Assembly: GCA_014281115.1 (NCBI GenBank)
Contig: JACONQ010000008.1
Coordinates: 1,240,001-1,304,000, forward strand
Length of the DNA stretch: 64,000 nucleotides
Origin: Laburnicola sp. R22_1
Lineage: Eukaryota; Ascomycota; Dothideomycetes; Pleosporales; Didymosphaeriaceae
Direction of reading: 5' to 3'
Shown here: piece by piece, positions 1 to 64,000 of the stretch
Layout: the number at the start of each line of letters is the position of its first letter
Position numbering within the stretch: the stretch's first letter is position 1
Notes under the pieces: generated by a model
The model's database searches: none
What the model was told of the DNA's origin: nothing
Seen by the model: the letters and a program-made list of their open reading frames with translations, nothing else
Translations under genes and position numbers: made by a program

Positions 1-756
1 CGTAGTGGGTGGTAAGAATGGATGGATGGTATTATGTGCAGGAAAAAAAAAGAGCTACCGGAGCCCGAGAAGCAAATGAGTGAAAGAGGAACGAGAGAAG
101 ACAAGTAACGCTGGAAGCTGTTGAAGTGAGGCTGTGGGTTGGAAACTGTGTGCTCCCACGAGCCCAATATATACCCTTCTACCTCCAGCCGGTAGAAGGC
201 TGTGGCCCCAATACCATCCGAGGGATGCAGGCTCAAACCTCGACACAATCCTTGTATGTTGATAGCGTGTGACCATGTACGGGATCAGACTGTTGGGCTC
301 AGTTGTTGTGTCCCCAGCTAGCAGTAGGTATGTACGCAGAGAAGATGCGAGCGTGGAGCCCCCTAGGGCTGAAGAGGATAGTCTGGGCTCCTCATTGAAA
401 CGCGGGATCCTGTTGAAATATGGGATGATCCATACTCTTGGGAAACGATGCAAGGTGGCACTCTTAGCAGGTGGCTGCGGAGGTGGCACAGCATCACGAA
501 TACCCCATTGCCAGTGTCGCGAGTCGTGTCCGAACTACCGCATCTGGCGATATGCAAAGTGATATGTAAAGTGATATGCAAAGTGATATGTAAAGTGATA
601 TGTAAAGTGATATGTAATCGTGCGGTTGAAAGGTGAAACGGTACCTGCATATTCCGCGGGGAGGATCAAACACGCTTCTTACTTAGCCAATAAGCAGCCG
701 TTCAGGAGGCAGAGGATTGCCTGACCATCCGCGAAACAGCCGCTACTCACGCCAAA
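1..756. other. little-mutated sequence, no gene assigned
   Basis: Balanced base composition with CA and TG dinucleotides retained, unlike the AT-rich DNA that begins near 940. Long frames are open on both strands between about 55 and 560. None shows a domain I recognise, and the opposing frames overlap, so I do not call a gene. It may be the flank of a gene lying left of the window. Confidence 0.5.
549..617. repeat. 12-bp tandem repeat
   Basis: About 5.75 head-to-tail copies of GATATGYAAAGT. The pyrimidine Y alternates between C and T (C,T,C,T,T,T), which is the change expected from CpA to TpA mutation. The array reads through as a short peptide repeat in several frames, but no gene is supported. 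Confidence 0.9.
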
Positions 757-927
757 ATGCTCGAACCGTCAAAAGTCAAAAAGCTTCGCTCCGTTTGCAA
801 GGACCGCGTCCATTGTGACGGCGTCGAGAGGAAATGTTTCCCCGCTTGCAGATCAACGGCGGCTGCTAGCCTCTGCCGCCTCTATGACACACGAAGAGCT
901 TCTCGTAAAGATGACCTTGGAAACTAA
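757..927 (+). CDS. small cysteine-rich ORF, possible Zn2Cys6 remnant
   Basis: ATG-started ORF of 56 codons ending in TAA at 925-927. It contains five Cys, with a central stretch reading CKDRVHCDG, then CFPAC, then SLCRLYD. This loosely resembles the fungal Zn(2)-C6 binuclear cluster (a basic segment then CDG, a CxxC-like pair, and a final C-x-x-Y). The first Cys is replaced by Arg and the spacing is one residue short, so a working zinc cluster is unlikely. It lies in the little-mutated left segment and ends just before RIPed DNA starts. It may be a broken exon of a transcription factor gene or a chance ORF. Confidence 0.25.
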   Translation: MLEPSKVKKLRSVCKDRVHCDGVERKCFPACRSTAAASLCRLYDTRRASRKDDLGN

Positions 928-940
928 GGCAACAAAGTTA

Positions 941-3900
941 AAAGCCCTTAGTGAAACAGTTAATTTTATACTAATTATAGTAGTGTAGTAGACACTTAAA
1001 GTAAATAAAATTAGCATAAGTAAAAAAAGCTAAAGACTTAATACTACTAACTATTTATAGTACTTATTTATTATTCTTAGTAGTATTTTTAAAGTTATTT
1101 GCTAAAGTAGCTTTTTTTAAAGTAAATAATTAGACGGCAAGCCTGTATTAGGAAATAGAGGCACCCTATTCGGGTAATTCGGACCTTATTTACAACTCTC
1201 GTGCTAAGCCTAAAAAAGTAATTAGCCTTAATATCTATTATAAAAGGCCCTTTCTCTACTATTATTTTCTTTCTCTTTTCTAAACCTTTTCTCTCTACTC
1301 TTATTACTTTGTCTATACGCTCCTTTTATACGCTAGCTACTCCTATTAGGCCTTAATAAATTTCTTCTAAGGTATTTTTTAATCGCTATTAATATTGCCT
1401 ACCTTTTCTTATCTCTATTATTTTTCCTATACAGACTGTATTATCTAGCTTTTGTGCCCTAGATAATAGTAGGTAATAAGACTAATTCTTAGCTTATATT
1501 TGCATGCGTTTAGTAGTCTACTCTTTCTATTCTTTTCTACTCTAGCGCACTCTTATCTTTTTTACTTATAAGCTCTTTTTTTTATTTTATAAGATACTTA
1601 CTTAGCTTATATTAGTAGTAGCTATAAATAAAGCTCGCTACCTATTATATAGTTATACTAGTATATATAGTCCTATTCTTCTCTTTTATTTTAGACTTGC
1701 TAATAGTATTTACTACGCTCTTTACTATTTCTATTTTAAGCAAACAAATACATAGCTCTTACACTATTATCTTAGGTTAATACGTCTATATTACGCCCCA
1801 CTTCTTTAGTTAAATACGCTAAACTAATTCTTTACTTACTTACTATATTTCTACTTTTAGCTCTAGCTCTTAGTAGTAATATAGCTATTAACCTACATAA
1901 TATATTAATTTAGAACGTCCTAGCGCCTACGTTAGCGCTATAGTTTTAGTAGAATACTCTGCCTTATATAACGTATATAATGTCGCTATAATATTATAAT
2001 ATAACTACTAAGGAACTAATGCCTAGAATCTAGTAGCTAATAACTTAGAGATAGCCTAGGGGTGCTATAAAGGGTAAATAAAGCCCTATAGGCCAATTAT
2101 CTAGTAGTATAAGATATAGTTAGCGAGAATTACGCATTTATATATTATTTAGCATAGACCTATTCTATATAAGAGGGTAGTTAAAGATTAAAGAATAAGC
2201 TAACTATTAGTAGTTTTATTTAAAGTAATTTAGATCCTTAGATAGCTAAAAGACGCATATAAGCAAATTATAATAACTATTTACTAGCTAATTACCAGAT
2301 AAGCTAGACTAACTCTTAATATAATAAGGCTATCTATGCTACTTAGAAGAATAATACGTAGTTCTTTTAGAGATACTAATACTAAATAGCTTCTAGTTTA
2401 TTTGTTCTCCCTATAGAGAGCGCCCTTACACTACTTACTATACCTGCTATAGCTATTTTTATAATAGATACGGCATTTATAAAGACTTTTCTTTCTTAGA
2501 TAGTAGTGTTAACCGCAACATATAAAGCTACATATAGTCTAGAAAAGAAGCTACTTTTTTAGAACTTCTTATAGCTAGAGAAGTTACTAAATTATTACGC
2601 TAAAATAGTCTCCTCTTATAGCACCTCTTTATTAGCCCCTTTATTTTCTATAAAAATTATTCTATACATTTCTTAAGCGCCTAAGCCTAAGCTAAAATCT
2701 AAGGCTAAACTAATAGCTATAATAAAGATAGCAAAGCATAGCTATTTAGAAGTTAGCTTTTCTAAAGATAATAGAGAGTAGTTCTATATTAATAATTTCC
2801 TAATACTAGATTTAAATATATTGCGCTTTTTTAATCTAGTAGTACCTACTCTATTTAGAGCTAAATATACTTCTAGTTCTCTAGAGTATAGTATTATCCG
2901 CCCACTAATTATTACAAGCTAATAGAACCTAACTAACATATAGGTATAAACGTAGTTAGTAGTCTTAGTACTACCTCTAAAATAGAAAAGCTAGGACATT
3001 ACTAGTCTAGCTAGAAATTACTTAATAAAGAAGAGATAAACTACGCTATAAGTATTATAAAGACTAATTTAGCTCTAAATAGTTTATTTAATAAAAGTAG
3101 TCTAGGTAAGTATATAAGTAGATTACTATATAAATTTACTAATTTGTAATAGAATTTTTTTAATCTTAGAGAATAACGTAGCTAGAAAAGACTATAGTAT
3201 AACATAAGTTAAGTCTAGTAATAGAGTGTTAGACTATTAAGGAAATAATTACTATATAGCTATTAGCACTAAAGAATACTATAGATAGTATAACAATTTT
3301 AACGCAACTAGTATATATGCTCTCTCTAAGAATATAGAAGGTATTTACCATAGTAAGTAGTATTCTAGTACTAGTTAAGGAGCCTATTTTAATATCTTTA
3401 AAAGAGCCATCGCTAGTAGAGGATAAACCACTCTTTAATATTAAGGTTACTAGTAGATTGCTATTAAAATGCAAATAAACACGCTATTTATCTAGTAATA
3501 TAAAAATCTTCTTAGTAGAAGTGCTAGATATTATATTAGAATTAGAGCTAGAAGATCCTTATTTAGTAAAACGGCGAAGTTTATCTAAGTAATAAATAGA
3601 GAACCTTAATTATATGCTTACACCTAAGCTAACGCCTCTACTAACCCCTAGTAGCCTAGATTCCTATTATAGAGCTAGCAATAAGCCTATTCCTAGCCCT
3701 CTTAACAATGCTAGCTATGGTAAAGGCGCTAGAAGCCTAGCTATATTTCTAAATAATCTTAATAAAAAGAATAGCAATAATAGCACACGCGCTTAGGAAA
3801 TAATTAAGAAGCTACTCTACTCTCTAAGACAATCTATCTCTTCTCTTAAAGGAGTAGAGGGTAAAAACAATAGGAATAATAGTAATAATAAAGCTAGGGA

Positions 3901-6900
3901 TAGCTATAAAAACAAATAGGTTAATAATATATTTAGTAGATCTTTACTAAAAAATTCTTAACAACGTAAATATAGAGATTGTCTAATTTAAAAAAGGGGC
4001 ATAGTCTATTATAGACTACTCTTAAATAACAAGGCTAGAGTATAATGCCTATAAGAATATTATAAAATATAATATTATTCTAACTCTATCTATAATCTAA
4101 GCCTAGAATAAATAGCGCGACTTAGTCTTACTCTCTACAAATATCCTCTTTAGGAACAAAGGCTAGAGGTAAAACTAATAAAAACTATAGGCCTAGCACT
4201 AATATAGCTTATTAGATAACTAATCTTATATATTATTATATACTAGAGGACTTATTAATTATAATAGCAACTATGTGTTATAGTGAGTTAAATTTATCTC
4301 TTAACTTAATAGCCCTAGATTATAAGCTCCTAGGTAGTAAAGGCAAAGTTATCTATATAATATAGCTATTACTAGATTTATAAATACTACTAGAGTACTA
4401 ATATAATAATAGTACGCTAGGTGGATATATCTATAATAGCCTAATATTACTTAATACAAACTAGATAAGCAATTTCCTTAGTAATACTACTAGTTATAGC
4501 ACTAATTATCTAGATAATAGTAGGAATAAAAAGTATAAGAATAGAAAAAAGAAGACCTAGATAAATATAGACCCTATACTACTAGTAGTAGCTAGCAACT
4601 TAGTAGAGACGATATGCGCTTCTATAAACAAACGCGTATATTATAGTTAGAGTTAAATAACCTATAGTTACTTACGTATAGAAAGAATATAGATATAGAG
4701 TAGAAAGATATATTTAAACTCTTTCTAGATTAGACGCTAGGCGTAGTTTAAACGCGCTAGCACATACTATATAAAAATAACCTATTACTTAGCACTTAAA
4801 CTCTTACGTCTTTAGTAGACTCTAATATTATTTAGAGTATTAATTCTCTATTACTAAGAGATAGACTAAATAAAGAACAGAAAAGGTTAATATTATATAA
4901 GCATACTAGAGACGCGTTAGCACGCTTATATTCTTATAAAGAGAAACTAAGCTACTATATATTATTACTTTCACGTTTCTATAGTGGTAATAAGTATAAA
5001 GTTAAAGATATTAATTGTATATACTTTAAAGAAGATAGGTCTTTAAGTTATAACTTATTATAGGAACTAATAATAGTACTAGTAAATAGTCTTAATAGAG
5101 TGCTATTTAAACAAGCTAAGAAATTAGTTAAAAAGGAGTATAAAGTAGAGATATAAGAGAAGTAGCTTAAAAAATAAAATATAGTAGAGTAACGCCGTAG
5201 CAATTAAGGTAAAGTTTAGAAAGGAAAATAATTAGTGTCTTTAGTTATTTTATTAGATACCTACTTCTTAAATATAGGTGTGCAATACTATACTAGTAAG
5301 AGTTACTATAATAGTAGCGAATTAGATAATTTAGTAGTGTATAGGTGCCTACTCTTTTTTATATACTAACTGCTACTTACTTTCTATTATTCTCTAAGTT
5401 AAGTAATAGCTATAGGGTAGTCTTAGCGCTAAAACAAAGCTTTTCTATCTATAACTACGTATATTTTAGCTTAGAAAGTAATATATCTATATTTGTATAT
5501 TCGCTTCTTAAAATACTATTCCTTTTTAGGCTTATAGAGGCGCTTACCTAGTAGACTAGTACTTTATATGCGTATCTAGTATACTTTTAGTCTTCTTTTA
5601 GGGGACTATAGGTAGGGCGCGTGCCCTATAAAGAAGAGACCCTTAATATTTTAAAGAGGGTCTATAGCCAACCTATTAAGAATTATAATTATCTTTATAC
5701 CTTCCTATAAGAAAGATTAAGTGTAATTAGAGTACTAAAAGTATTACTATTAAGAATATAAGATTTTATAGGTTGCTAATATCTATAGCCTCTATTTCTT
5801 TTCTACTTAGCTAGGCTAGCCTAATTAAAGTAAATCTACATATTAGTAAAAGTATTATTCTGCTTCTTTATAAGATTTTATTCTTTATAATATTAAAATT
5901 TACTACTTATCTATAACTATCTTACACTCTACTTAATTATTATATTAAATACTAAAAAAATCTAAAATAGATGTAATAGCTAATCTATAGCTATGCTATA
6001 TACTACTAGATTTACCTATATTATATTACTTTCGCTGTGTCTATAGGTGCTTTAAACTAGAATATTTAGCTAGGAGTAAGTAGTCTAGAAGGTCCTCTAT
6101 TAAACTATTAGATTTCTTAAGGCCCTTATTAGAGTCTTTATTTAGGAATATTTAAGACTTCTAACTTATTATATAGGCCTCTATCTCTAACACTATAGTT
6201 ATAAAGCTTAGAGCTAGACTAGCGCCTATATTATTAGTTAGTGTCTTAGCTTCTATAGAATTTGTTCTCTTATTTGCCTAGCTAATTGCCTTATCTCTCT
6301 TATCTTTACACTAGTTTCTCGCGTTTCTATATGCTTTTACGCCTTATTAGAAAGTGTTAGCATTTCTAGTTATTCTCTAAGTATTAATCTAAGTTATATA
6401 GTACTTTAGATAGCCTCTAGAAGTACGTAGTAGGGCTATATAGCTAGTGTAGATCTTAAGAGTGCTATTATAATATATAGAGGTTATAGTATATATAATA
6501 TTATTATAGATAAGTTTAGCTCTTTTATATAACTAAAGACTATGTATACCTCTTACTTTTAACACACTATTATAATAAGCTTATTATTTAGCTACTATAG
6601 TTAATCTATCTAGCCCCTTTGCTACTAGGAAGAAATTTAGTACTATAGAAAGATTGTGCTGCGTTAAAGGGATAATATAGCCGCTAAGCTTATTATAGAC
6701 TTCTTAACTAAGCTATTCTAGGCGGGCGCTATAGTAGATATCTAGGTTGCTAGGCTTAAGCGTACTATCTATTAGAGGGTTAAGATTAGTAAATAGTATT
6801 TCTTCTAAGCGGTATTTCGCATCCCTAATCTTGCTCTTAATAATAGGAACTACTAATTCGAACACTTATTTTTCTTTAGTAGTATATATATTCGCTTATT

Positions 6901-9900
6901 TAAACTCTCTAAACTATCTATTAGAAATTTATAATAGTAAAAGAGATAGTTAAGGTTCTACTAATATTTATTTAAAATTCTTCTAGTTATTTAGCTTAGT
7001 AGGTACACTACTATTAGAATATTTGTATATATTAGAATAAATTATATTATTAATAAAGTGTTATTAAAAGTTATAGTTATACACTCTAGTACTCTTTATT
7101 ATATTTATAGTAGGCTTAGTGCTAGTAGTAGTTGCTAAACTTTATAGTTAACTTTAAGAACTTAACTAGCTCGAGTTTATTATATAGTCTAAAGAATATA
7201 TAGATTTAGAGAACTAGAGAGTATTATTAGCTTTAATATAAGCTAGTAAGTATCTTATAATCTATATGTTTCTTAGGTCTAATAGATCTAGACTACTATA
7301 TCTAGCAAATAACTTTATGTCTTTTAAAATTCTTAGCTTATTAAAGCGAAGATAGTTAGTAGCAAAGTTTAGAGTAACTAGCCAGCGGGCTTATTAATAT
7401 AGTGAACAAGGTAGGCTTAGAATAGCTTAAATATTTCTTTAGTCTAGCTCTCTTAATACTTACTTAGTTAACTAGATCTTTATTAAGTTATCCTAAAATA
7501 ACGCTAGTGGTTAAGATCTACTAGAATAGCTAAGTCTCTGCCTTTTTAATATAGGCTGCAACGTTTTATTAGGTTTAGGCAGCTCTAAATATTAACGTTT
7601 ACGTAAACTTAGGAGCTACAGTTTAAGTATATAGAAATTATTAATTGTAAAACCTTAAACTTTATAAAATAGAGAGATAAATTAAAGGTAAGTAGAGAGC
7701 GGCGCTTATATTATGCGTAGAATACTATATCTATAATATAGAAGAAAAATAATTAGGGTTTACATTAGCTAGAATAGAGCTAGACTATACTTCTAGTTCT
7801 TAGCAGTAGTAGATAAGTTACACTAAATCTAGATTTTAGTAATAGATTACTGCGTTCCTTATAAATATAGTACTACCTAATATAATTAAGTAAAGCAACG
7901 TATACTATAGTTAGAAATTACTAGCTTTTTCTTTAGCTATATTGCTATTATATAGAGTAGCTAGCTCTAGACCTAGATATTTTAGCGGCGGTATTACGCT
8001 ATTTAGTTATAGGGCGATAGCACAGAGCGCCTTATTAAAACGACGCTAATAGGCTTATAATATAAATATTAATATATATTAGTATGGGGCATTATAGGTA
8101 GTAGAATAGCTAGTCGCAAAAGTGGCTAACGTTAGATAGGCGAGTAGTAAGATACGCAGTAGCAATAGTTGCTATTAGTAAGCACGCTTATAGCTAGGCA
8201 TTTAATTTGCCAGTATTTCTTTTTAAACACTAAAATTATGCAAGGTTCTTTACGCTAAATTATGCACTGTTCTCTTAGGTAACTACTATAAATAAAATTA
8301 GAAACTCGACTTAACTACTCTAAATTAAATTAGCAAAAAAGGTTAAAGTCTAAATGCAGCGTAATCTCTTAATCCCTAGTGTTCCAACTACTTAATTTTC
8401 TTTATAAGATTTTCTTTTGTTATAACATATTATTAAAGCGCCGCTAGTGCTAATAAGTGTTCGGGTTTAGTAATTATCTTATAACTACCTACTAAAGATT
8501 AAATCTATAAGTACTATAAGAATATAATAGCAGATCTATCTCTTAAGTTTTAGAAACAATAGTATAGAATTGCTAATATAGCTTATAATAAGCTTTTTTA
8601 TTATTAACTAAATATATAAAGCGTATAGTGTAGAAAGACATGCGAATATAATAGAGTACACCTTTAGATAGAAAGCTATAGTAAGCCTATAGATATTACT
8701 ATTATTTAACCTTAAAGTGTTACTACTAACCTCTATTAAAATTTATTTACTTAATAAATAGCTTTAACCTTAACTCTTAGATTTAGAATATAGGTAGCCT
8801 GCGAAAATCTAAATCGCTTTTAAATAGGGATTGCATTTCTTAAATACTATAACTTTTTAACTAGCTAGCGCGCTAGATTAATATTACGCTGCCCTTATTA
8901 GTGTTACTCTAGCTATAGGACAACTACTAACTATAGTAACACATAATATTACTATTTTAAATAAGTAGCTAGCTTATATTTATTACTAGTCTAGAAAGAA
9001 GAAGGTATTTAAGCTTACCTATAGCAGAAATAGACTAATAATTTATAGTGTACAGTAATAAGTAATATTATTTATAAGGGCTATATAATAACTAGAATAT
9101 CTTTCTATCTTTATATTTATGTGCAATTCTCTAATAACTCCGTCTTTACTAAATATAAGTTTATTACCTTTATTATAGTAGCCCCTAATCTTTATAAAGA
9201 GTAATAAGCTAGCTATAAATTAAAGCTTATATAGAAACATCTTATAAAGTCGCCTGCTTTAATTCTAGTCACTTTCTAATATTAGTAATACAGATTTAGC
9301 CTTTATATAAACTATTCTAAGTTCTAAGCTATAGCTCCTAAATAAACATAACTATTCTATAAAATAGTATAGGGCTAGTAATATATAGTAACTACTTCGT
9401 ATGCCTTAGATAAGCTATTGCGAGATAATAAGATAGATGCCTATGTCTAGAAACATATAGAAAGTTTCTTAAGTTAAATAATTAACAGCGAAATATAGCT
9501 TAGTACTCTCTTTAGCAAAGCTAAGGCATATATTAAGGTAAAGTCCCTAATATTAATTTAGTTATTTAGTCTTACCTTCTTAGAATACACTAGTTTAAGA
9601 AATATTAAGTCTATAGGCCGCATATTAGCTTCTAATAAAGGGTTAGGAACTATATATTTCTAGAGCTCTTAGAATATAGCCTATTATAGATAAAATATTC
9701 TTACTTTTTAAAACTATACCTGCCTCTTATGTTTTGCAAAATTAGCTTAACTAAATACTAGAGTAATTCTATACTATAAAGAAGATAAAATATCTTAAGG
9801 AGCTATAGAGAGTGTTATATAAAAGAAGTTGCAAATTATAAACTACTATCTTTATAGTTACCCTTATTCTTTTATATATAAGGGAGAGAGATATTTAGAA

Positions 9901-12030
9901 GTTACTATATTAGACGCTTCGCAATAAAGGTATATATTACCTACGTCTAAATTCTAACTAAATACTAATTAACAACCCGCGTAGAGCTATAAATAGCGAT
10001 ATTTAGAATAAGCTACCACTCTTATTAGGCAAAGTGTGCATGTTAGTAATATTCTCTTAGCGCATCTTTACTTTTCTAGAATAGTGCCTTATAAGTTATA
10101 CAATATTAAGAAAGATATAAAGTCACCGTAAATATTAGCTAAGTAGCAATATAATTAGATAAATAAGAAAAGTATAGATAGTTCTTTATATTATTTTATA
10201 TTTAGCTAGAGTAATAGAGTATTATTTGCCTAAGCAAGCTCTTAAGATTATAGTTACTAGAAATAAATAGCGCAGTTATATAGATATTAAGAGAATTTCT
10301 CTAACTTGTAAATAAATAGAAATATACACCTTATTAATTAAGCTATATATCTCTATCTATAGACTATATTACTACACTATATCTCTAATTTCTTTAATAA
10401 ATTATATACATTATAAAGCGGGCTATATATTTATAAGTGCTAGAGAACTTCTATATTATTCTTATTAAAGGTATAAAGCCTTTATATTATAGAATTAGAA
10501 TTATTATCTATTTTTTCTAATAATATAGAACAAAATTATAAACGCTATCTAAGCTCTACTTCTAAGTAGTTTAAGGTAAATATTACGTAATTATTACAGA
10601 TCTAGTATAGAGAGTTAACTAATATTTGTTTCTCCTTTAGAGAGATATAGCTTAAGTTTAAAATTAACTACTTAAGCGACACTTTTTAGAAACCTATCTA
10701 GAAGAAATCTATGTTTTTCCTATACTTATGCTTTACTAATCTCTTAGCTTAAGAGTTAGGTAGTAAGCTAAGCTAGAAGCAGTACTAATTTTTTAATACT
10801 CTCTAGAATAAAATCTTAATAAGAAGAAGTTAGTTACTTTACTTTCTTACGCAGGAAATTGCCTACTAAGATATAGTAAAGATTAAACTCTTCTGCTAAG
10901 TAGGTGTAATTTATTCTCTTTCTAACACTAGGCCCTTCTTTAAAAGATTAGCACTAGTAGACAAAAAGATTAGAATAGTATACTAAAGATAAAGATTATA
11001 AAGAGACTTGCCTCTTTTCTTATTGCTACCTTCTAATACTTCTATAAGTAAGCATCTAATAAAAGCTTTAATTCTATTAAGGTAATAGCCTTCTTTAATT
11101 CTATAAATTCGCTTATATTAATTCTATTCTATTCTTTATAGATTACTACTTAGTGTATACACTCTAGCTTATTAATCTACTAGACTAGTACTACTATATT
11201 AGTCTTCCCTTTCTTATATTTATACTATAAATTAATTATTAAGTCCGTAAATTCTAAGTGCGAAGAATAAAGAGTACACATAAGAAATTTAAAGGCCATC
11301 TCTTTTTAAATAAACTTTTATTCTGCTTTATATTAGAAGGGAATTAGAAGAAATAGAAATTCTAATCTTGACTTATTCTGTCCGCTAGAGTAATATTCCC
11401 TACTAACGCCTCTTTTATATTATGTATTAGTGCTATATAAATAGCTTTTATCCGCGTCTATTTATTAAACTAGCTCTGTTAGCCATAGTATAAGAGATTA
11501 ACTATAGAGATAGAACTCTAGTTACTATAAGACATATAATAGCTATGCGGTATATATAATTACTAATACTCTTAGAATTTAGTATATTACGTAAATCCTA
11601 ACTACAGCGTAAAGTATTTTTTAAGTTTTTAACTAACTTAAGGAAGAAGAACTTAGCCACTATATCTAAAGAATTAGTGCGAATAGTAGAGTAGAATAAT
11701 AAGGCGAGAAGCTATAGTAATATAGGGTTAGGCGTTTAATAATAGCCTAGACTATTATTAGTTAGTACCTCTTAGAAGTTTAGAAGTAATTCTGCTATTT
11801 TGTCTAATCTAAATAAAGACTAGCTTTAACCTTTTCTATAATCTTTATCTCTTTCTCTAAATCTTTTTCTAAGGGACTAGCTATAATAGAATAAAAATAG
11901 AATAAAACCTTGCTCTTTATAGCTCTAAAGCTGCAAATAAAAGAATAAGCAAATTAAAGTAATGTTCTTAGTAGCCTTTAGCGCATCTACTAGCTAGTGC
12001 GTAAGTTATAACTATTTAATTAAGCTAAGC
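941..12030. other. RIP-degraded repeat DNA, identity not recovered
   Basis: About 11 kb of TA-dominated sequence with CA/TG depletion and dense TAA/TAG in all frames. I could not match it to a known transposon protein. Frames such as 2290-3650 (+) and 9395-12000 (+) read as long protein-like strings if TAA/TAG are treated as former Gln/Trp codons. Because TGA and TCA are almost absent from RIPed DNA in every frame, this is not proof of coding. A short TATA-like element followed by a CT-rich leader is noted separately at 1239-1312. The interval could be one or more old LTR elements or a RIPed duplication of host DNA; the carrier remnant immediately downstream favours the second for at least its right end. 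Confidence 0.6.
1239..1312 (+). promoter_or_regulatory. TATA box plus CT-rich leader
   Basis: TATAAAAG at 1239-1246 is followed by about 65 bp that are almost pure pyrimidine on the + strand. This arrangement is common in fungal promoters and in LTR U3/R regions. I found no second copy in the window, so an LTR cannot be demonstrated. In AT-rich RIPed DNA a TATA match alone means little; the pyrimidine tract is the better evidence. Confidence 0.3.
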
Positions 12031-12800
12031 AAATATCTAATACTCTATAGAAGCGGCGGCCTAGCAACTACTATTTTTACTTTTCTACTTAATATTCTAA
12101 GAATGCGCCTCTAATTAGATTACTACTATCTTTCTTCTTAGTCTAGTCTAGAACTATATTCTCCCTCTAAGCCTACTCTTACCTATCTTCTTACTATATT
12201 AGTGCGCTATCTTTGTAAGACTATATATATTATTAAATCTATCTATACTACTAAAGGTAGACGCATATTCTTTTATAGTCTAGAACTAAGCCTAGTAGGC
12301 GTAGTTTTTATAACCGCTATTAAATTTTATGTATATAGTAATTACAAATGGCTTAGAATATAAATATTAGGCTATAAGGAAGATATAGTAATTATTTATA
12401 TATAGACTACTATTATAGTAGGTATAGCTATAGTAACTACTATAAATTCTATTTAGCTTATTAAAACTAGACTTTAACTTAACAAATCGCGAATAGAAAT
12501 AGGCTATATTCCTACTTAGCGCTATAAGAATAGCCTCGACTATATATAATAGATAATCTAATAAGAGGGTATTAGAAAACTTTACTATAGCATAATTACG
12601 AGCTATTTAGGCATAGCTAAGATAGTGCTCTATCTAGTTCTCTATAAGCAGCTTAAAATAATCTACTATTAGGTATTAAAAGATACCCACATATAGAATA
12701 ATATAGTCTAGAATAAAACTACAAACTAGATTAGCACTAGTAGAGCTATAGAGTCTACTAAACTCGCTACTATATTAGCTATATATCTTTATAAGGTGTG
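12031..12800 (+). pseudogene. RIPed mitochondrial carrier (Rim2-type SLC25)
   Basis: One reading frame, with no net frameshift across the whole interval, still shows the three-repeat plan of a mitochondrial solute carrier. Repeat 1 starts near 12052 with SGGLATT and then LLNILRMRL, expected from a PLDVLRTRLQS-type signature. The middle reads SLVGVVFITAIKFYVYSN. Repeat 2 at 12448-12471 reads SI-stop-LIKTRL, expected from PIWLIKTRL, followed by RYKNSLDYI, EGIRKLYY and SYLGIAKIVL. Repeat 3 near 12757 reads STKLATILAIYLYKV, expected from a KLVA-TYPHEV type. Most differences are C-to-T or G-to-A: Thr to Ile, Asp to Asn, Gly to Ser/Lys, Trp/Gln to stop. The family moves pyrimidine nucleotides across the inner mitochondrial membrane. 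Start and end are unclear. A host metabolic gene inside RIPed DNA suggests a duplicated host segment later mutated by RIP. Confidence 0.72.
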
Positions 12801-13910
12801 TTTTATCCCTTATAAAATTTTTCTAACTAATGGGTAGATAGATTATAAGAACGCGGTTATAATAAGCTCTAATAAAAGATAGACTTCTATAATACACTAG
12901 TCTCTAGCAATGTTTCTAATATATTAGAAGATATAAAGATCTAGCGAGTCTATATAGAAGCCTAATACTACACTTAGCTCGCTCTATTCTATTAGCTATT
13001 ATTGTAAGAGAGCAATCGGGCTCAATTGTTAAACAGGTTAAATTGCTATAATGAGAATACTAGGTGTCGCATACTACCTGTATGGCAGCGGTCCTAAGGG
13101 CGCGCTAGTACTACCTAATTGGGATTAGCGCGCGGGGTCGGATTAACGTCGGGCCGACCGGAGGTCCGATGGGCCGATGGGCGGCAATCCCTAATAATTA
13201 TTACTTTAGGAGTATATAAGTATGTGCTAAGGTCTATTAAGTTATAAGTAAATAAGTAACGTATTTTATTCTAGTGTTATATTACTAGCTTATAGTAGAA
13301 ATTATAATAACTATTATATATAGTATAAATATTAGAAAGAATATTCTAGAAATTTAATTTATAAAACTATTTTAAAGCGAGTGTAGTATTTAGTAAAGAA
13401 GTAGAAAACTAACAGTTTTAATTCGCGTGTTTAGTTTTATTACACAAGCCATAATTAGCTATATTATAGTATAGATAAGCCATTACTAAGGTTGTATCTA
13501 GCAAAGTAAGAACTTAATTCTAAGTTCTATATTAATTATAATCTTTTATCTTAGTTACTTTATTACTTTTCTAGAACATCCGCATCTAAAATAAGCCTAC
13601 TTAGATGTTTCTATTTTAGATTCACTATACTGCCCACATTTAACCTATTCTAGTATTATTTATAGTAGGGTTATTAATATCCTCTATTCTATAATTAGGA
13701 TATAACTTAAGAGAAAATATATAATAGTATTACTTTTTATAAATGTATAGTTATAGGTTTTTATTTCTGTAGATTATTTGGATAGTGCCTAAAAGTTAGG
13801 AAGATGCTACGTTTAATACTTATATAGATAATTAGTAGGGCTAGTTATTTGCACTATAAAAGATTAAAGATTTATTATATATATTTCTATAGCCATATAT
13901 AGTATTAGGG
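12801..13910. other. RIPed flank with a GC-rich island
   Basis: Mostly AT-rich RIPed sequence, interrupted at about 13040-13190 by a GC-rich island rich in GGCCGA/GGTCCGA-like words. The island is followed by a short segment with TATATAAG near 13211. No protein is recognised. The island may be part of an LTR or promoter whose CpG content resisted RIP, since RIP prefers CpA. I found no second copy, so LTR status is unproven. Confidence 0.4.
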
Positions 13911-14021
13911 ACGCTTAGAATATATAAGTAATAGTTAGTAATACTTAGTATATATATCTAATAGTTAGGACTTCTTAGAATATATATTTAATAGTAAGGT
14001 ATTAGGGTATATATCTAACTA
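13911..14021. repeat. 30-bp minisatellite
   Basis: Three exact-length 30-bp units at 13911-13940, 13941-13970 and 13971-14000, and a partial fourth to 14021. Shared words are CTTAG(A/T)ATATATA and TAATAGTTAG. The Gypsy element is inserted in the fourth unit, so the array was present before the insertion. Confidence 0.8.
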
Positions 14022-14022
14022 A

Positions 14023-14300
14023 TATAACGGTTCGTGGCTGCCTTCCTGCTAGTCATTCACCATTACCTTTCCTTTCACACCCTAATAGCGCCTTTCACCT
14101 TATAGAAGGCGCCTTTCCTAGTTAGTATTAGCGTGTGGTTCGCGTGGGCCTATGCCCTACGCCGCCCACTATATAAGTAAAGGCCCCTTAGTTTTCTTTC
14201 TTATCCCCTATCTTAGTATAGTCTTAATTTAGTTATCTCTTTTAACTATACTAGCTGTCCCTAAGAGGTTTGTCCTATAAGGCCGTGTACCGCCCTTATA
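14023..14300 (+). repeat. 5' LTR of the Gypsy element
   Basis: 278 bp, the same length as the 3' LTR and colinear with it. Differences are mostly C/T and G/A, as expected from RIP. The conserved core includes the words CCTTTCCTTTCACACCC and ACGCCGCCCACTATATAAG; the latter carries a TATA box near 14170. Confidence 0.95.
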
Positions 14301-14399
14301 TTATACTAAGATTAAATTTCTTTAGCTGTAGACGACGACATAATATCTACTCCTCCCTTAAGACACTGCCTATAGGCGGTTAAATTAGTAAAAGTTTTA

Positions 14400-14637
14400 G
14401 CTTACTAGGTTAGGCTAGAAGTGTGTTAGTTACTTTGGTGCTAGGCACTATTATTATACTACGCTAAGGTAGGTTAGGCCATCGCTTACTAGGTTAGGCT
14501 AGAAGTTTGTTAGTTACTTTGGTGCCAGGCAGTATTACTACACTACGCTAAGGTAGGTTAGGCCATCGCTTACTAGGTTAGGCTAGAAGTTGTTAGTCAC
14601 TTTAGTGCTAGGTAGTATTATTATACTACGCTAAGGC
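14400..14637 (+). repeat. 84-bp tandem repeat in Gypsy leader
   Basis: About 2.8 copies of an 84-bp unit starting at 14400, 14484 and 14568, each beginning GCTTACTAGGTTAGGCTAG. It lies between the 5' LTR and gag, where packaging or translation signals can sit in retrotransposons. The copies differ mainly by C/T and G/A plus a short deletion in the third. Confidence 0.85.
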
Positions 14638-15070
14638 CTACTTAGAGAGGTTGCTTACCTAGTTAGGCAGGGAGTTCCTAAATAAACAAACAACAATCAC
14701 TAAATAACAACTACTACGCTACACCTTACAGAGCCAACTTGCCTAATAACCTCCTTTTAGCGCTATTACAGCAAGGGCACAAGGCACAGAGCTAGGTCAT
14801 AGAGGTGACACAGAGGTCGAAGTTTTACACATTTTATCTCATACTTTATCTTTTACTAAATCTTTTCTTGGCTTAGACTGTGCGCTAGCTCGCACGCTAT
14901 ATAAGACCTGCCACCCTAGGTCTATTTGCTACACTCTCTCTGTAACCCCCACTTTGCTCTACCCCACTACTGCCCGCACTATAGCAAGCTGCCGCCCTTT
15001 AATTTAGGAGACTCCTAGAACGTTCCTAGCGTTCTCTCTACCCCCAGATAGTTCTGGGATCGATAATACA

Positions 15071-16930
15071 GAGGTGGACATTCGCCTGCACCCCGCTAAC
15101 GATAGTCTACACAACGCTCGCCTTAAGAAGATTCCTCCACTTAACCTCACTAGCAAGCTGTCATCTGTCTAGTGCGGAAAGCAGCTAATGGCTGGTCCCT
15201 AGACAACTAGTCGCTCTGCCTCTAGCCTAACAAAGAAAAAGAGCATTATTAAACTACTAAAAAAGGTCTACCCCAAAGGAATTCTTTATAACACATAGTA
15301 TAATCACTATATTGCTACACTTAAAGTGGACTAGCTAAGCGACGAATTTTTAACAGTAGACCTTAAGTGGCTTACGCACTAAGGCGAAGCTAAACTTAAA
15401 GCTGCTAGCAAGTACAACGCGTTTATAGGATAATTCTAGCTAGACTAATTAATTTAGCACGGCTTGGAAATAAGACAGTTACTTGCCACCTGTTAGCTTC
15501 GGGCTCGATATTGCTTTTCTTAAGGCCTATTTTTAGAGATAGCACTAGATTTGGTGATTAGGGCTATTATAAAGTCTAAAGAAGACCCTAAATAAAAGGT
15601 CCTTATTCGGGCTTTATGCGAGCGCGCTAATATGTTTAAATAAGCTTTTACTATACTTAAGGCAATAACACCTCATACTATAGGGTACGCAGTCTTAGAA
15701 GATTCCCACTTCTAGCCTAATATTGCCAATTACGCAGCTATTAGATAAAACTTGTTTAGCCCTAAGAAAGTTCTCCCCTCTATTAAAGATAGTTATAATC
15801 CGTAGCACCGCACTTAAGTCCCCTTAAAACCCCCTAGCCCAGGAACGCCCAATCTACTATATAGTTCACGCCGCCCTTAGGCGGCTAAGCGGAGCTCATC
15901 CCGCCCTACTGCGCCCCAACGTGCACCACAACATCCGCCCCAGCTTGCGGTGCCTACTCTGCAATAGGACGATACCTTTTACTACTCCCTAGTTCTAGGA
16001 CACGTACAAACCAAGCTCGCCAACAGCGCCTAGATTAATGTGCCCTAGGGCAGACACGTTTTGGCCGCCCTATCTAGTGTGTCTAAGCTAGGACGCTTCG
16101 CGAAGCTACCTAATGTTAACAAGTACTATAGAAAAGGTTAACCTGGCCCTAGTATTAAAGATTGGCTAGAGGATATGCGCAATAAGATCTACGTAAATGC
16201 GGACTATTACTAAGGCGATAATAATAAGAAAGATTAAGATAACTTTGCAGAAGCCATCCTTAGCCGCCTTAGAGGCGCGCCTTAAGAGGCAGCGCGAAAT
16301 TGGTGTTAGACAAATTAGGCCCTCTAAGAAGATTATAGACCTAAAGCACTCTTTAAATTTCTAGAAGAGACTTACTATAATCTCTTTACTTCCTAATAGG
16401 CATGTAAGAAGTTTTACAAGCTCTTCCTTTCTAATAGAATAGATGCCTAGACGTTTCTATAGACTTTTAAGAGCCTAGCTAGAAAAGGTAGACTAGATGC
16501 AAAGACCTAAAAGGACGAATTATAACTTAAATTAACTAGAAGTCTTAAGTTAATACTCTGGCGAGAGATAGAAGACCCTAATATTAACTACCTAGCAATT
16601 AAACGCCAAATAACTGCAGCCAGCTGCACTCTTTAAGATAACAACGTAATAACTCCTTTTTAGGCGCACATAAGGACTCCTTTCTAGGTATCACCCTCTA
16701 GATTACAGCCCTTATACGCGGCCCCTACCAAATTAGCACCCCACTCCAGACCCACTACTAATAATTAACCTACTATTTTCTTCTCCACCCTCTACAATTT
16801 GACTAGGGTGTAGTGTGTTTAGAACTACGCCTGTTTTAAGTGTGGCAAAGTAGGAAACAAACACTTGCGCTACTGCCCCTACACTAAGAAGACAGCTATA
16901 TAAGCGAATATAGACATAGCGGACGATTTG
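15071..16930 (+). pseudogene. Gypsy Gag (RIPed)
   Basis: Capsid/nucleocapsid protein that packages the element RNA. The frame from about 15071 stays the same up to the zinc knuckle at 16832-16876, which reads CFKCGKVGNKHLRYC and fits C-x2-C-x4-H-x4-C. There are many internal TAA/TAG stops. The region before the knuckle is Ser/Pro-rich and, further upstream, weakly capsid-like; no intact ATG was identified, so the start is approximate. The protease lies in a different frame, so Gag-Pol was either joined by frameshifting or has suffered an indel. I cannot decide between these. Confidence 0.75.
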
Positions 16931-17039
16931 GATTTAGACAAACTTAGTATTACCTACTACTCTAATTTGGAGGCAGGCGATTTGTTAGATAATAAGGCTT
17001 TAAATGCGCGCTACTAGACCACCCTAATCTAGTAGCTTA

Positions 17040-20000
17040 TATAGGAGCCACTAAACTAATTAACCTAGACAAACTGTAGTTCTAATTACGAAACGCAGAT
17101 ACTAAGCTAAAATTGTCGCCTATAGGCGGCAAAACAGTAAGGGTTCCTAAGCTATTTAGAGGCTCCTAACTAGTCCTGCCGGTGCAAATCGTATTCTAAG
17201 GATTGGCTCTCAGGTTGCGAGCCTTAATAGACACCGGTGCTAGCGCTTATAACCTTGTCGCTTTAAGGTATATAAAGGCGGTACGAAAATAGCTTAAAGC
17301 CAAACTCCTCCGCCTAAAGACACCAATCCTCCTTAAGAACTTTGCAGAGAAGAGAAGCGCGACAGTGAACACCTATTTCACAGCCTAGCTTAATATTAAC
17401 GGACGTAGCTTTACTATATAGTTTGTTTTTTATAACATAGGGGATTATAATCTTATTGTTAGTAGGAAATTTTTTAAGCAAGCTAATTGCCTAATTAACG
17501 CTTGGGACCGCCGCCTTTGTTAGAAAGATAATAAGAATCTAACCTTTGCTGGCAACCTTATCCTACTGTAGACTTTTCTCTCCACCCGACCCTTCCTACC
17601 AGGACGACGCCACTTAACGGGACGGCCTACTTAAAAAATAGGACTACACCCGCTAAAAGACTTGCTTATTAAAAGCTAACTAGAGCGTCTCTAAGAAAAT
17701 TTCTGTCTAGCTTCCTAACCCCACTATCTTGGTCATCGGAACGTACTTAAAGGCTTACTAGAAACTAAGCTATAAGGACAACTTTAATAGAGATAGTAGC
17801 GTAGAGGCTGTAGAGCTGTCTTTCTTAGACAAAGAGCTATCTAACAATAAGTCGCCTATTAGTCACCCTGTCCCCGCTATCTAAGGAAGCTACTAGCAAG
17901 ACTAGCCCCTAGGAATTATGCGGCAGAATCTGGGTATTACCTCTAGCCCTAGACCTAGAGACTGTAATCCTACTAGAGAAGCTAATCTAAGGATTAGATA
18001 GCTCTTGCAGGAATTAACTATTTAATTAGAACTACCCTAGCCAGAATAACCTAGGATAGCTTCCTTCTATCCTACTAAATTACTAATATAGAAGGAGAAC
18101 TTACAGAAGATAAATAATAAATTGCGTTTAGTAGACCCACTAGCCCCATAGGATCCAGCCAACCTCCTAGAACTCATTTAGGCGCTAACGCGGGAACAAT
18201 TGTACGCTACCGACTTTGACGTTAATATAGTAACCGCCGCAGCCTTCGCTTTAAATAGCGGCCACAAGTCCGACGCAATTATGGGTTGTACTAGCCCCTA
18301 CAAGCTGGCCAAACTTATTAAGGACTGCGAGAGCAAGATGCACGACCCAAAAAACAAGTCCTAAGCTAACCTACTCGCCGAAATAGAACAAGCGCTCCCC
18401 TGGCCAGGATACGCTGGAGCGGAGCCCGCCCATTTTTCAAAATTAGATTCTAACGCCCTTCTACCTTACTAAAAGGGCGTTAATTACTATGTTAACCTTA
18501 CTAAAGACCTGTCTACGCTTACTACCTCGCCTTTATATAGCATATCCTTAGAGCACCTTAAACTTCTTAAAGCCTATATTAACAACTATATTAAGCGCGG
18601 GTTTATTGTCCCTAGTAACGCCAGCTTCGCTTCGCCAGTGTTATTTACTAAAAAGCTGGGCGGAGGTTGGCGCTTTTGCATTAATTACCGCCGGCTTAAT
18701 GCCATTACTAAAAAGGACGTTACAGCGATTCTACTTATTAAGGAGACACTTATACGCCTCTCTAGAGCGAGACTTTTTACTAAGCTTAACATTCGCCAAG
18801 CATTCTACTAAATCCGGCTCACCCTAGAGATTGAAGCGCTGACTACTTTTCGAACCTAGTATAGAAACTATAAGTATAGGGTCTTACCCTTTAGTCTCTA
18901 TAATAGTCCTGCCACCTTTTAACAGTTTATTAATAGCGTTCTGGGCAATTATCTGGACGACTTCTATACTATATATATTAATAACATTCTTATCTTTTCT
19001 AAGGATTCCCTAGAACACAAAGAACACGTTTGCAAGGTTTTACTCTGCTTAAGAGACGCTAATCTCTAAGCTAATCTTAAGAAATGCGAATTCGCTGTAA
19101 TAGAAACTAAGTTTTTAGAATATATTATTAGCACTAAAGGAATCTATAAGGACCCTACGAAGACCGCCGTAGTTTGGGAATAGAAAGAGCCTACAACACT
19201 TAAGGTATTATAAAGCTTTTTAGGCTTTTGCAACTACTATTACTCCTTTCTTCCTTACTATAGGCGGGTTGTTCGCCCCCTAATTAAGCTGCTAAAAAAT
19301 AGTGCCTTCTACACCTTTAGAGACTAGGAATGTACCGCCTTTAAAGCTGCCAAGCAACTTATAGCCAGCAATATCCTAGTCTTATAGTACTCCTTATTTC
19401 GGATTACCCGCATAGAAACTAACTCTAGTAACAGCGTTAATGCGGGCTCTCTTAGTTAACTATAATCTAATAGTACCTAGCGCCTGGTTGTATGGTACTT
19501 AAAATTATTAAAGCCCGCTAAGTTAAATTATAACATTTATAATAAGGAAATGTTAGTAGTTATATGGGGCTTTTTAGAATAGAGAGCGTAACTAATTGGC
19601 CTCTAAACCACCGAGCCCTTTAATATTATTACTAATTATCGGGCCCTTAAGTACTTTAGCACTAAACGCAAGCTCTCTCCACAGCAAGCCTATTAGTCTA
19701 AGAAGCTGTCTAAATACTATTATTAAATTACGTACTAACCAGGCACCGCAAATATTATAGCTAATACGCTATCTAGGAAATAGGACAAGCTAAAGTCGTA
19801 GAAGGAGAAGGATTAAGAGGCTCGCACCTAGTTTTTTCTCCCGCAACTACTAGATACCGCCAAAGCAGCCCTTGGGGCTATTACAATTGCAGAGTAGAAG
19901 GAAGGAAAAGTCGATATAAGCCCTAAAGGAGCCCATCCTTACATACTTATTAATCGCCTACTATATACTAATTAAATATATAAGGTGCTTAAATCGCTCT

Positions 20001-21400
20001 AAAAAGCTGCCTGTTCTAAATTACTAGATTTTGCCCTTACCCCTTTAGGGTTGCTTCTCTATAAAGATCGCCTAGTAGTTCCCTCTATAGAGTTTCTCTA
20101 GACGCATCTAATTTAAACAATGCATACTTATTAGGTCACTGCCTATTCAGGTCTATAAAAAACTCTCTAGCTTTTACGCTAATTATATTACTAGAAGGGC
20201 ATAAACGCTAATATTAATAGGTACATCTCTAATTGCAAAGACTACTAGTGGAGTAAGCCCCTACTAAACAAAAAGCCAGGCTTGTTACACCCACTTCCTA
20301 TCCCTAAAAATATCTGGTAAGATGTCTTAATTAATTTTAAATTATTCTCTAAGAATAAGAAAGGGTATAACAACGCGATAGTATCTTGTTGTCGCCTGTT
20401 TAAGCGTGCCTTTTCTATACCCTGCTGCAAGATAGTCACGACTAAACAAGCCGCCAATCTCTACTATTAGTACATATTTAGAGTCTTTGGCCCCCCTTAA
20501 TTAATTATCTCTAACCGCGGCCCCTAGTTTATTTCCGCTTTTCTGGCTGCTTTGTGTAAGCTTATAGGTATTAAGCAACTTCTCTCTATAGCGCGGCATC
20601 TATAAACTAATGGCCAAACTAAGATTATAAATTAGTACCTTAACTAGCGTCTGTATCCGTTTATTAACTTTTATTAAGACAACTAGTTAGATTTACTACC
20701 TAGCATAAACTAGGCCCAAGCGATACTGCCCTATAACAGCACTAGAGTTTCGCCTTTTAAGATTAAGTTCGGGTATTAGCCATACTTTCACTAGGACTAG
20801 CGCAAGCATACCCAACTAGTTACCAAATCTCTAGACAACGTTACTTTAGAAAAGGCTAAGGCGTAGGTTAAGGCCTGTGCCAAAGCCTGCGAATTTGTCT
20901 ATAACACCGCCCACGCTAATATGTCTACTGCCTAGGAAATACAATTAGAGCAGGCTAATAAATATAGACAAGCTATTAATTTTAACGTTAGGGATTAGGT
21001 CTTTGTTACCCCAAAGGGATTTATTATCAAACGCCTATTAGTTAAGTTAGATTATTAAATAAAAGAACCATACCTAATTGTGGGTAAGAAAGGCCACTTA
21101 TTTGTACTTAAACTCCTATAATATATAAGAGTTTATCTAGTGTTCCACGTTAATAGGCTTTAAAGGGATCTAAATAATCCCTTACTAGGTTAATTACAAT
21201 CTCTGGAACCACCTATTAAGGTAGACAGAGTTCCTAAATGGCTAGTTTCTCGCATCCTTAATAGCAAAGTAGACCGCGGAACACTAAAGTACTAGGCAGC
21301 GTAGGAAGGGCATAACTCTAACCTAACCTACTACCCTGCTAACAACTTTGTCAACTCTCCCCTACTAATCGAAGCTTACTATTAAGAGTACCCTAAGTGA
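17040..21400 (+). pseudogene. Gypsy Pol: PR-RT-RH-IN-chromodomain (RIPed)
   Basis: Protease motif LIDTGASAYNLV at 17224-17259. The RT has RFCINYRRLNAITKKD near 18671, and the YxDD box at 18974-18985 now reads YINN, so both catalytic Asp are lost. RNase H remnant ETNSSNS lies near 19420, expected from ETDSSDS. The integrase zinc finger region is near 20110-20250; the core has SNRGP near 20510, where Asp of SDRGP became Asn. A chromodomain follows from about 21220 (VPKWLVSRILNSKV, then KYY-like and YYPANNF). The stop is TGA at 21398-21400. Protease is in another frame than RT-IN, so at least one indel lies between about 17750 and 17930. The product would copy and integrate the element and target it to methylated histone. 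Confidence 0.9.
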
Positions 21401-22094
21401 GCTAGTCCACTAAAACAGTTGCCTATTTGGCTAGACGCTGTCCTCTAAGACACCTTTCTAAAGCCTATTCCTAAAGATAATGTGCCTGCAAAGACAGAGT
21501 CAAAGCGCTGTATTAGGTGTGCTTAGCTAGGTGCCTATCGCTTTTTAACACCTACACGCCCTTAGGCTCGCGCGCGTAACTAAATACCTATCGCTTTTTA
21601 GTACCCTCACACCTGGACGTCCCCACTACCGCCGGCAGCCCCTGTGGCTTTAGGAGCCGCCCTGCCCTAATTAAAAACTATATAGTTAGGTTAACACGTT
21701 TTTTAAAACGCTCTTCTATAGTACTAGGGAACCTTATGCAACACAATTGCGCCAGCGCGCAATAAACTAACTAGAAAATTTTTAGCTAACTGCGTTTTTG
21801 TATAGCGTTGGAGCTAAGAATGCGCTCTATTAGCGAAACACTAAACGCTAAGATGTGGTTTCTACCGCGTTTTTTTCACTAATCTACTAATTCACCCCTA
21901 ATAACTTTCCTTAATATCTCCACTAAATGGCACCCAAATTAAAAACCGAGGCCACCGCTGGAACCGTAGGGGCCTATTGCCCCTACTCTAGCCCTCTTTA
22001 GCTCTAAAATAGTGCTGGTTACGTTGAAAATCCGCCAAAACACACTATTTTTACGTATTTTTCTTCCTATTTTCAGGCCTTAAAAGGGGGGTTC

Positions 22095-22372
22095 TGTAAC
22101 AGTTCGTGGCTGCCTCCCTACTAGTCATTTACCATTACCTTTCCTTTCACACCCTAATAGCGCCTTTCACCTTATAGAAGACGCCTTTCCTAGTTAGTAT
22201 TAGCGCGTGGTTTGTGTAGGCCTATGCCCTACGCCGCCCACTATATAAGTAAGGGCCCCCTAGTTCTCTTCCTTATCCTCCATCTTAGTGTAGTCTTAAT
22301 TCAGTTATCTCTTTTAACCATACTAGCTGTTCCCGAGAGGTTTGCCCTATAAGGCCGTGTACCGCCCTTACA
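22095..22372 (+). repeat. 3' LTR of the Gypsy element
   Basis: 278 bp beginning TG and ending CA, less altered at its tips than the 5' copy. It is preceded by the polypurine tract and followed by the ACTAA target duplication. It contains the same ACTATATAAG box, near 22240. Confidence 0.95.
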
Positions 22373-22377
22373 ACTAA

Positions 22378-22834
22378 TAAGAACTATGCCTACTATACTT
22401 TACTAGACTAATTAAAAGTGTTAGAGCGTAGAATTATACCTACTACTTTAGCGCCCTTTAACTAATATATAGCACCTAAAGTAACTACGTTTCTATATTT
22501 ATAACCTTAAATATTTAGAATAGGCTCTATAATATGCTATACACGCTCTTTCTAATAAGGCTAAGATATTTCTACACTAGCTTACGTGTAGAGTACTTAT
22601 AAACTAGCCTATTTATATTCTATTAAGACTATAGGGTGTAGAAATCTATATAGAAAGTATATTCTATTTATAAGCATTTTTATACTAGCATCTTATATAT
22701 ATACTATAAACACATCTAGAATTATACTTTTATAACTTAACTTTATAAAGCCTTTTAAGTATATATTGCCTATTCTCTTACCTAAAATTAATATTCTTTA
22801 TCCTTATATATTATAATAGCCTTCTATTTAAATA
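22378..22834. other. RIPed DNA between Gypsy and Fot1-like element
   Basis: AT-rich with CA/TG depletion and no recognisable protein or repeat boundary. It is probably the continuation of the repeat that the Gypsy element entered. Confidence 0.6.
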
Positions 22835-22836
22835 TA

Positions 22837-24700
22837 ACGTGGTTTACTAGCGAGTGACCCACACTAGTAAGCGTGCCACCTTTGCTAAGACCCCACCAAA
22901 CCATTTTATTTATTATTAGACTGCGTCGCAACACTACTTAAAAATATATACTAAGTTAATGTATCTAATTTAGATTCTTTCTCTTTAACTCCCTGGTAGG
23001 TTTGCGTATTATATCTAGGTTGCCTACAGATGCCACAACGCTATTAAGTTAATGGCCCTATTATAGCGCGACTAGTACCTAATAACTATTTACCCTTCTT
23101 CTGTCCACTAGCGTCCTTAGGAGTGGCTAGCTAAGATTCCTCTACTACTATAAGTGATCCCTAATGCTGGATATACCTCCTTTTACGCGATTTTCGCCTT
23201 ATAGTCTTCTTAATTGTCTTGCAAAGGCCTGTACTTTTATCTAACACTAGTACCTAACTATGCATTGCACTTAGAGCGCCTTTTTTAAGCTTCTTAAGCA
23301 CCTGTATAGTTAAAGTTAGTAATAAATCGAAGTAATCTCTAATTCTCTTACAAACTAGTATTAATTGCGCCTTAAATTCGCGTAGGTTACTTGGTGTTTT
23401 AGACTTCTAGGTGGTAGGCTCTTTAATAGGCAGACTAGGTGTACGGATGCGGATGTTAAGGTGCTGCAACACCTTCTCTGGATTTAATAGGACTAGCCCA
23501 GTACCGCGAAAACTACCCTTAATTGTCTCTGCAGAAAAAACCTTTAAAAACGCAGTTTTAAAGGCTAGGAGAAACTTAATCTTTATAATGTGGGTTATTA
23601 GCTAACGCGCTAAGCCTAAGATCTTAGCACTATATGTCTTCTTTAGCGGGGAGAAATAGCCTACATCTAATAGCTGTAGTAGGTATAACAAATATAGCGG
23701 CATATAGAGAGTAATAATCTTATATTTCTTATAGTAATCCTAGAACTTAATTAAGTTATAGCTCTTATAGCTATTAATAACTAGCAGCTAATAGGTTCCT
23801 TTAGCGCGTCCCTTTATATGCGCGTTAAAGTGTTTTAACTACGCAATACCAAGCTTATTATTTGTCTAGCTGTTCTCGCTAACAGCGATTACCTAATCGC
23901 CAGGAATTAACGCGTCTTTGTACTAGGTGGAGATGTAACGCTTGCCAGCGTAGATAATAAAGGGAGGAATTGCCTATTTAGCAGCGCAAATACCCTAAAT
24001 TACTGTAATTTACTAGCGGTCGCCTGGCTGTATTAATTTGGGTTTCGCACGCCTCTCTAATGCTGTGACCATAAGCTAAGACCCTATAACCCCTATTAGG
24101 AAGCCTAATTTATTAAAGTTGTAGGTGTCCTTATTCGTAATGCCGTACTTGACTTTAATGCCCTCTATAAGCTTAAACCACGCATTTATAACCTTAGGAT
24201 CTTTCTATTATACTCTCTAGTTGTTATATAACTAAGACTAACGCGTTTTGACTTTATATCTGCGCTTAATAAACCTATCTATCTAGTTAATACTAATAAG
24301 TGGTTTTTCTCTCTGTAAACGTAGTAAATTAGCCATTATGCGGATTATAAGCTTTGTAGGAGAGAATCCACGCGTGTCTAGTTTAATTATATAATTAACA
24401 AGCGCCTGCTCCTTAAGGAGAGTAAAATTCTTTAATTTAGGTAGGTTATCGCATTGTGCAGTCATTCCGTTGCGTCTTTAATTAAGCGTTCTGCGATTAA
24501 CGTTATATAGCCCTGCTGCTGCTCGCTCTATAAGATTTAGATCTTGTTTAATAGCTCTAATAGCAATAAGTAACCGAGCTTTATTAGATAGCTTAGAAGA
24601 CATAGTAGGTGGTTGTATTATAATGGTATTATTAGTAATGGTGGGGTCTTGGCAAAGGTAGCGCGCTTACTAGTGTGGGTTACTCGCTAGTAAATCACAT
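22837..24700 (-). mobile_element. Fot1/pogo-like DNA transposon (RIPed)
   Basis: 1864 bp flanked by TA at 22835-22836 and 24701-24702. Inverted ends of about 60 bp start ACGTGGTTTACTAG on the left and ACATCACT-type RIP variants on the right (outer strand ATGTGATTTACTAG). The inner part contains TAAGACCCCACCA, shared with two further elements in the window. The left end holds two 17-bp-spaced units at 22846-22862 and 22863-22879, both starting ACTAG and ending CCAC. One transposase gene fills the element on the minus strand. Length, TA target and gene content fit the Fot1 group. Confidence 0.93.
22951..24603 (-). pseudogene. Fot1-like transposase (RIPed)
   Basis: 551 codons in one frame from ATG at 24603 to TAG at 22951, with many in-frame TAA/TAG. 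The N-terminus has a psq/CENP-B-like HTH segment (SNKARLLIAIRAIKQDLN; then KEQALVNYIIKLDTRGFSP). The DDE core is damaged: YNFNKLGF near 24115 (first Asp to Asn) and VINSYKSYN near 23765 (second Asp to Asn), while LLQLLDVGYF near 23670 keeps the third Asp. The C-terminal CCHC knuckle reads CGICRQPRYNTQTY, so its His and last Cys became Tyr. In the family this enzyme cuts and pastes the element into TA sites in the nucleus. Confidence 0.9.
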
Positions 24701-24702
24701 TA

Positions 24703-25082
24703 TAACTTTCTATCTTTTTATAGTAGAGTATAGTCTAAGTAGTTAAAGTAGAGTTACGTTTTATTAGTACCTTATATTATATAAAAGCAGCTTAAAGTTT
24801 TTACTTATCTTAAAACGCTATAAAGAAAGTTATAAAGAAAGCTATAAAGATAAGAATAAGTAGTACCCCTTTTTAAATAGTATATTTATAGTTATATAAA
24901 ACTATTATCGCTATTTCTTATATTAAGACTTATTTGTTATATCTAGCGATTAACTAAACCGCGTTCTAAATAATACTCTACAACTCTAAAAATAGTAGGA
25001 TAGTGCTTTTTAAACTATTAATAAAGATATTGCTAAGCGCAATCCCCTACTAGGAAAGAATAGCTTCCCTAATAACTTACTA
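24703..25082. other. RIPed intergenic DNA
   Basis: AT-rich RIPed sequence between two transposons. It contains a short direct repetition of TATAAAGAAAG(C/T) near 24820-24850. No gene seen. Confidence 0.6.
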
Positions 25083-25084
25083 TA

Positions 25085-26578
25085 ACGTACTTTGCACTCG
25101 AGTCGATTATTCTATTAAGTTAATTACTTTGCCAAGACCCCACCAAAACGTACTATTAGTAATAGTACAACGCGATACCTTAACCACATAATAAACTACT
25201 AGCGTTAAAAGAAGCGCGTATACAGCTTGCGATCCAGGCTATTAAACAAGACGCAACACTCTCTTAGCGACGCGCTGCAGCCCTCTATAACGTCTCTTAA
25301 AGTACACTTAGCAACTAACGCGCCAGAAAGACGTTTAGACGCGACTGCGCACTCAACAAAATAAGACTTACTATAAGAGAGGAGCAGGTAATTGTGTAGC
25401 ATATACTCGACCTAAACGCGCGAGGATTTCCGCCCCGGCTTAATGCCATAAAAGATATGGCCGATTCTTTATTAGCTGCACGCCACTACAAGCCAGTTGG
25501 CTAGAGATAGCCTTATAACTTTGTTAAGCGCCAGCTAAAGCTTTAAGTTAAGTTCAATCAAAAGTACAACTACAAGAGAGCCCTCTAGAAGGATCCTAAG
25601 GTAATATAAGGCTAGTTCTAGCTTGTAGAGAATATAAAGGCCAAGTATAGTATCCTAGATAAGGACACCTACAATTTCAACGAGTCTAGCTTTATAATAG
25701 GCATAATATTGACTAGAGCGGGTAGTCACAGAATCTAAGCATTAAGGATAGCCAAAGCAGGTGCAGCAGGGCAATAGGGAGTGGACAATAGTTATCCAAG
25801 GCATTAACGCAATAGGGTGGTGGATCCCACCCTTTATTATCTTTGGGGGCAAGCACCACCTCTCCGCCTAGTATAAGGAGAAGGATCTACCTTATAATTG
25901 GGTTATTGCAGTCTCTAAGAACGGCTGGACGACAAATGAGCTTAGTCTACAATAGCTAAAGTACTTTAATAAGTATACAAAGAGGCGTACTACTAGTAAA
26001 GCACGTTTACTTATTATTAATGGCCACGAAAGTTACAACTCGCTCAAATTCTAGGATTACTACAAAAAGAGTAATATTATTACTCTCTATATGCCTCCAC
26101 ATTCGTCGCACCTCTTACAGCCACTTAACGTGGGTTATTTTACGCTGTTAAAGAAGGCGTATGGGCGCTAAGCCAAGAATCTAATGCGCAACCACATCAC
26201 GCACATCACTAAAATCGAGTTCCTACCTTACTTTATTGCTGCTTTTAAGGCTTCAATTACTAAAAGTAATATTAAAGGAGGCTTTTAAGGTGCTGGCCTA
26301 GTGCCCCACAACCCAGAAGTTGTAATATCGCAGCTTAACGTCCGCCTACGTACGCCTCCACTTTGTACTATTCGCGATAGTACATAGGAGTCGCAAACTC
26401 CGCGAAATAGTACAGAACTTAGGTCGCAATCGACGCTAGTTAAGCAGAGAATTTAAAGGCATATAGATAGTTCTCCAACTTATATAGTTAAGGCGGTGGA
26501 AAAGCTCGTCAAAGGCGCCAAGCTAATAGGGCATTCTTTGGTGTTGATAACCAAACGCAACGCCAAACTTTAAGCTAC
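25085..26578 (+). mobile_element. truncated Fot1-like transposon (RIPed)
   Basis: Left end begins ACGTACTTTGC after TA at 25083-25084 and ends with TTTGCCAAGACCCCACC, as in the element at 30897-32769. The end carries two 17-bp-spaced units, about 25098-25114 and 25115-25131, whose differences are mostly C/T and G/A. The right part is missing: sequence homologous to the 30897 element stops at 26578-26580, where a different transposon begins, and what lies beyond that transposon is not the missing part of this one. Confidence 0.88.
25175..26578 (+). pseudogene. Fot1-like transposase, truncated and RIPed
   Basis: Closest relative in the window is the transposase at 31050-32678. The start codon is ATA at 25175-25177, from ATG by RIP. 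The HTH part (KEARIQLAIQAIKQDATLSQRRAAALYNV) is recognisable, followed by YNFNESSF near 25680. An extra G in the run near 25721-25723 shifts the frame relative to the 30897 element. Downstream are GWWIPPFIIFGGKHH, LIINGHESYN (catalytic Asp to Asn), SHLLQPLNVGYF (Asp to Asn) and ITKRNAKL just before the break. The C-terminal zinc knuckle is missing because the copy ends at 26578. Confidence 0.88.
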
Positions 26579-26580
26579 TA

Positions 26581-28705
26581 CCATGGGTGCGGGGTCAATG
26601 CGCGCCGAGCCTTAATGCGCGCTCAACACCAAACCAGCTCAGCTAAACTTAAAGCTGCAGAGCTCCCTACAATTGCTATTATTATAAGAATTTCTAGTAA
26701 TAAGGTCTATAAATCTTAATAATTAATTATAGCTATAAAAATCTACTTGGAGTTCTAATATTCCGGCCCTGGCGCGACCGAGGCTGTAGAGGCTGTAATA
26801 CAGCACCTAAGGTCTCAGCAGCATCTATAGCCTTATTAATAAGCTTTTTTTCCCTTATGCTCTGCTTAGGTAGCCTTAATGCCTTTTTGCTACCTTTCTT
26901 AGCTATTTTTATACAATTCTTGTAGTATTACTAAGCCCTGCCAGCCTGCTGCTTCTAGGCTCGCTTAGCTGCCTAATCCGCCTTTGCCTTCGCTTAAGCT
27001 GCCTAAGCCTTAGCCCTTGCAACGCGCTTCTCTTAGAGTAGTCTAGCCTTTAGCTGCTAGCTAGCCCTCTAAGCCTTAGCTGCCTTAGTTTTTTAGAGTA
27101 CTAGCTGCTCTACCTTAGCCTCTTTTTGCTGTAGACAATCACGTGCCTCCTGCACCTTCCTTAGGGACTAGAAAACAGCACCCCCTAAGTACTTAGTAGG
27201 CTGGTTATCCAGCAAAGGCTTGCCACGCTTCCTACGCCTCTTCTTATTGCCTAGTGCTGCTCTTAGTCCCTTATTTTCATACTGTAGTAGCTGTTTTTGT
27301 ACGGCAATTAAGTGCACTGTTCGGCTTAGCTTCTTTGCCTTATTACTATTCCCTATATCTACTGCAGCCTTTAGGAGCTGGTCGATTTTCCTCTAGTTAG
27401 ACGCGCTAAGTACTAAGGTTAAGCTTTCTCTTAATTCCTACTTAGGTAGGCTAGTCTTAGTAAATCTCTTAAGTATAACCTCTAGGTTGAGTAGTAATAT
27501 GCCAGTAGCCTCAAAGGCCTTAATAATTAATAGCTTCCTAAACAAGCTACCCTAAGCCCTCTAGAATAGGCTAAAGAAGTCTCTTTTTGCAATTAACAAT
27601 AGTCCCTAGCACCTGTGTAGAAAGACTAAGAGCTTAGCTAAGTAGGTAGTAGAGAGAGGCTTAAACATAATAATATTAAGCAGCTGTAGCGTATACGTTA
27701 AATAAGACAGAAATATAGCTAGGAGTATTCTATTCTAGTCATAGTAATTAATAAAATCCATAGTAAGGTAGGATCTATAGCTGTTAAGAATAAGTAGTTA
27801 GTAGGAGCGTCTAGCTTTCTCCTTAGTACAGCGATCGAACACCTGCTTAAGCCACGCGAGGCCTATCTTATTATTTGTCTAGCCAGAAGGCGATAAGGTA
27901 ATAAAGGCTAAGTGTTCCTAAGGGTTAATTTCTTTAACCCAGCTTAATTGTAGGCTACCTAAGGCAGCCTAATAGATAAGGGCTGAATCTAGAGCCAATT
28001 TATTAGCGCATATGTAGGCTAGGAGCGAAATTCACTCACAGCTACCATCCTAAATAGCCTGCCTCACCTCCTTGCTCTCGTACAGCTGCCTACTAAAGAT
28101 CCGCTTTAAGCGAGTAGTAATGCCTAGTAGGATGCCTTTTTCGTCCATATTGTACGTGTGCTGAGGCTCGATATTGTATTAGCTAATTTTCTGCTGTAGT
28201 AGGTCGAAATATAGGCTGTACTTTGTCTCTAAGTTAGCTTTGTGGCGATTGCTATCCATTCCAGCTATCCATCTTAAAACTAGATTAATGCTATATCGCT
28301 TAACAAACTAATTAACCTAGTACATACTAACGCTTGTTTTGGCTATATAGGCTGTAAAGTTCTGGATTATTTGCCGTGTAGGTGGTAGGCCTCGCTAAGT
28401 GAGTTTTTTAATATAGCGTATAAGCTCCTGCTCCTATTAAGGGCGAAGTTTTCGTTGGTTGATTCCCTCAGCTGTACGCGACTGCGTTACAGCCTGGTGT
28501 CTCTAGGTGAGCGTAGAGCGTACAACGCTATGCTCCTTCGCGATTTTTGTATAGTTAATAGAGTCTCCAGGTTCTTGCAATTGTATCGCTTCAAGCGCAG
28601 CCTCAATTGACCCCATATTGGTAGCGATAGGTGGTGTTAAAGCTTGAGGTGTTTTCGTGTTGAGCGCGCATTGAGGCTCGGCGCGCATTGACCCCGCACC
28701 CATGG
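26581..28705 (-). mobile_element. 2125-bp pogo-like transposon, copy A
   Basis: Bounded by TA at 26579-26580 and 28706-28707. The 49-bp inverted ends start CCATGGGTGCGGGG and match at all but one position (a C/T change). Each end has two 17-bp-spaced units beginning TCAATGCGCGC. Copy B at 36555-38679 has exactly the same length. One long transposase gene lies on the minus strand. The two flanks belong to different Fot1-like elements. Confidence 0.95.
26733..28616 (-). pseudogene. pogo-like DDE transposase, copy A (RIPed)
   Basis: 628 codons in one frame from ATG at 28616 to TAG at 26733 (the next stop, TAA, is two codons on). The N-terminus MGSIEAALEAIQLQEPGDS leads into an HTH with SYTKIAKEHSVVRSTL-like spacing, then a CENP-B-type domain (LIRYIKKLT, RGLPPTRQII). 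The DDE core has YNMDEKGILLGI with the first Asp intact, LILNSYRSY (Asp to Asn) and LLNIIMFKPL (Asp to Asn). The last third is Lys/Ala/Arg-rich and probably coiled-coil, ending near GRNIRTPSRF. It is homologous over its length to the transposase at 38817-40676. It lacks the CCHC knuckle of the other Fot1-like proteins here. RIP stops make it inactive. Confidence 0.88.
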
Positions 28706-28707
28706 TA

Positions 28708-29569
28708 CTTATTCTAGATGGCCATAAGAGCCACCACTCCCAGGATTTCAAGGATTATTGCCTGGAACAGAAGATCCTAACACTCTGTATGCCAGCGCAC
28801 TCATCTCATATCCTCCAGCCGCTTGATGTGGTCTGTTTCGCGCCACTAAAGCTAAAGTACTCCCAGCGCGTGCGGGACTTGGCGCGCCAACGCGTCTTTC
28901 ATATCGACAAAGAGGGCTTCCTACTGGCCTTTCGCAACGCGTTTTTTAATATATTTACACTAGAAAACTGCAAGAAAGCCTTTAAGGCCTCTAGGCTTGT
29001 TCCTTTAGATGCGTTAGTAGTGGTAGATCGCCTTAATGTGCGTATTCACACTCCACCTCAGGGTAACCCCACCAGATACACTATGGCAAGCCAGGACCCC
29101 AAGCAATACCCTCGAGTTTGGATCCCAGTCAAAGCTCGTACGCGACTCTTTTATTCGGTCTCCACCCAATGCTAAATCGAGCTACTTATAGCTCATAAAA
29201 GGTGCTGAACTTATACTCTACCATAGTGTACTTTAAGAGACCCGCATTAAGGAACTTAAGGAGCAAATTAAGGTTCTAACGAAGCGAAAAACGCGTAAAA
29301 GAAAGCGCATTTAGAAAGGTAGGACGCTAGGCTTTGCTTAGGGAGCAGATTTGGGAGTAGAAAGCCCTTCTATTAGGGTGAAGTTGTCGAAAAGGGCGCG
29401 AGGTAGTGGTGAGGGAGAGGCAGGTCCCTTAACACAACGCCGCTGTGGGAGGTGTGGAGAGCCTGGGCACAACGCAAGGACCTGTCAGATAGATAAAGAG
29501 ATAGAGGAGGAGTTAGATGTTACCCTTAGCGGCTTATTTTCAGATAGTGTTGATAGTAAATCAGAGTGA
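28708..29569 (+). pseudogene. Fot1-like transposase, C-terminal half
   Basis: The preserved part begins at the second catalytic Asp (LILDGHKSHHSQDF) and includes the third (LQPLDVVCFAPLK); both are intact. The first 156 residues are open to a stop at 29173. The rest continues in another frame (SPPNAKSSYL, IKGAEL, KRKTRKRKR), so a single-base indel near 29150-29165 broke the gene. It ends in a CCHC knuckle CGRCGEPGHNARTC and an acidic tail, with TGA at 29567-29569. The DNA-binding N-terminal half and first Asp are missing, cut off by the junction with the 2125-bp element. Confidence 0.88.
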
Positions 29570-29962
29570 TTTTATTATAGGTTACTATAAGGCCAAAAAT
29601 GATGGGTTAACTTCATCTTGCAATAGTACGCACTCAGTGACTGAAAATTAGATAAAGTACTACTTAAGATATAGTATGCTTCACTGCGAATCATAATAAG
29701 TATACTATATATTGCCTACGTATAGTATGGTAGATAATATATCGTATATTATAGGGAGTCTTGTTGTAAGTTCGTACTGCCAAGAAAGACTCCTTAGCTT
29801 TGCGCGGCTGCAGCAGCCGCGCAAAGAGGCTGCACGACGTAAAAAGTAGATTAAATAGTAACTTGGTATATTGTAAGTTATAGTAGGTTATTATGAGTCA
29901 CTATGAAGTAACGTTGGTGGTGTTCTATAATGAGTTATGAGGGACCTCGAAGTTGCCAAGAA
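29570..29962. other. 3' untranslated part of Fot1-like element
   Basis: No gene. It contains AT-rich short palindromes around 29700-29750 and the GC-rich perfect palindrome at 29798-29826. Confidence 0.5.
29798..29826. repeat. 29-nt perfect palindrome, 14-bp arms
   Basis: CTTTGCGCGGCTGC and its exact reverse complement are separated by one A. It is very GC-rich, in contrast to the AT-rich surroundings. It could form a stable hairpin or cruciform, or be a terminator-like or protein-binding site in the 3' part of the transposon. Confidence 0.9.
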
Positions 29963-30010
29963 AAACTGTCCGGCGGACTGATCTGTCCGGGCTACTGATA
30001 GAATATGTTA

Positions 30011-30894
30011 ATTAAATTTTTTTAACTCTATAATTTATTTCTTTGTTAGCCTTTAGATAGTCTAAGACGTGTTTAATACTTAAGCTAGAAATTTGTTTAA
30101 TCCTAAGCAAATTTAGCGACTATTAGGACTAATTCTATAAGTACGCACCCTAATATAAATTCTTAATTAAGTAATAAGCCTAGCCTGTAATATTCTGCAA
30201 GTGCAAGGTAAGCTCGCTTTCTCTTATACAATTTAATTACAGCGTCTTAGCTCTGCCCTATCTCTTTTACAAAAGCATCTAGCATTATAGATTTATTACC
30301 CTGTCCACAACAACGCATAATGTTATGTGCAAGTTGTTGTTCTATCCCATGCGCAAAGAACAGAATGTGGAGCCAAAGATTATATTCCTTTAGGCTTTTG
30401 CTAATTAGGAGATTGGCTACCCGCTTAGTCCGCGCAAATGTATTGTTAGTTGTTACAACGCTAGTAGACTAGTCATTTTAGTACGTCTTCTTAGGCAATA
30501 AGCCGTTCCCATTAGTGAAAGTATTCACAATCTTGACTAGCGAGTTAACATTAGACAATCCACGTGAAGCAAAGTATTAATGCGTGTTAATAGCTAAAGG
30601 GCGCTTGGCGGTCAGCACACGTGGCCTGCGCGGCTTAGTGGAACGTGTTAGGAGTTGAGTGGCTTGGTGCTCTGTCCAAGTCCGAGCTCGAGTTTGGCGC
30701 TCCTTAGGATGCTTCATTCCCCAACTTGAATTGACAGGTTGTCTTCGCTTAATTAAACCCAAAAGTTGTTTTCTCCAACTACAGTTCGTAGGTTGGCATT
30801 GTTTAGAGAGGAGTTGCTTATAAGCCTCTGTTCCTCGCCCAAAAAATCTAACAAAGGCAGATCTCGCTCTCTTAACAGAGGTTAGCAAACGTCA
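30011..30894 (-). other. unidentified gene-like remnant split by a transposon
   Basis: Between two transposon ends. On the minus strand 30577-30888 is open for 103 codons, and further down 30150-30480 reads as a partly open frame (IMRCCGQGNKSIMLDAF; YKRKRAYLALAEYY). Composition at 30560-30890 is balanced, while 30010-30200 is RIPed. The element at 30897 inserted into it; if that element is removed, the sequence would continue at 32772. I do not recognise the protein, and two minus-strand frames look equally plausible, so no CDS is called. Confidence 0.35.
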
Positions 30895-30896
30895 TA

Positions 30897-30962
30897 ACGT
30901 ACTCCACAACCGAGCGACTCACCCAACCGAGCGACTCACTTTTGCCAAGACCCCACCAAAAC
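30897..30962 (+). repeat. 66-bp inverted end with two 17-bp units (left)
   Basis: Tip 30897-30906, unit one 30907-30923, unit two 30924-30940, inner segment 30941-30962. The two units differ only in their last base. Its exact inverse is at 32704-32769. Confidence 0.97.
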
Positions 30963-31049
30963 ATGTACTATTCACGACAGTACAGAGTCAATACGAACTA
31001 TTATCAATAGTCTAAATAGGCCAATCTATTCAGAATCTACTTCTGCAGG

Positions 31050-32678
31050 TTATTTACACGTTGTTCTATTGTGCCCAGGCTCGCCGCAGCGTCCACAGCG
31101 CCGTTGAGTTGGCTCGCCTCCATCAACGCGCGCCCTCTTCTTTGCCTTCTTGCCATCACTGCGCGCCGCAAAGTCCTTTAGAGTAGCCAGCCGCTGGCCC
31201 TCTTTAGCTGTAAGAGCTCCTTCTTGCTGCAATCGCTTTCTTTTGTGCGATTTACGTCGCGTGGCGGCCTTATTAGCAGCTTAAAGTTTGGCGTTGCGTT
31301 TAGTTATCAACACTAAAGAATGCCCCATTAGCTCGGCGCCTTTGACGAGCTTTTCCACCGCCTCAACTATATAAGTTGGGGAACTATCCACATGCCTTTG
31401 AATCCTCTGCTTAACCAGCATTGATTGTGACCCAAGTTCTGTACTATTTCGCGGAGTTTGCGACTCCCATGTACTATCGCGAATAGTACATTCTGGAGGC
31501 GTACGCAGGCGGACGTCAAGCTGCGATAGTACAGCCTCTGGGTCGTGGGGCACTAGGCCAGCACCTCGAAAGCCTCCTTTGATATTACTTTCAGTAATTA
31601 AAGCCTTAAAAGCAGCAATAAAGCAAGGTAGGAACTCGATTTTAGTGATGTGCGTGATGTGGTTGCGCATCAGATTCTCGGCTTGGCGCCCATACGCCTT
31701 CTTTAACGGCGCAAAACAACCCACGTTAAGTGGCTGCAAGAGGTGCGACGAATGTGGAGGCATACAGAGAGTAATAATATTACTCTTTTTGCAGTAATCC
31801 TGGAATTCGAGCGAGTTGTGACTTTCGTGGCCATTAATAATGAGCAAACGTGCTCCACTAATAGTACGCCTCTTTGTATGCTCATTAAAGTGCTTTAGCC
31901 ATTGCAGACTAAGCTTATTTGTCGTCTAGCCGTTCTCAGAGACTGCAATAACCCAATTATGAGGTAGATCCTTCTCCTTATACCAGGCGGAGAGGTGGTG
32001 CTTGCCCCCAAAGATAATGAAGGGTGGGATCCACCACCCTATTGCGTTGATGCCTTGGATGACTGTTGTCCACTCCCTATTGCCCTGCTGCACCTGCTTT
32101 AGCCGTCCTCGACGCTTAGAGCCTGTGACTACCGCTCTAGTCGATATTATGCCCATCATAAAGCCAGACTTGTCGAAATTGTAGGTGTCCTTATCTAGGA
32201 TACCATACTTAGCCTTTATGTTCTCTATAAGCCGGAACTAGCCTCGTATTACCTTAGGATCCTCCTGGAGGGCTCTCTTATAGTCGTACTTTCGATTAAA
32301 CTTGACTTTAAGCTCTAGCTGGCGCTTAACAAAGTTTGGAGCCCAGTTATGGCCCACAGGGTCGCGATGCCGCTTAGCTAGCAAAGAATTGGCCATATCC
32401 TCCACGGCAGCAAGCCGTGGCGGGAATCCTCGCGAGTCTAGGTCGAGTATATGCTGTATAATCGCCTTCTCCTCTCTTACAGTGAGCTTTATTGTGTTGG
32501 GTGGGCAGTCGCGTTGGAAGGCGATTCCAGCGCGTCGTTAGCTAAGGGTCTTTTGAGGGATGTTATAGATGGCGGCAGCGCGTCTTTGCGAAAGTGACGC
32601 GTCTTATTTAATAGCCTGGATCGCAAGCTGTATACGAGCTTTGTTTGACGCTAGTAGTTCGTTGTGTTGTTGAGGCAT
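31050..32678 (-). pseudogene. Fot1-like transposase, five RIP-type stops
   Basis: 543 codons in a single frame from ATG at 32678 to TAA at 31050, interrupted by about five TAA/TAG codons that fit former CAA/CAG/TGG. In order: HTH (ARIQLAIQAIK; RRAAAIYNIPQKTL), CENP-B-type domain (EEKAIIQHILDLDSRGFPP; NFVKRQLELK), and the DDE core. In the core the first Asp is kept (YNFDKSGFMMG), the second is Asn (LIINGHESHN) and the third is Asn (LLQPLNVGCFAPLK). A basic linker and CCHC knuckle CGRCGEPGHNRTTC close it. Length and order match full-length family members. It would bind the 17-bp-unit ends and cut at TA; here the Asp losses alone predict inactivity. No intron signature is needed. Confidence 0.95.
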
Positions 32679-32703
32679 CGCGTTGTACTATTGATGGTAG
32701 CAC

Positions 32704-32769
32704 GTTTTGGTGGGGTCTTGGCAAAAGTGAGTCGCTCGGTTGGGTGAGTCGCTCGGTTGTGGAGTACGT
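32704..32769 (-). repeat. 66-bp inverted end with two 17-bp units (right)
   Basis: Exact reverse complement of 30897-30962. Units lie at 32743-32759 and 32726-32742, outer tip at 32760-32769, followed by TA. Confidence 0.97.
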
Positions 32770-32771
32770 TA

Positions 32772-33650
32772 CTGCCTATCGCTAGAGTAACCTACCTTAT
32801 AGTTAACAATTTCATCTGGTAAGTATTTCTCTAGTAGCTGTATTAACTACTCCATATCCTCGTCGAACGCAGTGGTCCCCCCCATAAAAGAAGTTGACAG
32901 TCTCCGCGAGAAGGCTTTGATTTAAGTGATAAATTATCACTTAAATCGAAGCGAACCCCTATTAACGCCAAGTAGGATCTCGCGCGTGCGCATCTCTGGA
33001 CTAGGCAGAATTAGGAATCGTGCATCTACCATTTGCGCTATGCCACCATAGGAAGTTTATGTATATGTGGGCTAGCAAGGTAGTCCCCTTAAGGCATGGC
33101 TATCAAATATGACTATCTTACCACAGGAGAGGTCATTCTACCTCCGAAGTCTTCTTCTGTTCATGCGATGGGGTTAGAACATGTAGCCGCGGCCTGTGGA
33201 ACCCCATGCCAGCGGACAACTAGGGCTTTCGGCAGAAACCTAGATCAGTTTTCCTTGTTAACTGCAATAGGAAGGGCAAATGAACGGTCAAAGAACATTC
33301 AGTATTGAACCGCTTGCTGCTTTCTGGAAGTGAATAATTAGCGCATGCCGGTTGCAAGCGAACGGGATCAAGATGGATCTGCCGTAACTTATGCGCATCG
33401 GACGGACCTGCCACCCAAGCATAACGCACTACCTTCTCACAGAAGTCGGAAAAACGGCACAAGCAAGTAGCCGTGATTCTCTGATATATATGCACGCTCC
33501 CCAACGAGGCTGAGACGTCCCTCGGCTCTCGTCACTTACCTTTCACCTTACCGCCCCTCTGGCCCTTCACTGGTTGCCTTCTTGCGTGTTTGCCTGCAAA
33601 CCACGCCCTGCGTTCATTCACTGGTTGCCTTGTAGCTCCGCCGCACGACG
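32772..33650. other. little-mutated sequence without assigned gene
   Basis: Balanced composition from about 32860. It is probably the continuation of the unit split by the 30897 element: minus-strand codons at 32790-32880 run toward it. It contains the 29-nt palindrome at 32919-32947. Several short frames on both strands are open between 33096 and 33500, but none has a recognisable domain. Confidence 0.4.
32919..32947. repeat. 29-nt perfect palindrome, 14-bp arms
   Basis: GATTTAAGTGATAA and its exact reverse complement around a single central A. It is AT-rich. It has the same arm length and one-base centre as the palindrome at 29798-29826 but an unrelated sequence. Confidence 0.9.
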
Positions 33651-34741
33651 ATGCGTGACCTATCACCTGCAGCGCTCATCTGTGCGGTGCTCTCCGGTCT
33701 GTTCGGTCTTGCTCAGGTATTCCGTCTCTGGGATTCAAAGCCATCTCTGCGGGAGTCATGCGCTGGTGTAACGCGGCGAAACTTCCTGCTGGCCTTCTAC
33801 TTTACCGTTTATTTCGTCGCTATTCCTGTCTTTTTCTTTGAAGTTACGTCCAGCCTTGCACCTTAGTCACTATTTGAGCTGTTATTGCTGAATGGATTCT
33901 GCGTTAAAGTTCGTGCCACCCTATTTAGAAAGGTAAATACTAATAAGAATTCAGGCCGTCTTTCTTTAGAGAAACTTTTCAATACTAGAAGATATCTGTG
34001 GATCCCTCATACTCTGTATACTTGTTATTCTTATTGCTGCGGCCGCTGGCTTACTTTAAGGCGTGGGCTTTACAATCTTGTTTTCTAATACCGGTATTAG
34101 GAGATATCTCGCTTTCGCCAGTGCACGCCTCTTATATGTATCTGCAGCGGCTTTCTTTATCTTCCCTTTAAAGTATAAAATCGCAAGACATTAGAAGCCT
34201 ATATTGTTTGCACTTACCTACACCTTTGCAGCCATTGGTGGCTTTTGCTTTATACCTATTAATAATAGAGACATCTTTCTCCTAGTAAGTCTGTTGTACC
34301 TACTAAAGTTTCTGGGCTGATCTGGATAGGTAAACTGTATTCTAGAATGTGTCGTGAACTTTGTTCTTCTTGCGTCCGCCCAAATTAAGTTGTATAAGGA
34401 GGACGGGCATCTCGCTGTAAGCTTAAGGCTGAGAAACGACAACCTAAAGACCGAGGACACCGCAGGCAACATATAGAGAAGGTGAGTTATAGGCAGTCCT
34501 TACTGCTCTAGAAGCTAACTGATATAGTAGTACGCTGCGAATCAAAGCTGCGGAGACTGTCTCTGTTTATGTTGAACGATACGGCTTGCCTACACCTTCA
34601 CCTAGTCCTGTACCTGCCGAGCTGTTTATATCTCGTTTGGAATCCACGGCTTTACGCCTGGATTCTAAGACTTTTAAGGCATCGCGTTGTTTTATCCTAG
34701 ATATTACAGTATTGGAGACATGTGTAGTACATGCACGAGTG
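33651..34741 (+). pseudogene. possible multi-pass membrane protein gene, broken
   Basis: ATG at 33651 opens 71 codons (MRDLSPAALICAVLSGL, then FLLAFYFTVYFVAIPVFFF), giving two strongly hydrophobic segments. From about 34087 a second frame reads further hydrophobic runs (YLAFASARLLYVSAAAFFIF; ILFALTYTFAAIGGF; IFLLVSLLYLLKF; VVNFVLLASAQIKLY). It continues across a candidate intron at 34482-34527 into SSTLRIKAAETVSVYVERYGLPTP. A few stops (TAG, TGA) interrupt it. The pattern suggests a host membrane protein gene with at least five membrane segments, now decayed. I do not recognise the family; frame joins before 34087 are not established. Confidence 0.35.
34482..34527 (+). other. candidate 46-bp spliceosomal intron
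   Basis: Donor GTGAGT at 34482, branch-like GCTAACT at 34514-34520 and acceptor ATAG ending at 34527. Removing it keeps the upstream frame open into the downstream Pro/Ser-rich frame. The size is normal for filamentous ascomycete introns. It supports a host-type gene here rather than a transposon. Confidence 0.45.
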
Positions 34742-36376
34742 CTAGCTTAATAGGCAACCTAATATAGCAAACTACTTTGACTAATAAAGATAGATTGGAA
34801 GAATTTTTCTAACTATTAGGGATTGCAATTAGAGGAATATATTGGCAAAATGGTGTACGATATCGCTAAACGTCTCTTGTTGGGCGAATCTAGAGCTGGG
34901 ATAGTCCTTCTTGCCAAATAGGATCTTTGTGATGTTGGACTCTTCCTAGAAGATTGTAATAGTCTGTTGGATAGATTTAGCCTTTATATCTTAAGATAGG
35001 TGGTACTTGCGGACATCCCATAGATGTCTAGTTGTAAAGGCTGTCACCATAATTAGCTGCCTCCCTTTACCATTTTTCTTTTATTTGTTCTATTCCTTGG
35101 ATTCCAAATCTTTCGATATGTAACAGTAGACTATATTATTATGTTCACCTGCGGACATTAGTACTTTTCTTAATTGCATGCTAGAACTGAGTATGCCTGT
35201 ATAACTTTGTCTTTCTAACACGTTGCACACTAAATTCTGTTACACTTTGTGCACACGAGGTTGGATTAAAAAATCTAGATAGTTTGCATCTGAATCTTTC
35301 ATAAATTAAATTACTGCTGCTGCTTTTAGGGAAAGTTAGAGTGCCAGAGGAGTGCGCTGTGCCTCTACAGACTGGAACCCTATTGCCACCGCAGCTTTTT
35401 ATCGCTCATAACATTTCTTTATGGCCTCAACCTCGCTTTATATCTATCCCGCGCACTCATGAACTGTTTCGATTATTACCAATGGGTAACCCGTATGGGT
35501 ATGAAATGAATTCGGACTGTCTTATCCATGCTAACGACATAGATCAACCTGGACCCTACCAGAATCGAAGGATTTTCTTCTGAGAGTTATCACGAAGCGC
35601 AATCTCAAGCGGCAATCTGGACGATCTAGAGAAGATTGCGAACAACACTTAAATGCCATTACCAAATCTTAGCTAGCAAGCCCCAATGTTGGAAAAAGCC
35701 TTCAGGGCCAAGTCAAGGTGCACTTAGTCCTTACAACTCCCTAGTGTTATAACAAAAGTGTTTAATTGGATGTGGTGAGCGGCGTGTTTAAGCTCAACAG
35801 GAAATCGCTCTTAGACAGTGTTGAGGCTGTGGTTAAAGATTACTACCGCCTCCCAGGCGTTGTGGAGCCGCCCTCGGGCTCCTCGGAAAGGGACGAGCAT
35901 ATCGACCCATCACGCATAGCTTATCTCAGCGAGTTCCACCTCTTCTCATCAACCATAACAATCACAAGATAGTTCTGGTAGTCAAATATCTGTTCTGTGG
36001 CAACTGGATAGTCAGGCGTAGAGCCATTATATAACGTGCTCATGCCGAATTCCTTAGTGTCCCTGCAGTCGTCTAATTTCCAACCCCATCCCCGCCCCTG
36101 TTTAGGTCCGTGCGAGATCGAACTTGTGAGAATCGAGCGTGTGCGATAATATATTATGCACTGCTTCCGCCTCCCAGGTTTCGCACCTTATTAATCTGTT
36201 CCGCTTTTGACTTCGAATGTTCACTGGTTGTCTTCTTCACGTCATGTACCCGTGTTGCAGCAAGTACGAATAGACCTTCGGCGCTCGGACCTTGCTCTCG
36301 TTCGCCTCGTTCTTTCTCCCCACGCCTTCGCACCGACGAATGACGGGCTGACCAAGGCTGGCCTGCCTCGCCAATC
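34742..36376. other. moderately mutated sequence, fragments only
   Basis: Mixed composition. Open stretches at 35341-35583 (contains FIAHNISLWPQPRFISIP) and 35766-35972 (contains SLLDSVEAVVKDYYRLPGVVEPP), both on + and both lacking an ATG start, look protein-like. I can assign neither. They may be exons of decayed genes. Confidence 0.35.
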
Positions 36377-36552
36377 ATGGATATCAACCGGCTCATCGAG
36401 CCTCAAGGCCCGGAGTTCACGGCGAGCACGAAGAGGCCCGCCTCAGTGTTAGCACCAACCAGAGCGACGATAACAGCTCGTGACGCGTATGCTGGCAATT
36501 TGCCTGCTTGTACAAATGCATCGCCGGCGTATGTATCCTCTTCAACAAGCTA
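36377..36552 (+). pseudogene. 5' end of an ORF interrupted by transposons
   Basis: ATG at 36377 opens a frame with balanced, normal-looking codon use, beginning MDINRLIEPQGPEF and Ser/Thr/Pro/Ala-rich. It is cut at TA 36553-36554 by the 2125-bp element. Without the two back-to-back elements (36555-40764) the frame would run on as SYNVALVYLL and stop shortly after. The function is unknown. It could be a disordered protein terminus or an unannotated short gene. Confidence 0.35.
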
Positions 36553-36554
36553 TA

Positions 36555-38679
36555 CCATGGGTGCGGGGTCAATGCGCGCCGAGCCTCAATGCGCGCTCAA
36601 CACCAAACCAGCTCAGCTAAACTTGAAGCTGCAGAGCTCCCTACAATTGCTATTATTATAAGAATTTCTGGTGATAAGGTCTATGAATCTTAATAATTAA
36701 TTATAGCTATAAAAATCTACTCGGAGTTCTAATATTCCGGCCCCGGCGCGACCGAGGCTGTAGAGGCTGTGATGCAGCACCTGAGGCCTCAGCAGCATCT
36801 ATAGCCTTATTAATAAGCTTTTTTTCCCTTATGCCCTGCTTAGGTAGCCTTAATGCCTTTTTGCTACCTTTCTTAGCTATTTTTATATAATTCTTATAGT
36901 GTTGCTGAGCCCTGCGAGCCTGCTGCTTCTAGGCTCGCTTAGCTGCCTGATCCGCCTTTGCCTTTGCTTGAGCTGCCTAAGCCTCAGCCCTTGCAACGCG
37001 CTTCTCTTAGAGTAGTCTAGCCTTTAGCTACTAGCTAGCCCTCTAAGCCTTAGCTGCCTTAGTTTTTTAGAGTACTAGCTACTCTACCTTAGCCTCTTTT
37101 TGCTGTAGACGATCACGTGCCTCCTGCACCTTCCTTAGGGACTAGAAAACAGCACCCCCTAAGTACTCAGTAGGCTGGTTATCCAGCAAAGGCTTGCCAC
37201 GCTTCCTACGCCTCTTCTTATTGCCTAGTGCTGCTCTTAGTCCCTCATTTTTATGCTGTAGTAGCTGTTTTTGTACGGCAATTAAGTGCACTGTTCGGCT
37301 TAGCTTCTTTGCCTTATTACTATTCCCTATATCTACTGCAGCCTTTAGGAGCCGATCGATTTTCCTCCAGTTAGACGCGCTGAGTACTGAGGTTGAGCTT
37401 TCTCTTAATTCCCGCTTGGGTAGGCTAGTCTTAGTGAATCTCTTAAGTATAACCTTTGGGTTGAGTGGTGATATGCCAGTAGCCTTAAAGGCCTTAATAA
37501 TTAATAGCTTCCTGAACGAGCTACCCTAAGCCCTCTAGAATAGGCTAAAGAAGTCTCTTTTTGCGATTAACGATAGTCCCTGGCACCTGTGTAGGAAGGC
37601 TGAGAGCTTAGCTAAGTAGGTAGTAGAGAGAGGCTTAAACATAATAATATTAAGCAGCTGTAGCGTATACGTTAAATAAGGCAGAAATATAGCTAGGAGT
37701 ATTCTATTCTAGTCATAGTAATTAATAAAATCCATAGTAAGGTAGGATCTATAGCCGTCAAGAATAAGTAGTCAGTAGGAGCGTCCAGCTTTCTCCTTAG
37801 TACAGCGATCGAACACCTGCTTAAGCCACGCGAGGCCTATCTTGTTATTTGTCTAGCTAGAAGGCGATAAGGTGATAAAGGCTGAGTGTTCCTAAGGGTT
37901 GATTTCTTCAACCCAGCTTGATTGTAGGCTACCTAAGGCAGCCTAATAGATAAGGGCTGGATCTAGAGCCGATCCGTCGGCGCATATGCAGGCTAGGAGC
38001 GAAATCCACTTACGACTACCATCCTGAATAGCCTGCCTCACCTCCTTGCTCTCGTACAGCTGCCTACTAAAGATCCGCTTTAAGCGAGTAGTAATGCCTA
38101 GTAGGATGCCTTTTTCGTCCATATTGTACGTGTGCTAAGGCTCGATATCGTATTAGCTAATTTTCTGCTGTAGTAGGTTAAAATATAGGCTGTACTTTGT
38201 CTCTAAGTTGGCTTTATAGCGATTGCTGTCCATTCCAGCTATCTATCTTAAAACTAGATTAATGCTGTGTCGCTTAACAAACTAATTAACCTAGTACATG
38301 CTAACGCTTATTTTAGCTATACAGGCTGCAAAGTTCTAGATTATTTACCGTGTAGGTGGTAGGCCTCGCTAAGTGAGTTTTTTAATATAGCGTATAAGCT
38401 CCTGCTCCTGTTAAGGGCGAAGTTTTCGTCGGTTGATTCCCTCAGCTGTACGCGACTGCGTTACAGCCTGGTGTCTCTAGGTGAGCGTAGAGCGTACAAC
38501 GCTATGCTCCTTCGCGATTTTTGTATAGTTAATAGAGTCTCTAGGTTCTTACAATTGTATCGCTTTAAGCGCAGCCTCAATTGACCCTATATTAGTAGCG
38601 ATAGGTGGTGTTGAAGCTTGAGGTGTTTTCGTGTTGAGCGCGCATTGAGGCTCGGCGCGCATTGACCCCGCACCCATGG
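36555..38679 (-). mobile_element. 2125-bp pogo-like transposon, copy B
   Basis: Same length as copy A at 26581-28705, with perfect 49-bp inverted ends (36555-36603; 38631-38679) flanked by TA at 36553-36554 and 38680-38681. Units of 17 bp lie at 36569-36585 and 36586-36602 on the left end. Differences from copy A are almost all C/T or G/A. Its right TA is also the left TA of the next element. Confidence 0.96.
36707..38590 (-). pseudogene. pogo-like DDE transposase, copy B (RIPed)
   Basis: Colinear with copy A. The start codon is now ATA (complement TAT at 38588-38590), a G-to-A change in the ATG, and internal TAA/TAG stops are frequent. It has the same domain order as copy A: HTH, CENP-B-type domain, DDE core with Asp losses, then a long Lys/Ala-rich, probably coiled-coil tail. 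Neither copy can supply active enzyme. Confidence 0.88.
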
Positions 38680-38681
38680 TA

Positions 38682-40764
38682 ACGTGTCCGTGCGCGTGAT
38701 GCGCGGGCAACACCAAAAACGCTCTATTGAAAACGAGGCTATAGAACCACCTACGATTAATATTATTACAAGATTTTCTTGCAGGGTAGTAAGTTAATAG
38801 CTGCAATTTATTTGCACTATTTAAATCTATCTAGAAGCTTAACGTTGCGGCCGCGGCGTGTAGATTTAGTTGGGACAGCAGATGCGCCCTCTAAGGCCTC
38901 CCCAACATCTGCAGCATTAATAAGACGTTTCTAACGCTTTCTGCTCTATAGAGATGGCTAAGAGGCCTTTCTTTTACCCTTTTGGGATATTTGTAGAGCC
39001 TTTTCTGCGTTGTAGGCAGACTTCTGGGCAGCGCGCTAAGCTGCCTTTTCAGCTCTCTCTTTCTCTTTTGCCTCCTTAGCTGCCTCTCGCGCAACACGCT
39101 TCTCCTGCTAGATCTTCTCTTTATATAACTTAGCTGCCTTCTTTAGCTCTGCTGTCTCTGCTTTTTGAAGCTGCTGCTGCTTCTCCTCCTGCTCCTTGAT
39201 AGATTAACGAACACGTGCCTCCCTTAGCTTCCTTGGTGACCAGAAGACTGCTCCACCATGATACTCCTGACGCTGTTGGAGATCTAGAGTCTTGCCCTTC
39301 TTTCTGCGCTTCTCCTTAATAGATAGTGCCTGCTTAATCCTATCCATCTCATGCTTGAGTAGCTTATTTTGGACAGATAGGTGGTGGAGCGATTGACGAA
39401 GCTTCTGTGTATCTCTACTACTCTGATCCTTGACCGCAGAGCGTATAAGCCTATCCACCTTTCTCTAATCATAATCGCTAAGTGATGATAGAGAGCTTTC
39501 TCTTAAATCTTGAGATTTAGTGAATCTATTAAGGATTATATTCGGATTAGGTGGTGATATGCCTGTTGCCCTAAAAGAGCTAAGGATTTTTAATTCCTTA
39601 AAGGAAGCCTTCCACGCATTCCAGAATAGGGGGAAGAAGTCGCCTTTAGTGATAGAAGCTAGGCCCTGACTTCTATAGAGGTGTGTTGACAGTTCTGTTA
39701 AGTAGGCTGTTAATAGAGGCTTGAATATCGCAACGTTAAGTGGCTAAAGCGTATGAGTTAAATAAGGAGGCAGGACGGCAAGCAGGATCTTATTCCAATC
39801 ACAGTAGTCAATAAAGTCTATAGTGATATGGGAGCCGTGGCCATCTAGGATTAGGAGTTAATATAATTGTTAGGTCTTCTCTCTTGTACAGCGATTAAAC
39901 ACCTGTTTAAGCCAGGCAAGCCTAATATTATTGTTCGTCCAGCCAGAGGATAATAAGGTAATAAAGACTTCATAATCTCCTGCCTTAATATCCTCTACCC
40001 AGCTTGATTGGATGCCCTTGTTAGCAGCCTTATAGATAAGGCTTGGTGGCAGAGCTGATCTATCAGCGTAGATACATGCCAGGAGCGTGATCCACGCGCA
40101 ATTGCCATTCTGGAGTAATGCCCTAACCTCCTTCTTCTCCCACATTCGTCTGCTGAATATCCTCTTTGATCTACCAACAATACTAATTAGGAAGCCTTTC
40201 TTATCTATATTATAGGTATAACGAGGATCTATCTAATCTTAATCAATCTTGCTGTGTAGAAGGTGGAAATAGAGGCGATATTTATCCACTAAATCAGCTT
40301 TGTGGCGATTGCTGTCCATGCCAACTATCCATTGTGAGATAAGATAAATGCTGTGTTGGTTGATAAAGCGGGTAACCCAGCTCTCGCTAACTGGCTCTTT
40401 CGCTATTGCAGAGGCAAAGTTCTGTATTATCTCTCTAGTAGGAGGTGTATGTCTCTCTGTGAGTCTTTTGATATATCGTACAAGCTCCTGCTCTTGCTAC
40501 GGGGTGAGCTTTTGCTGGCTAGAGTTCTTGACTTGTGTAGGGCGCGTTATCCCTTGATGCCTTCGGATCAATGTAGACCGTACAACACCATATTTAGCAG
40601 CAGTTTTTGTGTACGAGAAAGTTTCGCCTGGCTCTATTGATTCAATATCATCAATCGCCGCTTAAATTGGATCCATATTAATGGAGTTGTCGCGTATTGA
40701 AAGTAGGGCGTTTTGGTGTTGCCCGCGCATCACGCGAATCCGCGCATCACGCGCACGGACACGT
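38682..40764 (-). mobile_element. 2083-bp pogo-like transposon, lightly RIPed
   Basis: Bounded by TA at 38680-38681 and 40765-40766. The right end (40711-40764) reads inward as tip ACGTGTCCGTG, two 17-bp units starting CGCGTGATGCGCGG at 40737-40753 and 40720-40736, then ACACCAAAA. The left end has the same tip at 38682-38692 but only one 17-bp unit, 38693-38709, followed directly by ACACCAAAA. One transposase fills the minus strand. It is related to the 2125-bp family at protein level but has different ends. Confidence 0.95.
38817..40676 (-). pseudogene. pogo-like DDE transposase, near full length
   Basis: 620 codons in one unbroken frame from ATG at 40676 to TAG at 38817, with about a dozen RIP-type stops. 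The HTH region (SYTKTAAKYGVVRSTLIRRH) is followed by a CENP-B-type domain (ELVRYIKRLTERHTPPT; SWVTRFINQHSIYL). In the DDE core YNIDKKGFLISI and LLILDGHGSHIT keep two Asp, but PLNVAIFKPL has lost the third. A conserved ESWVxRF-like and GWTNNN segment lies between them. The C-terminal third is Lys/Glu/Ala-rich with strong coiled-coil character, then GRNVKLLDRF. It is homologous end to end with the 2125-bp family transposase. Confidence 0.92.
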
Positions 40765-40766
40765 TA

Positions 40767-43700
40767 ACGTAGCGCTTGTATATTTGTTACTAACTTTAGG
40801 CTAACAACCCTAGTTCTAACTGTTCTAAAAGGCATTACTAGTAAACACTATAATTTATAAAGGGTCTCTTAGCTCTAGTAGGTTATCTCTAGCCTATAAG
40901 CTAAAGTAGACTGCCTCTCTAACTCCACTTATAGGGAAGCCTCTAGCTAAGAATCCTAGGTAGAGTGTTAAGTAAGATAATCTACTTATTAAGTTATATA
41001 GTTATAGCGCAATATAAAAAGATATTATTAAATAGTTAGAATAGATCTCTACTAGGTGCTATTTATAGTATTAAAACTTTTAGAGAAATATAGTCTTAGT
41101 AAAGACTAGATAAGAAAGCTTCTAGAAGTTTATAAAATATATATACAAAACTATTCTATTATTACGCTACTTTAATAGTTATTACTATATCTATTTATTT
41201 GTTAATAAGTTACTTTAGTTAGAGAAAGAAAATATAGTAGTAAGTAGTATTAGTAATATAGTTACTATAGCGTATATATAAGTTAATATAGGTAAATATT
41301 AAAATAGGCAAAGATAATTCTATTCTTTAACTAGCACTATTACTACTAGGCCTAATTAACTTATTAGCGCTATATAAAGGGTAGTCCCTTTTACTATAAG
41401 CTAAAGTAGAAGTAGCTAATAGAAGTAAAATAAACGTACGTAATATTCATAATACTAATTAGAATACTAAATAGAAGCGGGCATATAAAATATATAATTT
41501 TATCCCCTTTATAATATAGGATTCTTTTATATTATAAACTATAATAAATATTAGTATTATAAACTTTAACCTAATTATAGACCTAATATTACCTAGTTTA
41601 TTAAAGTCTCTAAGATGCTAATAAGACAGTGTAACTTTATAGCGTAAAAGAGAGAATATTACTACTTAGCTATCTAATACTTTTATTTTTAATCTAGTTA
41701 GAAACTAGTGAATAACTATTAAATAGAAAAATCTAAGTACTAGTAAGTTTAAAGCAGAAATATATAAACCCTATAATTATAATATACACTAATTTTACTA
41801 GATAAAGCTACTAAAGCAATTCTTAAGAAATAGAATAAAGACTAGAAAATGCACTTACGTAGTAATAGAACGGTTTAACTTAGCGATTACATTACTAATA
41901 GCCTAGGTTATTAGCAACCCTTTTGCGATATTTAGAATATTACTTATATAAGTAGTATAATTAGTTAGCTTCTACTTAATATCCTAGATATAGCTTTATA
42001 TCTTAAGAAATTTCTAGAGTCTATACTTAAGTAGGCCTAATCTATAGTAGTATTTCTACTACAATATAAATAAGACTCTAAAATATTACTTAGGCTTAAG
42101 CTTATCTCGTTTTTAAATATACACGTTTACATCTAATAAAGAACTAATAGTAACTATAAAGTAGTCTTTAAAGCTAATAGTATTCTAAAGGTATTTATAC
42201 GCAATCTATTAGAAAGATATATTCTTTTATTAGAATTTATAAATACACTTAGAAGTGTTAGCGTAGATATTAAAGAGCTTTAAAGCGGCTTATTAAGGAT
42301 AAAAAAGTAGGTTATTAATAAATATACTAAGCTAGTACTTTATAAATTACTAAAGAATAAGACTATATATAACCTATAATTCTTATCTCTTAAATCTAAG
42401 AAAGTAAGAGACTAAGAAGAGGAAATAGTAGAGAATATAAAATAAGGATAACAATTTTTCTAGTTAGTAAAAGTTATAAGGCGTAACGTACGCAAGTAGC
42501 TATATAGTTCTATATTATTTTATTATTTATTTTTATCTAACTCTTCTTTACTTAGAGCTTAAATTTAAATAGGTTTAGTATTACCTTTTTATATTCCTTC
42601 TTTAGCGCCTCTATAATTAAGTTTAACTTCTTAGTAGATATAGTATATAGCGGCGCCTTTAAGTAAAAAAAGATTAAGCTAAATATTATTACTATTAGTA
42701 AAGGCCTTAGTGGCAGATATATTTCCATATTTATAATACTAGTTAATAGCAAGATCTATAAAGTAGTCTAGAGTTTTAATTATAGGCAAATATTCTAGAC
42801 ACAACTAGTAGCCTATACTAGCGCACTCTAAGTCTAATAGATTGTTAAGAAATAGTAGCTTATAGAGTAGTGCGCTAAAAAGAGCGATAAATCAGCGAAG
42901 TTACTAAATAAAGCCTTTTGCAAAGCCAAATATATAGAGAAGAAATAGAGTTATAGGCTTTTTTAGTCTCTAGAGTTTATAGTAAATCTATAGACCAAAG
43001 TATTCTTTTTTAAAAACACCGCGTTTAGGTTTATAGGTACCTAATAAAGCGATAATATTAATTACTTAATATAGTAACTAATTAGCCGGCGCTTATATAT
43101 ATTGCACCCTAATTGCGAATATAACTTATATAACTAGGCAGACTTCCTATTACCTCGCTTTTATATAAAAGTGCTAATTACATCCTTTATATAGATCATA
43201 ACTTAAATTTTATATCGCTTAGTATTATTAAGCAGATTAGTAGCCTCTAACTAGCGATATCTCAATATCCTCGCAAAATAATAAGGTTAATATAAACTTT
43301 CTTTTTGTAAACTTTTTATATAAACTATTTAACCCCCTTTACTTAATTATAGAGAATGCTATTCTTTGCCTTATAATATCTTCTAAAACTACTAATAACC
43401 TACGTACTAGATTAAGCTAGATAGGTTCTAATATAGCCTCTTTTTCTAAATATGTCTAGGACAAATATCTCTAAGCGTTACGCTGCTACCTAAGGGTGGC
43501 CTATGCGTTATCTCTATTCTGCGCGTCGCGCCTATCCTTAATTAGCAATTACACTAATTAGATTAGTTAAACTATAGCCTCTAACTAGCTATTATATAAA
43601 CTACGCTATAAAATAAAATAAATTCTAAGTTACTATATTTTACACTATTTAAACGCCTTACCTTATTTATTATATAATACTAGTCTTATATTTTTATTTA

Positions 43701-44990
43701 ACTTTCTTTATATCTTTTAATACTAAGCCTTAAACACTCTACGCTACGCGAGACTAATATTATACTATACATTATTAATTAGAGTCTATAGGGATAGAGA
43801 AAACCTAAATTACCGCTTATACTAGGGTTTTCTAATTTTTAGCGAAGGGAACTAGGTTGGAAACTTACTACACATATAGTTACTATCTTTTTAAGGGTTG
43901 ATTTATTAGTTCGAAACTCGAAGCGGTGTTCTACTAGAAAGTTAGACTTATAAAGAGAGAGTACTCTTAAGTTATATTAAGTTTATAAAGTATAATTAGT
44001 TTATAAAGATTATATTAAATAAGCCAGCACTATAAAATAACAAAGTAAGTTAAGTACACAGTTGCTAATAACTAAACGTAATTCTAATTGCTCTAGAATT
44101 AGTGTTAAGACTAGACGCTAAAGTGCGTAATAGCACTTAAAGCCAAGAAGTTACTTCTTGCTAGTACTTCGAATTAGGTTTAAGGACTTGTTAGAAAGTC
44201 CTCTAAGAACGTTACTACAGTAATAGATAAAAGATAGACTATAGCTAGAAGATAGAGATTAGTGCAATTAAGAAAATATAGATTTAATTAAATATTATAG
44301 CCCACTATATAATATAAGCTCTTACTTAAGCTCTAATAGTAAGGCGTAAGTACTATCTAGTATCTTTAGAATTATACAATTAATTATAGAAGACTATATA
44401 GTATTCTAAGTGTGGAACGTTACTTTAAAGTATTTATATTCTAGTATACTAAACTCCAAAACTTTTATATCTATAATAGTAACTATATTTAGTTAATTGT
44501 TAACAAGTATATTGTCTAGAGTAAGATCTCTATAGCAGAATATAGCGAATTTATTACTAAGGCGCTAAATTCTTTCTATTAGATACGCGTTATTAGCATT
44601 AAATAGTCTATTAGGCCTAGAGTTCTAAAGTGCGTTAATAAGCCTATTGCAGTATTCTATACATAATCTAAAAGGGCCGTATTCCTAGTGTAGTATATTT
44701 GTTATAGGCAGGTGTTAAAAAAAGATATCGTAATATAGTTTAAAGCCTATAGATCCAAAAAAGTCGCCACATAGATCTATCTAGCTTCTAACAAATCCTA
44801 ACAGTTGTTCGGTCACCCTTTGCATCTATACCTTGTCTATAATATACAAGATGTTATAGAGTGGTCTTCCTATAACTCTAGATATGAAAATATTACTAAA
44901 GCCATCCTTTTCGTAAGCCCTAAACACTTGCGGAACAGGCACATAAGTTAATAAGGCAACAAATTGCAATACTTCTGCCTCTAAGACCTT
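40767..44990. other. RIP-degraded repeat DNA, identity not recovered
   Basis: AT-rich with CA/TG depletion and no recognised protein motif. The minus-strand frame near 42550-42900 is protein-like but not assignable, and TGA scarcity makes such frames uninformative. The segment directly follows the TA of the 38682 element, so it may be the ancient host of that insertion. Confidence 0.55.
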
Positions 44991-45602
44991 CACGTTGGGC
45001 CCTCTTTTAAGTATCCAGTCAGAATCTTGTAGGTGCTATATAGATTTGTCAACCTTGTGCACGGCGATGTTTTTGGCTCTTATTATATCAACGACAGTAG
45101 TGAGGTCGGTATCCAAAACAACCGGCATAGGAAGCTTTTCGGCAAAGAGGGCGTCTCTGACAGGGCCATTGTTAGCACAAAGAGAGATGTAATAGAAAGA
45201 AAGACAGGCTTACTGTGGAGGAGGCGGAGGGGGAGAGGGAGGACTAATTAAGGCCATGACAAAGGGGAGCTTGCAAGAACGAATGCTGGTATGTTATGGT
45301 GTTGCGGCAATCGAGCAACGCGCCGCTCAGAAGAATGACGGATAGCAAGAGCGGCCTAGGAGGCAGGATGGAGACGACGCGCAGGCCACCCTTAGGCGGC
45401 TGCGTGACGCTCGGAGGAGGCTCGCTTAAATTTCCTCTAGATCTGTGGCGGTGCTGTGGCTTCGCCTTGGTTATGGACGGCGCAGGAAAAACGTTGCAGC
45501 TGTACGCCAAGGATGGAGCCGCTTCCGCTAGTAAGTGTAAATGCAACAGATCTTGGTCAGCACCACAACATTCAACACGATCTGTCTGGCGGCCGATTCT
45601 TT
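44991..45602. other. GC-richer segment, overlapping ORFs, no gene called
   Basis: Balanced composition. Open frames overlap on both strands: + 45296-45604, and - 45244-45636, the latter without an ATG start. None has a recognised domain. With two complementary frames open, coding cannot be decided by reading alone. Confidence 0.35.
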
Positions 45603-46017
45603 GACCATCGCCAGCGACCAACATCACCAGCGACAAGCGCAGTCAGCAATCTTCAACGCTGACATCGGCCGGCGATTGCTATCTTTAGCAATAGCGTGAC
45701 CGTCGCTAGCGGTCATATCACTAGCGACCCACGAAGTAGCCATCGCTGGAGATGTAGGTCGCTGGAGCTGGGATGGTCGCCGGTCGCTAGAGATGTGGGT
45801 CGGTGGAAATCTCTAGCGATCCTTTGCGAGGAAATCTCTAGCGATTTTTAATCTTTAGCAATTAAACTACGTAGTCGCTGATGGTCGCCAGCGGGCTGAC
45901 ATCGCTGGCGATAGCTATCTTTAGCGGTTAACCGCCCCAACATCGCCAAAGATAGTCACCGCTAGCGACGTCAGTCACTACTGTATGATCTTTAGCGATC
46001 CGTGTCTCTAGCGACGG
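45603..46017. repeat. cluster of short palindromic TCGC-N2-GCGA motifs
   Basis: About 18 occurrences in 415 bp of a degenerate near-palindrome: ATCGCCAGCGAC, GTCGCTAGCGGTC, ATCGCTGGCGAT, CACCGCTAGCGACG and variants with TCTTTAGCGAT or TCTCTAGCGAT. Examples lie at about 45607, 45699, 45832, 45898, 45955, 45990 and 46005. Spacing is irregular, so this is not a simple tandem array. CTCTAGCGA/CTTTAGCGA look like RIP or mutational derivatives of CGCTAGCGA. Repeated copies of one small hairpin, or binding sites, are possible. Confidence 0.8.
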
Positions 46018-46424
46018 ACGCCTTGTGTTGCCGTATACGGGTAGCGTAGTTCGGTTAGCGCCCCCTCGGCTCGTTTCAGACTGATTCCTGCTCCTCGCCA
46101 GCGCCAAGCTCGGAGCGTCAGACCTTCTCGCCAACTAACCGCTTTCTCCATTCGACTTCGCGCCAACACTCCTGCATTCATCCTTCAATCCAGTCATCAT
46201 ATATCCAGCGCCGCACTGTGCGTTACGCTTCTCTCTCAATACTAATGGCCCCGCAGCCCAATTCTGTATAAGCGTTTAAGTGAAAGATGGCTAGAACGCG
46301 CGACAAGCTGACCGCGTGGCGCAGACCATGCCAAGCCAGAAATTTTTCAGAGCCGGAGTCATTACCATCGGCAAAAACGATTCACTAAATCTCCGATTAT
46401 AGTACGCAAACGCGCGCTCTGTGA
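46018..46424. other. unassigned sequence before transposase fragment
   Basis: Balanced composition, falling into light RIP. An ATG near 46243 (MAPQPNSV) is stopped after eight codons; another at 46287 opens MARTRDKLTAWRRPC before a RIP-type stop. Not recognised; possibly a chimeric or rearranged 5' part of the adjacent transposase. Confidence 0.3.
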
Positions 46425-46881
46425 GGATTCTGGTACAAGCTTGTACAGGAGACGCCGTTACCACCAGGGACAGCAGCAGGCGCTAAGGCAGCATGGATAG
46501 CTAAGACGCCTTACACTACTACTTAGGTTGAGCAGCAGCCTAAGCTTATACGTAATTGTCTGCAGCGACAGTCTTAGAGTCCTATAAGCCAAGCTATTGT
46601 GTAGCTTGTTAAAGGCCGCCAGCTTGCAATAAACTTAGCAACGATCTTAGCAGAGGATAATAGAAGGCTACAAGCAGCTAACTATCGCCATAGACAAAGG
46701 CAGGACAGGCGCAGATAGTATATTGCCTCTGGAGGGGCTCTATAGGCTGAGGAGGGTTAAAGGCTGGCTGCAGAGGCTGGAAGGGTGCTCTAGCAGGAGG
46801 ACCGTGCAGGACGATTACGAGCACCACCTACATGCAGTAACTGCCACGAGCAAGGCCATAGAAGGATTTAGTGTACCCAGA
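46425..46881 (+). pseudogene. C-terminal fragment of a Fot1-like transposase
   Basis: The frame reads ETPLPPGTAAGAKAAWIAKTP, then QLVKGRQLAINLATILAED, NRRLQAAN, a basic stretch, GGALQAEEGQRL, and a CCHC knuckle CSNCHEQGHRRI-stop-C near 46825-46866. This parallels the C-terminus of the 30897-element transposase (RTPP, WESQTP, KLVKGAEL, RNAKLQAAN, GALTAKEGQRL, CGRCGEPGHNRTTC) part by part. Stops are RIP-type. The catalytic core is absent upstream, so this is a 5'-truncated copy. Confidence 0.82.
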
Positions 46882-47092
46882 GATTGTAGCTATTATATAA
46901 ATCTATCTATATTAAATTTAACTGTTGCGTTAATAAGCTATCGTGCAAAAAGCCGCGTTAGTTTTAGTAGGGTGCGTAGGTTACTAGTGGGATATGTTAT
47001 CCTATCCTTAGCAATTAGAGCGAGATCTATTATTACATAAGTAGTAGTTACAAGGTAACCGCTACTTAACGTGTTCTACTAATTATTTAGCC

Positions 47093-47740
47093 ACACTAAA
47101 ACTCTTTTATTACACTTTATCTACCTCTTTACTTAGCTTATCTACTATAATCGCTTAATGTGAGCTACTTTAACCCTTTTAAAAGCGCATATAGCAAAGT
47201 AGTAAAGGAAAAAATAAGGCTTTACATAAACTATATTATAAAAAATAAGTTTCTAAAGGCCTAATATCTAGTATATATAGTAGTTATAACGTTAAAAAAT
47301 ATTTAGAGTAGTTTCTAGAAAATAGGGCTTATTCTATACAACTCTAAATATATTCTTTAAGGCTTAAATCCTATTATACAAATACCTAGTTTCTAGCTTA
47401 TAGAGGGCTTAGAGTAGAAGTTAAAAATACCTTAAACGCTATCTAAAATTAAACGCTAGGCAAGCTATATTAAAGAGTAACGTAGGCTTTATATAAATAT
47501 ATTCTATTTGCTAATAGATTACGCGTTTAGGTAGTTACTAAAGGGCTTTAAGAAGGCGGTATATAAGAAGGCAATTTTTAAAGTTAAAGTTAACGAGCTT
47601 TAAGCTAAAAATGCTTATTAAAAATAAAAATAAGTATAGCACTATAGGACTATTATATAGAAAGGTATTTTATTTATTTAGAATAGCTAGAATATTATAT
47701 AGACCTGTGGGTTAGTAAAGTAAATCTATATTAAAGGTAT
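47093..47740 (+). pseudogene. Fot1-like transposase fragment (heavily RIPed)
   Basis: The frame reads NSFITLYLPLYLAYLL-stop-SLNVSYFNPFKSAYSKVVKEKIRLYINYI, expected from a segment of type LTLYLPPHSSHLLQPLDVSCFSPFK in the family. It continues with TLKNI-stop-SSF-stop-KIGLILYNSKYIL, then IP-stop-TLSKIKR and QLLKGFKKAVYKKAIF. The third catalytic Asp became Asn (LNVSYF). The N-terminal half and second Asp are missing, so the copy is truncated at about 47085. The 3' terminus with its 17-bp array is at 47938-48021. Confidence 0.85.
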
Positions 47741-47937
47741 ACTACCTAAGTTATATACGCCTTACACATAACTATAAAAGCGTATACTACTCTAGTATAG
47801 TATATACTCTTTAACTAAGCATAATACCTATATGTGCCCTAGGTATTAAATAACGAAATAGATACTATTATAGCTTTTATTATATATATTATAGGTAGTA
47901 AAAGTAAGTATTATATATAATACGCGATGGGGCTAAT

Positions 47938-48021
47938 CTACTCGCTTGCCTAGTCCGCTTACTTATCTGCTCGCTTGCCTAATCTACTTACTTGCCTAAT
48001 TTACTCGCTTACTAAACACGT
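47938..48021 (-). repeat. transposon end with about five 17-bp units
   Basis: Right terminus of the Fot1-like remnant, ending ACACGT before TA at 48022-48023. Read inward: tip ACGTGTTTA, then units of type GCAAGCGAGTAGATTAG. Two consecutive units are exactly 17 bp, two more occupy 29 bp (a 5-bp loss), then one more 17-bp unit, then CCCCATC. The unit core GGCAAGCGAG and the CCCCATC inner segment match the element entering at 63763, which has only two units. Confidence 0.82.
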
Positions 48022-48023
48022 TA

Positions 48024-50344
48024 ACTACTTATATAAGTATTACTAGATGCTAGGCAGAATAGAACTTATAGCGATTTCTTAGACACTAAGAATAGAGGAT
48101 AGAGGAGTACTAACTAGTTATAACTTTAGAATAAGTAGGCGCGTATCTATACGCGCTAGTAACGTAATTATAGTATTATACTAAAAAAAACACCCTTAAC
48201 TATTCTAACTATCTAAAACTACTATAATCTATCTAGCTAGATAGGTATTCTCTAAAGAACGGTCTTTATACAATATCCTAAAAGTCTTTTATTATTAAAT
48301 AAGATATTGCAAAGCGTGTTTAGGCTTATCTATTTAAAGTAATAATACTAAGTAGATTTTATATTAAAAAGAATATTAGTATAGATGTTATTTACTACTA
48401 TAGCTATCTATTATATAAACTCTTCTCTTTTTAAGTGTAATATATCTAGAAACGTAAGAAAGTTATACTTAGTAAATCTTTTAATTCTACTAGACATTAG
48501 TAAATAAAGAGGTATACTATATAATATATACTATAAATTTATTAGGGCTGTATTGCTGCTAGTAGATAATAGGGCAAGAACACTAATTAAGAATTTTTGT
48601 GCTAAAAAAGCCTAGTTGTGTCTATAGCGAAGTTAGTTCTTAAGTTTTATTTATAGCTTTATTAGAGAATTTCTATTACTATATACTTTATAGTAAAGAT
48701 TCTATAGCGCTAAGAATTGCTAAGAATTCTAGTTTCTAAATTTTTTCTATACTACTATTATGTGTGCCTATGCGCTATACGGTCTTAAGCTTATACTCTT
48801 AAACTAGGGATTTGCAGCGCTTGGCTAGATATAGGAGGTAGTAGTGGCGAATAATAGAGTGGCTGCTTAAGACGTCTTTTACCTTATCTAAAGCTTTTAT
48901 TACCTTGTTAATTATTTTCCCTTTAGGAAAAAAATAGCTACTATTGTTAGTTTAGCATAGATAGCATACCTATTATAGCTAACTAATAGCTTTAGAACTT
49001 ACTATAGTAAAGAATAGTTTCTATAGCGCTCTATAGAGTGTTAAACTTTTAGCTAGATATACGATACTTAAAGTGCGTTCGAGGTTATCTAAGGAAGTAA
49101 AGTTAGGCAGCTTAGCAGCAAATTATAGTATTATAAAGCCAGTAAGAATTCTATAATAAAGATACTAAGTATATAAGATGCTAAGATATATAGGCGTTTA
49201 TTTTAAAAGTATTTTAACTATGTAATTATTTTTAGTATTGTTATAATAGAAACTACTACTAGTATTCTACCACAGCGAGGGTTTTGTTACGCTAGGATGG
49301 ATATTACTATAGATATGTTCCTATAGAAACGCTTCCTTTACTGGCTTAAAGCGATAAGTCTAATTAGAGAGACGAACAAATGTATTTTCTTGCTAAAAAC
49401 ACTTTCTACGCTAGTTAAGGTAAGGCTTCTACTTTTTTCTAATACTATATTACACTAATATATAATATAGGCATTAAATAGTGCTCTTTCTATATTTCTC
49501 TAAGACGCTCGATAATTTACTCTTTGGTTCTAATATATACTCTAAGATGCTTCTTTATAAATATATTCCTTAGCTCTTATATTTACCCTAGAAGTAAGTA
49601 TGGTACGGAAAGCTTTTGTAAACAAAATACTAAAGTGGATTAAGTTATTATCTCTTCGTATTAGCGTATAATATATAGGCTCTGTTTGTTTTTAAGGGGT
49701 TAATAATGGTATTTCTGTAAAATTTTGTTAAAGTATAGTATATACAAAGTTACAGCTTTAAGCTCCTTATAAAAAAAATATAAACTAAGAAATAAAACTA
49801 ATAAAGATTAGTATTAAAATACCTCTTAGCTAGCTAGCCTAATAACTAATAGACAAATGCTTTAGAAATCTAGTTTTGCTTTCTTACGTTTCTAGATTTA
49901 GAACCTTTAAAAATACATAGGACTATTATAGTTATTAGTTAAACTAGGGACCTATTTTAGAACTTTTCTATAATATAATATTATAATGCCTAGTCGCTTA
50001 GATAGGTACTTTTCTTTTTATAAAACAAACTAATAGAAGATTCCGCTTAATAGAAGAGCTATTTCTAGTTCTACTTAGCTAATATTATTACTCTCTATAT
50101 AGACGCGGCTAAGTAGATTTCTAACTTCTAGCGCTAATTATTAAACGTACCTAGAGTTTAATAAAAACAAATAGAGTACTTTATAATAATAATATAGTTT
50201 AGACTAAATAGACTTAAAAGAAAGGTAGCGCAATATATTATAGTATATAAGCTAGATACTACGTAGGAGTATTAAGATTAACCTTTTTACTTTAATATAA
50301 TAGATAAAACGATATAATTAGAGCGACTAAGACTGCCTATAAAC
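48024..50344. other. RIP-degraded repeat DNA
   Basis: AT-rich RIPed sequence. A minus-strand frame at 48800-49440 is protein-like (for example SSHSIIRHYYLLYLAKRC) but not assignable. No termini or LTRs found. Confidence 0.55.
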
Positions 50345-50374
50345 TAATTAATTAATTAATTAATTAATTAATTA
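50345..50374. repeat. TTAA/AATT microsatellite
   Basis: About seven to eight perfect copies of a 4-bp TAAT-type unit, directly before the 31-bp minisatellite. Confidence 0.95.
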
Positions 50375-50397
50375 GCTTCCTTAGATTTCTCTTCTCA

Positions 50398-50675
50398 GAC
50401 AGGCGTTCTAGTTAGATCTGTTGCCCCGAACAGACGTCCTAGTTAGATTTGTCGCCCTAAATAGACGTCCCTATATTTATTATTCTAGATATGCGTCCTA
50501 GTTAGATTTATCGCTCTAGATAGACGTCCTAGTTAGATTTGTCGCCCTAAATAGGCGTCCCTATATTTATATCCTAAGAGAATTGTCCTAGTTAGACTTA
50601 TTGCCCTAGATAGACGTCCTAGTCTTTGTCGTCCTAGATAGGCATCCTAGTTAGTCTTGCCTCCCTAGAAAGGCG
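50398..50675. repeat. 31-bp minisatellite, about nine imperfect units
   Basis: Units begin GACGTCCTAGTTAGATTTG and continue with TCGCCCTAAATA. Unit length ranges from about 28 to 35 bp. Variation is mostly C/T and G/A, plus alternative CCTATATTTAT versions of the second half. No reading frame with a clear protein. Confidence 0.85.
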
Positions 50676-51936
50676 TTTTTATAAGTTTATTATTAGTAGT
50701 TACAAGTAGACAGAATGCCTATACTCGCGTATCTAATACCTATTATATAGGAGATTTAAGCTTAGGAAACTTTTCTTAGAGATCTAAGCTCTTATAAGAT
50801 TTTTTAATACGTATTAAGTTATATACAATTTGCGGACTATAGTTAGTTTGAAACTAATTTACTATAACCTTAGTTAGAAGTTATTACAGTTATTCTAATC
50901 TTTATATATTTATTTAGCCTATCTAACTTCTTCTTAAGTAAGTTACCTATACACTTCTATAGGCTAGTAAGCTTCTAAATATATATTACCTTTCTTTGCC
51001 TCTTTTAAACCTTTTATTTAAGCTCTAGGATAGTTATACATAACTAGAAATATATTTGCTTATTTATATTAAATCTACTTACTAATTTGTCTAATAGTTT
51101 AAGTAGTGTAGAGTATCTCTTTATAAAAATAGTAAGCTTGCTCTACTTATTGCAATAGTGTTTTAGATTAATAAGACTTTTAGTCTTAGTTATAATATTA
51201 TAGTTTCCATTTTAGGTACCTAAATACTAAAGCTACTAAACTCTATTTTATTAAAAGAGACAACTTTTAGAACCTAATAGAAATAGATAATAACCTACTA
51301 TCCTAGTTAGAACCTTTAATTAAAACCTCCCTATACGTTCTATATAATTATTATCGCGTATATTTCTTAAGTAATTCTAAATACTAAGCTTATAGTTTCT
51401 AGGCCTATGGCTGTGCTAGCAGCAAGGCAAACTCTATATTAGTCTAGAACTAGTAAGCTAAAGATTTCTAATATAATAAGTAATAGATGCTAATAAGAAA
51501 TAGGTAGTAAGTGAGAAGAAACTACTAGCGGCTAGCGCGTATACCCGAATAATCTCTGTTATAGCCTAGTGTAAAATTCCGGCCTAAGAATAGAAGCAGT
51601 TCTAAATTTAGAACTTAGAATAGAGCAAAAGAGGGGGTGCTAAATCTAGAAACTAGTACACTAAGAATAAAAGCAGTCCTATATCTATAAACCTATACAC
51701 CTAGATATAAGGCTATCTTATAATTCTAGTAGAGGTAACTAGACTTATATTAGCCCTAAAAGCGACTAAGAATATTAAATAATAAGCAAATAAAGATAAA
51801 AATTATTAATCCTTTTAGTATCCATTTCTACTAAGGGAGGCTTAATAACGGATAGGGGCATAAATAGTCTATTTAAGCTAGCCACCTACTTATACTCGCT
51901 CACTTTATAATTAGCGAGCTAAAAATCTAAGAAAGC
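50676..51936. other. RIP-degraded DNA
   Basis: AT-rich sequence without recognisable genes, up to the TAA target of the Harbinger element. Confidence 0.55.
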
Positions 51937-52148
51937 TAAGGCATTGTTTACCTCCCACTCAGCAGTTTGCTGGCAGTTTTTGTATGCACGTGCTAATAGG
52001 CGTTTTTAGCTGTTCTATATATAGTAAACTGCCGGAGGCGTGGTGTTTACCTCCGTCTGGCAGTTAGTGGCGTTAATTAGCGCACTCCGAACCTTAAAAT
52101 TAACAGGCTCCTAATCTAGCACTGTTTTTGTTGCAATCCACCTCAAAA

Positions 52149-53642
52149 ATGGCCAGAACCCGCAAGAGGACTCAAAAGGCCCAGGAATCCGATCTCCAGA
52201 AGACCCCTCCGCGTGGTAGTTCGCGCCCAGCACGCCCAGAGGCATCGTCTCCTCTTAAAAAGAGGCCTAGGACCACAAAGGGCAAGAAAGAGGCCCAGCC
52301 AATTAACCCACCCACTCCAGACGACAGTGTTGATGTGTCTGGAGGTAACAGTGGGCCTGCTAAACCTGCGGAACCTGCGGAGTATAGTGGTGACAACCCA
52401 GAAGATCCTATTCCCGTTATTAATGACGAGGAAGATCTGTTAGTTATTATAGTACCTTCGCCACTCCCAGTTAGGCCTGCTATTAACTCTGGAGCCACTT
52501 AGAAGGTGCCTGTGAACCTAGCCAATCCTATTCTACGCTCTTCCGCCACACCAAACTCTTTTAGCACGCTGGCTCCTTCTTTTAAGGTATAAGACTCTGC
52601 TACTCCAGCTCTAGGTGTAGCGCTAGGCGGCAAGCCGCCACGTGTGAAATGGACTAAGACAATGGAAGAGGTGTTGCTTTAGGCTCTTGAAGAGATTGTC
52701 AAATGTGGGAAAACGGCTGATAGCTTTAAAGCAGAGCACTGGAATGAGGTAGCAGATAAGGTTCGCAGGGTATATATAGGCAGGGCGGCGGTGATCAGCA
52801 AGAACTGTAAATTAAAGTATGAGATATTTCGAAAGTCCTGGAGTTTGTGGCAAGATCACCTGGGTTCTGGATTATCTGGATAGGAGGATAACGAGGAGGG
52901 CTTACCTTAATTAAGCAAGGAGGTTATGGATAGCTACTTTAGCAAGCATCCTAAGTTTAAGGCGTTTCGATTCGAACCCCCTCTGGGCTATAAATACCTT
53001 GTTAATATTATCAGAGATTGTGTTGCAACAGGCGAGTTTGCGATTAACGCGGAGGCAGAGGGTAGTGACAACTAGGCATTAGAGCTTCCATTTAATAACG
53101 TCGATGATGAAGAGGAGAGCGGGGAAAGCGAGGATAACGAGAGCTAGCCTTTAATCGAGCGTTCTTAATTGGTAGCCACATCACGATCGTTGTCTGTTGT
53201 AGCTACTTCGTCGTTAACCTCCAATAGGTCTCTTACAGCCGCACAACACAGGAAGCTGGAGAAGAAGTGTTAGAAGGAGCAAGCCAAAGGTGGAATGCGT
53301 AAGCATATGGCAGAGAAGAAGGCTAAGAAGGGAGGGGAGGGTCGTGTGCGTGAAAAGGGTGAGAAGAAGTCCGATCTGTTAGCGCGATCTCTAAGTGAGT
53401 TTGATGGGCAATTGGCTAAGGTTCTGGAGGGTTTTATAAAGAAGCTGGACAAGAATATAAAGAACCTGATCTAGCAGGCTGTTGAACTATTTGAGAGGCA
53501 GTTAGCTAGAGAGTTTGAGGCGGAGGTGTACTAGGTTATCTCTCTACTTTAAGATGAGGCGAAGGCAAGCGCCATGCTCGCGATAAAGCCGGAACGCCGA
53601 GCTGGATGGATTAAATATGAGCTAGGGCAATTGTTCTCCTAG
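52149..53642 (+). pseudogene. Harbinger Myb/SANT-like protein (RIPed)
   Basis: 498 codons from ATG at 52149 to TAG at 53640-53642, in one frame with about twelve RIP-type stops. The first 117 codons are open and encode a basic, Pro-rich disordered region (MARTRKRTQKAQESD; SPLKKRPRTTKGKKEAQP) likely to hold nuclear localisation signals. Residues about 166-247 form a Myb/SANT-like domain (VKWTKTMEEVLL, ALEEIVKCGKTADSFK, HWNEVADKVRRVY, KYEIFRKSWSLWQDHL). An acidic stretch and a Lys-rich helical region (EKKAKKGGEGRVREKGEKK) follow. In the superfamily this protein helps bring the transposase to the ends in the nucleus. The last stop may itself be a former CAG. Confidence 0.85.
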
Positions 53643-53681
53643 AATGTCTCTAGCCTATAATCTAAGCGCCTGTCTATGTTC

Positions 53682-54812
53682 CTAATAGGATTCCCACATA
53701 CATTCGGCCAATTCCGTGCGAAATTCGTTGTTGGTAAGCCTCGATCGCCACCCATCCTCTATTTTAGTGTCACCCTGGCATATTAACCTATCCGCCTCCG
53801 CCTTATTCGCCTCCGTAGCGACATTAATACCCTGCTGGCTGTTAAGCTAGTTATGAAGGGCTACACAAGTATATACAATAAACACCTAAGTCCGAATGCT
53901 AAAGCCTAATTGGGCCCCCTAGAGGATCTTAAACCGTCTCTTTAACACGCCAAAGGCCCTCTCTATAGCCATCCTTAACGATGAATGCTGTAAGTTAAAC
54001 AGCTCTTAAGGCATTTTTGGATTCCTACTATTGACATCCCACTCGCTGATGTGATAACGCGTTTTTTGATAGGGAACAAGCAGCAGCCTATCTATTAAAG
54101 AGTAGCCACCATCCGCTAGAAAATAGGTATTTAGAGCCAGGGCCTTAAATCCTTTAAAGCAGGCATTCTGGAAAACATGGGCATTATGTGCGGAGCCCTC
54201 CCATCCAATAAGAACAAACCAGAAGTTGAGGTCGAAGTCCACACAGGCGAAAACATTCTGTGAGTAATAACCCTTCCTACACCGCTATGCTGACTTAATA
54301 AGAAACTTCTCGCCAGGCTTAACAGCGTTCCTACTAATAGAGATAGGTATATGGGTCCTATCCACAGCTCCGCGGCATTCGTTAAAGAACGGCGAGTAGG
54401 TTTTTAATGTTGAAATCCGCAAGGGTACCTTATCCTCTGGGGGCCGCACCACCTTAGGATAGAGGTTATTGCGCAGGATAGTAAGTACCTCGTGGAAAGC
54501 GCGATGTAGAGTCCTTGTGCTGTGCTGGAATTGTTCGCGCAGGTAGCGATATGACTGATCTTTGCTGACAACCGCCATAAAGATGCCCAGCTTCTCGTTA
54601 GCATCCACCTCCCCTGAAGCCGTCAATCCCTTGTCGATCAGCAGCTCTAGGAGGGCCTCGAATTGCTCCTTATACAAGCCAGTGATGTTGTAGATCCTAT
54701 CCTAGTGGCCTTCGCGCATAGCCTTTACCCACTCCGATCTATGGCCATATTCTATCCTATCCACACGCAGGCCGGTGGGCCTATAGAGCACCTTATTGAG
54801 AAACAATCGCAT
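53682..54812 (-). pseudogene. PIF/Harbinger DDE transposase (RIPed)
   Basis: 377 codons in one frame from ATG at 54812 to TAG at 53682, with about six RIP-type stops. An open frame extends upstream to about 54995, so translation could begin further out. The core has GAVDRTHIPIS near 54355 (expected DGTHI: Asp kept, Gly to Arg) and VDFDLNFWFVLIGWEGSAHN near 54200, where the second catalytic Asp became Asn. Then come FLADGGYSL, and AIERAFGVLKRRFKIL near 53960 with the Glu kept. This DDE_4-type nuclease excises and inserts the element at TWA sites. The Asp loss and stops make it inactive. Confidence 0.92.
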
Positions 54813-55244
54813 GGCGCGCGATCGAGATTGCCGCTGTAGGTCTACAGCGATTGCTGCTAGTATAATAGGGAGGGTTCTGCGCAAACGAATACGTGGGGAG
54901 CTGCGAATGCGAGCTATGGGGTAATAATAACAGCAAGAGTATGGAGTGACGTTATAGCGATGTTTGGCAGCCTCTGCTAGCAGTTTTTTCTGCACCTCTG
55001 GGGCACCAGTAGAAACTGCTAGCAGTTTTGCTGTTTTAGGCAGGTTGTTGTCCGTGCGAAGCCACTAAACGCTACCAATACGCCACCCTGGCAGAATTTT
55101 CTGCTAGATTGGCTCCGGAGGTAAACACTAGGCCGCCAGCAGCTTCTTAGAAACTGCCAGGGGCACGGAAGGTAAACACTAGACCCTTAGCAGCTTCTTA
55201 GAAACTGCTGGCAAACTGCTAAGCGGGAGGTAAACACTGCCTAA

Positions 55245-58200
55245 ATTAATTAGTTCTACTACACAGAAGAGTACTATATTAAAGCTGCTTACGTTAGAGT
55301 CCTATTATTAAAGTAGTTTATAGTTAAACTAATATTAAATTTTTTAGACGCTAGCTACTATCCCCTTTTATAGCGGTCTAAGCGCCACTTTTTAATATAA
55401 TCTTTAGTATTCTTAAAGGTGCTAATTAGCGTCTATATTTTCCTAGTATTAATTATAGCATTTATTATCTAGTGCTCTAAGAGAAGATTGTTGCGTAGTA
55501 ATCTTAGCATCTCTACTTTTACTATTTTAATATAGTTAGTGCAAGGAGAAAATACTAATAAGTATATTCTTAATATAGGAATAGTAATTAGCTTTAGCTA
55601 AGAAATAGTAGAAGGTCTACTATAAGTTATCTAGAATTTATAAATGGCTAGTGTAGAGTAGAAGGCTATATTCTAAAGCGTCTAAGTGTAGTTATCCTAG
55701 TGTATTGTTATTATTAAGAGTAAGTAGTAAGAGGCTAGGCTAGGCTTAGAGTTAACTCTCTAGAAAAGTTCTCTCCTGCTATTTTTATTGCTATTCTTAC
55801 TACTGTCCTCGCTGTTATTCCTACTATTATTTCTGCTATTATCCTTTCTATTATTTGTCTATTTACTAATATTCTCTTTTTTAATTGTATAATTATCTAA
55901 ACTATATTTACTCTTGTTCTTAATAGCTTTCTTACTCCCCTTAATATTCTAGACAATAAGACTAAATAGCAATATAACTCTTAAAGTTAACAACTTAATA
56001 ATAAACCTAGTAAAAATAAGAGCACTAGACTAATATGCTAAATATGAGTTTAAGATAGTTATTATAACACTTGCTTTGCTTTTTATCTAGATAGTAAGTA
56101 AAAATTAGAGATAGTAATTAGAAGTAGAGTGGGGTGTAAGCTAATACGTAAGAACGTACTATAATATACTCTATAGCCTATTATTAGTAATAAAATAGTC
56201 TAAGTAAGTGCCGCATATATATATGCATAGGCCAAGGCGTTAAATCTAGGTACACGTAGACTAAATTAATCTACCACGTAGTAAACAATACCTATAGCTA
56301 TCTTATTGCTTGGCTTTAATTGCTAGCACTAAGCCTATGCCTACTACTAATATCTAGAGTATGTAATAAAAAGTTTATTAATTAAAAAGGTATAACCAAG
56401 GGCGAGAAGGTAGTCTTTATTACCTTTCTTAGTAACATAACATTTGTAATTAACTCTATCTCCTCTTTTAACTAATTAAGAAACTAAGTAGTAAGCGTAG
56501 CTATTATTCTTAGTCTGTTGGATTCCTACTTAAAGAGTAAAGGCGGAAGAATTTAATAGATTTGTAATTGTAGGATCCTATTCTTTATAGCTATTAAGCT
56601 AATACGTAAAGAAAAAGAAAGAGAAAGGCGTAAGAATAGTAATAACTACTATACTAAGAATAAAATAGAGTAAGTTAAGACTTCTATATATATAATGTAA
56701 TAGAAGAAATGTAAAATAAGAGGCGTGCCTCTAATATATAGAAAGCTAGAAATATAATATAGCTAGTAGCTAGCAAAGGCTAGAATAGCTGCAATTAAAG
56801 AAAATATTAGAAATAGATATAACTAAAGTATGTAAAAATCTAGATAAAACACATATTTCTTTTTCTAAAGCTTTATAAACATACGCTTATTTTTTTAAGA
56901 TTTTTCTATTTTATATATAATATTTTAAACCTCTATATAATACGTCTATATTTTTTCGAATAATATAGTTATAAAGCCCTTTAGAGTATACGTCACTTTT
57001 ATATTATTCTATACTAGATAACTCGCTTATTTAGAAAATTTAGTTACATTCGTATAAATAAGGGTAGAATAGTCTAGAGTCTTAACATTAAGAATTTTAT
57101 AGAGTATAGTTAGACAAGTTAATTCGTATTACTTAGACTTAACTAGACTTAATACGTTCGGATCTATACTAGTAATTAATTCCTAATAGTAAAATAATTA
57201 GATCTTAAAAGCTTATAAATAAGAGTACACACCAGGATAGAGATAATAAATATAGTTCTTTATAGAAGTATAATTAGAAGGAGAAATAAAGTAAGAGCGA
57301 GGATAAGAAAAATAAAGTTAGAGCGTTAATAACGTGCAGCTACCTATAAAGAATATATAGAAAGGCAACTAATAAAGAATAAAAGGTTAGAGGCAAACCT
57401 AGAGCATAGAATATAAGGGAACTAGTAAAGAACTAAAAGGTAATAGACTAATAAACATTTTAGCCTTATTAGAAGAGCGTGTATATATATTACAAAAATT
57501 AGCTATCTTTATCCTTCTAAAGCCTTTCTTTTATTAGTTATAACTAAATAATAATCTAACTACAATAGTAGTTTCTATAGGCGGCTTTCTAGAATATCTA
57601 AATAGACGCTACTAGGTAGAGATTTATATTCGCTTAGAAGAGTATTAGTAACTTAAGAAGTAATTAGTAAGAGTAAAGGGGCAGAACTTCTATACGTAAG
57701 AACTGTAACTAATAATTAGTCCACTTTTAGTTTAGGCTAATTAGCCTAAAAATTAACTCTAATTATTAGTTATAGTTACACATAGCCCTATATTCTATAC
57801 TTAGGGTTGTAAGCGCGTATAGACCTTCTAGAGGTCTTTGTTACTAGGGATAGGAGATCCTAACTTAGACGAAAGCTCTTAGTAATACTGCTCCTTTTAC
57901 TCTTACTACTTTTAGCTTTTTAGTATAAATCTCTCTATAGCTATTATTATTATTTATAACGCGACTAATAAAGACTTATTCTAAGTGCCTAATCTTAATA
58001 AACTTTATTCTAAAATTAAGAGTTTTTCTTGCCTACTACAAAACTCTCTCACTAACACAATAAAGAAATAACTTAAAAGCTTAAATAGTTTTACTAGGAC
58101 GCTATAAAGATAGTTAGAAAACCCCCTTACTATAATTATTATATTGTTAATATTCGGTTTACTAGTAGTAAATAAGGATAACTAGATCTTTAATATAAGC

Positions 58201-61200
58201 TTTAGCGTATCTTAGAAGAGCTTAGTTTAGTTTCTAATTATAATAAATCTTATCAAACTTAACTTACTATAATAATAGAAAATAGAACAAAGTGGCATAC
58301 TAACTTAATTTAAAAGTACGTTAAAAATTTTTTATATAGTCTAATTAGAGGACTACACGCTATACTACTATAAATAGACTAAGGTTTCTTACTTTTAAAA
58401 AGAGTATTATACTAGACTAGCAATATAGTCTTTTAGTTCTCTTTATAATTTTATATTAATTTTTAGATATAATAAAGTACTCTAATCTTAATAATAAGTT
58501 AGTATTACCCACACTATCTAAAGTACGTATAGTGGCTTCTAATCTATTATCCTTTATATAGGATACTATAACTATTTACAAAGGCTTAGTTGCTAAAGCT
58601 TTAAAATAATAGTGTTTAGGGTTAAATAGAGTGGCTAGGGCGAAAGATAGTAAATTTAGGATCCTTTCTTTAGTTCCTTTACTAACGCCTTAGGCTATGC
58701 GGCTCTAATTATCGCTTTAGTTCCTAATGCCACATTCTGCCCTAATCTATAATGCTAAGGTAAGTTCTTACTCTTAGGCGGCTCTAAATATACTTATTAA
58801 TAGTTCTTCAATTTAGATGCACCTATTTTATAAAGATAATCTATAAATTAAACTATAAGATAAGAGGCTTAATAATAAAACACAGAGTCTTTTAGTAGTG
58901 TAGATAGTATAAATATATCTAATCTATTCTTTTAGAGTAATAGAGATAATAGTGCATACTAGTATATAGTAGATTAGTAGTTAGTTAAAACTCTAAATTT
59001 ACACTAAGAGTAGGGTCTAAATATAAAGATTAGTTACTTATAGATAATATGTCTATTAGTAAATTAAAACGGCTTAGTTATAGCACTAGGCTAGTTAAAT
59101 ATAGATGTTATCGCTTTACTACACACTTTATTTATACCTCTAGGATTATTAAACCTATAGTGCTCTAGGGCAGCGCATCTACATTTAATACTATATCTAA
59201 ATTTAGGGGCCATAATAGAAAGTTTATAAAACTAACCTATATATTACTAAAACTAATCTCTACTAAATTCTCTTTAAGATAATACACATAATAGCTTTAC
59301 TCGCTAACTATTTAACTATACTAGCGTAAGCTAGTCTACTCTCTTATAACTTATATTCGAATCTAGCAATAGTAGTATTTACTTTTCTTCTTTCTTAAAA
59401 TTTATATTCTATGTTTAGAGTAATAGTATTTCTTTTTCTTCTTTTTAGAGCTTATATTCCAATCTTAGAGTAATAGTATTTCCTTTTCTATTTTTATACT
59501 ATTAGAACCTATATTATAAAGCTAACCCTATGGCTAATAAATACTATATAGTTAGCGGCGTAGAAGATAGCACATTTAGAGGTAATCTTTTTATAATATT
59601 AATTAGGTAAATGCTTAAGTTTAGTAATATACGCGTTAGGGTTTATAATTCTAATTAGTATAATAGCTTAATTAGTGTCGCCTCTAATATATACTCCTAG
59701 TGGCCTAGTAGGTTAGTAAATAATAAATATAGATAACTAGTACTTACTTAGATATATATACCGAATTTTATATAGTAATATATATTTAGGAAATATTTAA
59801 GTATAACACGCTCCCTTATATTTTTTAACATATTTACCTATTCATCTATTTTATATTTCTCTAGAGAAAGTGGCCCATATCCTAATATTTCTATAGTATA
59901 TTTCGCTTGCAGCTTCTAAGCCTCTAAGTTAGTATCTCTATCTATTTAAGTCTGCTCTAGATACGAGGACATAGATATAGCTATTATAGAGTTTTCTAGT
60001 TTCTAATTATATTCTACGAATTAAGCTTTTATATAAGTAGCATAGTTAGTATATATAATCTTAGTAAATATAATAGTACTTACTTTAGAATAGTTTGCAA
60101 GACTTACTTATATATACTATTTATAGTCTCTATTCTCTTAAGATATCTTAGTAGTAGAAGAATAAGGCAGCCTCTCTAGAAAATAAAATATCCAATTCTT
60201 TTAATAGAGTCTAATAGGCGAGATACCTTCTATAATACGTAGTAAACTACGCACTAAGCTTAAGTAATATATTATAAAATAATACGTTCTTTCTAAGGTG
60301 CAGTATATAGCAATCCTAATATTACTACTACTTTTACCTCATTTTTCTTACTCTCTTATACTTAGAAAGCGCGCTTACTCTAAATCTTCTAGCGTGCTTT
60401 TACTCTATCTAAAGTGTAGTTACGCGCCTATAGCTAGTATAACTAGCGTATAAGAAAATCGCATATAGCGTTTTTACTTTACTAAATATACATTATTGCT
60501 ATTACTATTATTTCTCTAATATCTCTTAAAAGTGTGCCTTATTAATTAATTCTATACTTAAGAAAATTTTATAAATTATTATTACTAAAAGTAAACGCGA
60601 TTTTCTTGGAATATTTTACTACTAGCTAAGCTTCTCTAGCTTTACTAAGTATATAGTATTAGTATTTTACTATATTTGTATAATAGTATTAGCGGCGGCT
60701 AGTTAATTACTAGGCATTAGGATTAATACTAAGCGATCCGCGTATGACTAATATAGGCATACCTAATTTTCTTTCTTAGTTATAAAAGCGAAGGAAGTAA
60801 CATAGAGTCTAAATAGAAGTAATAAAATAACTACCACTTAAAGTGCCTAATTTTAGGCCTATATAGGGCCTTAAGTAAATTGTGCTTAGAGATATTACTT
60901 TATAAATCTTTTATTACTATACTAGCACAGATTATATTAGTCTAGTGCTCGCTTTATATATATACAATTTAATACTATAAAAATTCTAAGAAAGGCCTAT
61001 ACTACTTTCCTTTCTCTATAGTTAATTAAATATAAAGGAATTTTACTTATATAAAATATAAATGGCATAAGTATATTATTTACTTTTAGGCCTATAGAGA
61101 AGTATATCTTAACTTAAAGCTTTTAAGTAGTATCTATCCTAGTTAGTGCAAAGTTACCAGTAACTATAACCTCTACTTATAGCCTAGAAATAAATAATAA

Positions 61201-63760
61201 CATAACTCTTTTAGGTCTATTACTATAAAAGGTTGCGAATATTCTATCCTTATCTACACATATTCTACCTACTACTAAAAACTCTTTAAAATAATTGCTA
61301 AGCTACTATTATTAGTCTTAAGCATTATCTATATACTGTAGGCAATATGCAATATTATAAGCGCTATAAATATTTCATAGATTTTTCGTCTTGATTATAA
61401 TAATAATATTATTATTTGCCCTATTATTAAGTATTTATCTCCTTCTTATTAATGCCTTGTCCTAGTTACTAAATAATAAGAGAAATAGTATGGGTCTATA
61501 AGTCTATAAGAGATAATTATTAAATGCCTCTCTGTTTAGTATGCGCGTGGGGCACTTTATAACTATATAAAAGTTATTAAAACTATAATTATAGTGTTAG
61601 AAGGACTACTAGTCATAATATTCAATATAGAATAAAAAGCGAAGTAGATATAACTCTAGATATGGGTTAAAATAGTTTATTCTTAGATATAGAGGGGTTA
61701 CTATAAATATAAGCTATAGAATTTTTAGAGGCAACTAGGTAATTATCTTACTTATTAATTAGAGTAGAGTATAATAGTATGTATATTACTAAGAGCGATT
61801 ATATAGTTAGAGCTAATACTAGGTAGTAAGAATAGTCTTACTTATAGCTTAGCATAAGATGCTAGTGTTTAGCCATTCCCTAGGCTAATAAGGAGCGCTA
61901 ATATTATTCTGGGCCAGCCTTCTTAGAAGCCTAGGGTCTTTTTGCTAAAATACTTTAAAGGCTATTTAGTAGTAGTATAATAAGGGGTACGTTTAATATA
62001 TACGTAAAAAAACCTAGTTGCTATATTAGAGAGGCAGATTTTCTACTCTATTATATAGGCCTTATTTATAAAAAGATCTCTAGACTAAATAACTAAACTC
62101 TATTATAATATAATAAGAACTAGTTTTAGCTATATAACCTCTTTGCACTATGTCCTATATATTTTAGCCTATAAATAAGAGCACGTCACAAGTATGCCTA
62201 TAATAAAAAGCTTTACATATTAAGAGACTACACAACTATATAATATTAGCAAAAGAAAGAGAAATAATATATGCTAATTAATAAGGGAGTACTATATAGT
62301 TTATTGCATATATAATATTATCCAGCGCTTTCGCTTATACAAGGGGCGGTTTAATACTTATACGTAATAAAGTAGCCTTTTATAGTAGTGGAGGTAATAT
62401 AATATTCGTTCTTTTCTATTATTATTAGTAGCTATCTTTATATTATTGTGGTGTTTAAGCTATAAGTTATTAATCTTATACTATGCTTAATAGCCTAGTG
62501 TATAAGACGTTAATAAACGTGTCTAATAGAGTTAGTTAATATACTAGAGTCTATAGCTTATTATATTAATTTTGCCCTTGCTAGAGTAGATAGGTAAGCT
62601 ATAGGATGTAGGCACGTAGCGCCTAACACTATAAAAGTATATACGTATCTAATAATAATTGTAAGTAGCATTATAGAGAAATTGCGTGTTTTTTATAGGT
62701 AGGGTATTTTAGCGTAGTGTATAGAAACTATATACGCTAGCTTATTAAATCTTTATTATAATATGTTCCCAACCCTCTAGTGTTTCTTACTTAAGACTAC
62801 TATAGTGGATAGTCACTTCTTTATTAGCTCCTTGCGCAGAAAAGATAATAGATCGCTAATAAATTACGTAGCTTAGCCCTAAATCTAATATAGCGTCTTT
62901 AATTTTCTTAGTAAGACTCTAGCAATGTCTATACCTTCTTTACCTCCCTTACTCCTCTTACCTTTAATATCTCCTTTGTATTATAAGATTAATTATAGGT
63001 TATTACGTTAGTAAAAGGGTAAGTAGGTTTAGCGGCTATATAGAATTATTTCGTAGATTCTATAGGGGGGTATTAGCACTAAAGAGACTAGTCTCGTAGT
63101 TAGGCCTTTAAGATAGCGCTTTGCTAGGGGTGGGTGTATTCTAATATTTATATATTAGAGTTAAATTAATATATTAGAAGACCTTATTTAGAATTTACTC
63201 TATAACTAGCTATTAAGGTTGCAAAGATGCCTAAGTAAAAGATACTCTCTAGAGACTTCTATCGCTCCTTACCTTTCTATATAGGCCTAAGCCTATTATT
63301 AGCTAGCACTAAATATGTCGCTTGCAACTTTAATTAGATTTTTAATAAAAAGACTATCTTTTAGATCCTTGCTAATACTACTAGTTACAGCTATATATAG
63401 TTATATAAATATGAATCTCTAATAAGTTCTTATATAATCTCTTATCTATTAATCTAAAGATATTGCCTCTTATAGTCTTTATAAGGTAGCCCCTTACATA
63501 TTAGCTCTAGGGCGTAAAAAAGAGAAAAAAGATAGTAAAGAAATTTAAGAAAGGTAAGAGCCAAGGAAAGCGAAGTAGTAGTAGAGAAAATAGGAGATAA
63601 TAGGAGTAGTAAGATTTTAGGCAGTAACGCGCAAAGTATAAAAATGCGTAGGAAGATATTAGAAGTAAAGGAAAGTAAAAAAAGACAAGCTCTAAGTGTA
63701 ATAAAAAGGGAAGGTTCTTATAGTAAAAGAGATATAATAAAGTAGGGCAAGTTAGCCACT
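55245..63760. other. RIP-degraded repeat DNA, identity not recovered
   Basis: About 8.5 kb of AT-rich sequence with CA/TG depletion and no open frame of note. Protein-like frames exist (for example + 57440-58100) but cannot be assigned. At 63480-63740 a Lys/Arg-rich frame ends in KCNKKGRFL, vaguely like a Gag tail; this is too weak to name an element. No LTR or inverted-end pair was found. Confidence 0.55.
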
Positions 63761-63762
63761 TA

Positions 63763-64000
63763 ACATGGATGGCAAGCGAGCGGCGCAGGCAAGCGAGCGG
63801 CGCACCCCATCAACTTTTCGCACCTTTGAAGTCGCGCAGCTCAACCACAATATAATATACTATATAGATTTTGATACAATAGATTAAGCAGTATTTAAAG
63901 TATCTTTTTTGCACGTACGTGAGTTATGCCCAAGCTCTCTGCACCTTGTGCAGCGCGCCAGAGCCTGGCGGCTCAGGCCTGATCGCTCTCCACTTTGACG
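63763..64000 (-). mobile_element. Fot1-like element entering from right edge
   Basis: Left terminus begins ACATGGAT after TA at 63761-63762, followed by two identical tandem 17-bp units GGCAAGCGAGCGGCGCA (63771-63787, 63788-63804) and then CCCCATCAACTTTT. Beyond it the minus strand encodes the C-terminus of a transposase. The sequence is barely RIPed, unlike its left neighbour. The remainder lies outside the window. Confidence 0.88.
63894..64000 (-). CDS. Fot1-like transposase C-terminus (partial)
   Basis: Open minus-strand frame running off the right edge and ending in TAA at 63894-63896. It reads RQSGERSGLSRQALARCTRC and so on, with a CCHC knuckle CTRCRELGHNSRTC at 63911-63952. The same knuckle closes the other Fot1-like transposases in the window. 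No stop interrupts the visible 35 codons, so this copy might be less damaged; the catalytic part is outside the window. Confidence 0.8.

Follow-up and report, generated by a model that had tools for sequence, protein, structure and literature searches.

The window, by which we mean the whole stretch of 64,000 nucleotides from Laburnicola sp. R22_1, had been described in an earlier note as carrying pairs of 17-bp direct repeats at seven transposon ends, and six of these seven places could be identified as ends of Fot1/pogo-like elements whose transposase pieces are detected in the window by tblastn. The Fot1-like element E1 (22835..24702, minus strand) runs from TA to TA and has inverted ends and transposase pieces at 24588-22999; its left-end units occupy 22846-22862 and 22863-22879, with the four-base core described below being GACC at 22856-22859 and AACC at the right end. 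Next comes a K-family element in decay, with its 5' end at 25083..25131 (plus strand); here the units at about 25098-25131 agree in 10/17 bases, transposase pieces start from 25199 and the codon at helix position 1 is TAA, and an undecayed relative of this end (L087) shows 15/17 matches between its units. Nested within this K-family element is a second copy of family F1 (26579..28707, minus strand), again TA-to-TA, with two units per end (core GCGC), inverted ends of 63 bp with 94% identity and transposase pieces at 28541-27471. Element B (30895..32771, minus strand) has two units per end with the core GACT (left end 30916-30919 and 30933-30936), 71-bp ends with 99% identity, a tblastn alignment at 32654-31053 and a helix, IPQKTLS*RRAG, matched on the minus strand at 32576. 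Elements F1 (36553..38681) and F2 (38680..40766), both on the minus strand, have one TA in common; the units of F1 lie at 36569-36585 and 36586-36602 with the core GCGC at 36574-36577 and 36591-36594, and F2 has two units (core GCGC) at its right end and one unit at its left end. At the border of the window lies the left end of element C (63761..64000, minus strand), whose 17-bp units at 63771-63787 and 63788-63804 do not differ from each other; the element continues beyond the window and a matching right end is found at contig C25:1305570-1305600. The seventh place is the end of family Q (29961..30010, minus strand), with TA at 30009-30010 and the core CGGA at 29986-29989 and 29969-29972. This end has 261 genome matches with at most 3 mismatches and several of those listed form inverted pairs at a spacing of about 2.16 kb, showing that it is the end of a repeated element; no partner end was found within the window. 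A transposase of family Q was not seen.

Genome-wide, terminal inverted repeats (TIRs) beside TA were kept for 62 of 70 loci (66 with inverted ends, four dropped as nested or wrong pairs, namely L026, L055, L058 and L059), using a script that itself demanded the TA; the window ends, which were found without that demand, also begin at TA. At locus L085 no recognisable end was present in the 381 bp read. The DDE_1 domain (PF03184) was found in three of three proteins and there were 150 scored genome matches, with the window elements aligning by tblastn, and the catalytic fold is that of Tc1/mariner transposases. Pfam called both HTH_psq and HTH_Tnp_Tc5 in the A5 transposase and only the latter in those of families C and D, but the psq region of both nonetheless aligns. 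The AF2 model of a relative with 78% identity contains two three-helix units, with helix 3 of the first HTH beginning at amino acid 34. Two HTH domains, as in the bipartite HTH transposase proposed earlier, thus appear to be present, judged from Pfam for A5 and from this model. A Foldseek search returned CENP-B (1hlv) as first match for a DNA-binding-domain model of low confidence (mean pLDDT 63.5), but this match was not significant (E value 0.14), and no significant match came from searching solved structures by sequence. According to the available part of PMC7386202, Fot1/pogo transposases may have HTH_psq and HTH_Tnp_Tc5, one or both being permitted, and the catalytic triad spacing of the family is DD35D.

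The 17-bp layout itself is real, as the seven places, a lag scan of the window and a genome-wide test agree. At the seven places 12, 10, 12, 16, 13, 14 and 17 of 17 bases match between the units (in order of position), and in the stretches of the window with a GC content of at least 0.45 eight runs of at least 13/17 were found at lag 17 compared to zero to two at every other lag from 10 to 30. The genome-wide test used the outer 75 bp of 24 ends, one per family (23 from this genome and one foreign; family D entered as D1 and D2, and E1 read from 22845 onward, which lies within its tip), and lags 8–40. With a mean best 12-bp match of 10.62 at lag 17 it revealed a clear excess over 300 shuffles, for which the maximum over lags averaged 6.18 and reached at most 6.71. 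In 20/24 ends lag 17 beats every other lag; it is tied in two (E1, with lag 21, and family E, with lags 15 and 32, whose lag is therefore ambiguous) and not the best in H and Lf, which are one-unit 5' ends. The A/C-rich inner segment is also present in most families, as a CCACCAAAA-like box in 19/25. The claim that all ends share the paired layout was overstated, as the left end of the element at 38680-40766 has a single unit, and paired sites are no fixed design because ends with one, two or three units exist.

Inside each unit we could define a core of four bases, named n4 n3 n2 n1 in that order, at bases 21-24 and 38-41 with the T of the terminal TA counted as 0. An earlier register anchored on CAC, with GAG as substitute in ends lacking it, was dropped as it gave no core for D, F1 and F2, and the single TA-counted rule adopted instead misplaces G and I by 1 bp. 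The core starts at index 21 in 19 of the 21 families in which it was placed without this rule (G and I at 20), and for D, F1, F2 and E1 the position of the core comes from the rule itself. In 23/25 families the core is identical in unit 1 and unit 2, the exceptions being A10 and E1; D1 cores differ as well (CGAC, GGAC), D being represented by D2 in this count.

We then compared the core with the helix of the first HTH, calling its position 1 (amino acid 34 of the A5 transposase) X1 and its position 6 (amino acid 39) X3. Among 25 families position 1 is associated with n1 (p 5e-5) and position 6 with n4 (p 1e-4) in 20,000 permutations made within clade A and within non-A separately. In the tip-counted register X1-n1 (z 5.9) and X3-n4 (z 4.1) are the top of 95 helix-by-DNA tests, rising to z 6.2 and 5.7 when G and I are excluded. 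A scan of the N-terminal residues in 20 of 21 families (family K absent) pointed to the same region, as amino acids 34, 38, 35 and 39, which are in this order positions 1, 5, 2 and 6 of the recognition helix, supply the top five of 300 residue-by-base tests. X2 is weak for n2 (14/18 in leave-one-out, 11/18 cross-clade). In family K the X3 residue is D for L081 and L016 but N for a third copy, L087; D was used, and scoring K as N weakens X3-n4 on all 25 families from p 1e-4 to 1.2e-3. Taken together this suggests that the core changes in step with a few transposase residues, like a lock and its key.

As the first unit and the helix are about 145-175 bp apart and families within a clade have a common ancestry, core and helix might only have descended together as linked segments without any contact. 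The families are indeed related, and permutation within two groups together with cross-clade pairs lessens the effect of kinship without removing it. In 11 clade A families, however, core distance follows contact distance (r 0.85, p 1e-4) but neither the next 80 residues behind the helix (r -0.16, p 0.82) nor the residues before it (r -0.25), both being equally linked. The value was similar (r 0.86) in another set of 11 clade A families leaving out M, which is out of frame behind the helix and belongs to the first set, and ten non-A families (G, I and E1 left out) gave r 0.66 (p 1e-4). Across clades n4 is shared in 12/12 pairs with the same X3 vs 24/96 with a different one, and n1 in 12/17 pairs with the same X1 vs 17/91. 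Moreover, the change extends to the cores of the opposite end, some 1.7 kb away. We regard mere co-descent as unlikely. To be counted against our reading is that in the A transposases the last 75 residues at the C-terminus are as variable as the helix region (67-77% identity).

Two sister pairs illustrate the correspondence. In A1 and A7 the 12-residue helix differs at R/A alone and the core at C/T alone, and in H and C the helix differs at R/E alone and the core at C/G alone; 28/29 matches of the A1/A7 pattern are pure and one is mixed, and for C/H all 82/82 are pure, a count that includes two three-unit ends twice. The rule and its register were derived by eye from 19 families, and in six later families 10/11 base calls fit (X1 6/6, X3 4/5), in a test that was not blind since the rule table was set down after these families had been seen. 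Exceptions are J (E with C), K (R with A), L in A4 and X, and M (A with T), and G and I conform once they are shifted by 1 bp, not before. A search of IMG/VR yielded a single foreign element, L090 (L099 refers to the same contig), which is among the 19 and fits at n4 and not at n1; a genome_contigs search yielded no foreign element. The pogo-like family E (CAGT tips) stood outside the code test because no helix could be assigned to it. Family O (L067), whose helix is decayed, and K2 (L024), with a stop codon at position 34, were uncounted as the ancestral residue cannot be told, and matches for which the repeat upstream is apparently part of a neighbouring element (L044, L045, L052, L056, L060 and others) were unused.

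Each 17-bp unit is thus most likely a transposase site; the covariation of the core with helix positions 1, 2, 5 and 6 speaks for this part of the earlier proposal, and a fixed pair of sites finds no support. Judging from these sequence comparisons, the unit is probably the site of the element's own Fot1/pogo transposase, with the recognition helix of the N-terminal HTH_psq lying in the major groove over the core, which starts at base 21, counted from the T of the TA at the tip, and reappears 17 bp inward. Helix position 1 would read n1, position 5 n2 (with n3) and position 6 n4. This would imply physical contact and one protein per unit, and the second HTH (HTH_Tnp_Tc5) may serve the remainder of the unit. 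That the repeats are just by-products of slippage with an inherited period and no binding role would be in line with the exact 17-bp losses and gains among the ends and with clade A units agreeing at just 11-15 of 17 bases, but in 11/12 clade A families the two units agree in the core plus CAC, the core differs from family to family although a good part of the tip and inner segment is retained, and slippage alone gives no expectation of a match to the helix, so that we regard this as very improbable. That a host protein instead of the transposase reads the units is hardly credible at all, as the 24 readable families of this one genome have 16 different cores between them, and core and helix of a family's own transposase vary together.

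For recognition by the transposase, slippage or conversion between units could still be the cause of the concerted change by copying a new core to the neighbour, and it would also yield the exact 17-bp losses and gains. A matching change of the helix would then found a family whose transposase ignores the ends of its sisters. We slightly favour the idea that the Fot1 recognition code is evolvable in this way, with three to four psq residues setting the core and families arising as helix and all cores switch together, which would isolate sister transposases from each other within one genome. How a transposase and its ends shift specificity while keeping mobility is an open question, because a single enzyme has to fit the cores at either end, of which there are usually four. 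With 24 families and 16 cores, some of them one residue and one base apart, the path is therefore directly testable. If true, the rule could be read from sequence, the protein predicting the core and the core the protein; for family Q it would predict D or G at helix position 6, R or L at position 1 and S or Q at position 5. The result also offers a draft recognition table for psq-type HTH, as well as a means of matching non-autonomous copies with the transposase able to move them.

Transposons of the Sleeping Beauty (IR/DR) type also have two transposase sites per end, but these are spaced far apart in long repeats, whereas the units described here are adjacent with a period of 17 bp. Pot2 carries direct repeats of 16 bp inside its TIR, and the CENP-B box resembles our units in being a 17-bp site. 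CENP-B is also alike in its tandem HTH, being listed among the proteins of this type in the available part of PMC10122671, and its box differs in being located in satellite DNA (PMC7325037, available part). Among the nearest counterparts are the Fot1/pogo elements Trem, Aft1 and Tan1, which according to the accessible text of PMC2836289 have TIRs of 42-49 bp made of two 17-bp direct repeats and a transposase with HTH, CENPB and DDE domains; most Trem elements are 1.85-1.89 kb long (TremF 2.33 kb) and six of eight are flanked by TA. One- and three-unit ends additionally occur here, and that text gives no core, fixed TA distance or link between repeat and helix. For DAHLIAE1 and 2 from Verticillium the accessible text of PMC3441728 describes repeats of 15-17 bp in two or three units, read as transposase binding sites, and reports DAHLIAE3 without repeats; the printed DAHLIAE2 unit is similar by eye to our family D, and no recognition rule is given there. 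The arrangement as such was therefore in print in 2010 (PMC2836289) and 2012 (PMC3441728), at least in the parts of these papers available, and is not new. The core within the unit and its link to the helix were not found in print among open-licence papers. Thus, as judged from this literature, the 17-bp repeat layout was already known, and the correspondence between core and helix is possibly the new part.

The earlier note had reported paired 17-bp direct repeats at seven places in the window, and all seven coincide with element ends, six of them of Fot1/pogo-like elements and the one at 29963 of a repeated element for which no transposase was seen. The two units agree at 12, 10, 12, 16, 13, 14 and 17 of 17 positions, and among lags 10–30 the G+C-richer stretches of the window (GC at least 0.45) contain eight runs of 13/17 or better at lag 17 compared with 0–2 at each other lag. 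Elements with inverted ends and transposase pieces lie at 22835–24702, 26579–28707 (second copy of family F1), 30895–32771, 36553–38681 (F1) and 38680–40766 (F2), a further element starts at 63761, and 29961–30010 is a single end of family Q, which has 261 genome matches within 3 mismatches and for which no transposase was seen. The second F1 copy is nested in a decayed K-family element starting at 25083. F1 and F2 share one TA at 38680–38681, the end of one being the start of the other, as if one had inserted at the terminal TA of the other. The window is A+T-rich (36% GC), and stops are present in the translated N-terminal transposase frames of its copies of E1, F1 (both) and K.

In the genome (63.9 Mb, 26 contigs) 150 matches to the catalytic domain DDE_1 were scored among 2759 candidates. 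We read 70 loci around such matches with their flanks, adding short 5' and 3' stretches. Inverted ends anchored at TA were present at 66 loci, of which four were then dropped as nested or wrong pairs. One end was taken per family, with D split into D1 and D2. Of these 24 ends, 20 have lag 17 as the sole best lag, two have it tied, and in two, each with one unit, it is not best. The lag-17 excess in window and families confirms the repeat layout. A foreign element (L090, from an IMG/VR contig) also carries the lag-17 repeat with a 12/12 match; its contig may be chimeric, because each strand has Fot1-type transposase frames and other long frames lie next to them. In a pogo-like family with CAGT tips and a length of about 1.84 kb (L001–L008, L011, L014, L069) the two ends differ from each other beyond a TIR of ~25 bp, and one of them repeats at lags 15, 17 and 32.

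The claim that paired units are a fixed feature was wrong. Two units per end are usual but not fixed, because one- and three-unit ends occur as well, and the observed gains and losses are steps of 17 bp. One unit was found in five of 22 5' stretches read at short length (L076, L077, L081, L082, L098); 3' ends were read for four of these elements and all four have two units, F2 in the window being the mirror case. Genome pattern matches for family C gave 69 exact two-unit ends, no exact one-unit end and one three-unit end (C6:2007183), and family H has a three-unit end too (C20:2897307). Another of the 22 stretches, the 381 bp upstream of the DDE_1 locus L085, contains no 17-bp repeat and nothing recognisable as an end, and L085 may represent a family without the layout.

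Inside each unit lies a 4-bp core (n4 n3 n2 n1), which occupies bases 21–24, with the T of the terminal TA numbered 0, and recurs at 38–41. It starts at 21 in 19 of the 21 families in which it could be placed by CAC or GAG, and at 20 in G and I, which have a tip 1 bp shorter than H has; the index was assumed, rather than placed independently, in D, F1, F2 and E1. The cores of the two units are identical in 23 of 25 families, A10 and E1 being the exceptions; D is represented in this count by D2, and the two cores of D1 differ. In the 12 families of clade A the core varies, but every core is followed by CAC, and much of the tip and of the inner segment is constant.

Seven A-clade transposases are 73% alike over residues 1–25, 67% over 26–50, 81–98% over 51–450 and 67–77% over the last 75, and four of the variable residues fall in the recognition helix of the first HTH (HTH_psq). 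In the AF2 model of a relative with 78% identity, helices span 3–16, 23–29 and 34–41, and the recognition helix starts at residue 34 (pLDDT about 90 there). Using our own core register for 21 families, with permutation within A and within non-A, helix position 6 (X3, residue 39) covaried with n4 and position 1 (X1, residue 34) with n1 (familywise p 2.5e-4 and 1e-3). In a register counted from the tip (25 families) X1–n1 (z 5.9, p 5e-5) and X3–n4 (z 4.1, p 1e-4) led 95 tests, with z 6.2 and 5.7 after removal of G and I. A scan of N-terminal residues in 20 families put residues 34, 38, 35, 39 and again 35 at the top of 300 tests; other scoring pairs, such as 35–n3 and 49–n2, may reflect contacts or history. 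The pairing at n1 would be chemically sensible (Arg–G, Gln–A and Glu–C on the opposite strand). Position 34 is R, E, Q or P in 69 of 71 full-length database homologues, the same alphabet as in most families of this genome. In family K its codon is CGA, CAA or TAA (L016, L087, L024, window 25292), which looks like stepwise decay.

Regarding shared history, core distance within clade A correlates with distance at the four putative contacts (r 0.85; 0.86 in another set of 11) and does not correlate with distance over the next 80 residues (r -0.16). The core TGAT and the putative contacts Q and S are common to A2 and A5, despite residues 130–530 of A5 being nearest to A4 (97%). Comparing helix and core, the sole differences are R/A and C/T between A1 and A7, and R/E and C/G between H and C.

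Leave-one-out prediction in 21 families was correct in 16/20 cases for X1, 18/19 for X3 and 14/18 for position 5 (X2) with n2, and from other clades only in 13/17, 11/11 and 11/18. Nineteen families served to derive the rule; for six later ones (M and N from a later scan; D, F1, F2 and E1 with cores from the tip rule only) n1 was right from X1 in 6/6 and n4 from X3 in 4/5 (M wrong, E1 unreadable), with P about 0.001 relative to the best constant guess. The result shows consistency and is not a blind test, because these families were already known when the rule table was typed, and F1 and F2 resemble sister families. In the foreign element n4 fits (T with T) and n1 fails.

Exact pattern matches of A1/A7 type across the genome gave 23 TT, 5 CC and one mixed end, at C3:1312398, with C in the first core and T in the second in the printed match; those of C/H type gave 74 GG, 8 CC and none mixed, with two three-unit ends each counted twice. 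Beside the observed layout, core identity, covariation and variable unit number we propose a mechanism in which the first HTH would read each unit's core, the second HTH (HTH_Tnp_Tc5) would bind the remainder, slippage or conversion would homogenise the units, and joint changes of helix and core would split families. A5 and A6 (L021, L029) have the linker CCGG instead of ATAG between the cores and share the second-HTH residues GDD and KHWL, a single contrast hinting that this domain may read the linker.

The idea that each unit is a transposase binding site is strengthened to a putative residue-by-base rule, the contact itself being inferred from covariation. This rule was not found in the open-licence literature searched. 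The layout is known: according to PMC2836289, the TIRs of Trem are made up of two direct repeats of 17 bp, like those of Aft1 and Tan1, which refutes novelty of the layout.
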